From Morinoia aosen (Eukaryota > Arthropoda > Malacostraca > Amphipoda > Talitridae), in contig CM059575.1 of assembly GCA_030386875.1 (NCBI GenBank), forward strand, positions 44,918,859-44,982,858: a stretch of 64,000 nt of DNA, read 5' to 3'. The translations under genes and the position numbers were made by a program. Every line of letters begins with the position of its first letter. Within the stretch, counting starts at the first letter, position 1. Positions 1 through 64,000 of this stretch are shown here, piece by piece. The notes under the pieces were generated by a model. The model was not told the origin of the DNA, did not search any database, and saw only the letters and a list, made by a program, of their open reading frames with translations.

Positions 1-3000
1 CTGATACATTTAGGTTGAATGAAATCATGAAGTATTATGGACATATTTAGGGGAAGTCCACTGCACTGAAGCTCTGCTTCTCTTTTTCTACATAAAATTT
101 CAATTTCCCAAACCCCCTAATTCCTTGAGAGAAATTACTTCTACCCCATTTCGGGTTTTTTTTATCACGTTTTTTTTAAACTAACTAAAACATGCATCAG
201 AGCCCAATTATAGCATTCAACTTTGCATGCACGGTCCACCTAATTCCCATCATACGCTCAGCGTTCAAATCTCTCTGTTTAACACCGGCGGTGCATTTAA
301 GTCAAACCATGAATAGAAAGTTGAAGAAATGCAGAGAAGGAGTGCAAAACACGAGACACTTCTCCAGCACACAAAAAAACATAGTCATAACTATAAACTA
401 ATCATAAGTCTACAAAAGAATTCTTTGAACAATGGCTACTGAGACCCACTCCGGGTTCCAAATAAAATAATTCATACACGTTGAGGTCATTCGACAGAGC
501 TAGTAAAACCAAAAGCGACAAAACACAAATCGCTGAGCAGACAATCCGCAACGTAATAGACAACAGCAAACAGACACGGATGAGGTAGGAACACAAACAG
601 AGCTGAACAGCATAAGCTGTCACGGTCACACTCGCTGACGTACTTAGTAGCAAGGCTACAATTCATTCAACCACAAAATATTTTTGTACGAGTAAATGAG
701 TTTTTTTACACAATTCACATACTTCAAAAGGAAACACAGACAAGAGCAGAGTTTTACTCTCATTTTAGAGCAGAAAATTTTAACACAGATTAACATGACA
801 TACACTTCTTTCAAAGCGTGCAAACATCATAAAAAAGGAAGATATACTTCAGAAGTCCATCACAAAAGTTTGACACCAGCCAATAAAGCTAAGGTTGTGA
901 GCAGAAATACCAATTTTTAGAAATGCTACATTCTGTGTATCAAAAACACATGGTTGCTTGCTGAGCGCAGAGAGGGAAAGCAAGTAATATTTTCGTGAAA
1001 TAATACAGAACCAGAAAAAAATCTTCTTACCAATTAAAGCATCAAACCCTTAACAGTCATCCACGAGCATAACAATTTCAAAACATCCATGAAGAGTATA
1101 CTAACAAAATTTTGTAACAAACTGATTTCCAACCATCACAGCAAAACGCCTGCCAATAGAGCGACCACTGCATCAACTACAAAAGAGGCCTGTCTAGTTA
1201 GCTTGCGAGATCTTAGTTAGAACTAGGGGGCCCAGCCTAACACGTTTTGCGAAATAAGAATGTTATTTCAAAAACTAAGGCACAGCCAAACACTTTAGAA
1301 TCAAACCAAAAATGTGGCCATCTCCAATACAAATTGTTCACCTGATACCACTTTAGTCATCCTGATTGCAAAACGCGAAAACGAATTCAAGTGGCGTTGA
1401 ATCCATCCAAAATTTAGTTTACGTGGCTACAGCCCGCAGAAACGTGCAAAAAATGCTGTATAAAATCAACGCATCAACGAGGTAAAAGAAATTAGAAATA
1501 AAAATAAAGACGGCAACGTGCCAGTAAGTTTCGTGGGATGCCTGTAATTCGTGCATCGAGATAAAGAAATAAGAGCAGCGTTCAATAGTGGTCTCCAAAC
1601 TAACTGGCACTGGGCTCAGCAAGTGTCTTGGTTGGAGTTTGCTAATTAAGCATCACATAGCTGAAGCAAATTTCCACCATGACAGTTGATGAGCCCAGGG
1701 CAAGCGAGTTTGGATACATACATGAACGCCACTTTTCGATTGACACTGAAAATCCACACACAAATGCTCTAAGCGCTGGAGATGATCTTCCTTCCCATCT
1801 TCATAAGGAATAAACTGCGCGTTTAGGTCACTCAGCCCTTAATTCACAACAGATTTCAACTACCAAAGCTCTTGAGTAGTGGGTACCTGGTGACAATACA
1901 TGAGCGTGAAGTGTTCAAGGTGGGCTGATAATCTTAATATTATCCGTGCAACAATCACACACTCACACATGTAAAAATACGTTTTTTATATAAGGAAAAA
2001 ATTGAACATGTTCTTTTCGATATATAAAAAAAAAGAAGTTCTCAGTGTACATCTTTCTGAATACAAGGAAGTAGTCTTTCTGCAACATACTTTGCCTGTA
2101 AAAAGCGCGAATTATTCAGCACCTTTCCGTCATCGTATCAATTTGAGATACAAAAATATGTATCAGTACGCAGTCCAGTGAAAACACTCTGCTTCCCAGT
2201 TAATTTCATCAACACTATGGCTATTATGTCCATTCTCATCAGAACCCGTTTATGGGTCCAAGAATGTTGTATAACTTTGTAATTTTGTGTTACTGGCTAT
2301 CAGCTTCTCAGGTTCTAATTGAGAGGAAATATGCCGCGGAGCTACTTGTGAATGCACCTTTCGCAACAACCCCGCTGATGGCCGCCGTCACAATAGACCG
2401 AGCCTAATAAAAGTGTTGCCTCTGAGGCATTGAATTCATTCAACGGGGCACGTCAACAGTGGCGTGGTGTGCTAGTGTTGGGGCTCAACTTCTAATAAAA
2501 AGTTGCGATACAAGTATTGTTCAGCAAAAAAAATTTTAAAAAGTAGCCATCACGACCGCGGACATGTAGCTAAGGCCAAACAATTAAGATAACAACATGA
2601 ACCCAGCTTTAGTAAAGCAAATTAGGCCCAATAATTCGAACTCTTGTGCTCCAACCAAAACTGACTTCGAAGTACGACGGACTACAAAATCATGCACGAA
2701 AAATCAACCCAGCGCTTGACATACGAACACAAACGCTACGTGATGTAGAACTGATGATCCAGTAATACAACTCAAAATATTTTACCCATCTACACCACGT
2801 CTTTTTAAGGAAGAAATGCACTAAGCAAATTTCTCTCTACCACCCAACACCTCTCATACTCACGTGTCTACAAATCTAAATTTTGAAAAATTGCTACAAT
2901 ATTATCTTCAGCTAAAGCAATCAGTTAAATTTTGCGAGCGATAGAAGTAGGTCGATATAAAAAAAAACAATCATTACTGCGATTATTTCAAGTCAAACTC

Positions 3001-4436
3001 AATCGTTTTCACAATATTACATAATTTAGCCTGAGGAACTTGAACCACACCAATTGGTTTAGCTACGGGGAAGTTACAAGAGACAAATCAAATGGAAAAT
3101 AGGGAATGCATCTGCTTAATTTGAGCAAATTCACGTAAAATATATTGCAGTTCATAACTGATATAGTCATTTATAACATCTCATTATAGAAGTAATTGAA
3201 ACTTTCTCATTATTGTTCAACCAATTCCCTGGAGGCTACATTTAGTTCCGTCAAGTGCAGTAACTGCTCAACAGCACTTCCGTATTCACAGCGGTAACGT
3301 TCCCAACATGACAAGCGACTCCTCACATGACTCAAAAAAGTCATCTATGCACTGCCAAGTTCGCGTAACTTACGCCTATAAGCTGAGAGTAACACAAGAC
3401 CTATTCCGCTGCAACCTCCACAAGTTTTTTGACATGTGTTGTGTGTTCGAATCTAAATTACGATTTGAGTGATGTTACCACCCACCCAGTTTAAAAATGT
3501 TCAGATGGTTTGTTGCAAAGCAAAAAAACGAGCATTCAAAAAAAAAATTTGCTCTAAACCAGGGGTTATCAACCTTTTTTCTGCTCCCTACCCTAAAAAA
3601 TTCATTCGAGCCTTGCTCCCCCAGAAATAAGAACGACAATGTAGAGCCATTATCTTATTATTTACCTGGACTTTTCTCGCACCCCCTGGAATGTCGTCTC
3701 GCTCCCCCAGGGGGTGCGAGCACTCCAGGTTGGAAACCCCTGCTCTAAACTATACATACACACAAACACACACTCACCCAAGTTGAAAGCACATTCGTAA
3801 TGAATAAAAAATGAGGCAACATAATAAACTTGCTTCCATGCCAGTGCCTAAAAAGCTGAACAACTACAGAAACAAGGTTTTTAAATACGCACAAGAGAAT
3901 TAGTTTGCAGCACCAGCGTAAGTCAAGTCCTCATGAATGATGAAGTGTACATGATGTCTCAATCTAAGCTGGATTCGTAAGGATAGTCAAAACCGTAGTA
4001 TTTGCGCCATAGATAGTTTTGAGCAGCTAAGCTGCTGAATTTCAAAAATTTGGTAAACTAAAACCCTATTAATTGATATTGAAACTACCAAGAATCGCAC
4101 AAACATCTCACAACTTGAAATCAAAATTTAAAGCATAAAAAACAAAGTCATCTAGAAAGAAAAGCGATGCAGTTGATCAACACTTTGATAATCGTAGCTC
4201 AGTTTTCACTAGAAGGGCCAACAACAAGAGATGAAGAACCTAAAGCACTGAAAGGTTAAACTTAAGAAGAGAAACGTGAATGCTTTCGATAATCAGTTGA
4301 CGACGTTGAGTGGTGCGCTGGTCCAAGACGGTTCCTAGCGCAAGCTACACACACGAAGATGAGCGGCCAGGGGCGCACAGGAGACAGTACGAGCACAAGC
4401 TGCTCACTACCCCGACAACTGCTCGAGCAAACTCAC
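1..4436. other. 3' UTR or last intron of Ssdp, no other gene seen
   Basis: AT-rich sequence after the last recognised exon in the direction of transcription. Apart from the hAT MITE at 3560-3742 I see no open frame with family resemblance, no RNA gene and none of the SINE copies that fill the other introns. If the exon at 4437 is not spliced, this would be a long 3' UTR, as SSBP genes often have. If it is spliced, this is intron. TTTATT strings (AATAAA on the minus strand) occur but none is decisive. Confidence 0.5.
3560..3742. mobile_element. hAT-type MITE, 183 bp, 8-bp target duplication
   Basis: It begins CAGGGGTTATCAACC and ends GGTTGGAAACCCCTG, the terminal inverted repeats usual for non-autonomous hAT elements. 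It is flanked by a perfect 8-bp duplication CTCTAAAC (3552-3559 and 3743-3750). The inside contains a GC-rich hairpin (CTCGCACCCCCTGG near 3678 against CCAGGGGGTGCGAG near 3707). No transposase is encoded, so it is a passenger element. The intact duplication suggests a fairly young insertion. Confidence 0.9.
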
Positions 4437-4670
4437 ACTATCCTGCGGCGCTCCCGCAAATCCTGTTAGGTTGTAATCCCCCATGCCCCCGCCTCCCCCG
4501 TCATCCCTAGGGGTGCCAGGACCGTTTGCAGGAGAGCTCTTCATGCCGTCGAGACCGTCACCGTTGAGTACAGGGCCCATGCCGCCACTGCCTGGTCCGC
4601 CCAGACCTCCAGGCCCGCCGCCCATACCTCCGCTGCCGTCACTACCTCCGCCGCCCGACATCGGGAACTC
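4437..4670 (-). CDS. Ssdp: Ssdp last recognised coding exon
   Basis: The acceptor is GCGTCTCAG. It reads [15 protein letters not shown], Gly-rich repeats, then [43 protein letters not shown]. Fly (DGMDGMKNSPANGGPGTPRED, GMGDYNL) and human ([11 protein letters not shown]) match. It ends at AGT before GTGAGTTT, the same donor form used by five other exons here. If unspliced, the frame continues VSLLEQLSG to a TAG at 4407-4409, giving a terminal exon. Which version is normal cannot be decided. The vertebrate-like ending NDNYSPSMTMSV was not found downstream. It holds about 20 CpGs in 234 bp. Confidence 0.93.
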
Positions 4671-7600
4671 CTGAGACGCAACGCGCCACGCACACACACA
4701 AACAAAGTTAATTATTTCCACCCAACTTGGCACTTCTAACCACTAGCTCTGCTGTGCTTCTAACTCTTCCAGACAGGCACAACAAAATGTGCTACTACAG
4801 CATTCCTGTGCCACAGAGCCTACGTTCTAGGACGTTTTTGGTGAAGTCCACAAAGTAGAAACGATATGCTTATCACCTGCTTTGCACCATTAAAGCCCTC
4901 CCACATCCGTATATACCTTTTCCATGCTTTCATGCACCCTACACAAGGGAGTATTATACTCTATCGGTACTGTAAGAATAAAATATTTCTACGGTATGGT
5001 TTCAAATTTGTACAGTATGGATTAGCTGTAGCTTTGATAGATCACTCATACTGCATTCTTTACCAGCTAAACTAGAGTGTGCATTTCATTTTCGCCAGAA
5101 AAACATAATGTCCGCAAATTGTGCACAGCGATGTGGCGACAGGATACTGTACACCAACTTCATGTGTTGGTAACCGCATCTAGAGCTTGCAGCTCACTAA
5201 AATAATACATTGCTTGTTTATTATTCTACTTATTTAAAACTTACCATCATTGAATCAGAAAGAAACGGTTTACTTGTCCCTCCTACACATTACATCAACA
5301 AGATTTCTTATATGTAATCAGTTAAACTATGAAGGATTAACTAAGAAAATAAAGGAATAATTTACAAGAAAATTTGTTCATGACTAGCTCCATTTTGAGT
5401 TTCATAAAATATAGAAAAATATGTAAATGAAATTTATCAATGATTCTAGTAATGTACTCTCACTTCTTACACAAATGCGTTACTTGTTTTAAACTGTGCT
5501 TCATTCATAAATCCTAGAACTAAACTCTCAGATTAACAGCATTTTCAGTACAATGTTTCAAACACTATGCTATTTTCATACACCATTCTTCAGAGCAAAA
5601 AGAACTGCTGGATAATGAGAGATATTCGGGAAATGTACCACAGCAAATTTCTTCCACAATACTACGCTACTAGACCTATAAATTGCTAGCAAACACAACA
5701 TCAAAAAATAAAACTTATTTCATGACATGCAAAAGAACGAAAAATTCCTTTACGGAAAACTCGAGTACAAACTTGCACGCAATCAGCAAACCCTAACGGA
5801 GCCCAACAAAGTCGCCATAAAATACACTCGCTCTTTAAACCAAGATATTCCTATTTTAGCTCATTCAAAATCCAAATTCTTAGGAAAGTGTTTTTAATGT
5901 GAGTCAACTGATGCTAGGGATTAACATAGTGCATTTTCAACTTTTCGGTGTTTGTGAATGCAACAATGAACTATGCACACAGGGCATCCTACAAAAACGA
6001 CCCTCAACTTCCAACACTTTTAACTAAACCCATTCTAACTTTTTAGGTTGGGCATCTATAATTTTAGATGCCCATGCATAATCTCTGCCCAAGGAGGCTA
6101 AAATTATAGATGTCCTAGTGAAAAAGTTTACTGAGAATAACTTGGTTATTTTCCAGATGATAAGCGACATTTTATCCATTAATTTTTACCCATCAGTGGG
6201 AAAATGCATTTCGAATTGCTTCATTAAATCTCTAAATGGCAATGCTCTGAGAAAAGCATTAATGACTGGCTAGCACAAGAAGGGAAATCATTGGAATTGG
6301 AAGCTCACTGATAATGCTAATTGTAAAAAAGTTTCAGTCAATAAGCTTTAATTCATTGCAAAAATAATGTAATATTTTAATCATAAAACATTCGAAACTA
6401 CAAATAACTTATTTTCCATACACGTCATCATTCTTTTCCACACATATCAAGTTAGCCTACATTACCTTAATATTAACTCTATTCATTCAGAGAAATACTA
6501 TTCAGTGCTTTAATGAAAAAGTTTCAAAAGCATTTTCCCACCAACAAAAAAAATCTCAATGAACAGAACGTCAGCAGATGCAACAATACCTAGCAGTTTT
6601 TCTAATAGAAATGTTTAAATCTAGGTTTACATTTTTGTGGCACATCGAGAAAACCATATAAAGCTCAAGAGTCGTCCTTTGAACGCTAATAATTATAAAG
6701 GCTTAGACGTTAACAGGGTAATCACTACAAAGTTATCCTGCATTAGTGATTTCGTTTAGCATTTTGCTTTTCTTAGTTTCGGTAGAACACTAAGGCAATC
6801 CCCTTTCAAGAACCAATAGAAGTGCTGGGAACATTTTAGGTGTTACAACCAACAAGGTGTTACCAAGGAGCTTATCTATGTCACAAAGATCCAAAGAAAT
6901 AAAGATTAAGATTATTATAAGTTAGTTTAAGCCTCCCTAACCACTACAAAAAAAAGCGTATCAAAGAGAGGAAAGAGGAAGGCACCGTTTAGTATGGCGA
7001 GAAGAGAATGGGGAATCTATGCAGAAGAGGCATAGAAACAGTAAGTTGTGAAAGAAGACTATGAAACAAGATAAAAGTTGAAGAAGAAAGTCAGAGGTGC
7101 TGAAAAACAGGACAGTAGTGAACCGAAAAAAGCTGGTCCTTACCATAGCAAAAACTCATTTTATTTCAACAAAAATAAGTCCTACCTAACTCTCAGCTTG
7201 GGTCCTCACATCTTCCCCCTGGAAGCGCTTATTTGCATAGATACTATAGTTGCATCCCCCTGAGGGGTCCAAGGGGAAAAAACATATCAGCTGAAACAAT
7301 TGCAGCGTAAACAACCATAGCAGAAACCAGAATCAGATCCATCTTAGTTGTAAGTATATTAACAAAGATCAAAGCAGCTATGTTTAATTCCATAAAAAGT
7401 GGCTAGGATTAATAAAAACATAGAAAAATTGTAATACAAGGAAGCCCACATGTACGGAACATTATTAGGACCTAGAGAGCAGAAGTTGCTTAGAGTTGTG
7501 AGTAACAAAAAAAAGATGAGGGAGGAGTTCACAACACTCACCCCAGGCATAGGCCCGCCAGGTACAGGCTTCATCAAAGAGAACATCCCGTCTGTCCCAC

Positions 7601-10600
7601 CACTGCCAGTGTCTGCAATGAAGAGGTGCACTCAAAAACTCATGATGATCATTTCAATTCGAATCATTCAAATCAATACACTTAAATTAGTACTAAAATA
7701 TTTTTAATTACTCAGAAAATCTTTGCATATTTGTTATCAGCTAGAAATCAGTTATTGGAGGACGTTGGTACCTGCAAATCATGGAATTTAATATGATGGA
7801 TAAAATAGGGTAAATCCGACCCACAGAATTCAACAATTTTCCCACAGAGCCTATGAATATGAGTAAAATATGAGAAATTCATCATACGAAAAATGCATCT
7901 CCATGCGAGCATAAGCAAAAAAGGGTGAAGACAATTTGTGGAATGTAGTGACAGAGAGGGAAAAATTAATCTGGGGAAACCAAGGCATACACCTCAGCTC
8001 ACATTTCACTTAGTCTACCAAACTTAAAAAAAGCACAAAATAAGCATCAAAACCTAGCACAGTTTACCCTGAACACAAAAGAAAAATAACAAGAAAACTG
8101 TGACATCGACTCAACACTCAACACCAAACTACTAAAGATGGAGTAAACATGTGGCCCTTTAAAGTAGAGAACATTTCGCGAGTGTGTGCGAATACCGTAA
8201 TTTTAAGAACTACTGCTCATTCTCAAGCGACCTAAGGCCTGAGCTCGGTTACCGGACCCAAGGCATACAGTCCAATATTTTGCAACAAAATATTGGACTG
8301 TATGCCTTGGGTCCGGTCACCGAGCTCAGGCCTTAGGTCGCTTGAGAATGAGTGAATAAATTAATTACAGGAATAGTAGAAGTAGATTTCACTAAATCTA
8401 TTTTTCATATAACTAAAACGAACAATGAATTTGCTGAGTTCAACACATACAAGGGATGACAGATGAGAATTCTCCACTTGGATCACTTCTTTGCGTTAAA
8501 TTAAGAATCAGCTTTGCCGCTAAGAGGAGAATCGCGTAAGTGCTAGTTTGGAAAACTATAACATTTGTGACAATTTTCTGAACTTCATATGTTTCATTAA
8601 AATCTCAGTGTTACACAAACAATGCAGATTAAGGTGGTGACATTACAGTTAGAAAGAACACTCATTCAGTATACCTGATGAGAATGGAGAAAGCACGCAC
8701 AATCTGCACAATAAGAAACTGCTGAAGATGTGCAGGCAGCCAAAACAAGTGTTTCTGCACAAGCCGAGGTCAAGCTGCACTAGTTATTTTCCGTTAAAAG
8801 GCATAGCACATCCAGACAATCATCCATTTAAGCACATCCAGACTGACATTCATTCAAAAAAACATGTGGATTCTTCTGATGACTTGTGAGACACTAACAC
8901 TACAGCCATTGATGGAAAACTTTGCAATTGAAACAAAAAGATTAATAAACATTGCATTTGAATTTAAGTGATTTCCACTTTTCAAAGCACTATTTCTTTT
9001 TCTATTTCCCCATTGTATGATGACAATCATCTTCAACTCATAGATAGGTTGCCATTCCATTGCTTGAATAATAAAAAATGTTGAATTTGTAACAAAAATC
9101 ATTTGGGAAATTTCAGGAACACTTGAATATAAAGTATTAATTATTGCATTTTAAATGAGTAATTCCACATACAAGATTTTAACAGAGATTAGAATTAGAG
9201 GTCACCCCATGACAACTTAATTCATGACATTTTATTTGGCCTTACTTTATTGGTAATATCAGTTTCACTTTTGCTCAGTAAATATCCCATGAGAGTCCAG
9301 TTTCAGGATAGAAATTGAATAAAGAAGTACATGCAAAAGCAGAAAAAACATACCATGGAAATATCACATTTTTTCCTGGGTACTGATAACTTTTCACCTT
9401 TAATTCTTTTCCTTGTATTAAGGTTCACTCAAAATATAACCCATACCCTCAATTGTTTAGCTGTTGAATTTACTTAGCATACAAGTGTAGATATTGCATG
9501 AAATTTTCACTTCCTACAAATAGTTACTTAAAATATTCAAATAAATTACCACTATGAAGTAGACTATTGAGACGTCCTTGTGTTATTTGCTTCACTAAGA
9601 GAAAGTGCTTCTATTTATACCTCATTTTCAAGAAAATCTTTGACAGAATGATAAAGCAAGGAAATATTCTTCATGAAGACATCAGACTGAGCGTATCAGT
9701 CACAATTGATGAGACAATTGCAAATTTAAAAAAAAATAGTTCAAACCAAAGTTTCTCAAGGGGGTTCCAGAATAGATCCAAATACAAGTAGAGGCCATAC
9801 AAGCTTCAGATGCCCCATAAAAGTGATTGCAAGAACGAACAGGAAATAGCAAACCAGCAAGATTGGATGAAGCAGGCAAAGGAGCACAAACAAAGACTAT
9901 GTACAGGGAGTAGATGCCTAAGCACTCACTGGCAACACAGCTACGGTAAGCCAAGACTAGTTCAGTAGGAATGGCAATATGTCCTCAGCTGCACCTTAAT
10001 GCATGCTTTTCTCCAATAATGAGAAGCACTAGGCCCATGCAAACAGATATGGAACAAATGGTCTTAGATTTTATAGAATAAAAATGTTGAGAAAACTGTT
10101 GCGCAGTTTCCTTCACTAAATCTAATATTCACATTATGATTCTATCAGAGGCCTCAATTCTTCTTTCAGGAAACATTGCCTTAACAATGATCAAGCATTA
10201 AAGACAATTTTGATATTTATATTGAACCTGCAGTACATCTGACCTACAAATTTCTAAAATATTTTAAACACGTCAAAAGAATGAATGTGGTGCTACTGTT
10301 AGATTGTCGGTTGTCAGTCAGCTACTCCGTGTTTTTTTTTGTCTGTTTTAGGAATTAAACTTGTATCAAAGTCTAATTATTAAGAAATTCTCCAGTGTAA
10401 TGATTTTTTATTTGGATTTCCAGAACACTGAAGATGGATTCATGGAACACCGTAAGTGTTTCCAAGGGAATTTTCACAGGGACACTGATCCTTCTTGCTA
10501 GTTGAATTTGCATTTTCTAGAAATTTACTTACGTCATGCAACACTGAACCAAAACAGTACCAAATGCTTTCTTTGTCTGATACTTTAACTTGAAATAAAA

Positions 10601-13600
10601 TGTAATGCATAATTTATGGAAACCATTTCTCTGCTTCAACCAAGCCAGGTTATTATCCGATCTATTGTAAATGGCATTGTCCAGCACACCTTGAACATAA
10701 CTATAAGTCACCCTCAAAATACTGCAAAGTCTTAAATTTTCATTGATACATCTAACACAAACCGAAATTAAAAAAATGGCTGATTATAAATGCACAAAAG
10801 ATGGTGGCAGAGAGCAAAGTTAGAAGCAGAGCAGGATGTGAGGCACACGTGCAACAGAGCTGCAGCGGCAGCAGGAGCACCACCACCACCTGCCTGAGAC
10901 GGGAGGCATCACAGAGAGCAACACTCACCGTGTGGGCTAGGCATAATGGGAGTTCCTGGACCAGGCGGGCCAGAGCCCGGAGGACCCTGAGCAGGGAAAG
11001 ATGAAACCTTCAATAAAGAAATTGAAAATATATAAATAACCATGTTTGGAACTCGGAGACTTGGCACATAAAAAAAACAGGGTGTTAGTATATATTATAT
11101 AACATTCCATTCATTACATATTTCATCAGGAAATATTTAATTATTCAGGTGAATGAAAAATATTTACTCAACTCTCAAATAATAATCATGAAGCAAGTCT
11201 ACAGATACTCACCATCATATTGCCATAAGTGCCAGGAGAAGAGGACGAATAACTCATGGGCTGAAAATCAGAGAGAGAAAAAAAAATCAGAATACATTAC
11301 TCAACCAGCTACTGGATAATGAAAGTATTGTACAAAGCACACAACATTCTGAAATAAAATTTCCACAAATGAAGTACTCATATCAGGATAGAAGCATTAA
11401 CTGACATGCCTGTTGCAGACTTGAAGCAAGGAAATTACCTCAGGTGCACCAGTTAGTAGGATGACCAAATATTAACAGAAGTGATTTTGATGAGTAATTC
11501 AAAAAAGCATATACCACTGCACATATGAGCAAGAAATGAATCAACCATGGAAGATTAAGGAGATTGAAATTGATTCACCTACAACTTGGCAGCTTGTAAA
11601 TGTAGTCTTAATTAGCTTAGCCTCAGTCACCATAACAAAGGTGTTTCAACGAGAGGAAGGCACTATTTAGTATAAAGTCTTTACACTATTACACTATTTA
11701 GTATAAAGAATATATGAATGAGGCGTATTCACACACAACATCCCTGAGCATAAGAACAGTAAGTTAAAAAAGAAGTTTATGACACAAGATAAAAGTTAAT
11801 GGTGAAAGTGGTATGAGCTGAAAAACAAGGCAGCAATTAATTGAAAATAGATGCTCCATAGCTATCCAAAATCTATCCTTCTTCAACAAAAAGAAAGCCT
11901 TCCAAATCTCCAGCTTGGGACCTCAAATTTTTATCATGCAAGTGCTTAATTCTATAAATAAAAGATAAAATAATTCTGGTTCACTGAAGGGGCAGCTCAA
12001 AAGTATCCTAGGCTTCACCTCCCTACAACTTTGTGGCTGGTACAAGGTTATGCAACAAAGGAGGCACTGTGTATGAGACTTTTTACAAGGAACAGAAATG
12101 CACCCAACGATGGGGCTCCATGGAAGAACATAGCTCTAAATTTGGTACTGAAAACTAAATGAAAGACATTAAACAATTAATAAACTTAACCTAATTACAA
12201 AGATTCTCATGAAGCTCTTTCATCAGGCAAGAAAGAAGAAACAATCGTATGTTTTACTAATGAATGGAGTAAAATAAGAGCTCAGTAAGGGGTCAACACA
12301 GCACAATCCTACAAAACCGACAAAATCTAAAAGTATTTCTCTCATTTGTATGACAAATTTTAATGAAATTTTGCCTCTTGTTGAAAAAGAATGTATTTAC
12401 ACAAATAATACTAACTGAAAACTTAATTACAAATAATGTGGATGACTATGAAGAGATAAAAGTTAATTTCACTACAACTTGGCCACTCACTGAGAGTTAG
12501 TTTAGGCCTCTGTTACCCTAACAAATGTGTTCCAAAGAGAGAAAGGAGGAAGACCCCATTTAGTATGGAGTTACTGGAATGAATAATCTAAGCACATTGC
12601 ACGTTCCCATACAATATCCTCAGGGCATAACAATGGTAAGTTACAAAGAAAGTTAATGAAACAAGATGAAAATTGAAGAAAAAAGGAGTAAGTACTGAGA
12701 AACAGGGACCCTTGTTAGGTAGAGGAGTTTTACTACAAAATCAAGTAATGCTTTTGGGCCACACAATACAAGGCCATAAAGTATAGAAGGGATCAAAAAC
12801 CTTTTTATGATCACATTGGGAGATTCCCACATGCCTTTTTCTTCAATACTTGCTCATAAATCCATTCTATTTGCAAGACAAGTTATTCCTGAGAGACAGA
12901 AAAAGACATCCTCCAGGAGTGCATTGCTGCAAGGGACCACTCACTGTGGATGTGTTGGGAGTCCAAGGTTGTCTGGCACCAGCTCCACTCATGCTCATGG
13001 GAGGTATTCCAGGCCCTGCTGGGCCTCCTGGCCCCATACTGCTTGGAGGAGGCCCTCTCATGCCCGGACCATATGCCCCCGGGCCCATGGGGCCCATCCC
13101 TGGACCTGGACCCATTGCTGGACCCCTCGGTCCTCCCATCCGAGGGTTCATGCCTGAAACATATGAAAAATACTGAATAAAAATTAATTAAAAATACCAC
13201 AATTCTTATTTAAAGCCACATGGAATTAAGGCATCATGAACGTATTGCTACTTAAATGAACATGTTTGGACTATAATTCCTCAGTTGACTGACTATCAGC
13301 ACTAAGCTTTATCATATAACAGAATTTCTTACATTTTTAACACCAGGGTTTCCCAATGATGAATAATAAAATAACTCAAAATGAATCAATTTACTTTTTA
13401 TGAGCAATATTAACCATTGCTCTGAGTTCTGAGATAAAATTTGAGATAATAGTCTTGAAAAATATCATTAATTGTAATGACTTGAATAATCACTACCTCA
13501 ACTAGTACAAAGATGTAAATAAATGCAGAAATACATGCACTCTTAACTACAAAGTTTGATCAAAGGCATAGTTGTTTATGATTAAATAGAGTATCTTGTT

Positions 13601-16600
13601 CTTTGTGATGTTCAAAGCCAGAGGCAATCTTAGATTTGAATTAAAACTGCAACTTACAGTACATGGAAGCATTGAAGTAACTACTCAAGCAGGAAATTCA
13701 AGCAACAAACACCATCTCTTAGCGTGGACAATACTACACACAACACACCAAGACACGCTCAATATCTCACAAGCAAGCATAATACTGAAAGCATAAAATA
13801 GTCTTCATGAATATGGTATATTCTTAACAAAAGGCACACATTTTCAACTAAAGAAAATACATTTAGAAATACTTCAATATTCCCCAATTAGGTCGACTCA
13901 AGAGTATATTTTACAGAGGTGAAAAATACTACAGGGAAATTATAGTGAGTACCAGAGATACTTGAAGGCTAAGTTTCTCCAATATAGCATCCACTCCCAA
14001 GAAATATTTAAAGGTGGAAAATAAAGCCTACATTCCAACACTTCAAATCAACCCAAAACCGAAACTTTAGCAAGTGAATACTCATTTGAGAATGGTTGCT
14101 AGGGACAATACTGGTTGGCCCAAATACAATATGTTAATCAGTTTGAGAAAAATAGAAATCACTTCAAACTTGAAGAAAATGAAGACAAAACAAAATTAAC
14201 AAAGCTAGATGTGCTCAAATAGGAATTATGCACAAGAAAGGTTGCCACCTCCCAAAAGAATCGTAGGGAAACAAAAGGCCACCCTTTGTTCAAATAAAAC
14301 CTACAAAAGGTCTTCTACAATGAGGCTAAATCTACAGTAGATGATGCATGACATGTTCCGTGGATCAACCTAACGCAGACATTACAAGCATGGACACTCT
14401 TGAGAAATAAGCTCAGTAGTTCTACTTGCAACCCAAGAAAAACAAAGCCCTCAAGGCACACAGAAGGATATGCAACAACTTTTAAGAGTGTACTTATAAC
14501 AATGTTATTATTACTTTAACTATTATTTCATAGGCTGTTAAAGCCTCCCTTCCCACATCTGAGGCAATCTCAAGATGTTAAAGAGATGGAACCATTGAGA
14601 AAGGACAGTTAAAAAGGGTGAACCTAATCACAAGGTGTGTTCCAGCACATAGAAACAGCAGATTAGAAAGAAAGAAGAAAATACAAAGAAAAGCTAGAAA
14701 AAATGATATGGAAATTAAAGCAAGCTAAGTGAGCATGAAAGATAAAAATCCTGAAGCCCTATCCATAGCTAAAGTAACCTAACAGTATCACCCTGGGGCA
14801 CCAGTCTTTACAGCATAGCATTGACTAACCAAAGTGGGAATGTGAGAATGCTATAACAGTAATATTGTAGATGAAGGTTTCAGTTCTATTGCAAAGGTGT
14901 TTTTGCAAAGAAAAGAGAAAGGGCCATTTATCATGGACTGAGTACTAACTATTAACTGAAGTCTGCACAAGGTGTGTTCCCATATAGGATACTCCTGTGC
15001 ATAGAAGCAACAAGCAAACAAGAGGGTGGAAAGACAAGGAAGAGATGGTAAAGAAGGCATGATTGAAAGAAGCAAAGAAGGCATGTAGTATAGCAGTCCT
15101 AAAAGCCTACCTATAGCTGAGGTAACCTAAAAGCATCTACCCCAGGGGGGGTGAGTTGGCCCTCATAGCATAGAATAAACAAATTTAACAAACCAAAGCC
15201 TATTGCCTATCCTTTACCTGTTGAGGAAGTGTACTATAAAAATTTCATTGACACAGCCCCCTTTTGAGTATAGATAGAAAATTGCATATATAAAAAATTA
15301 TATTAAATTTCATTTCAAGCCAAAATCATGAACTAAATTCTGAAAAAATCATGAAGTGTAAAACTCTGGAATACAAATTTAAAGATACATGGAGAACAGG
15401 TAATAACTCAACTTATGTATTTTCATAATTTCCCAGATTGTTTATGCAGCTCTTTGCGCTATTTATGTAGCTCAATGCATATCCTTCAATACTAATGCAA
15501 ACAATATTGAATAAGAAAGTACTTCACATATTTTTCTTAAGTGGTTTCCATCTATTTACTCGGGGGGAGAAGTCTTGGGATGAATATTTTCTTTCACTTC
15601 ATTAATGATAAAAAATTATGAACAATGAAAGTGACAAACAAAGAAAAAAAATTGCACTAGAGTACTCGTATGAGTGAATTCAAAGAATAATTAGGCCAGA
15701 ATAGACTAAACAAGTTAGTTTAAGCCTCTCCAACCACAACAAATAAGTTCAAAGAGCAAAAGGAGAAATGCACCATTTTGTCTGAAAACATGGGAACTGG
15801 GTATCAATGTACATGGTGTGATCCTACAAAAGGTCCACTGTGCAGAGAAACAGTAAGTTGAGAAAGAAGTTTATGGAACATGATGAAAGTTCAAGAAAAA
15901 AGATATAGATGCTAAAAACAGGACAGCAGTGAACTGAAAGAGGGTCTATAACAAAACCAAAAACCTTTTCTATTTCAACAAAATGAAGTCCAACCTAATG
16001 TTTAGCATGAGAGCTTGCATTTCCTTTCAAGGAGTGCTAATGCACCTAGATACAGTAGTTTCCACTCCCTGAGAGGCATAATTAGACCAGAACACTGAAA
16101 AAACAGTTCCATAATAATTGCTATCTAAACTCTTCGGCTATATACTCATTACTACTTTTTAATCGCACAGCATTCATACTAAATGCAGCAATGGGTTACA
16201 TAAATGTTTTTTCTGCCCTTTCAGTTATACCAGCTTACATGGGTACATATTATTTAATAGAAAAGTTCAAGAACCCTCCATAAATAAAAAGAAATAATAC
16301 CAATATATACTTTAATTTTGCTTGTCCCTCTACAATTCATTAGCAAGCAACATCAGAAGATTTTAACAAATCATCCTCTTGGTAAAGGTATGGGGATGAA
16401 GTACAACAGATCTTTTTTATCATAAACACTCTCCAACAGCAAAAATTGATAGTTTACATGACCCAATAATTAAATACAATAAAATCTGTAACAGATAAAT
16501 GGAAAAAATATAATATAGATACGAGTTCCCCGTATCTTGGTTGTGGTTTTCCTCTTACACTGCATAAGCATCATCTCACTTATCAAATAAGAGCTTAAGT

Positions 16601-19600
16601 TTTTTTTTATAAATTGACCATTCAAAATCAACATTATAAATGCATGAAAATAAAATGAGATGAAGATGTAAACTTGAGCGTTCAAGAACTGAGAAAATAC
16701 TTTGCATTATAAACCAAAAATTGGATTAGATTAGTTTGTTTGAGCTTTCTTAGCCCCAACAAGGTGTTGCAAGGATTGATTGATTGATTGATTATAAATT
16801 AGTTTTGGCCTCCCTCCCTACAATGAGAGGAAAGATGAAAGCATCATTTAGTATTGAGTTAAGGGAGTGCAGAATCTATGCACAAGGTGAGTTCCCACAC
16901 ATGATCCCATGCTTATAGAAATAGTAAGTCAGGAAGGTCACGAAACATGATGAAAGTTGAAGGAGAAAGTCAAAGGTGCTGAAAAACAGAACAGTGAATA
17001 AAAAAAGATGGTCCTTGACACAACAAAAAACATTTTATTTAAACATAAAGAAGGCATACCTAACTCTTGGCTTAAGACCACACATTTTAGTCTTCTAAAG
17101 AGGGAACAGGGAATCTATACACATGATATGTTCTCATACAATAACCTCTATGCACAGGAACAGTTAGGTGAAAAAGAAATTTATGAAATAAAATGAAAAA
17201 CTGAAAAAGAAATTAGCTGGTGGGGAAAACAGCACTACAGTGAACGAAAAAAATGCAGTCTGTGAAATACACACAAGAACATATTCTATTTCAACAAAGG
17301 GAAGGCCTATCTAGCCTTCAACTCGGGACGTCACATTTTTCTCCTTCGAGCGCTTATTCCCATAAATACAATAGTTGTATCCCTCTAAGGGCTTTTAAAC
17401 CAAATAAAATGAATGACACTGCTTTATTTAATGAAATTTGGGGTACTAACACAGGTCTTTTTTTGTTTCTCTTACTTTTTTATCACTCAAATGGCAAAAA
17501 ATTTCAAATAATTTCAACAAAATCTGTACCTACCACACAAGGTTTGAACATAGTATGCTTTTCTTTATAATTTTGAAGAACTTTGGATGATCAACAGTTT
17601 AACTTCTAAGTTGATTTCTAGTTAACATATTTTATTAAAAGAAGGAATTGATGATTTGGTGAGAATACAGAAGATTGGATTAACCCGAGTAGTTGAAGAT
17701 GAAATATGTTAGGATATATTTAAATGACTATGATCAATCAAAGTAGGACTAGGATGAAATAAATTAAGTTGTAATTTAGCAAAGAGAAGGTTAAATTAGT
17801 TTTTCAACTCAAAATATAATATAGTATTTAATTTTTTTTTAAGTTTACGGGTCTGTCTCACTTTGTGTTTATTTTGCATTTCATTCACATTCACATGGAC
17901 AATATTTAAGTTATAGAGCCTTTTTTTCACAGCGTTTGACTGATGAGAAAATTTGTTGCTGAAGCCCTCGCTGCACAGGATGGACTACACTAACACAAAA
18001 TTTGATACATCATTGATACACTTCTCCTTTGAAGAGCAGGTATTGCACTAAATTAATTCAATTATTTACAGAATTATTGTCATTGGATTTCCAAGTTCTA
18101 GTTTTTTATGCCTTCCTTTATTGAGTCGTACCAGAGACTGATGTGTGGCCTCTAGAATCATACAGTACCATACGCAGCCTTATACAACATCAGGAAATGA
18201 ACTCACAGTTTGGTAACTCAGAAACCCGCGTATCTCAGTAACTGATAGAAGTATTCGACCATTTAGTGACTATCCCTCTGTGCCAAGAGTGTGCACTCTC
18301 CTGACCAAAAAGTTTGAGAATGACCAAGGTAAACGCAACACATTTTTGCTATATACGGTGCTTTGTACTGTATGATTGAAGGGGGTCTCATGTGAACTAC
18401 ATGTGTTTTCATCTAGTTTTATAAGCTATAAATTTATCCCATTCAATTATTTGGACAAGTTGAGTAACAGCAAAAGCATTTGCTCATGTCAAAACCTGTG
18501 TGTAAGATACAGATGATCAGCAGCTGTCATATCCATATTTAATTACTGAAGAGAATCACAGTAGAGTGAACCAAGGAGCAAGTAACATTATAATGGCAAT
18601 AAGTCTTTTTTGTGAATTTAGAAGTAAACCATATCAATTCTGCTATATCAGAAACAATAAATTAAGGAGGAAGGTAGGTAAACAAAGTAAAGAAGTTGTA
18701 GAAGAAAGTCAGAGGTGCTGAACTGAAAATGATGGTACTCAACATGACAAAAACAAAAATAAATTTGAACAAAAATAAGACCTACATTACTATCAGCTTA
18801 GAACCTTACATTTTCCTCCTGGGCACTAATTTCTCTAGATACAATAGCAGCTTCACCCTGACGGTTGTAAGTAAAAAGAACATAACTCAAGTACCACCAG
18901 TTTGTTTAAACAATTTAAAAAGCATATATCTAGAGAAATGGACTTTGAGCTACTATGAGGAAAATTTCAAGATTCAACAAATTGTCAATGCTAGCAAATT
19001 ATAAATTATTCAATAGAAAATATAAATTCCAAACAAATGCAAACATTAAGTCCTTATAACCAGCTAATGCCAATAAATATTTTAGAATTCCTTTTGGGAG
19101 CACCAGCCATAATGCGAGAGGGATTGGTATACCTTAGCAAATAAAAGCAAGATATATTTAGACAGAATTTACTTTTCTTGAACGAATGTACTGTTTCTTG
19201 AAATAAATGAGAGCTTTGACTTGGAAAAATCAAGTCACACCACTGAGTTAGAGATGACACAACTAAGATTGATTGATGCAACAAATACCTAGAGTAAAAC
19301 ATCTGGCACGTGAATGAAACAGAAGACAGGAAAAATGAAGCCTAATATTAGAAACAGCACCCACAACAGGTGTTCACAAAGAGTGATCAAATAACTTTTC
19401 ATTATAAAATGCTTCATGAAAGTCCACTAATATAGGATAGGTTTGAACCGGCTGCAAGTGGAGAGAACCTTTTTTTTTAAGGCAGGCACTGCAAACTTTT
19501 GCATGCATTTTCTATTGTATGTTGGGATTCATGAAAAGAGCTTCAAAGTTTTCAACCTCAGACAAGTTTCTCAGGATACCTTTCTATACAGATAGATTGT

Positions 19601-22600
19601 AGATTATTAGTTAGTTTAAGCCTCCCTATCCGCAACAAAGGCAATCCAAAGAGAGGAAGGAAGAAGGCACTATTTAGTATGGAGTTAAGGGAACTTGGAA
19701 TCTCTGCAGAAAGGGCATAGAAACAGTAAGATAAGAAAGAAGTTTGTGAAAGAAGATCAAAGTTGAAGAAGAAAGTAGTAGGTGATGAAAAAACAGGACA
19801 GCAGTGAACCGAAAAAAGATAGGTCTTAACATAACAAAAGCATTTTATTTCAACAAAAAGAAGGCCTACCCAACTCTCAGCTCGGACCCTCACATTGTCC
19901 ACCTGGGAGTGCTAATTCCCATAGATACAATAGTTGTATCCCCCTGAGGGGACCTTTCTATACAATAAAGAGTTAATTACGTATTTACACTACTTGTGAG
20001 GTAAAATAAATATACTGAACAAGAAAATGCACTCAACGTAAGTTATACACAAAAATACTGCCCTTGTATCAATTGAAAAACCTGAGCACAAGGAAACTTG
20101 TACACTGACAGCTAACACAAACAGTAGTTATGGGAGCAACAACACACACAGCAGACACTCCATTAATGATAAACTGTAAGATTACATCTATATAATATGA
20201 AGCAAGAGTAACAATTCCTGAGTCCTAAATCTTTTGTATCCACAACTTTTGAGTTCATTGCATTCTCGCATAACTGCTATAATAGTGTAATAGAATCAAC
20301 CCTACAGTTACAATGACAAACCGTGCCTCATAAGAAAAGGAAACGGAGAACAAAGAATTAGTACAACCTAATATCTAGACACGAGGGACTGATTTCAACA
20401 GAAAATACTATTTTAATATTAAGACAGTTTAAAGTTTCTTGCAGTAGTCTACAGTGAAGCTTTGTACATATAACCTAAAATGCTCAGCTATAAATCAAGG
20501 CTGATACAAAGAAAAAGCATTATCTTAATGAAGCAAGAAAGGCCTAAGGCACAAACATCTGATCAGATGACCTATGTTGTCATACTTTCTTGTTCCCAAA
20601 AAACATTTCATTTTCTAAATTATGAGAGTGATTCAACCAAATGATTGAATTTAGAAAACTGAGTTTCAAACTGCAAGCAGTCCAATAGGCTAATTGAGGA
20701 AAATTGGTAGGAACTATTTATGCACAAACTGAGTTTTGCCAAATAATGTCTCAGCAGTTTACTTTAAACTATAGCTGGTTTATGAAATGAATTTTGTGCC
20801 CAATAACAATTCATTTTAAAAGAGCAAAGAAACTTTACTTGAATATACAATTGGCAACAATACCAACATAAAACCGAGAGATGTCAAACCTTTCATGGAA
20901 AAAATTTAAAAAAATTTCCCATTGAGAAAATGTCATGAAAAAATGTTCACCAGCACAAAACCAGGATTGAACGGTTCAGATCATGGTCAATGTGCAAAAT
21001 GTGAAGCAAAGAGTACTGATCAGACACTAAAGACGCACGGAGTGAAGAAGCACAGTGGCATAACAAAGCAGTGAAAGCTCGAACAACACAAACAATAGCA
21101 CCAAAACAAATAGCAGTATCATCAATGCGTAGTATAGCACCAATACACATAGGTTCAGTTCAGCAGTACCATCAATGCATAGATTACCATCAACAACACA
21201 AACAGCTTTGCAGAAGACAGGAACAAAGCAAAAGCCCCAGCTACTTGAACAGCAACTCCCAGAAAGAAATAATGTATATAGATAAGCTCAACAGCATTTT
21301 GTAGCAACCAGCAACTTGCACTAAATTTTATAGTCACCCAAAACACCACACATTGTCCCCAAGACAACTGGCTGACAAAGAGTTCAGAACCTGCAACATA
21401 ACAACCAAATTTCAGCAGTTTTGTAACACTCAAAACATCTTCCCAGAAGATTGCCCCGTATGATTGAGTGTGCTAGAGGCAACACGGTTTTGCCCCATGA
21501 GTCAATTCGGAGAAAAAGTTACTAATAGCTTCATGAAGCACATAAAAACGAAAGTAATAAGTTCTGCAAACAATGCAAAATATATTAAATGTTTATAGCA
21601 ATTTCCTCCAAAAACAAAAATGAACATTGAGACCATGATGAGGATATAAAATGGGTTCGGGAAAAAAACAGACATTTGTCCAAATTAGGGTGAACTTGAG
21701 AGTGTGAATGAGAACCTACAAATGAGAGCAGCACCACTTCAGGAACCGAGCATCCACGATACATTGACAGAAGCATGAAGCAAAACAAAAAAAGCATAAG
21801 TACAAATAAAAATTAACATTTCATTCAGATAAGTTTTCATTGAAGGGTTTAAGGGCTATGAATGCATTAAAATATTCAAGAATCTACTTGATACAAAATT
21901 TCCAAATAAGAAGAGTAAAGGATAAAAAAAAGTATTTGCAAACAATAGTTACATTCAGGATACCTCAAAACATAAAACAACTTCCTTGGCTAAAGCTCAG
22001 ACATTATTTGCTTCACAGATCAACTGCTGACCAAGTGCAGAGAGGGCTCTAATATGTAACTACTACATACAGCTACATTATGAATAAATTTTGGGTGTCA
22101 ATGACATGGAAATTTAAGGATGCAAAGTAATCAAGTAAATCAAACCAAATTGACTAGCAATTATGCTGGATTCTGGCTAACCAATGCTGATTAGTGGACA
22201 ACGTATTTTAGCAAACAAAGAAGACAATAAGTATGCAATAATGTAAACCTAAAAAAAGACAGAAATGAAGAAACGCAAGAACAATTTAGCAGCAATGAAC
22301 GTAACAAAGGTAAGTTATAGGATATATTTCGGAAATGGAGGAAAAAGGACGAGGGAGGAGCCTACCTTGCCACCCAACAAAGTCACCGTCCCCTGAATGG
22401 TGGGAGGGAGAAAGATAAACCAGCTATTAGAACGAGATAACCAAAAGCACGCACTCTTGTAGATGTATATTTCAAACAGTTCAATTTTGCACTCAAAACA
22501 AGTGTATACTTTAATGGACATTTAACCACCATAATAAATTCAAGCCCATTCACAAAACAAGTGATTCAATAGAAATTGGCCAAGTCATATTTCACAGCCA

Positions 22601-25600
22601 GACCACTCGAAAATCCTATGTAGAAATACCAAAATGAAAATTAAATACCAATCCAAACCTTTACTGCAATATTATACTTGTGCATACAATTCAATAAAAC
22701 AAAATATATTGATGATATACAATACCAGTAAAATTACAAAACTATTAACAGGATTGCATGAAACATGACTTCACAAAAATTGTTGGGATATCTAATGATG
22801 GGGACCAGATTAAAATTGATAGATTACTACCTGACTGAAAACATCGATGAGTAAATAGCATAAGTTGAATGAGTACATCTAGAATGCCTCAAAACTCAGT
22901 TTGTGCATAAATAAACCACCACACAAACTAAAATAGTTTACTAATAAGTGATGTACATGTACAGAAAAATACTGAATGCCCTAATACCCATGAGCATGTC
23001 AATGATGCATCTCAAGTCTTGAAAAATTTCTTAGCTGAGATGAATGAGACTAAATGTAAAATGCAATTAAATAACTCAGTGAAAGTGGCTCAGCTTACTT
23101 AAATGCAGTAAGTAGTTCTTTATGAGACAGCATATTTTTCCTTAGATGAATCACAATTGTGGAAATTAACACCCTCTCACTTTCTCAGATACTATCCATG
23201 ACCAACAAAGATATTTGTAAGTATTGACTCTCTCTCCTAAGAATTTTACGTTTAAAATAATAAATAACTGACAATTTTTTAAAATTGCTACAGGAAAGTA
23301 AGATTAAGTTAGAATAAAATACAGTAATTTACAATAAAATAAAACTGCAATAACTCATAATAAGACTGCAATGGAGCCAAAAATGAGTCAAAACCTTGAA
23401 TCTCCAGCTCATGTATACCATATTTGCACATATTAGCATTTGACAACAGTCCACCCATCATTGCTGGCATGCTGAGTGATGCACCCTAAGTTGTGCAAGC
23501 AGATGTGCAAGAGAACAATACCTCACTCTTCATTCAAGCAATCTCTTTTAAAATTTTCATTAGGCATACCCAAGTTACCACATTTTTGCTGCAACCCAGC
23601 ATTTTAACTTAGGGCTGCATCTCACAGGTTTTCCAGTTACCTCTGGCTTTACTGCATGTAGGAAAAAATGTTAGAAATTTTTTCTCCCATAATATCGAAT
23701 CAAAAGCAAGAATTTGATATAAGTACCACCACTTGTAACCATCATGTTGCCACTTTTCTTTGCCTCACTTTTTATTTCACAGAGTCCAAATAACACTTGA
23801 ATCACAGTTTATTAACTGTTTATTGAACAGTTTATTTTATTTATGTCATGTATATTTATCTCTTTCCAATCACATTCAGGCTTGCAGTTATTTAACATCC
23901 TCCCACTCTCAATTCACATACTCCTCTGAATTGCTATCTGTATTTAGCCTCACTTACCTATCAGTAATTCTCTTCAGCAATTATCCCTTCTTAGAGATAG
24001 TATAAATCCATATTTAAAAATAATTAGAACTTCCTCAGAAGAAGAGGGAGACATATTATTGAAGCAAGAACGAAATATTAATCATTCTGACAAGACTCAG
24101 GACACAAAACTCAACCGCCCTATCAAGTCTTGGAAACAGGTAACCGGTGAACATTCATAGCGGCACTCACAAGAAATTACCTTCACCAGTTGAACTCGTA
24201 AATTTAAGCAGAGGGATAAACAGAAAACTTCATTCAGAAACTATCAGCATTATTATTTTCTAGTTCAGATATTTAAGTAAGAACAAAGTGAATCAATTCT
24301 CATTCAATATCTGTTTCTATCTAAATGTATACTTTTACAAAAACAGAAATGTTGTTGACAAATGGATGTATCGCATTTGGCACTAAGTTATTTTATACCT
24401 TAATTATTGTAGCAACCTCAAGGACTACATACCCCAAAATTTGAAGTTGTCCATAGTTTCTCATGAGCCTGTGCATCAAGGAATGGCAGGCAGCAAGGAG
24501 GCCGTCACTCTGAAAATAGCTATACTTACCTCACACCAAACACCCACACCACTCACCTGGAGGCTGAAAGTAAAAAAAATAATCAGTACGGACATTTTTG
24601 GATAAATAACAATCAATGATAGCCTATTGTACAAAAAATATAACATTAGCCATTTCTTTCTGATAATTTGAGGGTAATATTATTTCATATTGCATATTGA
24701 GGGTAATCATTGCAGTAATTCTAAATGAAATCAAATTCATTAAATAACATGTCTCCAGAAGTTCGGGAAACATTGGCATCTAAACACATAACTAAATAAA
24801 ATAGTTCTCCATAGGCTCTGAGATACTTATAATTTTTAGGAGAGCAAGTGTAATCAAACCTCAGCATACAGTACACGGACATTTTGTATGTTTATGAAAC
24901 GTCATGTTGGGTTGCTTATTCTTCATCTTTGATAGCATTTTCACATCAGATTACCTACCAACTTTGCAGTTATAATGCTGTATATAATAATAGTGTTCAC
25001 TGCCTGTCAAAAATGATGGGATTCAATATTTTCCTTCATTAAATAAGTTTACAAATGTGGATGACAAACAAATATATCCATCTTAATAGTACCCACTATT
25101 AAATATTCTTCTACTTATGCAAGGGTGAAACTGTTATACTAGTATAATATACTTTGACTGTCCAATAAAAATGGTTATTATTATTATTATATAAGAAAGT
25201 TTTAGCCTCCCTTAACCACGACAAAAATGTTCTAAGAGAGGAAAGAGGAAGGCACCATTTAGTATGGAGTTGAGGGAACGCGGACACAATGCACAAGGTC
25301 ACAGAAACAGTAAGCTCGGAAAGAAGTTCATGAAACAAGAAAAAAGTTGAAGAAGAAAGTAGTAGGTGCTGAAAAACAGGACAGCAGTGAACCGAAAAAA
25401 TATGATCCGTAACAAAACAAAACCTATTTTATTACAACAAAAGGAAGCCTACCTAACCTTTAGCTCGGGCCCTTACATGGTTCCCCTGGGAGCGCTAGTT
25501 CCCATAGATACAATAGTTGTATCCCCCTGAGGGGTCCAATAAAAATGGTTTGAAAACCAAACAAGGACTTGAAAAACGTCTGAGGAACTGTCCCCCTGCC

Positions 25601-28600
25601 CTCAGCGATGTCCCTGTCCTCAACCAACAGGTAGTTTGTCATCCACTCACACAATACACAGGCTGAACAGCTAGCGTTTGTGAACTAAAAAACACACATT
25701 GCGCATGTGAGGAAAAACCATGAGATCTGTTGAAGAATGGAAAAAATTTGCTACATTTTTTGGTTCATTAATGAAAGTGAGCGGATGCAAAATATTTTAT
25801 ATCATTTGAATAACATTCAAAATATAAATAAATTGTTGGGAACGTTGCAGATAAAATATTTCCACATATATTTATATATAAATTAAGTAAATTGTTATTG
25901 TGGGGATACTATAAGCATATAATACTGAACCATGATACAATGAACAAAATTTTCAACTTTTACAGGTTAGGTCTACATAATAGGTCTTGTTTTTATTTTA
26001 TACTTGATTGATCACAGACCTAGCTTTTCATAGCTCTCAGCATGGGCCACCAGCTTGCATACTGGACAACCTCACCTTGATAATGACCATCTCACTAATT
26101 GATTTGAAAGCCTTTCATGTTTGAAGACTTCCTGATCATTTAAACCAATTACCTTCTTTTATGATCATTTACAGAATAGTCTTTTTATTTTATTTTTTTT
26201 TTATAAATGTATCTCTCGGGTTTCAAGAATTAAGAATATTTGAATAATTAAAATGGTTCATATATTTGAAATAAATATTTTATACATGCCTAAAGAATAT
26301 ACAAGATGCAATGAGAGGCAAAATACCAAAAAATCCCAGTAAATATTATTCCCAATAAAAATTTTGAACCCACAATCATATTAAAATTACATCATGCAAA
26401 GACAAACATATCTGTTGGAGTCAAATGACCCAACAACTTCCAACAGCATTTTCGGCCATGACAGAAAAATGAGCTACACCTCCTTGATTCTTTTTAGCAT
26501 TCTTATTCAATTGTATTGATTCTTATCTAAATGTATTGATTCTTATCTTCATGCGCATTGATTCTTATCTTTCTTCAAGATTTTGTGTTATCATTCAATT
26601 AAATAGCTCAAACAGGTTCAGTAACAAATTTTAACAATTCAATAATTTTTATCTATTTGAATATTCCTAAGTAACACTTAATTGCTTAGTTCACTTAATT
26701 CTAAATGCTTTTATGTTAAATTCTAATGAGCAAAATTTCAAAAGTTTTGATTTTGTGAAGTACATTTTTTTAACATAAACTTTCCCCTTCAAATTAACAG
26801 CATTTAAGTCTCATCAAATATTTATCAGAGAAATTTCCCTCCTTTCCTCCATAAAAACTTTACCATGTCAATAAAAACAATATTTGCTTTCCTTGTAGAG
26901 GCAGGCTGTAGTTCTATTACACTGTAGCTACTGATAACCCCAACATTTGCTTTCCAGCAATTTATATGAACTACACTTCAATAATCTCACATAAATAGGT
27001 CACCACTGAAGGTGAAGATATGATGAGGTATTAGACCTGATCAGGAAATTTTACTTTTTAAAGGAGCCTCACATATAACATATTTTAAATGAAGCATTAA
27101 TCAAAGGACAGAAACAGGAACTCACTCCATTGAAGTCATTGGGCATCTGTGGCATCCTAACTCCTGGCCTTGGTGCACCAGGATACCTTGGTGTCATGAA
27201 TGGCTGCACACAAAAGTAAAACCAGCATTAAATTAAGCATGCATGTTGAAGCATCCTGTACTCATATGGAATGAAAATTGTGGAAAAATTCCTTATTTGA
27301 TGCAATCTTCTTTAAAAAAAGTGACCCAAAAAGTTGGTCTTGATGATTTAGATAAAAAAATATGGAATGTGTTATATAGTGAAGTACTGGTTGTGTTAAT
27401 AAGACTTCCGGAAGCTGAGATTTATGAGTCTCGGAAGATCTTTATGCGCTCGGCCCGGATACCTTATAGCGTTTGGGTCGCATGTCTTGATAGGGCCTCC
27501 GCCGAAAGAGCCGTTGGGCGCCTTGCATTTACAAGCACCGGATGGGCTTTGTTTACCCTCCGGGCTTGGCTACTCTTAAGGAGAAACTGTGTATCGATAA
27601 GTCAGTAAAAGATTAGGAACTAAGCTGTGCGTTTCGCTATCCTTCTGCCTGGTAGACGGCTAGGCAAACTGAAGCTACAGGTTCTGTTAAATAAACCTCA
27701 TGTTGTGCTGAAACTGCGACACTACAATTGAATGTATTCACCCAGCACATAGAAACAGCATTATTGAAAGAAGTTCATGAAACAAGTTGCAAGTTGAAGA
27801 AAGTCATAATGGCTGAATAAAATGAAGACAGTAAACTAAAAAAATAAGGTCAGTTACAAAACAAAAACTTTATCTAATCCTTAACACAAAGAATACCTGA
27901 CAGCCCTTCAGCACAGGACCTCACATCTTATCTCTGGAAGGAACAGTTATAATCGCTATAATAATTGAATTCTTCCCCCGGCCAAGAAAAAGATAGATCT
28001 CAAGGCAAATGTATAAATTGAAAATTTGGTATTATTTCTAACTTTAAATTATAATTACAATAGATGACTTGCATTGAAGTGACTTTTAAAAGGCTTGAGA
28101 TTAATGCTAATTACTCTTCATTTCTTTACTTTAATACAGTAATAATTTGAATGAAACATGGACGTTTAAGGTTTCCTAACTTGGTTTCCAGACATTTTGT
28201 AAATTTCATAAGTTATTTCATATTGTTAAATTGGTCAATCATTTTTCAACAGGGCACATGACAGCAATGCAGCTTTACTGGGCTCTTAGAGCACAGGTAT
28301 CACCCAAGGTGTAGCACCCTTGCAGGCAGAGACAATAGTGCATGCAGTGAGGAATTCCCAGATTCTTTATTGTTTTCCTTTATAGAGCAAGACATAGAAC
28401 AGAGACTGATAAAAGATATATATACCAGCTGACCATTCCTACCACAAAATGAAATGCGTAGAAGAACTCATTAACAATCAAATCTATGCAGTAACTTTGT
28501 TGGTATAGCTGAATCTTTAGGTGGGACCAATCTCTCACTACAAGGCAGCTTTTAAATTACAGACAAGATAAACATATTTCCTCTCATGAGAGGAAATCCA

Positions 28601-31600
28601 TAAAACTGTCCGCATTACTACCTCTGAGATGTACTAGTTGCCTTTGGTGCATCAAAGAACAACTCCATGAGCTGTACTACCCTCGAGGGACATCAATGAA
28701 CACTAACATCAAAATTTATCTAGGTCCAAAATTTCAATAAAATAAGCCATAAAAGTTCACCATTTATCAAGACTTCACTGCCTGAATCCTTTAGTGAACC
28801 TAGCTCTTTTGCTGGTACATTTTTCAAAGCTTACATGTATGTACTTACTACAGAACATCAAGTTTGAAAAACACAGACTAACAGCAGTTAGACACTGGTC
28901 CAATTAGCAACAACAGAAAATCAATTCATTTCACTCAAGCAAGTAAAACTCACTACACACATGACATAATTTGTAACAATTTAAGAAGTGGTATCAATCA
29001 GAACCTAAAAAATTAAAACTCATTGATACAAGATAATGAAAATAGAAATCATGGAAAAAGCACCTGTCAATTAGATACCTTATTAGCTAGTCCCTGCCAA
29101 TATTTGTTTTCAATTAGGAACTTACCATTAACAGCACCAAAAAGTCTCCAAAAATACACTAGGAAAGAGCATGAAAATTTTTCCAATTAGAAATTTTGAG
29201 CCTGTGCAAATAACTAATCAAGAAAATTTGAAAATGGTTTAATTGGCATTGCATATTAGTTTATTTAATTGGCAGAAATATTTGAAACATCTCTAAACAC
29301 CACTAGTCCAGTAAGTACAAATTTATAAAGCTCCCCATGCACTCACATGGCTCACAGGGCATGCACATTAGGACATGAAACAGCATCATGTTAATGAAAA
29401 AGCAGCAACAATAAAGCCAGGCCAGCACACTGTTTTAGTAAACCATATTCTCCTTTCATGTTAGTGAATTTTGACAAATTTACTGATAGAAAACCTTACA
29501 ATCTAATTTATGTCAGGAATCACACTCATTCTAATACTTATGAACAAAAAAATATATGAATGTACCTAAATATTTCCTGTCAGGTATGCCTTTCTGTGAT
29601 TAGATAAGATATTAGAGTGTGGTATAATCTCCTATATGATAATGGCATCCAAAAATAAATAAATATCGCGGTATATACACAATAACCCAAAAAAGGACAC
29701 CCGAGTACACAGAAGCTGAACTTTTTGTAAGTGTAGGTGCTATCAAAACTTTATTATCTTGATTTTTAATCTTTAATGCTATTTAATCTTATGAAATTTT
29801 GTTCATTTTTTTTTGCAGCTTAGCACAGGTTACACTACTGGAAACTCCACCTAATATCAGAATTTCCTATGGAAAGGATAACACTAGCTAAAAATAAAAA
29901 CTAGCAAAAGAACAGAAATGACAACAGCATAGCTTATTCCAAAGCCAAGTAGAAGCCAGTTAATCATGTGACAGCGCAAGGCACTTCAGCACTTCACTGT
30001 GTACAACTGAACAGAAAAGAAAGCAGGCTAAGGTGAGACCTCTCAATTGCTAAAAAATGAAACATACAACGCAACTAAAAAGCAAGTGTTTGAAGAGGAA
30101 CACGGAATGAGACATGAGGGAGGGAGGACAGATGAAGTTGAAACGCAACTGATGTACGCTGAAACTGAACAGGAAGGTAAGAGGTCTGAAATGAACTAAG
30201 AAAATATATATAAATCTCAGCTGAAATAGATTAAAACAGAGAAAAATGTAAAAAGAGAAGTAAACTACCAGAAATATTCACCATCGTACTTGGCAGAATA
30301 AATATGATGGTCACCATTATGACATCCAAGGATATAATCACTTTTTGATTCAACTGAGTTAAAAATCTATTTCATGTACAATTCAACATACAAAATGAGA
30401 CTTGTATCATAAAAATCAGAAACTGAGAAACTTCTCTAAGTTACATTACTTGACAAGAAGAATGCAAGTATCTAGAAGCCAGCAGCATTATCTAATTAGG
30501 TCCACCCTCAGTAAATATTACAATAAGCTTTTTGAACAATTATGCGTATTGTTCTTTTTCAGCTTGAATTCCAAGCAGAAAATCTGGCCAATGCCCTACA
30601 GTAATATCATGAGGGAAGTAATCATTTCAGGGCAGTAAAAACCAATTGTTATACAATTGCATCAAATTAACAACAAAAATATAAATTTGAAATACTAATA
30701 GATTAGGTTAGATGTTAATTTATGCCTCCTTGACTGCAGCGAAGGTACGTCAAAGAGAGGAAGGAGGAAGGCACCATTTAGTATGGACTAAAGGGAATGC
30801 AAAATCTATGCACAAGGCGCATAGAAACAGTAAGTTGAGAAAGAAGTTCATGAAACAAGGTAAAAGTTGAAGAAGAAAATATTAAACGCTGAAAAACAGG
30901 ACAAAAGTAAATTGAAAAAAGATGATCCTTAATATCACAAAAAATATTAACTACAGCAAAAAGAAGGCCTACCTAACTATCAACTTGGGACCTCACATAT
31001 TTCTCCTGGGAGCACTAATTACCATAGATACAATGGTTGCCCTAACCATTTCTGATTTAAATATTTTATCTTTATACCCAACAGCATAAAAGAATAAAAT
31101 TGCAATAAAACCACAGCATTTAACCCTAAAAATTTAAACTACACCAAGCGCAACTAAGGAAGAGGTGGGGCAGTCTGCAAATAGTATTGACCTGGGCTGA
31201 TGATCCGGGGAGCGATGATAAGATAATGATGGTGGTCCAAAACTTACCTGAGAGTTGACGAGGGGACTGTGAGCCCCAGGTGGAGGATGGGGAGATGCCT
31301 GAGAAGGGAGGGGGGGACCAGGGGAGGGACGCATACCAGGGGTCTGGAATGAGGGGTGAGTGGGCTTGCAAGGAGATGGGTCACTAATACACTACTAACT
31401 GTACCATCAACTCTTGTGTGGCAGGACAGCCAAGAACTTGTTGTGTGGTGTATTGGACGAATGAGTAACAAATGAGGAAAAGAATACAGTACTTCTAAAA
31501 AATTAAATGTTGCAAATCATTTTAATTAAATATGGAATCAATGACACTTCACCTCAAGGCCTCTTGAAAAATTAGAAATATTGTAGTTAAAATAATGAAG

Positions 31601-34600
31601 AGCTCCGATTAGAAGAAAATTTACTCTGGTGCAAATATGACTTGAGTTAATTCATCAGAGAATAGTGACAACAGTGTTCAACTTGTTATGGTTAGTGTAG
31701 AGCCCCAAACCATGTTAGTCTGACCAAGCCACAGCACAAAAGCCATTACATTAATCAATTTCCTCATCAAGAAGCATTAAGCTCATCTGCTAGCATTATC
31801 AAGCAAAATACTGCAGCACAATTTGTTAAATAAGCATCAAGAATCACCACAAACTTCAACATATAATAATGAAAATACATAATTAAAAATAAACCTAGTA
31901 CAACAGAGTTACATAGAAGTTATATATTGCCATAAATAAAAATCCCTAAAACCAAAAAACTGTATAAATGATCACACCTATTCAATAAAGAAAAGAATAA
32001 AGCTACATGAATTGATACATAACAATGTATCTTAATATGGGAATGATAAAACAATGAATAATTATAATCTATCTATCTATCTATCTATCTAATAAAAAAA
32101 ATTTAAAACCAAATCCAAAACAAATGTGCTTCATATATTTGAATACCACTTATTCATAGAAATGGTAAAAGCAATAGTTTCATAAAACCCTGAAGAAATT
32201 TATGAAATAAAAATAAGAGGTATTTATATGGATGAAATTATATTCCATAAACAGAATTTTAGAAAAATTTTTATTCTTCATGTGCAGCAAAATGGTAAAG
32301 CCAGACACATTGAAAAATAATCTGATATTACAAATAAAGTAACCATAATTCACTATTTATTTTAGATGAAATTGAATTTTGAAAAATATGAAAGCATGCA
32401 GCATACAGATTAGGTAGATGTTAGCTTAAGCCTCCCTAACCAAAACAAGTGTGTTCCAAAGAGACAAAGGAGGTAAGCACCATGTAGTTTGGACTCAAGA
32501 GAATGCAGAATTAGTGTACAAGGTGTATAGAAAGTTGAGAAAGAAGTTTGTGAAGCTAGATAAAGGTTGAAGAAGAAAGTAATAGGTGCTGAAAGACAGC
32601 AGCAAACTGAAAAAAAGGTTTGTAACAAACAAAAAATTATTCTACATCAATAAAAGAAAGGCCTACCTAACCTTTAGACCAGGACCTCACATATTCTCCC
32701 TGACAGTGCTTATTCCCATAGATACATGCAAGAAAAAACTTCCCATAATAGCACAATCAAACAATCATGCATATGAAATAAGAACAGAAAAGGTCTATGA
32801 ACTACACCTAAAAAGGTACAGCCATTGATGGATAAGAGTTACAGAAAGTCACTACCCTATAATTATAATTAACAAACATACAAAGCTATACTTATTCATC
32901 TATTTGAAGATAATGCTGGACACACAAGGATACCAGTAAAGCTATGAATTGAAGAATGAAGTAATAGCTCGAAATATCAAAGATACAACAGATTCAGCAG
33001 GTTGATTGTCACCAAACAAGGGAAAAATTATAAGAAAAATATATATAGGGAAATAATGATAAGGCCTACCAACATGCTAAATGAAACTCATATCATCTTT
33101 GGCAAGAACACTAATTCTTCCTGAAAGAGCCAAGTTCACTAAAGAGCACTAATTTTCAAAAACAACATCAAGAGGTCAAGCACCATCACTGTACTTGAAC
33201 ATTTAAAACTAAGAAACTCCACATTTCCTGATGAAATGCTGAACCCAAAAATTATTCTAGAATGTACTCTCCTTTTCAGCACAACCACATAAATGAAGCG
33301 GCTAGTACTTATAGAAATATAATGAAATGGGAAATAAGATTATATTTTAGTTTAAGAATCCCTAGCAGCAACAAAGGCATTCCAAGGAGAGGAAGGTACC
33401 ATCTAGTATGGAGTTAAGGGAATGCAGAATCTATGCACATGGTGCACAGAAACAGAAAGTTGAAAAAGAAGTTCATGAAACAAGATGAAAGTTGAAGAAG
33501 AAGAAAGTAGTAGATGCTAAAATATAGAACAGCAGTGAACTAAAAAGTAATGGTCCATAACAAAACAAAAAATCTATTCTATTTCAACAAGAGGAAGGCC
33601 TACCAAGCCATTAGCTCGTGACCTCCCATGTTCTATATACTAATTCCCCTTGCTAATTCTCCTTGATACAATAATTTTAACCCTTTAAGGGGCCATGGAA
33701 AATAAAATACAGGGAAAAATTTCAATGCAATTATATGAAAAATACCTATTTATACTTCAATTAATAACAATAAAGTCCGAACTTTAAAAAAAAATGAAAC
33801 AGAATGGGCAACTTTTTTCATAATTTTATAATGGAATCATAATTATATCATGCATAGAGTATAAAGTAGGACAATAGCAAAAGTGTTGGGACAGAAAATT
33901 TACTGCAGCAATGTTAGAAAGAATTTGTGAACGAACTTCTACAAATTAAAAAAAAAAGCCAGAAGCAAGTTGCAAAATAAAACAGCAGCACACAACCAGG
34001 AATGAAACAATTGGCAACAAAGTCATGAAGCCCCACAATAATATCCTAGACTAACTAGGCAAGGTAAGATAGAGGCATCAATAACTACAACACAGGAACT
34101 CGACAAGATTTTGCTTAAAGTCATACAGCAGATGAGAGAGTGAAAAGCTGAAGTCATTCTCAAAAATCTTACCCCATTTCAAGAAGGAGCAAATGCTTCA
34201 AGTAAAGCATTTGAAAGTAACTAGTTGCATGCACACAAAGTACACCACTGAGACAGTAGCGCTGCACATGTACAGAAGAGCTTATCCATCCAATACTCAA
34301 TGTATACAGAATGAGAAGTTGAAGCTCAAAATAAATATAGAATTTTTACTTACAGGGAAGAAACCTGGAGGCATAGGCCCTCCTGGACCCATGCCATCAT
34401 TTGGGGCCATTTGGCCAAGTGGTGATGGTGCTGGGCCAGCATTCTGGAACAAAAATATAGACATTCAGCACCAAAATCTTGTAATGAAAAAATTAGACAC
34501 TGCACACCACTTATTGTACATGACTAAAAATGGATAAATAGAACTGTCAATAAACTATAAAAGAACTCTCCGGCATGGGTAATTAGGTAATTACTGTTCT

Positions 34601-37600
34601 AAGCAAGGAAAAGATTTAGATTCAATTCCAAGATGAACAGCCTACTAAGATTATTAGAAGAGCATTTGTTAATAGTGCAACCATACATACTGAATGGGAA
34701 ATGACAGAGCAGATCCAAGTACAACTCCAGAATTGCTTATTGATCAAACTATGCAACATACAAGGTTTTCCAGCAGATTAGATAAAGTAAGTTAGTTTAA
34801 GCTTCCCTAGCTACAACAAAGGTGTTTCAAAGAAAGGAAGAAGGAAAGTACTATCTGGTATAGAGTTTAGGGAACTCGACATACGAGAAGTGTACTCGCA
34901 CAAGACCCCCTCCCCTGCACATAGAAATAATACGTTGTGAATGAAGCTTATGGAACAAAATAAAAGTTAAGAAGAAAGTAGTCATTAACAAAAAGAAGGA
35001 CAAAATTGAACCAAGAAAAGGTGGTCCATAACAAAACAACAACCTATTCTATTTCAACAGAAGAAAAGCTTACCCAAGCTTTTGCTTTTGACCACACATT
35101 TTTCCCTCAGAAGTGCTAATTCCCATTTCCCATTCTTTTTCACACAATATCGTATCCCCCTGAGGTAGTTCTGAAAACAAGTTTTGTGTATGTTAGCAAG
35201 CAATAAAGCCAGGAGAAGAGACACCCATATGCCTACACACACAATTCCACTGCCAACAAAAGCAAGGCTTTAATATGTTTGCCCAATATGTCAACTATAT
35301 ATTGCAATATATGTGTTCCAGTAGGTAAATTTCCCATTAACATATCTGTGTAAATGAAAAAGCATTTCAATTATTTCAACTTTAGCATTAAAAGCAGTTT
35401 TCTTAAATGTTCTTCTTTGAACCTCACTTAAAATGATCGTAGCAACTCCACTAAGGCAGTCAACATGTTAACTACAGCAGTATAGCTTATTAATGATAGT
35501 AGTGCCAAGTGCTATACTAAAAATATTACTTTCAAGTACTATTATTACTATTGCTATTATTATCACAATTATTGTTACATAAGTACAAGTCTCTCTAGCC
35601 ACAACAAGACTATAGAGTAAAGATAACGAACAATTTTGCATGGACTGTAGGGAACAGGTAATCTATGCACAAAGTGTATTTCCCACAAAGCATATCATGC
35701 AAACAGAAACAGTGAGTTAGGATGTAAGAGAAAGAAAATATACAGAAGTAATAGCAAAAAGAGAATGAAAACTGAAGGAAGCAAAGTGGGCATGATAGAT
35801 AGCAGTCCCAAATATCTGTCTATAGATGAGATAACCCAACAATAACTTTAGAACACCTTAAAATTTTTTTCATATCTTTATTTGGAGGAATGCTATAATG
35901 AATCCCCAAAAAGTAGAATAGACAAATAAAACGTAAAGATAATGATCATCCTGAATAGAGCAGATCAGATTAAATTATTAGTTTAAGCCTCCCTAACCAC
36001 AACAAAAATGTTTCCACGAGAGGAAAAGGTGAGGCAACATTTAGCATGGAATCATGAGAACGGCAAATCTATGTATACATAGATTTGCCGTTCTCACCCC
36101 ACGACACAAGGCAACAGCTAGCTTGAAAGATGTTTATGGTTTGATTAGATAAGCTAGTTTAAGCCTTTCTAGGCTCAATAAAGTGTTACAAGAAGACCAA
36201 GAAAGAAAAGCCAACTAGCATTTAGTAAAGAAAGAGGGAACCTATGCCCAAGGAGTGTTCCCATGCTAGAGCTCCTATGCATTTAACAACAAGTTACAAA
36301 GTGAGGTTATGAAACAGGATAAAAGATAACAAAAAAGCAGAAGCTGATTACCAGGATAGCAGAGAACTGGAAAAAGATGATCCATTGCAAACGAAACAAA
36401 TACTTTTCTATTTCAACAAAAAGTATACTTGACCTTCACCTCGTATCACATATTCCTATTGGCAGCACTAATTTTCATTGATACACAGTTGTCTCCCCTT
36501 GAGGGGAAAGAAGTTTATGAAACAAGATAAAAGTTGAAGAAGAAAGTAATAGATGCTGAAAAAAGAACCAAAAAGGAGTCCATAAAAAACTACTTATTAG
36601 AAAAAAGTGAGACCCATTAAAACTTCAGTTTCTGATTAGATTAGTCATTAGTTTTAGCCTCCCTACCCGCAGCAAGAAATGCGATCCAAAGAGAGGAAGG
36701 AGGAAGGCACCATTTAGTAAGGAGTTAAGGAAATGCGAAACCTACGCAGAAAAGGCATAGAAACAGTAAGTTGTGAAAGAAGATTATGAAACATGACCAA
36801 AGTTGAAGAAGAAAGTAGTAGGTGCTGAAAAACAGGACATCAGTGAACCGAAAATAGGTGGTCCTTATCATAATAAAAACATTTTATTTCAACAAAAAGA
36901 AAGCCTACCTAACTCTCAGCTCAGGCCCTCACATTGTCCCCCTGGGAGCGCTAATCCGCATAGATACAATAATTGTATCCCCCTGAGGGGACTTCAGTTT
37001 CTGACCGGACATGTTTACATGTACCTAGTATGGGTGTTAATTTTTCCTCTATACAGTGTTTATTTTACCTTGAAAAGACCACTGAACCACAAAAGAAATC
37101 GAGAGCTCAGCGCTGTGTATAACTAAGTTTCACTCTGCCAAAGGTAATTAAAAAAGAAATTGGTAGGTTTAATTATTGGTTAAACGTATGAAGGAAGGGT
37201 TTCGTAACTCAGAAGTACAATGTATCAAATGAACAACTCAAGAATAGCAGTGACATGGCACCAAACTTCCAACACGTTCACGAGCGCGTTTTACCAGACA
37301 TACAACTGGCTAAAATTCCCAGCTTTTATTTAAATGGCTCAAGTTCAGACACTTGTCTAACATACTTCAATGGCTCAATAAAACTAGTCTGAAAAACGAA
37401 CTAAGAACTGAAAAAAACGTCTGAGAAACGGTCATTCGCTGAAATTTTATTAAGTCACTCATTTATAATGAGCATAACCGGATCGAGTAGAAGTGAACCC
37501 CTCGCAGAGGGAAGAAAGCATCCTCGAGTAGAGTAAAATATTAGAAGTAATTAATTTGGTGGGAGTAAAGAGGCAGCTTACGAACGTTCCCAAACAGCAG

Positions 37601-40600
37601 CGGCCAAGGGACAACGTCGAAGGCCTTCCCTCTCACCCCACGACCAGTCCTGGCTCCCCTCCCCCTGTCCTCAGCGACGCCCTCCGTCCTCAACCAACAG
37701 GTAGTTCGTCGTCCACTCACACAATACACACGCTTAACAGCTAGCGTTCGTGAACAAAAAAAAAACGTACGACGCGCATCGGGAAAAAACAATGAGAGCT
37801 GTTAAAGGGTAGAATTTAAATCCCTAATGGTAAGGCCATTTAAGTCGGACCATCCATACAGCTACAATGCTGCCTCTTTCCCTCTCGCCAAGCATAAAAT
37901 CCACCAAACCGGCAAATGGTACATCTTCCTAAAACTGCAAAATCATTCATGGCGTAAAATTTACACATATTGCCACCTCTGTCATATTTAACCATAGTTC
38001 AAAACACAAAATTCAAAGGAAATGCACCACGACCTAAATTAGAATGAAATGTTGAAGCATCGCACCGCTAAGCATAAAATCAATAGACCTATGTTATGTT
38101 GGAGCCGCACAAGCGCGCAGTTTCGGTGGGAACTAATTTTCGCGTCGATGCAAAAGCGAAGGCACATCTCGCTAAATGTTTCGTTTTTAGTCAAAATGTT
38201 TCAACGTGACGTTAGGACACAAATCGAGACCTTACTTCTAGAGATGATTCGCTCACACACAACCAATGATAACACGAGAATAGAAACGATAGAAACGTTC
38301 TAAAGCAAGTGATAGCATCGATCCAAGAACGAATAATGAAAAATAACGTCCAGCAATAGAAATAAAAGTGAATAGGCCGTAAGTGAGGTTGTGAGAATTG
38401 AACAACTTTTTCACTATGCTGAATTGTGAGAAGAGCAAAGAAAAAGCGACCTTGTGATTACACATCGTACCGATAATCGTTGAACACAGACTTAGCTCCA
38501 AGAACACTAACTCAGTGAGGGCAAAATTACCCCTCCCCCTCCAAAAAAATCGATGTCAACCAGTCGCACCGATTATCAACCGAGCAGTTCAGTGTAGCCT
38601 CAGATTATAGAAGGCAATAGCGACAACTCCACTAATGGCAACAAAAATCGAACGACATAAGCACTTATGAGTGACTCGACAGGGTAAACTTGCCAGTATT
38701 ACGTCAACGTGCAGTTACATAAGATCCGTCAGGTTTGGTTGAAAGTTCATTACAAATATTGGAAAAATTTCTGTTGAGCAATCGTTTGACACGATACATC
38801 GGTATTACGATTTGATATCACACAGAAATGCTTTTTTCTATGTTATTTTAAAAAGGGAAAGTATAATTATTTTTATCATTCATTCGGTAATGATATCTGT
38901 AATTGATGAAGTAATAATGCTCAGAGTTCAAAAGCAATAATTCATTGCATTAAACGTTGGTTCAAGCCTCCCTGAGCCCTGACAGAAAAGAAAAGATGTT
39001 CCAAAGAGCGGAAGGAGGAAGGCACAATTTAATATGGAATAAAGGGATCACAGAATCTATGCACAAGATACTAGAAACGGTAGTTGAGAAAGAACTTCAT
39101 GAAACAAGATAAGATGAAGAAGGAAGTAATATGTGCAGAAAAACAAGAGAGCAGTGAACCGAAAAACGATAATCAGGAACAACAAAAAAAGAATATTATA
39201 TTTTAACTTAAGTAAGGCCCACCTAATCTTTAGCTCAGGACCTCACACATTCCCCCTGAGAGCGCTAATTCCCAAAGCTACAACAGTTGTATCTCGTAGA
39301 ATGAATCTTCATCTCTAAAGTATTTTGGGATGAGCGGTGGATAGTCGATGGAGTTTGACATAAATTATCACTTTGACAATTATTTTGTACATTCTACTGA
39401 CCGGCCTTGCATTTGCTATCTTGTCACTTTGCCTTACCTATTTGCACACATGATTAGGTACATCACGTTTGCGTAGCAACTTTAAAAGGAATGATACAGC
39501 AAAGAAGTATTTTAAAAACATTTAGTTCGAACGTTTCGAGCACTAGGCTCATTCTCAACGAAATCTGCAAATACAAAGACACAACTTAAGCACAGTTTAC
39601 AAATAAAATTCATACATTTGCACATAGATTCAGAATACTATTGAACACAGCCTTCAGCTCCTTTCCTAACGAACTGAATTAGAAAACAAAGGATTATTCA
39701 CAGTGAGTTCCATTGAAAAACAAGAAAATAAGAGATAGATTCTAAGAAATTCACGTTCTATGCTATAACAACAATTTTACGAAATATGAATATCACTAAA
39801 AATTCACCAAGTGAATTTATAAAGAAACGCCCAAGAAAAATTTGAGGAAGCTCAAACTGGCACGAAATGCAGAAAAATATTTAAACCACTTTTGCGAGTA
39901 GGAATAAACAAAGTCTGTCGATGTATCAAGTAAGCTCAATTGATATCCGAAAACTTCCACGCCGTCAAGAACAAGACTCAAGTTTGACCTGGAGACGAGA
40001 CAAAGTCAAACAGAGCTGTAGGGGGACGCGGGCACGGGGCTCTGAGACGAGAGCGCCGTGTGACCGTAGCACGGACGGCAATGTGGCCTGGCGTGGCAGT
40101 ATACGCGGCCCAGCGCCGCCGCCGCCACCACCACCATCATCAAACTTAAAAGGGCACCGTCCAAATGCCGACATAAACAATGGTAGGTTCGGTTCCTCTG
40201 AGCATGTAAGAACAATATCCTAAGCTAACCGTAAGTGCAGTGCCTCTGGCTACGATACGGCAGAAATGTGTTTGAGATACTTTATGATGATACTACTTGA
40301 ATATTAATGCTGACAGATCAAACAGAAACATGAAAGCAAACGAAATTTTAGGACACATAATGTGTCATTACACGTATTAGATAACTAGTTAACATTTAAA
40401 GGTAAAATTCCACAATCGAGCTTCATTAACAACAATGGCACGCTAGCTAGACCATGCGCGAGGCAAAGGAACGCTTAGGACATGAAAGAGAAGCACCTGT
40501 TCTGGGTATGATGCCCAGCCCCTCCTAAGATTGCTATCGATACGAGCAATCCGGTCCACACCTGCATCCCCCGCACCGCCCGCCGCCCTCACACGTTTCT

Positions 40601-43600
40601 CGCAGGACCTCTGACCTCGCGAGTCCGCGTAACAACCTACCGGTTTGCTGCTTCCCATGTCCTCCTCCGCCTCTCTTGACAGCCCCTCCTATACAACCCT
40701 TCTCTTCACACCTCGTCACTAGCATAACTTACAATCTCATCTGCACACTTCAATTCAGAGTTAAGCCACGTTCCTTCAACCAAGAAGCAACAATGAAACA
40801 GTGAAAACGAATTAAATTTAAGCTCGAGTTCTTTCTTAAAAGAAGAAAAAATAATTTAATTCTTATTTTCTACCTTGAGTTAGAGGAGAAACAATAATCG
40901 ACTGGAACAAACTAAAAATAAGTTGCAGTACATCTATTTTAACAAGTCAAAACGAACCTCAACTTATACTGAACGCCACAATTCTGACTAGCAGTTTTTC
41001 ATCGATTTGACGAGTCAGTTCAAACCTCTCTAATTGCAACAAAGGCATTCCAAAGAGAGGAAGGAGGAAGGTACCATTTAGTCGGACTTGAGGAAATGAA
41101 AAATTCAGGCACAAGATGCATAGAAACAGACAGTTAAAAAATTTTATGAAATGAGATAGAAGTTGAAGAAGGTAGTAGTAGTAGTAGGTGCTGAAAAACA
41201 GGACAGCGATGGATGTACCGAAAAAAGATGGTCCGTAACAAAAAAAAAACTAATTAATTTCAATGAAAAGAAGGCATACCCAACCTTTACCTCGGAACCT
41301 CATATACTCCTCCTAGAAGTGCTAAATACGTCAAGCATTAGCCACAGCATCCTATATCTGTTTAGCCCACTGATTCAATCTATGAAAAACGTACCGAAAT
41401 CCAACATAATTTTTTGTGCCGGTCAATCTCTGACAAGAGAAAGCAATAGATGTGTATTACTCGATGGTGGTTTCTTGAATTCAAGTCCTTAATTAGAATT
41501 TACGCTATTTACATAATAAGAATTCCTAAATACACTGAACTGCATTAATTATAAAAAAGTGTACGTCATCAAAATTTTAAAAGTGTACGTTCGTCGTCGA
41601 TTAAACCTGGAAAAGTATGATTTCAATCATTAGTTAAATTTGGAATTCGATAAGTTCGAACGAACCCCACTGCAACAAACCTAGGAGCACCAACATAACG
41701 CAAAGAAAACGCCAAACTGGGAACGCTGACTCTAGCAAAAGCAATTGGACTAGGGGCACAAAGTATACAGTGATCGAAACGAGTTGCGGGAAGACCGCAA
41801 GTCGCTAGCAGCGGGTCATTGACTCTGCGGAAGGCATATGATGGTGCAAGTCACGGCGACCTGCGAGATGTCACAGCGCGCCACAGCGATGGCAACGTCC
41901 GCAGTACACCCTTCCAAGGCCTCTCTCCGACCAGCTCCAACTAACTTTCTATTCCTTAACTACGCAAAAACTCAACGTCTGCAATCTGCCCAGAAAAACT
42001 ACTAGCTGTGATACCGCGGTTCCAACGTTTGAAAATTTTTATCGTATTTTTCAAGTGAAAAACAAGTTGACAAAACACAATTTACAGCATTCAGCACTCG
42101 GAAGAACCTGCAGTTCGTACCAGAATCATATTCTGCTGATATTCTCAGGTAAATGCATGCTCTAAAACCTATTCTGCAGAAAAATGAATCACTGGAATTA
42201 CTGATTTAACGCAGATCAGATGAATTCCATGAAAAAATAACCGAATGGTGAATATAGACCCACTTCACTTGCATTGTGTTTTCATAAAGAAAAAGTCAAC
42301 ATATTTAACTGAAAAAGAACCAACATGCAGTAAATTCCGATAATGGTGTTCGTTATCTCACATACTGCGTAAAGTGTTCGTTATCTCACATACTACGTAA
42401 GAAGTCAGTAAATGACAAGCTGCGGTAAAACAATGCCGACCGAGCCCATGTAAAACACTTGCCGAGAACAAGTAAGACCAGGTCTTCTTCATCCCTATTT
42501 TGAGAGGCCTCGGTACGCCCCTCCGGCACAGATCCCCCTCCCTCCTATCCTACTGCTGCTGAAAACAAGAGAACCTCGACAAAACGACAGGAGCCAATGA
42601 ATTTACATGATCTTTGGTTGTAGAGACAAGATAAAGAGGAGAATGGCTGTTTTGATACAAGCCCGGGGTCACTAGCGCTACGCCACTCAATGGAAATATT
42701 CCGTAAGAAATCAGTAGCATAACAAAAATAATCAACACTTGCTCAAAGTAGCACTTAATCACTTTGACTAGTTAAGACGTATCCAAGTAGTAGTATAATT
42801 GCAGTAGGTGGTGACGTGTGGCATCTGCAAGACAACCAGAGCAACCTTTCCACCCCAACACCTTTGCTATCCTCTCCCTTAAAGAACGGGCTATATCTAT
42901 AACATTCGTTCCGCATCATTCATTACACTGCTGAGCTGCCGCGTTTTATACCAGCACGCCAATTAATTCAACAGGATAATCAATTATACATAGTCAGTGA
43001 AGACTATCAATGTCACGTACATAACTGGTTCACCTCACCACGCCCCTTCATTCATCCTCCACCCCACCACACCCCCATTCCCTTCCAGACTGATCAACTA
43101 GCGTCACAGCAACTGTTGCCAATTATGAAAAACTACCAACAATAAACGCTTAGATAAATAGGGTGTAAACAGCCTCAAGCTTGAACATGATTTTTGGAGT
43201 AATTCCTCCAGATTTCTAGGTTATAACTTATATCGATCGCGAACAATGATTTCACAAGTTTCACGAAATCTAAACATATTACAAGAATTTCAAGATTTCT
43301 TCACATGAAAATGAACTCAACACTTCCATGCACTCACTACCGAATGATTCTCCCGAATTACAATGTTGAGGGTAGTAACATCGCTTATCTTAAAGAGATC
43401 AAAGCTGGAAGAAAAGAAATTCTAAATATGTAGTGAATCTTGCCCGTTGAGCGAAGTTAAGGTCGCTAATTTGAGACGCCACCAAATCGCCGGCTGCGCA
43501 CGGTTTGATCAGTAGTTGCCAGTAGTCGCCATACGCGTCACCACAAAATCTTCACATTTACATCTTTTTTCTAACAATTTTTAACACTTTATTTGTCATT

Positions 43601-46600
43601 TCTATTCTGCATGAAATTGAGATGTGTTAGTACATGAAAAAGTTCTTTTTATTAGAAAACTAGCAAAAACATTCTCAGGACTTCATATTATAGCACATTT
43701 ATGAGAAGTAAACAAGATATATCGTCAACTTTCCTTGATTTAGAATGCTTCAGATTAAAACATTAGGTAAGTTAACTATGAAAATGAAACCCAACATAGA
43801 AGAACATAGTCTGAAGTGGTTCAAGATAAAGCGAAGACATAAACTAAAGTAATCGATACCTGCATTTCACACATCCATCCCAATACACGCACGCAATGTC
43901 CGACACCGTCGCTAAATAAACCGGCATGATTCGATATTGAGCTAAAATTAACAGGAGAACAAAAATATTAGAGCAAATACACATGACAAAAGTTGAGAAA
44001 ACATCCCGCACATCAAACTCAATGTCATAATCAGGTATCCAGAATTTTTACGTACTCAGTAAATTTTCAGGGTTCTATCTATTGCTGCAAGCTCTAACGG
44101 ACACACAAATATCACGAACACAATATTCAGGTAACATTTTGATTTAACATGGCACGCGCTTTTGTACTTATGATTTATTTTCGATGAGATATGGAATAAT
44201 AAAAAGCTCAAAGCTGAAACGGAGTAAACGAAATAAAACCATACGTTTTCCTTATCCTTCGAAGTTGGTATCAACAATACTGAACAAACTTATTTCATCG
44301 TTTCATTAAACAGTGATGAAGATACTGCGAAAACTTAAGATTTTCTTAAAGGCCCAACCAACTTCAGCGTTAACCATAACGAAAGCTCAAGAGATTGAAA
44401 AAAAGTAAAGACTAGCATAATCATCTTATACTTTAGATAAAAATCTATTATTATTATATAAGAAAGTTTTAGCCTCCCTTAACCACGATAAAGATGTTTT
44501 AAGAGAGGAAAGAGGAAGGCACCATTTAGTATGGAGTTGAGGGAACGCGGAATCTGTGCACAAGGTGCACAGAAACAGATTAGATTAGATTATAAGTTAG
44601 TTTAAGCCTCCCTAACCGCTGCAAAAATAGAGCGTATCGAAGAGAGGAAGGAGGAAGGCACCAATTAGTATGGAGATAAGAAAATGAGGAATCTATGCAG
44701 AAAAGGCATAGAAACAGTAAGATGGGAAAGAAGTTCATGAAATAAGATAAAAGTTGAAGAAGAAAGTCAGAAGTGCTGAAAAACAGGACAGTAGTGAACC
44801 GAAAAAGGGTGGTCCTTAACATAACAAAAAACATTTTATTTCAACAAAAAGAAGGCCTACCTAACTCTCAGCTCGGGCCGCACAGAAACAGAAAGCTAGG
44901 AAAGAAATTCATGAAACAAGAAAAAAGTTGAAGAAGAAAGTAGTAGGTGCTGAAAAACAGGACAGCAATGAACCGAAAAAAGATGGTCCGTAACAAAACA
45001 AAAACCTATTTTATTACAACAAAAAGGAAGCCTACCTAACCTTTAGCTCGGGCCCTCACATGGTTAGATAAGAATCTAATAAAATGATGAAAACCCCATC
45101 TAAATCACAAAGAAATCTATTTACTATCTCGACTTAAACTTAGTCCATACAAAACAAATTCCGCTAATAATTGATTGGTGAAACCCGATCGAATGAGTAA
45201 GAAGAAATTGAAGTTTCTTTAGGAGTTACCTCTCCCATTCCATCCCTTCAATTAGCCCGTGATCTTCAAGCCGCCTTTTGTCTAGACGTGTGATTCAAAA
45301 GTGGGTATTGCTGCCATCACGTTCAGCGTTTAGTTCTTTAAAAAATTATTATGTTTTAAATTTAAAGGATTTCCTGTTACGAATTGAACGAAGTTAAAGT
45401 AATACTTACCCTAAAAAGTATCTTTCGTACTAAAAAAAACATTGATGCTCTGACACGTTGATCGTGACCAATAACATTGGGTCGTTGACTTCCTAACAAT
45501 TTTTGTCTTTCTCAGTTACCTATGCGATTAAAAGCTCAAAAAAATGCAATTCTAGCTTTTTTAAAACAGACAGAATCTATACATACACATGTGAGTTACG
45601 TGTTAAGAAATATTTCATTGTTTTATCAATTACCACTTAAATAGTCAGATCATGATGATAATTCGAATGACAAAGGCTCCAATAATACACAAGTCGCGCT
45701 TCATACATAATTTCCTTGGGTTAGCGGAGGCACCAGCTACGACAATTTCTAAACCTCAGCAACCCGAGTAGAAAAAGAACCCCGTACTTCATTTCTCTCA
45801 CTACTAGAGAGCGAGGACGCAGTGCAACATTCCACTCTTCTGTCAGAGAAAACTTCCCGTTATGAACAGTTCAATTTTCGCAATAGAAAAAAATTATTGT
45901 GCGAACCTAAGGAAAAACATACATGCTAACTCAAAACTTTTCTCGCTTTACAATTTTTTACTTAGAAGCGCTATTTTGGTCTTATTTGACACCGAGGGAC
46001 TGTAAGTACCTCGTAATAATTTTTTTCATTTATATCGAATTAGAAAAAAAAATTTATTGTTACAGTCGTAAGAAAAAATTTTTCCCCAGAAAAATTCTTG
46101 AATTAATTTTCTAGTTTTACTTTTTGCTTTTCTATTGCAACTAGGTGAACGAAAATGAATACGGATATTTAAAATTGAATTCTGAACACATTTGCCTCTT
46201 TGAAAATTTTCGATTTTACCAATTGAAAAAGTTTTTGGGCGAACATACATATCGATATAAATTTGCGCAAAACCACACCCCTTCTTCAATTTTCAGCGTA
46301 GAAGCGTGAATTTAGTCTCATTCGATGCAGTACAACAGTGGGAACTGCCTCGCGAAGCAAAATTCCATTTGAACTCTAAATTGAAGTTTTATTTTGAAAA
46401 AAACTGAGATTTTTCATTTTTTTACACAAAATATAATCTTGGACACGTGTATCAATAAATTTTTTCTTAATTCGAAATTCAAAAAAATCCTTCGTTACGG
46501 GGAACCTACAGTCCTTCCGCGTCAAATGAGACCAAAATCACGCTTCTACGTAAAAATTGTTGAGTGGGAAAAGTTTTGCGCAAGTACATTTTTTCCTCAT

Positions 46601-49600
46601 GTTCGCACAACAAATTTTTTTTCTATTGCAAAAATCAAAAAATTTTACAGAAGAAAATGTGTTCAGAATTCAAATTTACCAATTTGAATGCATTTTTATT
46701 GATCTAGTTTCAGTAGAAATGTGAAGAGGGAAATTTGAACTATTAGGTAAATGATGTAATTTTAGGGTAGTAGAACCCCTTAATTAAAGGGACCGTGAAA
46801 TCTATGCACAAGTGTGTTCCCACACAAGACCCCATGCTCATAGAAACAATTCAGTTGGTTAAGAAATACATTAAAGAAAATAAAAGTTGAAGAAAAAATA
46901 GATGTTGGAAAATAGGACAAGACTGAACAGAAAAAGATGGTCCGTAATAAAACAAAAAACCTTTTCTAATTGAAAAAAAAGAAGGACCTCACATTTTCTC
47001 CCCAGAAATGCTAATTCCCATAGATACAATAGTCATATCACCCCACGAGTGGACTACAAGCCTGTGGACACGCTGCGCGTCACAGGGAAGTAGCGCACGG
47101 CATGCTTGCGGCACATCCAGCAAGGACCCATAACGAACGCCCAACTATTTACAAATAAGAGTACTAAGGTGAATCATAGAAAAATAGAGATTTTCGTTCA
47201 CTAATCAAACGGTAAGAAATAATCGTTCAGAGCTATTCTTAGTATCATTTTAAACATCTATTAGTTGAATTTCACCCTTTGTAAGTTTCTTCAATTTCTA
47301 TGAATCCTGTTGGTTCAATTAATAGGAAAATAGAATTGTTCATTGTATTCTGATAGATGTGTAGATTTTAAACTTTTTAAGAGCTTCATCAACATTTTCA
47401 ATTGCGTTCTAGCTTTTGAGTAACAATTAACAACAGATCGACGAATACTCACAATCACAGCTTTCAATGAAACATTTAGGTACAATGTCTAGAAAAATGT
47501 TCTCGAAGGCCCACTTGCAAAATGAAAAGAGAAATGTAACTTTTCTGACGAACTTCACCTAAATTATTACTATCAATAAAAAACTTTCAACCGCCAAAGT
47601 CAGACTAATATGAAAAATGGAACGAAGATAAAGTCTCTACGATCAATATTTATCGAGTGATAAGCATTCAGAAAAAAATATCTACTTTTTGTGACCCGCA
47701 CTGTATAGCTAAGTACGAATTAACTAAACCAATCAAACCATATGCGCATGAAATCGTGTAAAATTTCCTTCACTCCAGTATGAGAAAAGCAGCTGTATAC
47801 GGACCTGACAGAAATAATTTTAATCAGCTGAGCTCCAATTGGGATTTAGAACTCATAACACGAGGTTATTCTTAGTGTAGCAACGCAATGAAAAATCTCA
47901 AAAAACACACCTTCAATTAAGCGCACACTCAGGTACACAATCTTTGAAACCCGATCTAGAAGCAATTACGCTGACGAAAGCTCAGGAAATATTGAACTGC
48001 AGTCTAAAAAGTTGAGGGCAGAAGTAATCCATTATGATAATGAGGCAGTTAACCTGTGCGTGGCGAAGAACCCCTCCCAGTGGCCGTATCTATTTCGAAT
48101 GAATGATTGCCCCCCGCTGTTTACAAGCTGCCAACTTATGATGTAATCCTTGCCCGGGTGAGGGAGACAACTCGCGAGCCGCCCTCCCGCGCGGGGGGTG
48201 CGCCAGTATTAATATCCCGACTCGCAGCCACCTCAGCCCCTACACTCACTGCGCCAGTCACTCAAGCGATCACAGCCTCTCAAGCAATCTTTTTACTCTA
48301 GTCATGCCATTTCCAAAGAAATTTAAAGAAAATTGATATGGATCATTTATATTGTTAGTACTCTGAGCACTTGGCACAGCCGTCCAAATACATTCAATTT
48401 TATTTACTGACCATGTTTACAAATGATACATAACAAGAGATGTTCGAAGCAATAAATACGAAACCCCGTGGAACGCTAGAGTTCCAACTTAATAATCTAA
48501 ACGAACAGAAACAGATCCGAGCGATATTTAAACATCACTTTCCTTTAAAACACTAAGCTAAATGAGCTTAATTAACAAATGACTGGCCATCAAATTTCAA
48601 GAACGAAAAAAATTCTGAACAGTGAACATCGGTATAAACTTGGCAAATGAGTGAGAAATGAGCTCCGATTTGCAAAGGGTCTGCTGATTGGCAAGCGATG
48701 AGACCTGAGTCATGAGAAAAGTCAGCGAACAAGAATCATTAGGAGAGGGCAGGGCGTGTTAAAATCTAGACAACGTCGAGCTTCTGTCGGTCACTCGTAT
48801 GAGGTGCCAACCAGACGGGCACTAGCCGGGGGGACGGGGCAAGAGATGGGGCGGGGCAACGCGCAACTGACACACATTAAGTGCAGTCAAGAGGAGCCCT
48901 GAGTACTTACATATTTCCACCAATTACGAGAAACACAACTGGTGTTTGAAATTAATATTTAAAAAAACACTCAGCAGTTAAGAATTACTTTCTCTCAGTT
49001 ACATGCAATATCTTTCCTTAATTGAACAGACTGAGGATAATGATCTTGGTTATATTAGTGATTCTGAAGCATGAATAGAATGAGATAGTTTAAGCCTTCC
49101 TAGCCACAACAAAAGTGTTCCCATGAGAAGAATGAGGAAGGCACCATTTAGTATGGAATCAAGGGAACGAGGAATCTATACACAAGGTGTGTCCCTACAC
49201 CCTGCGCATAAGTGATCCAAGAAATTAAGCTTAAAATACGAACTAACGGACCACAAGTCTGAGTATACACAAGACTTGAAAACAGATTGCAGCACGATAT
49301 TTGATCGACAATGGCGCGAGTCTGACAGGTAAACAGCATGCAAGTAAACAATTCCTGAGAAAGAGCGCTTAAAATCTTAGAAGCCCCTAATTTGCGTGAG
49401 AGAGGGAGAATAGAAAACTATTTGAACATGCAACTGATAAGAATGGAGATAGCTCGACTACATCATTAGGTAAATTTTGGGTTATAAAAGCAGTGAAGGA
49501 CGGACGCTTCAACTAACTCGAACCGAACAGCGACATTCAGCACCGCTACAACGAATCCTAAGCCACGGACAAAATGAATTCAAAACGACAAACCACCACC

Positions 49601-52600
49601 CATAAAAGATGCAAATGGCGACATTCAGAGAAATTCTCTTTTCAATCATCTTAATACTTGATTCTTAGTTATAACTTGATTCTATTCCTTGGGAAGATTA
49701 TACAAACTGTTATTAGAGACTCATATAAACAATCATCAATGTTTTAACTAGCAAGAGCAATTTTATGCGTTATCATGAAACGACGCCTGCTCAAGAGGTT
49801 TGATCATTTCTGTAACTACTGAGAACGCGGTGCCTCTAAATGGCTGAGAACGGGATTCCTTACCTAGCTGTGAGACGAGAATATTATTGTGAAAAACAAA
49901 ACAAAAATTAACATTTTATTGAAACAAAAAAGGCCTACCTTACTCTCACCTCGGGACATCACATTCCCCCTGGAAGTGTTAATTCACATACATACAATAG
50001 TTGAGAGGTCTTCCGTGCAAAGAAGCCGCACGCCCTCGTTCGACCATAGGATTATTGGTATTAGCAAAGAGTTGAGAATATATCAACCATCCACGGGGAT
50101 GTGAAATTAATAACTTGTCAGATTGTTGTCAATATGTCTCACTCTTATATTTTTGCATTTCGTAAGCATTAAACCCAGCACCATTGTCATGCAAAAATAG
50201 TTCACGCAATTGGAGTAATTATTGATATTGGAAGACAAAAAACAACGTATTGTGAATTCCAGAAAGAAAAAAACTTTTTGACATTGAGGTGCATATATGT
50301 TTATGAGTGCAAGGAAACCTAATTTGCTTTGTCTTTATTTTCAGGATAGGTGCCAGTGCCTATTTCTCACTGAGTGAAATAGAGCATATTGGCCGGACGA
50401 GTCTGATATGTCACTAATTAACTCTCACAAGCAAAGATAACTAAAAACATCCTCAAACGTGATATGACGAGAAAAAATTAACTGCAACCCCAAATATTAT
50501 TTGGCTAAAACATATTAAGCATATTAATGAAAATTAAAAAACAGTATAGAGCGTAGTTGAATAAATGCGGTACTCCATCTGAACATATGACTTTCCTCAG
50601 TGCTAATTCGAATGCGAAAACTGGTATCTCTTCGAAAAACAAAACGGGCACACCAGTTTTGGTTGGAAACTTGGAAGTAAAAACCAACGCAATGAGGCAG
50701 AGAGCAAACACCTTAAATATACTCAGTTTAACAAATACTTACATGGGCCATGCCGTTAACTCCGTATCCTGAATTGACAAAACCCTGTAAAAAGAAAAGG
50801 TATTCAGTTACAACAAGAATAACATTCAAAATACATTTCTGCCATGAATGCAACTAAATTCCATATTTATGGGTCAACCACGACACCCGCTTAATAAAGG
50901 CGTTCCTTACACAACCACCGTAAAGATTTAATACAAGCCGCAAAGAGAGGGACTAAAATTTCGGTTCGAGTGTCAGAAAAAAAACCATTTCGAGGACAAG
51001 AAAGCAAAGAGAGAAGTTGAAAGGCCTTGGAAATGAAAACGCTATAACAAAAGGCGCTGCAGCTCCCCACCTACTACAAGGACATCAAAGAAAGTTCGAG
51101 CCTATAATACCTAATCGAAAAACAGGCTTCTGCAAACCAAGAGCGATGACTGCGCAATAAAAAAATAAAGAAACGTCGAGTCCCCAAGATACGATGTAGC
51201 GCCAAATAACCAAGATATGCTTTAGCGTCATATGCCAAGACATGTTTTAGTGCCATATGCCAAGGCCTGTTTTGTGTCATATGCCAAGATATGCTAAAGT
51301 GTCATATTCCATGATAAGCTGAAGTACCTAGCGTCCAAGATAAGCTGAAGTGCCTAGAGCTCAAGACAAGCCGAAGTGCCACAAACCCAAGATATGCTGC
51401 TTCGTGTGCCACGTGCCCAAGATTCGTTCTTCAATACGCCACGGCGTGCAAAATCCTGTTTCTACAAATTGAGTCAAATTTTTGAGAATGGAGTGAAAGC
51501 TATTGCGCAAGTAATAAACTGCAAGCAGGCACACAAACCATGGTTTTGTGCTTGTGTTATCAGTAAACTGACCAATAATAGTTTCAACTGAAAAAATGGG
51601 GCACTGATATATGAACAAAAATAACCATGAATATCATGTAAAACTGAAACGATAGCTGAAATTTAACACTTGCCGGGTCAAAAACATTATCGTTTCCTTG
51701 GAAGCAACGGATAGAAAATGTTTCAACTTGAAGCTCCAAAAGGGAAGGGTGGGATAAAATAACTACATTGTTTGCCCAAGTTCAACTGTTTTCAGTGACG
51801 CAATTTCGAGTACACAAACTTGAGTAGCAATATAAGGTAACGATTCAATTTTGGCGTCACATCGCGTAAGCCCTCATTATGACGGAACTTCATTTCCAAC
51901 ATTACAACACTTGGCGTACCGCTCGCAAACAGCAAATATGGGAGAGTTCTACCGAGGCACTTTGCCAGTACATAACATCTTTTCTTCGAACCTTGAACAA
52001 GGAATAAAAATAATGGAATTTCATCATCTTTGTACCTTAGTACGCATCAAGAAACTCAAATTTTATTTTTATCAAAGAAATACTGGATATTACAGAGAGG
52101 ATAAAATTCGTGTGAAAACAGCACAAATTTCATATAAATTTCCAAATAAATTCACTTGAAAGACAAGACAATCACGTGCTTTTTTCAGAACAATTAAATA
52201 TATTTTGAACAACTTTGAATTTTATAACTTGAGTTTTGTTCGATAAAAATTAAGTTAAAAACCTTCATAACAACTTACATAGATGTACCTAATTCTTCAG
52301 TAGATAAGTGTATTTGCCTAGACATATTCGAGCTTTTCATTACAATGCGAACTATGAGCAACATGAAGACAATTTGATACATGCGGATTATATTTCCACG
52401 AAACTGTTACCGAGTACATGCAGCCTCTCTTTTCACATCACAAATAGCTCAAATTTACAACGCACGGCATAAATACCGCATCTTATAAAGGAATGTCTTG
52501 TCTGCAATAGTCTAGAAGATCGAATGGCCCCACTGGATATATCATCAACGAACAATCAACCATTAAGCATTAGCTTTAATTGAGCTTTCGAAAAATGAAA

Positions 52601-55095
52601 AAATATCATTTTAAGGTACATTGACGTTTGAGGTGATACATTTCCAAAAGTTAATCATTTCATGCGATATAGGTGAAAATACTCTCACATCGGAGTTATT
52701 TAAAAAAAACAACGATGCTCAACCAAAAACATTTAAACAGATTTTTCTCAGCGTATTCTATACTTCTGCCCGTACGGATTTAAAGGTTTACAGAAACAGA
52801 AAAAGAACCCGCTTTTAACATTGAACCACTATTAGCTCTGGAAAAAAGGCGACATCAGACCTGACTCATTAAAACATCGAAGCTTAGTTTTCTGCCTGTC
52901 ACTATTGGCATTTAATTTAATTCCGCATAAAATTCTCTAGCCATGATAAAAACGATTTTAAGAAAGCGAAGAGAAAGGACCATTAACTACTGACTGTAGA
53001 AAATTGGGAAGTAAAGCAAAACGTGTGTTCCAGCACAGGATACTCAGCGCAAATAAAGAATTCAAAAACAAAGAAAAAATTAAATTAAATCAAAAGAAAA
53101 AAAAAAGAAGATAATGAATAAGGCATGGAAATAGAAAGAAGCAAAGTAGAAAGAAGCGATCCAAGAATAAGAAACACCTTAATACAAATCTCAGGACAGT
53201 GTCCTTGATCACGCTGCTTAACCAAGCCCCCAATTATTGCGCAGAGAAATCATGCGGTAACAAGTAAAATTAACCGGCGATATAAGTAATTAGGCTGAGG
53301 GCCTCATTAAGATGCTTAGTATGCTTAGCACAGCAGCGCTAACGCAATCACGGACCACACAAGAACATACTTGACCACAGTATTCTCCTTGCACGTCTGC
53401 TCTCCGATTTCACGATTAGTTTCCTCTACTGAAATGCGTGGCAGAACTTGTTCAAAATAGGAGCCTAGCTCACCAACATGAAAATAATACACTATTTTCT
53501 CGCGCTACATGTAATCCGCAGGACCGCCTAGATTCCACAGCTCGAGAGCGAAGTAGATGAACACCGCGTAAGGTCTTATCGAGTTCTCACACCAAGAAAT
53601 CTTACCATGCCCAACTCCTGCGAGAACTGGTACGTTCACGATTCACCAACACAAACAAGGATGTCACGTTTTCAAATTATAGAATTTGAAGCGTTTTTTA
53701 CAACACGATATCCTTCCTTTGACATCTCTCGCCCTGAATCTAAGAGAAAAGAAAATATCTTTTACCACTCACTGAGTGAGACACTATCCTAATATACTAA
53801 CTATTCAATCACGACGAACATGCAGTATTCAAAATAAAGCTTTACTTAACAAGGACTAGTCGAATTTTTTTTTAATATGAACGCATGTCAAAATACCAGG
53901 GAAGAATAACCCAGATAAAACAGCCACAATCCTACCAAATTCAAAGAATCTGGAAACTGCTGGATAGCAATTGCAAGCAAGCAGTCTGGAAGCACTCTCG
54001 TCAAAGGCATCCCTTGAGGGCAGTGGTAAAGGAGCATTCCGTACTGTTCCACAGAAAATATTCAGTTTTTTAACATTTGTGATAATTTTCAGTTGGCATA
54101 GCCCTACTCGTCGGTTAAGATTTTTCAGACATACAGACTTGCGTTTTTCGACTTGTATTTCTATCTCCTATTGCTCTGTTCCAGCTAGGGAGAGGGTGAC
54201 TAGTACAGCTACAGAGGGTGACTCAATACGTGATACGTACAGCTAGGGAGAGGGTGACTCAAAATATTCGAAGGACTCTATCATCTCGGCACGAAAGGAA
54301 GTATCTAAGTGTTTAGGAAGAATGATCCATTGATATTTGTTGCCTCTCGTTATTATTCTGAGAAATCTCGGACTAAATCATACTTTTTTCTCACTCGGAT
54401 AACTTACGTTTCGTCCATTATGTTCAGTAGAATTTGTATCCAAGATTGCCCCATTCAAGGATTACAATTGAAAGGTTTCTCTATACAATGGTCAGAAACT
54501 ATCAATACCGATATAAGGCAGCTATTTGAATTCAGAGGGCTTTGACAACACTACAGTGAATAAAAAGAAGTTATAGAAGATTGTTTACCATTTTCCAAAA
54601 CGAGAGATTCAGTTTGAATGACGATCAAAATGAGCGTCGTTCAAAAAAACTTCATTCCGAAATGTTGAAAGCTACAGGCTCAGAACCTTTCCCATAACCA
54701 CTAGAGAACGTGTTAAAACAATTCAAAATATCCTGTTGAATCGTACTACACCAAGTGCAAAAATGGGAAAAATTTCAGTCGTAGGAAACTGAGTTTCCAC
54801 GAGCTGCCTCAAGAGAAAATCGGACATTGCTCTTGCACCAACCTGAAATTCCCTCGTATCAGTATATCGCCGATTATATTTGCTGGAAATTAACTGCTCT
54901 CAACTTTAATTACGAGTAAGATTAAGAAAACTGAACCATCCTTACACTATATACCTATCTTAAGATATCACTCACTTAAAACACCTTAAGACTAACACAT
55001 GATTACTTACATAATCGTGAAATGCTTTCGCTTCACTACTGTGTTCGGATGTGTCCCTCCTCTCCGGCGCAGCACAATACAAATCCCAAAACACA
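4437..55095 (-). CDS. Ssdp: Ssdp / SSBP-family gene, 11 exons seen, 5' end outside window
   Basis: Joined minus-strand exons: 55011-55095, 50743-50784, 34354-34443, 31248-31343, 27126-27203, 24557-24563, 12945-13153, 11213-11260, 10929-10986, 7542-7612, 4437-4670 (1018 nt, 339 codons plus one leading base). Phases agree at every junction. The product begins within the LUFS domain and continues as the Pro/Gly/Met-rich tail typical of SSBP2/3/4 and fly Ssdp. Family role: a nuclear adaptor that binds LDB1/Chip through LUFS, protects it from ubiquitin-dependent turnover, and joins LIM-homeodomain and Pygo/Wnt enhancer complexes. The [11 protein letters not shown] segment is the arthropod form, absent from vertebrate SSBPs as I recall them. 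About 64 N-terminal residues, including the start codon, were not found and should lie beyond 64000. Confidence 0.93.
4671..7541 (-). other. Ssdp intron with SINE copy and small hairpin
   Basis: The intron between the last two recognised exons. It holds one SINE-A copy (6904-7267) and a short inverted repeat near 6048-6118, where ATCTATAATTTTAG is repeated inverted about 35 bp on. Otherwise it is AT-rich with nothing recognisable. Confidence 0.7.
6904..7267 (-). mobile_element. SINE-A copy, near full length
   Basis: Shares the family's whole length: tail side AGTTTAAGCCTCCCTAACC at low coordinates and head ATAGTTGCATCCCCCTGAGGGG at the high end. Flanks TCCAAAG and TCCAAGG may be a decayed target duplication. 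A minus-strand open frame inside it is a chance product that recurs in other copies. Confidence 0.8.
7542..7612 (-). CDS. Ssdp: Ssdp exon: [12 protein letters not shown] segment
   Basis: A 71-nt exon, phase 1 to 0, acceptor ATTGCAG, donor GTGAGT. It completes an Asp codon and reads [19 protein letters not shown], ending PMPG. Fly has GGTDGTFYTMMKP and human DNIYTMINPVPPGG at this point. Its 3' neighbour in the transcript is the exon ending at 4670, in phase 0. Confidence 0.93.
7613..10928 (-). other. Ssdp intron with 137-bp fold-back
   Basis: An AT-rich intron of 3.3 kb. The only strong structure is the fold-back at 8216-8352. I see no SINE copy or other gene. Confidence 0.7.
8216..8352. repeat. 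Near-perfect fold-back, 67-bp arms
   Basis: Arms 8216-8282 and 8286-8352 are reverse complements with one mismatch (GGTTACC against GGTGACC) around a 3-nt CAA spacer. As RNA or single-stranded DNA this would form a long hairpin. I see no clear target duplication. The match implies recent formation or active homogenisation. It could be a fold-back MITE or a snap-back duplication. Confidence 0.95.
10929..10986 (-). CDS. Ssdp: Ssdp exon: GTPIMPSP segment
   Basis: A 58-nt exon, phase 0 to 1, acceptor GCTCAG, donor GTGAGT, encoding [19 protein letters not shown] plus the first base of Asp. GTPIMPSP is identical in human and fly members. The plus-strand open frame covering the same bases is a shadow. 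Confidence 0.96.
10987..11212 (-). other. Short 226-bp Ssdp intron
   Basis: An AT-rich intron with GTGAGT donor and GCTCAG acceptor on the minus strand and no inserted element. Confidence 0.85.
11213..11260 (-). CDS. Ssdp: Ssdp exon: YSSSSPGTY segment
   Basis: A 48-nt exon, phase 0 to 0, acceptor TTTTCAG, donor GTGAGT, encoding [16 protein letters not shown]. Human SSBP3 has [16 protein letters not shown] and fly YSSSSPGNYGGPPG, so this short exon is secure. It is too short to stand out as an open frame. The intron after it is only 226 bp. Confidence 0.96.
11606..11992 (-). mobile_element. SINE-A copy, old
   Basis: Recognisable by TTAGCCTC...CATAACAAAGGTGTTTC, AGAGGAAGGCACTATTTAGT, ACACAAGATAAAAGTTAA and the terminal TGAAGGGG. 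It has a local duplication around TTTAGTATAAAG near 11675-11705. It has lost almost all CpG. Confidence 0.7.
12493..12708 (-). mobile_element. SINE-A copy, head-truncated
   Basis: Begins at AGTTAGTTTAGGCCTC and fades after GAAACAGGGACCC, so the 5' head is missing, as expected for target-primed insertion. No target duplication was found. Confidence 0.65.
12945..13153 (-). CDS. Ssdp: Ssdp exon: Gly/Pro/Met repeat region
   Basis: A 209-nt exon (two bases, then 69 codons) between TTTCAG and GTGAGT. It starts [10 protein letters not shown], runs through MGP-type repeats ([24 protein letters not shown]) and ends [12 protein letters not shown]. It aligns with human [30 protein letters not shown]...GAGRPWPNPNS. 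Several long open frames overlap it on both strands only because the sequence is GC-rich and repetitive. This reading is chosen by homology and phase. It has only about four CpGs, unlike the similar coding repeat at 4437-4670. Confidence 0.96.
14528..14802 (-). mobile_element. SINE-B copy
   Basis: Shares the SINE-A 3' side (AAGCCTCCC, ACAAGGTGTGTTCC, CATAGAAACAGC) but its head side reads TATCCATAGCTAAAGTAACC then CACCCTGGGGCA, unrelated to the SINE-A head. Similar heads occur near 15110-15150 and 35815-35850. Confidence 0.55.
14863..15148 (-). mobile_element. SINE-B copy
   Basis: It has the same head as the neighbouring SINE-B (AAAGCCTACCTATAGCTGAG then GTAACC, ending ACCCCAGGGGGGG) and the shared middle CTGCACAAGGTGTGTTCCCA. 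The tail end is eroded. Confidence 0.55.
15702..16079 (-). mobile_element. SINE-A copy with target duplication
   Basis: Flanked by AATTAGGCCAGAA (15689-15701) and AATTAGACCAGAA (16080-16092), a 13-bp target duplication with one difference. It is full length and moderately diverged. Confidence 0.8.
16723..17391 (-). mobile_element. SINE-A copy interrupted by another SINE-A
   Basis: The tail part (TTTGAGCTTTCTTAGCCCCAAC) is at 16723-16773. The element resumes about 17095 (GAGGGAACAGGGAATC) and runs to the head at 17391 (AATAGTTGTATCCCTCTAAGGG). The interruption is the copy starting at about 16774, so this host copy is older. Confidence 0.7.
16774..17092 (-). mobile_element. SINE-A copy nested, (GATT)n tail, head-truncated
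   Basis: It begins with the simple repeat GATTGATTGATTGATT, then TTTTGGCCTCCC, and stops at about CACACATTTTAGTC without the head. In the element's own orientation this is a 3' simple-repeat tail plus 5' truncation. It lies inside the older copy in the same orientation. Confidence 0.65.
18665..18864 (-). mobile_element. SINE-A fragment, head half
   Basis: Recognisable from GAAGAAAGTCAGAGGTGCTG to AGATACAATAGCAGCTTCACCC. The tail half is mostly missing. Confidence 0.65.
19591..19951 (-). mobile_element. SINE-A reference copy with 13-bp target duplication
   Basis: Flanked by the perfect duplication ACCTTTCTATACA (19578-19590 and 19952-19964), which defines the element's ends: tail GATAGATTGTAGATTATTAG at low coordinates and head CCCCTGAGGGG at 19951. 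It is 361 bp. Duplication length and tail point to target-primed insertion rather than a cut-and-paste element. Confidence 0.9.
22366..22392 (-). CDS. Possible 27-nt cassette exon of Ssdp
   Basis: The minus strand shows a pyrimidine-rich tract (TCTTTCTCCCTCCCACCATTCAG), 27 nt, then GTAGGC. Both neighbours are in phase 1, so inclusion keeps the frame and adds GDGDFVGWQ between PPG and MNPRMG. These residues do not resemble known SSBP sequence. Flies have QPMMPNSMDPTR here, and I could not find that segment anywhere in 13154-24556. It may be a lineage-specific cassette exon or chance. Confidence 0.3.
24557..24563 (-). CDS. Ssdp: Ssdp 7-nt microexon (PPG)
   Basis: CCTCCAG lies between a strong acceptor (TTTTTTTTACTTTCAG) and the donor GTGAGTGG. 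It adds Pro-Pro plus the first base of a Gly codon. In fly Ssdp the FNG motif is followed by PPG, exactly what this microexon supplies after the FNG ending the previous exon. Its outgoing phase 1 is the phase required by the next recognised exon at 13153, which starts with two bases completing a codon. Without it the frame would break. A second donor-like GTAAGT about 27 bp downstream would bring in a stop and is disfavoured. Confidence 0.75.
25145..25743 (+). repeat. Dispersed repeat, copy X (interrupted by SINE)
   Basis: Matches 37345-37818: CTCAACCAACAGGTAGTTTG then ATCCACTCACACAATACACA and onward to ATGAGATCTGTT. The strand shown is arbitrary. Relative to copy Y it lacks about 220 bp after CTGAGGAACTGTC. 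Many CpGs of copy Y appear here as TpG or CpA. Function is unknown. Confidence 0.8.
25177..25533 (-). mobile_element. SINE-A copy, 17-bp target duplication, (ATT)n tail
   Basis: Flanked by GTCCAATAAAAATGGTT at 25160-25176 and 25534-25550. Its tail is ATTATTATTATTATAT, then AAGTTTTAGCCTCCC. The head is intact (GATACAATAGTTGTATCC, CCCTGAGGG). The empty site is seen in the related segment at about 37380-37400, confirming insertion. Little divergence makes it a young copy. Confidence 0.93.
27126..27203 (-). CDS. Ssdp: Ssdp exon: PRYPG-PRPGVRM segment
   Basis: A 78-nt exon, phase 0 to 0, with acceptor TGTGCAG and donor GTGAGT. It encodes [17 protein letters not shown], then PQMPNDFNG. It matches fly PFMGGPRYPGGPRPGVRM...NEFNG and human PFMSPRYAGGPRPPIRMGNQ. 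The CpG-rich LTR-like block begins only about 165 bp away on the upstream side. Confidence 0.95.
27370..27729 (+). mobile_element. Probable solo LTR (fossil)
   Basis: A CpG-rich block of about 360 bp inside CpG-poor DNA, flanked by the 5-bp repeat GAATG (27365-27369 and 27730-27734). It starts TGTTATATAGTG and ends with CACTACAATT, giving imperfect terminal inversion (CACTA). An AATAAA signal sits about 40 bp before the end, as in an LTR's R/U5. No internal coding region flanks it, so it looks like a recombined solo LTR of a gypsy-like element. Family is uncertain. CpG retention suggests it is younger than its surroundings. Confidence 0.5.
27735..27981 (-). mobile_element. SINE-A fragment, head side
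   Basis: It runs from CCAGCACATAGAAACAGC through GAAAGAAGTTCATGAAACAA to AGGACCTCACATCTTATCTC and a decayed head. The tail third is missing. Confidence 0.65.
30700..31046 (-). mobile_element. SINE-A copy, end of head missing
   Basis: GATTAGGTTAGATGTTAATT, then GAGAGGAAGGAGGAAGGCAC and the family middle, ending GATACAATGGTTGCCC. The last head bases are absent. No target duplication was seen. Confidence 0.75.
31248..31343 (-). CDS. Ssdp: Ssdp exon: MRPSP proline/serine-rich segment
   Basis: A 96-nt exon, phase 0 to 0, between CATTCCAG and GTAAGT. It starts [11 protein letters not shown], continues [11 protein letters not shown] and ends HSPLVNSQ. Fly has NSTMRPSPPTHASSPQPPP at this place, so composition and the MRPSP anchor fit. 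It is low in complexity and probably disordered. Longer open frames overlapping it on the same strand run through the splice sites and are not real. Confidence 0.92.
32069..32090. repeat. (CTAT)n microsatellite
   Basis: About five and a half perfect CTAT units in AT-rich intron sequence. It could mark the tail of an eroded SINE, but no SINE body is recognisable beside it. Confidence 0.85.
32408..32725 (-). mobile_element. SINE-A copy, head-truncated
   Basis: Tail GATTAGGTAGATGTTAGCTT, then AAGCCTCCCTAACC, running to CTTATTCCCATAGATAC where it stops before the final hairpin. It is moderately diverged. Confidence 0.75.
33338..33692 (-). mobile_element. SINE-A copy, near full length
   Basis: Runs from AGATTATATTTTAGTTTAAG to GATACAATAATTTTAACCC and TTTAAGGGG. 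A short local duplication (GCTAATTC / ACTAATTC) lies near the head. Confidence 0.75.
34354..34443 (-). CDS. Ssdp: Ssdp exon: APSPLGQM / PPGFFP segment
   Basis: A 90-nt exon, phase 0 to 0, with acceptor TTCCAG and donor GTAAGT. It encodes [20 protein letters not shown] and ends PMPPGFFP. It matches fly [25 protein letters not shown] and human [25 protein letters not shown] closely enough that the assignment is not in doubt. This is the start of the proline-rich transactivation-like region. A SINE copy lies about 330 bp upstream in the intron. Confidence 0.96.
34776..35165 (-). mobile_element. SINE-A copy, full length, diverged
   Basis: GATTAGATAAAGTAAGTTAG tail, AGCTTCCCTAGC, and head ending TATCGTATCCCCCTGAGG. 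It carries the longer middle variant with CAAGACCCCC and CTGCACATAGAAA. Confidence 0.75.
35575..35865 (-). mobile_element. SINE-B copy
   Basis: The shared 3' side (TCTCTCTAGCCACAACAAGA, AATCTATGCACAAAGTGT) is joined to the SINE-B head (GGCATGATAGATAGCAGTCC, CTATAGATGAGATAACCC). Confidence 0.55.
35967..36635 (-). mobile_element. SINE-A copy split by a nested SINE-A
   Basis: The tail part at 35967-36127 contains a 42-bp perfect palindrome (36055-36096). It resumes at 36507 (AAAGAAGTTTATGAAACAAG) and fades by about 36620. The nested copy is bounded by AAAGATGTTTATG and AAAGAAGTTTATG. In turn a further SINE-A inserted just after it at 36636. Confidence 0.7.
36141..36506 (-). mobile_element. SINE-A copy nested in another
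   Basis: Inserted into the 35967 copy, flanked by a 13-bp duplication with one difference (AAAGATGTTTATG at about 36126-36138, AAAGAAGTTTATG from 36507). Full length, with tail GATTAGATAAGCTAGTTTAA and head GTCTCCCCTTGAGGGG. Confidence 0.75.
36636..36990 (-). mobile_element. SINE-A copy, young, 14-bp target duplication
   Basis: Flanked by ACTTCAGTTTCTGA at 36622-36635 and 36991-37004. Full length, with tail TTAGATTAGTCATTAG and an intact head (GATACAATAATTGTATCC, CCTGAGGGG). Confidence 0.92.
37345..37818 (+). repeat. Dispersed repeat, copy Y, CpG-rich
   Basis: Related to copy X at 25145-25743: GTCCTCAGCGACGCC, CTCAACCAACAGGTAGTTCG, GTCCACTCACACAATACACA. The strand is arbitrary. About 220 bp (37436-37658), absent from X, separates its two homologous parts and is GC-rich. 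An 83-codon minus-strand open frame covers part of it but has no recognisable similarity. Confidence 0.75.
38955..39294 (-). mobile_element. SINE-A copy
   Basis: GGTTCAAGCCTCCCTGAGCC, GGAAGGAGGAAGGCACAATT, head CTACAACAGTTGTATCTC. It retains several CpGs, unlike copies below 37 kb. Confidence 0.75.
39505..39600 (-). repeat. Fragment with GAATGAG...CTCGAAACG motif
   Basis: The minus strand reads GTTGAGAATGAG, CCTAGTG, CTCGAAACGTTCGAAC. A motif of this kind (short hairpin followed by CGAAACG) recurs at 59382-59405 and in the 62.4-63.5 kb inverted repeat. Such motifs are common near the ends of arthropod retroelements, including Penelope-like ones. Assignment is tentative. Confidence 0.35.
39990..40700. 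other. CpG-rich patches, possible alternative promoter
   Basis: 39990-40190 and 40500-40700 are much richer in G+C and CpG than the intron around them. The first includes a (CCG)n/(CCA)n run that produces Pro or Ala stretches in open frames on both strands. None of these frames resembles a known protein. They may be an alternative first exon or regulatory DNA of Ssdp, or unrelated. Confidence 0.3.
41004..41325 (-). mobile_element. SINE-A copy, head-truncated
   Basis: TCAGTTCAAACCTCTCTAAT, GAGAGGAAGGAGGAAGGTAC, TGAAAAACAGGACAGCG, ending CTCCTCCTAGAAGTGCTAAA. It carries a short (AGT)n expansion near 41175. Confidence 0.75.
42349..42400. repeat. Two-unit tandem repeat
   Basis: GTGTTCGTTATCTCACATAC, then TGCGTAA, is followed by GTTCGTTATCTCACATAC and TACGTAA after a short AGT link. 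Period is about 27 bp, two units. Confidence 0.85.
44448..45064 (-). mobile_element. SINE-A host copy, 14-bp target duplication, head-truncated
   Basis: Flanked by TAGATAAAAATCTA (44434-44447) and TAGATAAGAATCTA (45065-45078). Its tail is (ATT)n. It stops at CCCTCACATGGT before the head hairpins. It is interrupted at 44580-44879 by another SINE-A. It resembles the copies at 25177 and 56345 (ATAAGAAAGTTTTAGCC), a distinct young subfamily. Confidence 0.9.
44580..44879 (-). mobile_element. SINE-A copy nested, 13-bp target duplication, head-truncated
   Basis: Inside the 44448 copy, flanked by GCACAGAAACAGA (44567-44579 and 44880-44892). Tail TTAGATTAGATTATAAGTTA. It ends at CTCAGCTCGGGCC, lacking about 60 bp of head. 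Textbook nested, 5'-truncated target-primed insertion. Confidence 0.93.
45870..46690. repeat. Three related units, two direct and one inverted
   Basis: A motif AGAAGCG...TTTGGTCTTATTTGAC...GGACTGTA at 45964-46004 recurs, diverged, at 46300-46345 (same direction). It recurs inverted at 46507-46550 (ACAGTCCTTCCGCGTCAAAT, GAGACCAAAATCACGCTTCT). Homology extends outward (GAATTCTGAACACATTT at 46180-46196 against AAATGTGTTCAGAATTC at 46657-46673). These may be remnants of one element family. No protein is recognisable. Confidence 0.7.
46783..47051 (-). mobile_element. SINE-A fragment, tail missing
   Basis: AATCTATGCACAAGTGTGTT, CATAGAAACAATTCAG, AAAAGATGGTCCGTAATAAA, head GATACAATAGTCATATCACC. It has a deletion around GAAGGACCTCAC. 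Confidence 0.7.
48060..48900. other. CpG-rich patches upstream of the largest intron's end
   Basis: 48060-48270 (with CCCGCGCGGGGGGTGCGCC) and 48770-48900 (with GGGGCGGGGC, a GC-box) stand out from AT-rich intron. They lie 1.8-2.7 kb downstream of exon 50743-50784. A regulatory element or alternative promoter is possible. No open frame is recognised. Confidence 0.3.
49081..49212 (-). mobile_element. SINE-A fragment, tail side
   Basis: TAGTTTAAGCCTTCCTAGCC, GGCACCATTTAGTATGG, TACACAAGGTGTGTCCC. It ends at CTGCGCATAAG, so only the tail third is present. Confidence 0.7.
49889..50010 (-). mobile_element. SINE-A fragment, head side
   Basis: AAAAATTAACATTTTATTG, AAAAGGCCTACCTTACTCTC, ACATTCCCCCTGGAAGTG, ending ATACAATAGTTGAGAGG. 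Only the head third is present. Confidence 0.7.
50743..50784 (-). CDS. Ssdp: Ssdp exon: arthropod GYGVNG segment
   Basis: A 42-nt exon between acceptor TTTTTACAG and donor GTAAGT, phase 0 to 0, encoding [14 protein letters not shown]. Fly Ssdp has GFVSSGYGVNGI directly after the same FHDY motif, so order and phase both fit. Vertebrate SSBPs have a different short linker here. Because the exon is symmetrical (14 codons), skipping it would keep the frame, and this could make an isoform. Its upstream intron is 4.2 kb and its downstream intron is 16.3 kb, the largest complete intron in the window. Confidence 0.93.
51188..51425. repeat. Degenerate minisatellite, about 25-bp unit
   Basis: About nine units of the form CCAAGATATGCTTTAGCGTC plus ATATG. 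Units vary (CCAAGACATGTTTTAGTGCC, CCAAGATAAGCTGAAGTGCC) and run from 24 to 30 bp. Variation increases to the right. Found by eye, so unit count may be off by one. Confidence 0.85.
52935..53200 (-). mobile_element. SINE-B-like copy, eroded
   Basis: GAGAAAGGACCATTAACTAC, GTGTGTTCCAGCACAGGATA, then an A-rich middle and AAATAGAAAGAAGCAAAGTA resemble the two copies near 14.5-15.1 kb. The ends are unclear. Confidence 0.45.
54181..54260. repeat. Short tandem-like repeat
   Basis: CAGCTAGGGAGAGGGTGACT occurs at 54182-54201 and 54239-54258, with a diverged ACAGCTACAGAGGGTGACTC between them. Confidence 0.85.
55011..55095 (-). CDS. Ssdp: Ssdp exon: end of LUFS domain
   Basis: The acceptor TTGCAG lies at higher coordinates. 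The exon opens with the third base of a codon (TG|T, Cys in the family's WWCVFWDL motif), then reads [20 protein letters not shown] and ends EAKAFHDY before a GTAAGT donor. This is the most conserved part of the family, nearly identical to fly and human. It completes the LUFS domain that mediates tetramerisation and LDB binding. Its incoming phase (two bases on the previous exon) can be used to recognise the missing upstream exon. Fly Ssdp has a Cys at the Ser in DTSEHSS. The identity is very secure. Confidence 0.97.
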
Positions 55096-56344
55096 CTGCA
55101 AGAAAAGACAAAAAATTCAGTGTTAGTGAACTTCCTGCAGAAAAAACGTACTTCAAAACAAATATGGAAATAACTATTTTATAAGAAGATTTAGAGTTGG
55201 ACAATACCAATACTATGTTAAAAAACATTTTCAGAGTAAGAATACAGAAGAAAATTTAAAAGACAACCAAATTTTGAGAAACTAAACGCAGATGATTCAG
55301 TGCAGTGACTGGAAACATGCGCTACTGCAAAGCCACGAAAACCTGAGGACGCAACCGAGGTTGACTGAAGTCTGATGTTAGAAATACTATGAGATCGCAA
55401 ACAGGCTAACTCGGTGAGGTACGCTCACGAGGCCACGTACAACGAGCAAAGCTCCTCGAATGCAGCACAGGAATTGCTTCAGTATTCTTGAGACTCAAAG
55501 AACACCAAGATACTCCGAAAGAGAGTCGCCTTCAACTTATTGAAAAACAAAGCCATGGATTGCTACGATGCAACGAACGGGTGTAAATACCTGCTGTGTA
55601 TCAGTTTTTTTTTTGTTAGGATTATAATATTGCTCATTAAAATCAGGTCAGTTTACGTCACACAAAAAAACAGAATCCGTCAGGTTTTGGTAGGAGATCG
55701 ATACTCGCTAGTATTTTCGTTATGATACTTGAGCTCAAATGGAAAATGAATGCGGCGGTCAATTTGCGGGTATTCCGAAACTCGAAACTTCGCATCAAAA
55801 AATTCAAACTTCACAATAGTAATCAAGCCTAGTTAAATATCTATACTATTAATAATTAAATAGGTTATTCTATTCGTAATCCATTACTGCCACTCTCAGT
55901 GGTATTCAGTACATCTAGGCAACCTACAACCTACAAAATTCATTTTTCACAGTTTTGCCCCTTGATTCTCCAGAAGCACTCAAAAACTTATTTATGTGAA
56001 GAATTTTAGTTTGAAATTTACGGAAACATTCTGACCAACATAGATCTGAAAGAGTGAGAATTCCAATATTTTGCAAAAAATAACTACGTACTCCGTTCTA
56101 CATAAGCAGGGTTTCGAATACCTTCAGCCAGAACATTATAACTTCTGGTAACGTGAAAATATTATTTAGTAAATCATTTCATCGAAGTATAACCTCCGTT
56201 TTCTTCCTGTTAAGCGATAGTAAGTGATATTCAAGTATCACCACGAGGGTGGAAAATTTGACAGAGTTCAACGCAGCTCGATACTCTGACAGAGAAGGCG
56301 TGAGCAGCTCGATGAGATGAAAACGTGAAATAATACGAATTGAA

Positions 56345-56705
56345 GTTGTATAAGTTGTATAAGAAAGTTTTAGCCTCCCTTAACCACGACAAAGATGTTC
56401 TAAGAGAGAAAAGAGGAAGGCACCATTTAGTATGGAGTTGAGGGAACGCGGAATCTATGCACAAGGTGCACAGAAACAGTAAGCTAGAAAAGAAGTTCAT
56501 GAAACAAGATATAAGTTGAAGAAGAAAGTAGTAAGTGCTGAAAAACAGGACAGCAGTGAACCGAAAAAAGATCGTCCGTAACAAAACAAAAACCAATTTT
56601 ATTACAACAAAAAGGAAGCCTACCTAACCTTTAGCTCGGGCCTCACATGGTTCCCCTGGGAGCGCTAATTCCCATTGATACAATAGTTGTATCCCCCTGA
56701 GGGGA
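56345..56705 (-). mobile_element. SINE-A copy, young, 10-bp target duplication
   Basis: Flanked by ACGAATTGAA (56335-56344 and 56706-56715). Tail GTTGTATAAGTTGTATAAG is a two-unit repeat. The body is nearly identical to the copies at 25177 and 44448. The head is intact. Confidence 0.9.
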
Positions 56706-57826
56706 ACGAATTGAAAGACGAAGCACTAGTGCAGTTGGGTCGGTTACATAGTACACCGGCGGCTCGTACGAGAGGGAAAGAGGAATTAAGGATATGAAAC
56801 AGATTAATTAAGAGCGCTGATTTTGTAGAGAGTAGCTGGGGTTACACTGAGGAGCCAGTTTCCAAAGTTACTCTGTAAAGAAGGCGCTATCAGTACACCC
56901 CCGTGAGTGCACTGTAGGCTCAGGTATCCTACATACCCCCCGAGGATCGTCAAGTCCTCAAGATGCGCTCAGAACGATTCTTTTCAGCGCACCCGTAGGG
57001 AAAGTGATTTGATAGAAGGCTTTAAGGGACTTGCCTTGCGATTAGCAATCACACGAGAGCTCAGCGGGATCAATATTTCGGAAGGGAATAAGTGTACGTG
57101 AATAGAGCGACAAAAGTGAAACTGCGAGTTTCTTCCCCGTAATTGCAACGTGACTCAATTATGACGACGCAACACAAAGCGCACCATCGATATTTTCTTC
57201 ATAACAAGTCAACTTCCGCACCAGAGCTAACGTTGCGAAAGCTGTGAAGCCACTTCATACGAACTGTGATGCTAGAGCCAACCGAATCATACGGCGTTTT
57301 TAATTAGGATTTAAATGGATTCTGAAAACAATTTCAGATGAATTAGAACATTCCACAACCTGTTTACATAAATGAAGTAAAATTTAATTTGAAATTTACG
57401 ATACGTAAATCTACTTAAATACGAAAGTATTTACAAAATAAAACTGTCACTATTTTAAAATTTGATTTTTCTTATCACACTTCCATTTCCACGATTAACC
57501 TCAAATTTATAAAATCTAGAAGCAGGACAAAAAATTCGCACTTCACACGAATTAACTAAATTTCAAAATATTTTATTTCATTCCATATCAACTGTTCTTA
57601 TGCTCGGCAGTACATCTGGGCAACCTTCATCCTACAGAAATTTAATTTTTTTCATTTTTGCCGCTTGCATGTTACAGAAACCCACAAAACGTCATTCAAG
57701 TAGAGAATTTATAACATAGCAACAAAACGAGCAAAAGTTGACAAAGATAGTAGAGCGCGTCCCAAGACCAAGTAGAAGCCTCATGGCCACATAAAAAAAA
57801 TTAAGGTACTGAAGCGCTACACAAAG

Positions 57827-58551
57827 TAGATTAGAGATTTAGATGTTAGTTTAAGTCTCCCTAACCACTAAAAAAATGTTCCGAAGAAAGGAAGGAGGAA
57901 GGCACTAATTAGTATGAAGATAAGGGAACGCAGAATCTGTGCAGAAGGGAGTAGAAATAGTAAATTGAGAGAAAAGTCTGAAACAAGATAAAAGTTGAAG
58001 AAGAAAGTAGTTGGTGATGAAAAACAGGACAGCAGTGAACCGGAAGGAGATGGTTCAACATAACAAAAAACATTTTATTTCAACAAAAAGAAGACCTACC
58101 TAACTCTCAGCTCGGGCCCTCACATTTTCCCCCTGGGAGCGCTAATTCCCATAGATTAGATTATAAGTTAGTTTAAGCCTCCCTAACCGCTACAAAAAAG
58201 AGCGTATCGAAGAGAGGAAGGAGGAAGGCACCATTTAGTATGGAGATAAGAGAATGAGGAATCTATGCAGAAGGGGCATAGAAACAGTAAAGTTGAGAAA
58301 GAAGTTCACGAAACAAGATAAAATTTGAAGAAGAAAGTCAGAGGTGCTGAAAAACAGGACAGTAGTAAACCGAAAAAAGGTGGTCCTTAACATAACAAAA
58401 ACATTTTATTTCAACAAAAAGAAGGCCTACCTAACTCTCAGCTCGGGCCCTCATATTTTTCCCCTGGGAGCGCTAATTCCCATAGATACAATATCTGTAT
58501 CCCCCTGAGGGGGAATTCCCATAGATACAATAGTTGTATCCCCCCTGAGGG
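57827..58551 (-). mobile_element. SINE-A host copy split near its head
   Basis: Tail AGATTAGAGATTTAGATGTT. The body runs to GCTAATTCCCATAGAT (58156), is interrupted by another copy, and ends with the last head hairpin and CCCCCTGAGGG at 58527-58551. Confidence 0.88.
58157..58513 (-). mobile_element. SINE-A copy nested, 13-bp target duplication
   Basis: Flanked by AATTCCCATAGAT (58144-58156 and 58514-58526), which is sequence of the host SINE's own head. Full length at 357 bp, with tail TAGATTATAAGTTAGTTTAA and head GATACAATATCTGTATCC, CCCTGAGGGGG. Confidence 0.93.
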
Positions 58552-59616
58552 ATAGTAACTTCTTACACCAAATCTTGGGCAGTAACAATAATCCTAGACT
58601 TAATTGACGCCATATTAATATATTTTATGGAAACTAAATGCACAAGAATTACAAAATTGAAGGAGTCTTTGAGAACAATGTCCAAACTTTTATTAAGCCA
58701 ACAGATCCGGACACGTCAATTAAAATCTGAGTGTATTATAAAAACCGTAATAACAATGATCTCATAGTGAAAAATAATACATCCGCATCCAGAGTTAATA
58801 ATCTAAACAGAGCTAGTGTGATGTGCCAGTTCAAATGTGACAGAAGATAATAAAGTCTCTTAATAAACGTTACAGCGGCTTGACTAGGATGACCCTGAAA
58901 CAAAGATTAACTGCTCACAAATACCAATCTTTTATTTTTAATCATTTCCGCATTGACCTTGTTGCAAGCCTTCAAATGAAGATTTATACTCTAACACAAA
59001 AATTTTACATAATGTAATCAAAATAGCTTGTTCAAATAATAGAAGCCTAACCCATCTATTAACTTTACCCTGTTACCTAATTTCAACGAAAATACTAGTG
59101 ACTTTTTTGCTGTAAAATTATTTACTAGAACTGCAGCTTAGAAGCTTGATGCAACCGCTCATGCGTTCATTTCACTCTCGCTCGTGCTATTAACATCTAT
59201 AGTTGTGCTATACTTTTACCTAGTCTTGCATTTATATTTTCCTGCGGTACAAATTTTCGCTGTAGTCATTTTCTTGTGCTGTGATTCTCAGCATCCTTAC
59301 TTCGTCTGATGTAGCTTCAAGTATCAGATTTGCATTTTATAAATGTGGCGGAAAAAAATATTCTGTATATTTTCGGCTTGAAGATGCTTGTACCTCGAAA
59401 CGTTTCTTTTTATAAGCAATCGAATTAGTGAATTTTTTCAACGGTTGACAGTGATTCAATGACGAAATTTTGAGTGAATTTCTTGTTACTTTAAACGCGA
59501 TGAATTGGAATGATTTCTTAAAGTTTAAATATTGGAAAATATATTAATACAACTATCTAATTGTTTGATAATTAGCCTTGATCACTTTCAAGACGCGTTT
59601 TTATACTTAGTAGTCA

Positions 59617-59927
59617 ATGCCTCATTTTTTCCATGTGGCAATATACGAGGAAGAGAGGAAGCTCGTAGGATTAGTTTTTAGAAAATGTCGAGATCTCACA
59701 TACGTTGCCATAGCACACATATGCGTCAAATTCGACCAGCCGCTGCCCGCAGTAGAAACTTTGCGCCTGCTGCATCTAGTGTCCTACCTTCACGCCGATA
59801 CTCGACAGCCAGACAACCCAGAGAGCGGGACCAGGCTCGAGTCCGGTTGTGTAGAATTCTACACGAAAATTCTACTACTACGGGCGGACTCAAACGCTTT
59901 TCAACACTATTCCTGCCATTGACTTAG
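59617..59927 (+). other. Overlapping open frames of unknown meaning
   Basis: Two plus-strand frames overlap: 59617-59922 (101 codons) and 59685-59927 (80 codons, Arg/Ser-rich, MSRSHIRCHSTHMRQIRP...). The second ends LKRFSTLFLPLT. The DNA is CpG-rich relative to its flanks. I recognise neither product, see no splice context, and cannot exclude chance or a transposon remnant. Confidence 0.2.
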
Positions 59928-60117
59928 GCTTTTAACATTTCTTGGGTAAAGCGACGCGTTAAAAATTCTGTGAACGAATCTCATACCATTTAAACCACAA
60001 CTTTTGTCTTCGGATTTATGTTGTCCGTGAAATTTAGAGTAATGTGCTAAACGTTTGTGCATTGTATAGATATTATTCTTGAACTAACTTGGTGAAAAGA
60101 GTTAAAATTCTTCCTAA

Positions 60118-60314
60118 AGCGGCCCATAGACGATCAATTTTATTGTCAATATAATTGACAATGATGGAATATTGACAATTTGATTGATCGTCTGTGGGCT
60201 TGATTGACGCACGTCAAATAATTGACTTAGTGGGAAAAAATAGTTTCATCAATATATTGAGTCAATGATATTGACAATTATATTGACAATAAAATTGATC
60301 GTCTATGGGCCGCT
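60118..60314. mobile_element. Harbinger-like MITE, 197 bp
   Basis: Terminal inverted repeats of about 45 bp start AGCGGCCCATAGACGATCAA and continue TTTTATTGTCAATATAATTG. The 3-bp flanks TAA (60115-60117 and 60315-60317) fit the TWA target preference of PIF/Harbinger elements. An inner partly matching hairpin (GATTGATCGTCTGTGGGC) lies at 60180-60199. No transposase. The near-perfect repeats suggest recent origin. Confidence 0.8.
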
Positions 60315-60438
60315 TAAAGAACGCAATATATTATTTCAACATATACTCATAGACCATTGAATTTGACGTGTCAATATGTATGACTGCGTCCCAGACAGTA
60401 AAAAATCAGGCGCGCGTACTGAGTGTTTGTTCTCCGCG

Positions 60439-60789
60439 ATTGGTTATTAGTTTCAGCCTCCCTTACCCAAACTAAGATGTTTGGAGAGTTGAAGGATGAA
60501 GGTACCATTCACTTGAGTTAGAAGAACGCGGAATTTATGCTCAAAGTGTGTTCCCGCAAAGGATCACATACGCTTAGAAATTAAGGTGAGAAACAAAGGT
60601 TATGAAACAGGATAAAAGTTGAAGAAGAAAGCCAGAGGTTCTGAAAAACTGAACAGCAGTAAACTAAAATAAAGTAGTCCTACCGAAACAAAAAGAATTT
60701 TATTTCAACAAAAAGTAAGCCTACCTAGCTCACATTTTTCCCCAGAGAGTGTTAATTCCCATAAATACAATAGTTATGCGGCCAGAGGA
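60439..60789 (-). mobile_element. SINE-A copy, old subfamily
   Basis: GGTTATTAGTTTCAGCCTCC, TGCTCAAAGTGTGTTCCCGC, GATAAAAGTTGAAGAAGAAA, head ATACAATAGTTATGCGGCC. It carries the longer GTGTGTTCCC middle variant seen also at 34776 and 46783. Confidence 0.75.
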
Positions 60790-60954
60790 GCTTCAAAAGC
60801 TCAAGACGCACGTCATATACACGCGTCACTGTCAGAGTGCCGTTGAGTAAGGACCGAGGCCGAGTCAGACTTGTACGGGGAGGGGGCACGAGCTGCCTGG
60901 GCCCGCTCTGGCTTGAAAATTTGGATAGCAAAGCAGTTTTGAAGTTCTAGAGTT

Positions 60955-61045
60955 AAGTGATGTACCGATGTATCGGTATCGGCAGTATCGGTCATTTTAA
61001 GTGGTATGGGTATCGGCAAAATCCGGCCGATAATTTACCGATACT
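60955..61045. repeat. Degenerate GTATCG-type repeat
   Basis: Runs of CGATGTATCGGTATCGGCAG and GGTATGGGTATCGGCAAAAT, then GGCCGATAATTTACCGATAC. Similar ACCGATAC-rich stretches occur in many animal DNA transposon ends, but no ends can be defined here. Confidence 0.6.
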
Positions 61046-62172
61046 TTCCAATAATACATATTTTATTATTAAAATGAAGGTCATAAATCATGAAAGTGAA
61101 AGTATGTAACCTAATAATACCCATTGTGTGTTTATTTATATATTTATTCGGTGTCCGCTTCTTAAGAAACATAGGTTGTGTGAGTTTGCGGTATCATGGA
61201 TACCGAATTCCTCAGTGTAACATTAAAAGATGGCGTTTCCGTGCATTTAAATATTTGACATTTTGTCAGGATAGGTTTTGTTAGGATATATAGGATAGGT
61301 TAGCTTAGATTAGGATAAGCTAGGTTAGCACAGGTTAGGTAATACTGACAGAATTTTTTCTCGGGTCCGCTTAACGATGATATTGTCCATGGAATCTCCG
61401 CGGGTCCTGCTACTATCTAATAACACCCTTGGTTTATTTGGAGTCCGCTTCTTCCATTTTCTTTGTCACGCTCATGAGGAGAGTTATAGTGACCGTATCT
61501 GTGATATGAGTTTCACCAGTACGCAGTACAAGAATATTTTTCATCACGGGTGCCGTTAGGATGAATACATTCGTTGGGCATCGCATTTGGAAAATTTGTT
61601 CAAGAAGGTTAGTGAATCCCGTCATTTTTGACGGGCTGTGCGTACTTCTAATTAAATAAAAAGCCTATTCATACCTAGTAAATTAGCTAGCTAACTGTTG
61701 AATTATAGCGTTTAATCAGGCCCGCTAACTGAATTCACTACTTTGAATTCCCGATGAGTTACGTACGGTCATAACTGAAAGCTATGTAGCATGAATAGTT
61801 AAACCCTGTAGCGACATAAAATTATTATACTTTTACGACTAAAACCTATATAGTTTGACCTAATGTCCATTTCTTAAAGTATGTGACAGGCTAACAAAAA
61901 ACAAACCAATTAAATAAAGTTGAAAGTGCATTTGAAAGTTTTTGTGAATTTAATATAGAAGTAGCTGAAAATTTTATTTTAATTTAGCTCGTAAATCGTC
62001 AAATATTCCGAAGCTAAAACTTTATTTTAATTTAGCATGTCTATCGCCGTTCATAACGAATCTTGTATATTTCTTCGATGTTAAGATGTTTGAAAAATTC
62101 AAGAACAATCTTTTAGTTGAATACATCTGAACGGGTTAGCTGATTGCTTTAATCGCAACTTGATGAATTTAA

Positions 62173-62394
62173 CACGTTGACTGCGACACGACCCACCGGT
62201 GGGTCGTGCTTAGGTTTTTCCTGCTGCGAAACGACCCATCGATGGGTCGTTTTGAAAAATTCTAACAACCTTTCTAAATTAGTGGTATTTAACAGGCCCA
62301 GTTAATGTTTGATATTTACAAATTTGCTTATCACTTCTGACTTTAAATTCAAGTTGAATATTGAACTTCGGTTTAACCCATCGCAACTAACGTG
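62173..62394. mobile_element. piggyBac-like MITE, 222 bp, TTAA flanks
   Basis: Flanked by TTAA at 62169-62172 and 62395-62398. The ends are CACGTTGACTGCGA and, inverted, CACGTTAGTTGCGA (12 of 14 match). Inside are two perfect palindromes, 62187-62208 (22 bp, centred on CCGG) and 62229-62252 (24 bp, centred on ATCGAT). TTAA targets and CGTTGACTGCG-type ends are usual for piggyBac relatives. No transposase. Confidence 0.75.
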
Positions 62395-62398
62395 TTAA

Positions 62399-63545
62399 AA
62401 ACGAGGAAAATTCCAAGGAACTTGATCATATTTACTAGGAATACGTTTCGGAGTCCAGCTCCATCATCAGTTCGTAAAAGTAAAATTCATTATGACTACA
62501 ATAAAAGAAAAAAGAAAATGTTGGATACAGTCATTAAAGGAAATCACGAAAACCAAAAAATTAAAACATGTCCCAGAGAAAATAAAATCGACATGATCTA
62601 CTTACAATTTGCAATGGTGAACTGCCAGAATTGTCGAGGGCCGGTTTTCGTTTAAAAATATGTAGCGACTCTAAAATTCCGAGGTCACATGTAGATGAAG
62701 CCGAATCTAAGATTTTGAAGTCCGCAGAGGATATCGGTACTTTGCATTTCACTGCGTGATTACGTACGAATTGTGCGAATTGGTTCCCCGTGCGGAAGCT
62801 TCAACCCTGATGTTCGGCCATGCTGATATACAAATTTTGTGCCGTCATGCCGACGTACGATGATGTGCACTGCACACAACTGTACAACTGTAGGAATAAA
62901 TCAGAAAGGCTCGCTTCTCGATCAAAGCGTATCCTTGCACCGGAATTGTACAATTTTAAGGTTGCTTCTTTTTTCCGGCACAAGGATACGCTTCCGATGG
63001 AGATGCGAGCCTCTCCGATTTATTCTTAACAGTTGTACAGTTGTGTGCAGTGCACATCATCGTACGTCGGCATGACGTCACGAAATTTGTATAACAGAAT
63101 GGCCGAACATCGGAGTCGAGCTTCTGCGCGGGGAACTAATTAGCTTACTCCTCACACTCCGCAGTACGTAATCACGCAGTAAAATGCAACGAACCAACAT
63201 CCTCTGCGGACTTCAAAATCTAAGATTCGGCTTCAACTGCATGTGACCTCAGACTTTCCGAATCGCTACATATTTTTAGACGAAAACCGGCCCTCGACAA
63301 TTCTGATAGTTCCTACCCATTACAAATTGTAACTAAATAATAATCTTGTCGATTTTAGTTTTTCTGGAACATGTTTTAATTTTACTTTTATTTTCTTGAT
63401 TTCCTTGAATGACTGTATCCAACATTTTGTTTTTTCGTTTATTGCAGACATAACGATTTGTAAATTTACGAACTGATGATGGATCTGGACTCCGAAACGT
63501 ATTCCTAATAAATATGATCAAGTTCCTTGAAATTTTCGTTTTTTA
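62399..63545. repeat. 1.15-kb inverted repeat with hammerhead-like cores
   Basis: The left arm (about 62399-62944) and right arm (about 62976-63545) are imperfect reverse complements around a roughly 30-bp spacer, including AAGGAACTTGATCATATTTA near 62415 against its complement near 63515. TTAA lies at both edges (62395-62398, 63543-63546). Each arm carries CTGATGA...CTCCGAAACGTA: plus strand 63473-63501, minus strand 62442-62470. Open frames inside are not recognised. It may be a fold-back element or two head-to-head copies of a Penelope-like fragment. Confidence 0.8.
63474..63501 (+). ncRNA. Hammerhead-ribozyme-like core
   Basis: CTGATGA at 63473-63479, a loop region, then GAAACGTA at 63494-63501 follow the order CUGANGA, helix II, GAAAC-GUH. 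The inverted counterpart (62442-62470, minus strand) has a better helix II (GGAG, CTGGA, CTCC). Helix III would be the self-complementary ACGT, as in the minimal dimer-acting hammerheads reported for Penelope-like elements. Flanks ACGAA and TTCCT give a short helix I. Activity is not shown. Confidence 0.35.
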
Positions 63546-64000
63546 ATTTCTCATCTTATAGATGGTTGCGCGTTTGCGGATATTTTCGGCTTCGAGGCTT
63601 ATCGAATTTTACTATTTTCTTTTCGCCAAAGTATGTACTCGTATTTAGCGTGAATAACACGAAAATGACAATCCTTTTTTGGACAAATTGTTTTGGTCCA
63701 CTTTTGGAGCCAGTTGCTATTATAGCTAGTCTACATTACGTTGCAATACGATTAGAAACATATCTATTGAATGGATTTCATTTTGTTATTTTTCTCAACA
63801 ATATAGTTAACATAGCAAGAGAATTTTCTTTTTCATAATCGGAAACTTTATTGTCAATATTTTTATATTATTAGATATATTAGCAAATATTTTTATTATA
63901 ACTCCCATGTAGGGGTTATAATGGTTTTATTTTAATACAAGTGTTCACGGCCCGCCAAAAATGGGATTCAATACCTTTCATGAACGAATTTTCAAGATGT

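Follow-up and report, generated by a model that had tools for sequence, protein, structure and literature searches.

A CpG-depleted domain in the 3′ part of an Ssdp gene, with a sharp edge in the middle of an intron

The window, a stretch of 64,000 nucleotides, carries part of a gene on the minus strand that its sequence matches identify as Ssdp (SSBP2/3 family), which is about 116 kb long and lies mostly outside the window. Both the N-terminal LUFS region and the C-terminal SSDP domain were found in this one gene, and its N-terminal exons rest on a tblastn query with human SSBP3. The Ssdp features mapped in the window are listed here with their CpG counts and, in places, the ratio of observed to expected CpG (o/e):

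4437–4670, minus strand: last Ssdp exon found (PF04503, tblastn), CpG-normal with 20 CpG, o/e 0.84
7545–7625 (limits approximate, by eye), minus strand: probable penultimate Ssdp exon (translation), 2 CpG
10933–10986, minus strand: Ssdp exon (tblastn with human SSBP3), 2 CpG in 54 bp
12945–13153, minus strand: Ssdp Gly/Pro-rich exon (PF04503 126–186), 4 CpG, o/e 0.19
27087–27209 (Pfam extent), minus strand: Ssdp exon 6 (PF04503 74–114; tblastn 27206–27141), 0 CpG
34357–34443, minus strand: Ssdp exon 5 (tblastn, PF04503 14–46, translation, and an AG before the exon), 0 CpG
34444–55010, minus strand: intron 4 (20.6 kb on the exon map), which holds the sharp edge
55011–55094, minus strand: Ssdp exon 4, end of the LUFS domain (tblastn), CpG-normal with 5 CpG, o/e 1.15

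The PF04503 match of the last exon (model 239–291) scored 26.5 bits, just below the cut-off of 27, the exon at 7545–7625 had no database match of its own, and the true exon 6 is probably shorter than its Pfam extent. Exon 4 matches the solved SSBP2 chains 8hib and 6tyd and the Ssdp chain 6s9r. Scanning the window with Rfam and for tRNA genes gave nothing.

A first-pass annotation had described CpG as rare from about 6 to 37 kb and common beyond, and this is what we observe: positions 6000–37100 contain 249 CpG vs 944 expected (o/e 0.26), and positions 37101–64000 contain 955 vs 971 expected (o/e 0.98). Its local counts were exact, with 2 CpG in 22561–23160 and 22 in 42001–42600, and with 4 in a 209-bp exon and 20 in a 234-bp exon. 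When 6000–37100 was shuffled 200 times as mononucleotides, the mean was 945 CpG (s.d. 24, minimum 877), and the rest of the fetched 214 kb, taken as 240 overlapping windows of 31.1 kb, gave a median o/e of 0.92 and no value below 0.73. The domain, its edges (with 2-log-unit support intervals), and the other depleted patches in the fetched 214 kb are as follows:

4691–36668, no strand: CpG-depleted domain, o/e 0.27 (two-state HMM, change points, counts)
5140–8614, best 8541, no strand: diffuse 3′ edge of the domain (change-point likelihood, 250-bp profile)
36535–37100, best 36668, no strand: 5′ edge of the domain, sharp and lying within Ssdp intron 4 (log ratio of 162 by change-point likelihood)
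37250–38700, no strand: CpG-normal to CpG-rich DNA just outside the edge, a candidate site of an internal promoter
112.97–116.78 kb: sharp CpG-depleted patch of 3.8 kb in intron 1 of Ssdp
69.9–70.9, 125.4–128.1, and 148.5–154 kb: short CpG-depleted patches

The right edge is a step of no more than about 0.6 kb, placed in mid-intron with exon 5 still 2.2 kb away, so the sharp edge that had been placed near 37.1 kb stands. The left limit, which had been put at about 6 kb, is not sharp; it is a ramp over 5–9 kb that the two-state HMM places at 4691, and the depletion fades across several kb ahead of the last exon. The edge does fall within an intron of the same gene, as was claimed, and that intron measures 20.6 kb rather than 16.3 kb. 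CpG loss is deepest from about 9 to 36 kb, and the profile within the domain is uneven, some of its bumps being sites of young repeat copies. In terms of the gene, the domain takes in about 27% of Ssdp, with exon 5 at one end and the penultimate exon found at the other. The expected sparing of the 5′ region was present but understated, since the part of the gene transcribed before the domain, about 84 kb that include exons 1–4, is mostly CpG-normal. The 3′ side of Ssdp is spared too, its last exon being CpG-normal, unlike a simple 5′-sparing picture. The three short patches were attributed, by eye and without a control, to transposon- or virus-like content of their own; when four of their frames were compared with Pfam, the one match was a weak RVT_2 (E 0.036), and inflation by TG/CA simple repeats was rejected, as TGTGTG/CACACA counts there are 0 or 1.

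We compared all 16 dinucleotides inside and outside the domain, and the biggest shift is that of CpG (o/e 0.26 vs 0.93, z −21.7). TpG rises from 1.07 outside to 1.23 inside (+0.16) and CpA from 1.07 to 1.24 (+0.17), an excess that is strand-symmetric and matches the CpG deficit; the TpG/CpA excess that had been named as a check for 6–37 kb is thus present and equal on both dinucleotides. About three quarters of the CpG pairs of the domain have gone to TpG and CpA. Smaller shifts in AA, AG, TC, CC, and GG (z 3.8–6.2 in size) are not accounted for by CpG decay alone and count against the methylation reading developed below.

The same sequence can be compared on the two sides of the edge in a paralogous pair:

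25591–25735, plus strand: inside copy of the 145-bp pair, 3 CpG
37660–37807, plus strand: outside copy of the 145-bp pair, 13 CpG

At the 13 CpG positions of the outside copy, the inside copy has 6 TG, 3 CA, 3 CG, and 1 GG. All three CpGs of the inside copy are CpG in the outside copy, and the TpG/CpA changes thus run 9:0 in one direction (p 0.004). A dispersed repeat with five consensus CpG sites gives the same picture, with CG:TG/CA of 18:32 in 17 inside copies and 79:38 in 35 outside copies (p 2.8e-4). These counts exclude pieces shorter than 80 bp and site cells that are neither CG nor TG/CA (15 inside, 26 outside, and 4 in the intron-1 patch), and the five-site test replaces an eight-site Fisher test (p 1.4e-5) that was set aside because three of its sites are not CpG in the consensus. 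The copies inside have a higher average age (15.8% non-CpG divergence vs 12.7% outside), and CpG loss is weaker in younger insertions within the domain. Among copies with at least 12% divergence the ratio is 6:26 inside vs 29:24 outside (p 0.0014), so like-aged copies disfavor an artefact of age; the young class alone (12:6 inside vs 50:14 outside) is not significant (p 0.36), and within the domain it is not the oldest class that shows the strongest decay (4:8). For one repeat CpG, the first 100 places listed (13 Mb of one contig) hold 88 CG, 9 CA, and 3 TG, so most near-intact copies there are not decayed. The exons follow the domain as well: the five domain exons have CG:TG/CA of 8:100, vs 14:41 in exons 1–4 (p 0.003) and 20:27 in the last exon (p 7e-7). 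Exon 3 lies outside the domain and has 0 CpG in 63 bp, which counts against the methylation reading. Introns, exons, and inserted repeats are hit alike inside one transcription unit, and we conclude that CpG loss is decided by position and not by sequence origin.

Methylated cytosine deaminates to thymine, so that CpG becomes TpG on one strand and CpA on the other. A stretch methylated in the germline would lose CpG in this way over evolutionary time regardless of what sequence is inserted into it. The genome encodes DNMT1, two DNMT3 copies, and a UHRF1-type SRA domain; DNMT3 and DNMT1 would have laid down and kept the methylation, with a transcription-elongation mark, for example H3K36me3, as their probable guide. 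In 20 kb of the DNMT1 gene, the sole other gene read, CpG o/e is 0.51–1.03, which is less depleted than the domain and counts against the methylation reading. The domain is very probably a mutational footprint, left where part of the Ssdp gene body has long been CpG-methylated in the germline, and methylation confined to the 3′ part of Ssdp is the best reading of the sequence. The germline deamination scar that the first-pass annotation proposed therefore fits the sequence tests and the encoded enzymes, but the insect setting it was given is not established; the insect odorant-receptor family PF02949 gave no matches in the genome (seven candidates scored, without a positive control). A CCTAA/TTAGG telomere-type repeat points to an arthropod.

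This type of scar is already known, and what is unusual is its starting point within the gene. The DNA just outside the edge (37250–38700) is single-copy except for 145 bp, as a genome DNA search returned only itself and the 145-bp piece, so the edge is not the border of a young insertion, and CG/(CG+TG+CA) is 0.30 at 37.5–38.5 kb. The reading toward which we lean slightly, over a late onset of the mark, is that an internal germline promoter lies at about 37–39 kb and that methylation starts shortly downstream; we regard this as plausible, though short of an even chance. A crude core-promoter motif scan of 36.9–41 kb found six Inr, none with a DPE or TATA; with means of 0.12 and 0.06 in 17 control windows, the scan had almost no power. 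It is conceivable, if rather unlikely, that a transcript from such a germline promoter in intron 4 joins exon 5, whose in-frame Met could start a short isoform, and encodes a short Ssdp without LUFS, the part that serves self-assembly and LDB1/Chip binding.

Alternatively, the same footprint could have its edge at this place without a second promoter, if H3K36me3, and DNMT3 activity with it, did not reach a high density before the exon-richer 3′ part; we consider this nearly as likely as the internal promoter. The 5′ introns of Ssdp are 14–30 kb long and the exon-rich 3′ part sits in the domain, the motif scan found no promoter pair at the edge, and the cited passages on a beetle describe H3K36me3 climbing toward the 3′ end and mirroring methylation (PMC12576374). 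Against such a gradual build-up, the edge is a mid-intron step that is not at an exon, the DNA just outside it is CpG-rich and not intermediate, and intron 1 has another sharp depleted patch. A further alternative, which we think improbable, is that the methylation belongs to a different transcript, nested or antisense, at about 5–37 kb, and that Ssdp itself is not body-methylated. The compact block matches only part of Ssdp, and a nested non-coding transcript would be invisible to the tools used, but the two ends of the domain correspond to exon 5 and the last exon of Ssdp, the window has no stop-to-stop frame of at least 150 aa, and no second gene was recognised among the selected frames compared with Pfam. 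Finally, an origin without methylation, by base composition, strand-biased transcriptional deamination, or young insertions outside, is very improbable: G+C is indeed lower inside (0.349 vs 0.380–0.405) and a broad A over T skew crosses the gene, but the skew continues on both sides of the edge, CpG deviates far beyond other dinucleotides while TpG and CpA rise equally, one 145-bp sequence differs across the edge in a single direction, and outside the edge the DNA is single-copy and repeat copies of at least 12% divergence keep CpG.

If the methylation reading holds, CpG decay in one genome would show with sub-kilobase precision the points within a gene at which germline methylation begins and ends, with repeats and the paralogous pair as internal controls. 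If the intron-4 promoter is real, the scar would be a fossil record of a germline-transcribed Ssdp isoform, and if late mid-intron starts are common in long genes, they could reveal hidden germline promoters or the build-up of an elongation mark along the transcript.

Invertebrate mosaic methylation, as described in the sections cited for Ciona, the marbled crayfish, and many arthropods, resembles Ssdp in affecting part of a unit and in turning CpG into TpG/CpA; in Ciona and the crayfish the gene ends are spared (PMC3827831; PMC6172769), and crayfish methylation includes introns and genic repeats (PMC6172769). In a Ciona transgene, by the passage cited, the unmethylated 5′ part extended about 1 kb past the start (PMC3827831), whereas the Ssdp block begins in mid-intron 4, about 84 kb downstream of coding exon 1. 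Honeybee-type insect methylation, as far as the cited excerpts describe it, is likewise gene-confined on an unmethylated background but is exon- or 5′-biased (the 5′ bias as cited in PMC8857917; exon over intron methylation in most arthropod species tested, PMC7343188), whereas in Ssdp introns are depleted as much as exons and the 3′ part is affected. The Colorado potato beetle, in the cited part of PMC12576374, shares a stronger signal toward the 3′ part of genes, but it lost DNMT3, of which the genome here has two copies, and its profile is an average over genes, whereas Ssdp shows a step in one gene with the last exon spared. Vertebrate CpG islands also have a sharp border between CpG-normal and CpG-depleted DNA, but here it is the depleted block that stands out, against a local background of CpG-normal DNA across most of the 214 kb fetched.

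The CpG-depleted domain is genuine and strong, and as a kind it is well accounted for; its mechanism is ordinary and its starting place is unusual. CpG, TpG and CpA were profiled per kilobase in the window (G000:C20:44918859-44982858, in an assembly of 1.99 Gb and 29 contigs), and the profile was widened to 214 kb with 60 kb of left and 90 kb of right flank. In this wider profile, CpG observed/expected (o/e) is 0.10-0.43 in 2-kb bins at 6-36 kb and 0.7-1.1 in most 2-kb bins beyond the domain. By 500-bp windows, o/e falls below 0.6 in 95% of 62 inside the domain vs 8% of 53 at 37.1-64 kb; both scales bear out the first-pass annotation, which had CpG poor from about 6 to 37 kb and common beyond, and whose individual CpG counts were correct on recount. 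Two-state segmentation of the 214 kb yields a single long depleted block (4691-36646) plus four that are short:

69865-70937, short CpG-depleted block
112969-116783, short CpG-depleted block
125374-128134, short CpG-depleted block
148534 to the right end of the 214 kb, short CpG-depleted block

The sharp edge reported near 37 kb holds as a step (best position 36668, support 36535-37100), while the other end changes as a ramp, with its best position at 8541 and support 5140-8614.

Translated frames identify the gene as Ssdp (SSBP2/3 family) on the minus strand. Exons were placed by tblastn with human SSBP3 as the query:

120.4 kb, outside the window, minus strand, Ssdp coding exon 1
90.4 kb, outside the window, minus strand, Ssdp coding exon 2
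69.5 kb, outside the window, minus strand, Ssdp coding exon 3
55.1 kb, minus strand, Ssdp exon 4
34.4 kb, minus strand, Ssdp exon 5
27.2, 13.1, 11.0 and 4.7 kb, minus strand, later Ssdp exons
7.6 kb, minus strand, further Ssdp exon, found by eye

The frame at 55.0 kb, which encodes the end of the LUFS domain, matches solved chains of SSBP2 and one of Ssdp. PF04503 matches at 12945-13153, with a second match slightly below cut-off at 4437-4670, and a whole-genome search with PF04503 gave three matches, all within this gene. By this exon placing, Ssdp is about 116 kb long from the exons found, with others possibly missed; the domain is its final 27%, the last exon excepted; and the right edge lies in intron 4, which is 20.6 kb rather than the 16.3 kb first given. 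This edge precedes exon 5 by 2.2 kb and follows coding exon 1 by about 84 kb. The domain and its CpG-normal neighbor do share one gene, as had been claimed.

CpG is by far the largest change among the 16 dinucleotides (0.26 vs 0.93, z -21.7), and the expected excess of its decay products is present, CpA rising by 0.17 and TpG by 0.16, almost the same amount. AA, AG, TC, CC and GG also shift, by less, in a way that CpG decay alone does not explain. Exons are depleted as well as introns, in line with the earlier reading of the coding sequence: the CpG to TG/CA ratio is 8:100 in the five domain exons, against which exons 1-4 stand at 14:41 (p 0.003) and the last exon at 20:27 (p 7e-7). Exon 3, outside the domain, has no CpG (0:11).

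Internal controls were provided by sequences lying on both sides of the edge. One is a 145-bp piece with one copy inside at 25.6 kb and another outside at 37.7 kb; searching the genome with the outside stretch gave no third. The 13 CpGs of the outside copy correspond inside to 6 TG, 3 CA, 3 CG and 1 GG, and all three inside CpGs are CpG outside too (direction of change 9:0, p 0.004). The other is a dispersed repeat, about 312 bp long and present many times in the region; its five consensus CpG sites score 18:32 (CG to TG/CA) in 17 inside copies vs 79:38 in 35 outside copies (p 2.8e-4). The inside copies are somewhat older (non-CpG divergence 15.8% vs 12.7%), so the comparison was split by divergence, giving 6:26 inside vs 29:24 outside at 12% or more (p 0.0014) and 12:6 vs 50:14 below 12% (p 0.36). 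In finer classes inside, the oldest copies (4:8) do not exceed the middle class (2:18) in decay. Decay looks not yet to have happened in the young inside copies, which accounts for some CpG bumps within the domain.

The genome encodes DNMT1 (exons on contig C22), two DNMT3 copies on C4, each with ADD-type matches upstream, an SRA domain on C21, and a frame on C13 that we read as DNMT2. The DNMT3 copies, at 99.41 and 101.35 Mb (about 1.9 Mb apart), have near-equal match scores; the pair reflects either a recent duplication or one locus assembled twice. Methylation-driven CpG loss, as originally proposed, fits the dinucleotides, the controls and these enzymes, and is a prediction from sequence. 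Such domains are not everywhere, since DNMT1, the sole other gene read (20 kb), has o/e 0.51-1.03, and depletion is likewise missing at two contig starts and at eight short loci elsewhere (L042-L049). CCTAA repeats at one contig start suggest that the genome is an arthropod's. A genome search for an insect-family odorant receptor, run without a positive control, found none.

As for why the edge lies mid-intron, a second promoter at about 37-39 kb may, tentatively, be the explanation. The step-like form of the edge, its position within the intron and the single-copy, CpG-rich DNA directly outside favor it over an elongation mark that becomes dense only from about 37-39 kb on, with no second promoter, an account that we find somewhat doubtful. 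A promoter motif scan at the edge, which had almost no power, gave no support for the promoter. A gene methylated along its whole length, with young insertions diluting the signal, is disfavored: exons 2 and 4 have CpG-normal surroundings out to 2 kb, and the old repeat copies outside the domain count against it as well. DNA adjoining exon 3 is CpG-low on one side, the site of a transposon-like patch.

Several side observations were made. In intron 1, the 3.8-kb patch at 112969-116783 (flanking pieces L023/L024) is sharp and as deep as the main domain; no exon or transposon gene was recognized in it, and its two repeat copies score 0 CG to 6 TG/CA. The ~312-bp repeat gives 65 blastn pieces from -17730 to 116122 (L019-L033 and the window; e.g., 57845-58487) and none farther out, at -60 to -18 kb or at 116-154 kb. 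All 65 have one orientation, antisense to Ssdp for the unit as written here, and an A over T skew spans the same interval. Genome-wide, the repeat core has 9581 forward and 9378 reverse occurrences. Among the first 100 listed places, on C1, neighbors <50 kb apart agree in orientation in 51/59 pairs and those farther apart in 20/40, 71/99 overall (shuffles: mean 49.5, maximum 70 in 20000). Three copies in DNMT1, also minus-strand, are oriented as in Ssdp. It looks as if repeat orientation is tied to genes, via selection or insertion mode. The CpG-poor 125165-128139, with inverted ~700-bp copies at both ends and transposase-like frames by eye, is a probable DNA transposon. At 148400-154000 (L027), AT-rich, CpG-poor DNA carries long minus-strand open frames of 98-441 aa, two without a convincing Pfam match; we take the run to resemble a Maverick/adintovirus-type element. 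Contig C27 has 14 matches to bacterial-type cytosine methylases at 57-71 Mb and six open frames of 1222-1433 aa that match the RNA polymerase beta-prime family, as does one 1408-aa frame on C26 at 21.18 Mb; the probable source is several bacteria included in the assembly.

In published accounts, marbled crayfish methylate introns and genic repeats as well as exons, with a preference for genes that are long, CpG-poor and conserved (PMC6172769), arthropod exons are usually more methylated than introns (PMC7343188), and in one beetle H3K36me3 increases toward the gene's 3′ end, mirroring methylation (PMC12576374). Cnidarian introns and their transposons are methylated, falling toward the 3′ end (PMC8857917), unlike the Ssdp domain. 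Among the papers listed for alternative starts and gene-body methylation, no title or displayed abstract mentions a comparably late start. The expectation that 5′ regions are typically spared is borne out for Ssdp, although the extent is unusual. In Ciona (PMC3827831), the methylated domain occupies the center of the gene, its two ends being depleted of methylation, and a transgene promoter in a methylated intron is unmethylated to about 1 kb downstream, whereas the 5′ gap in Ssdp is about 84 kb.
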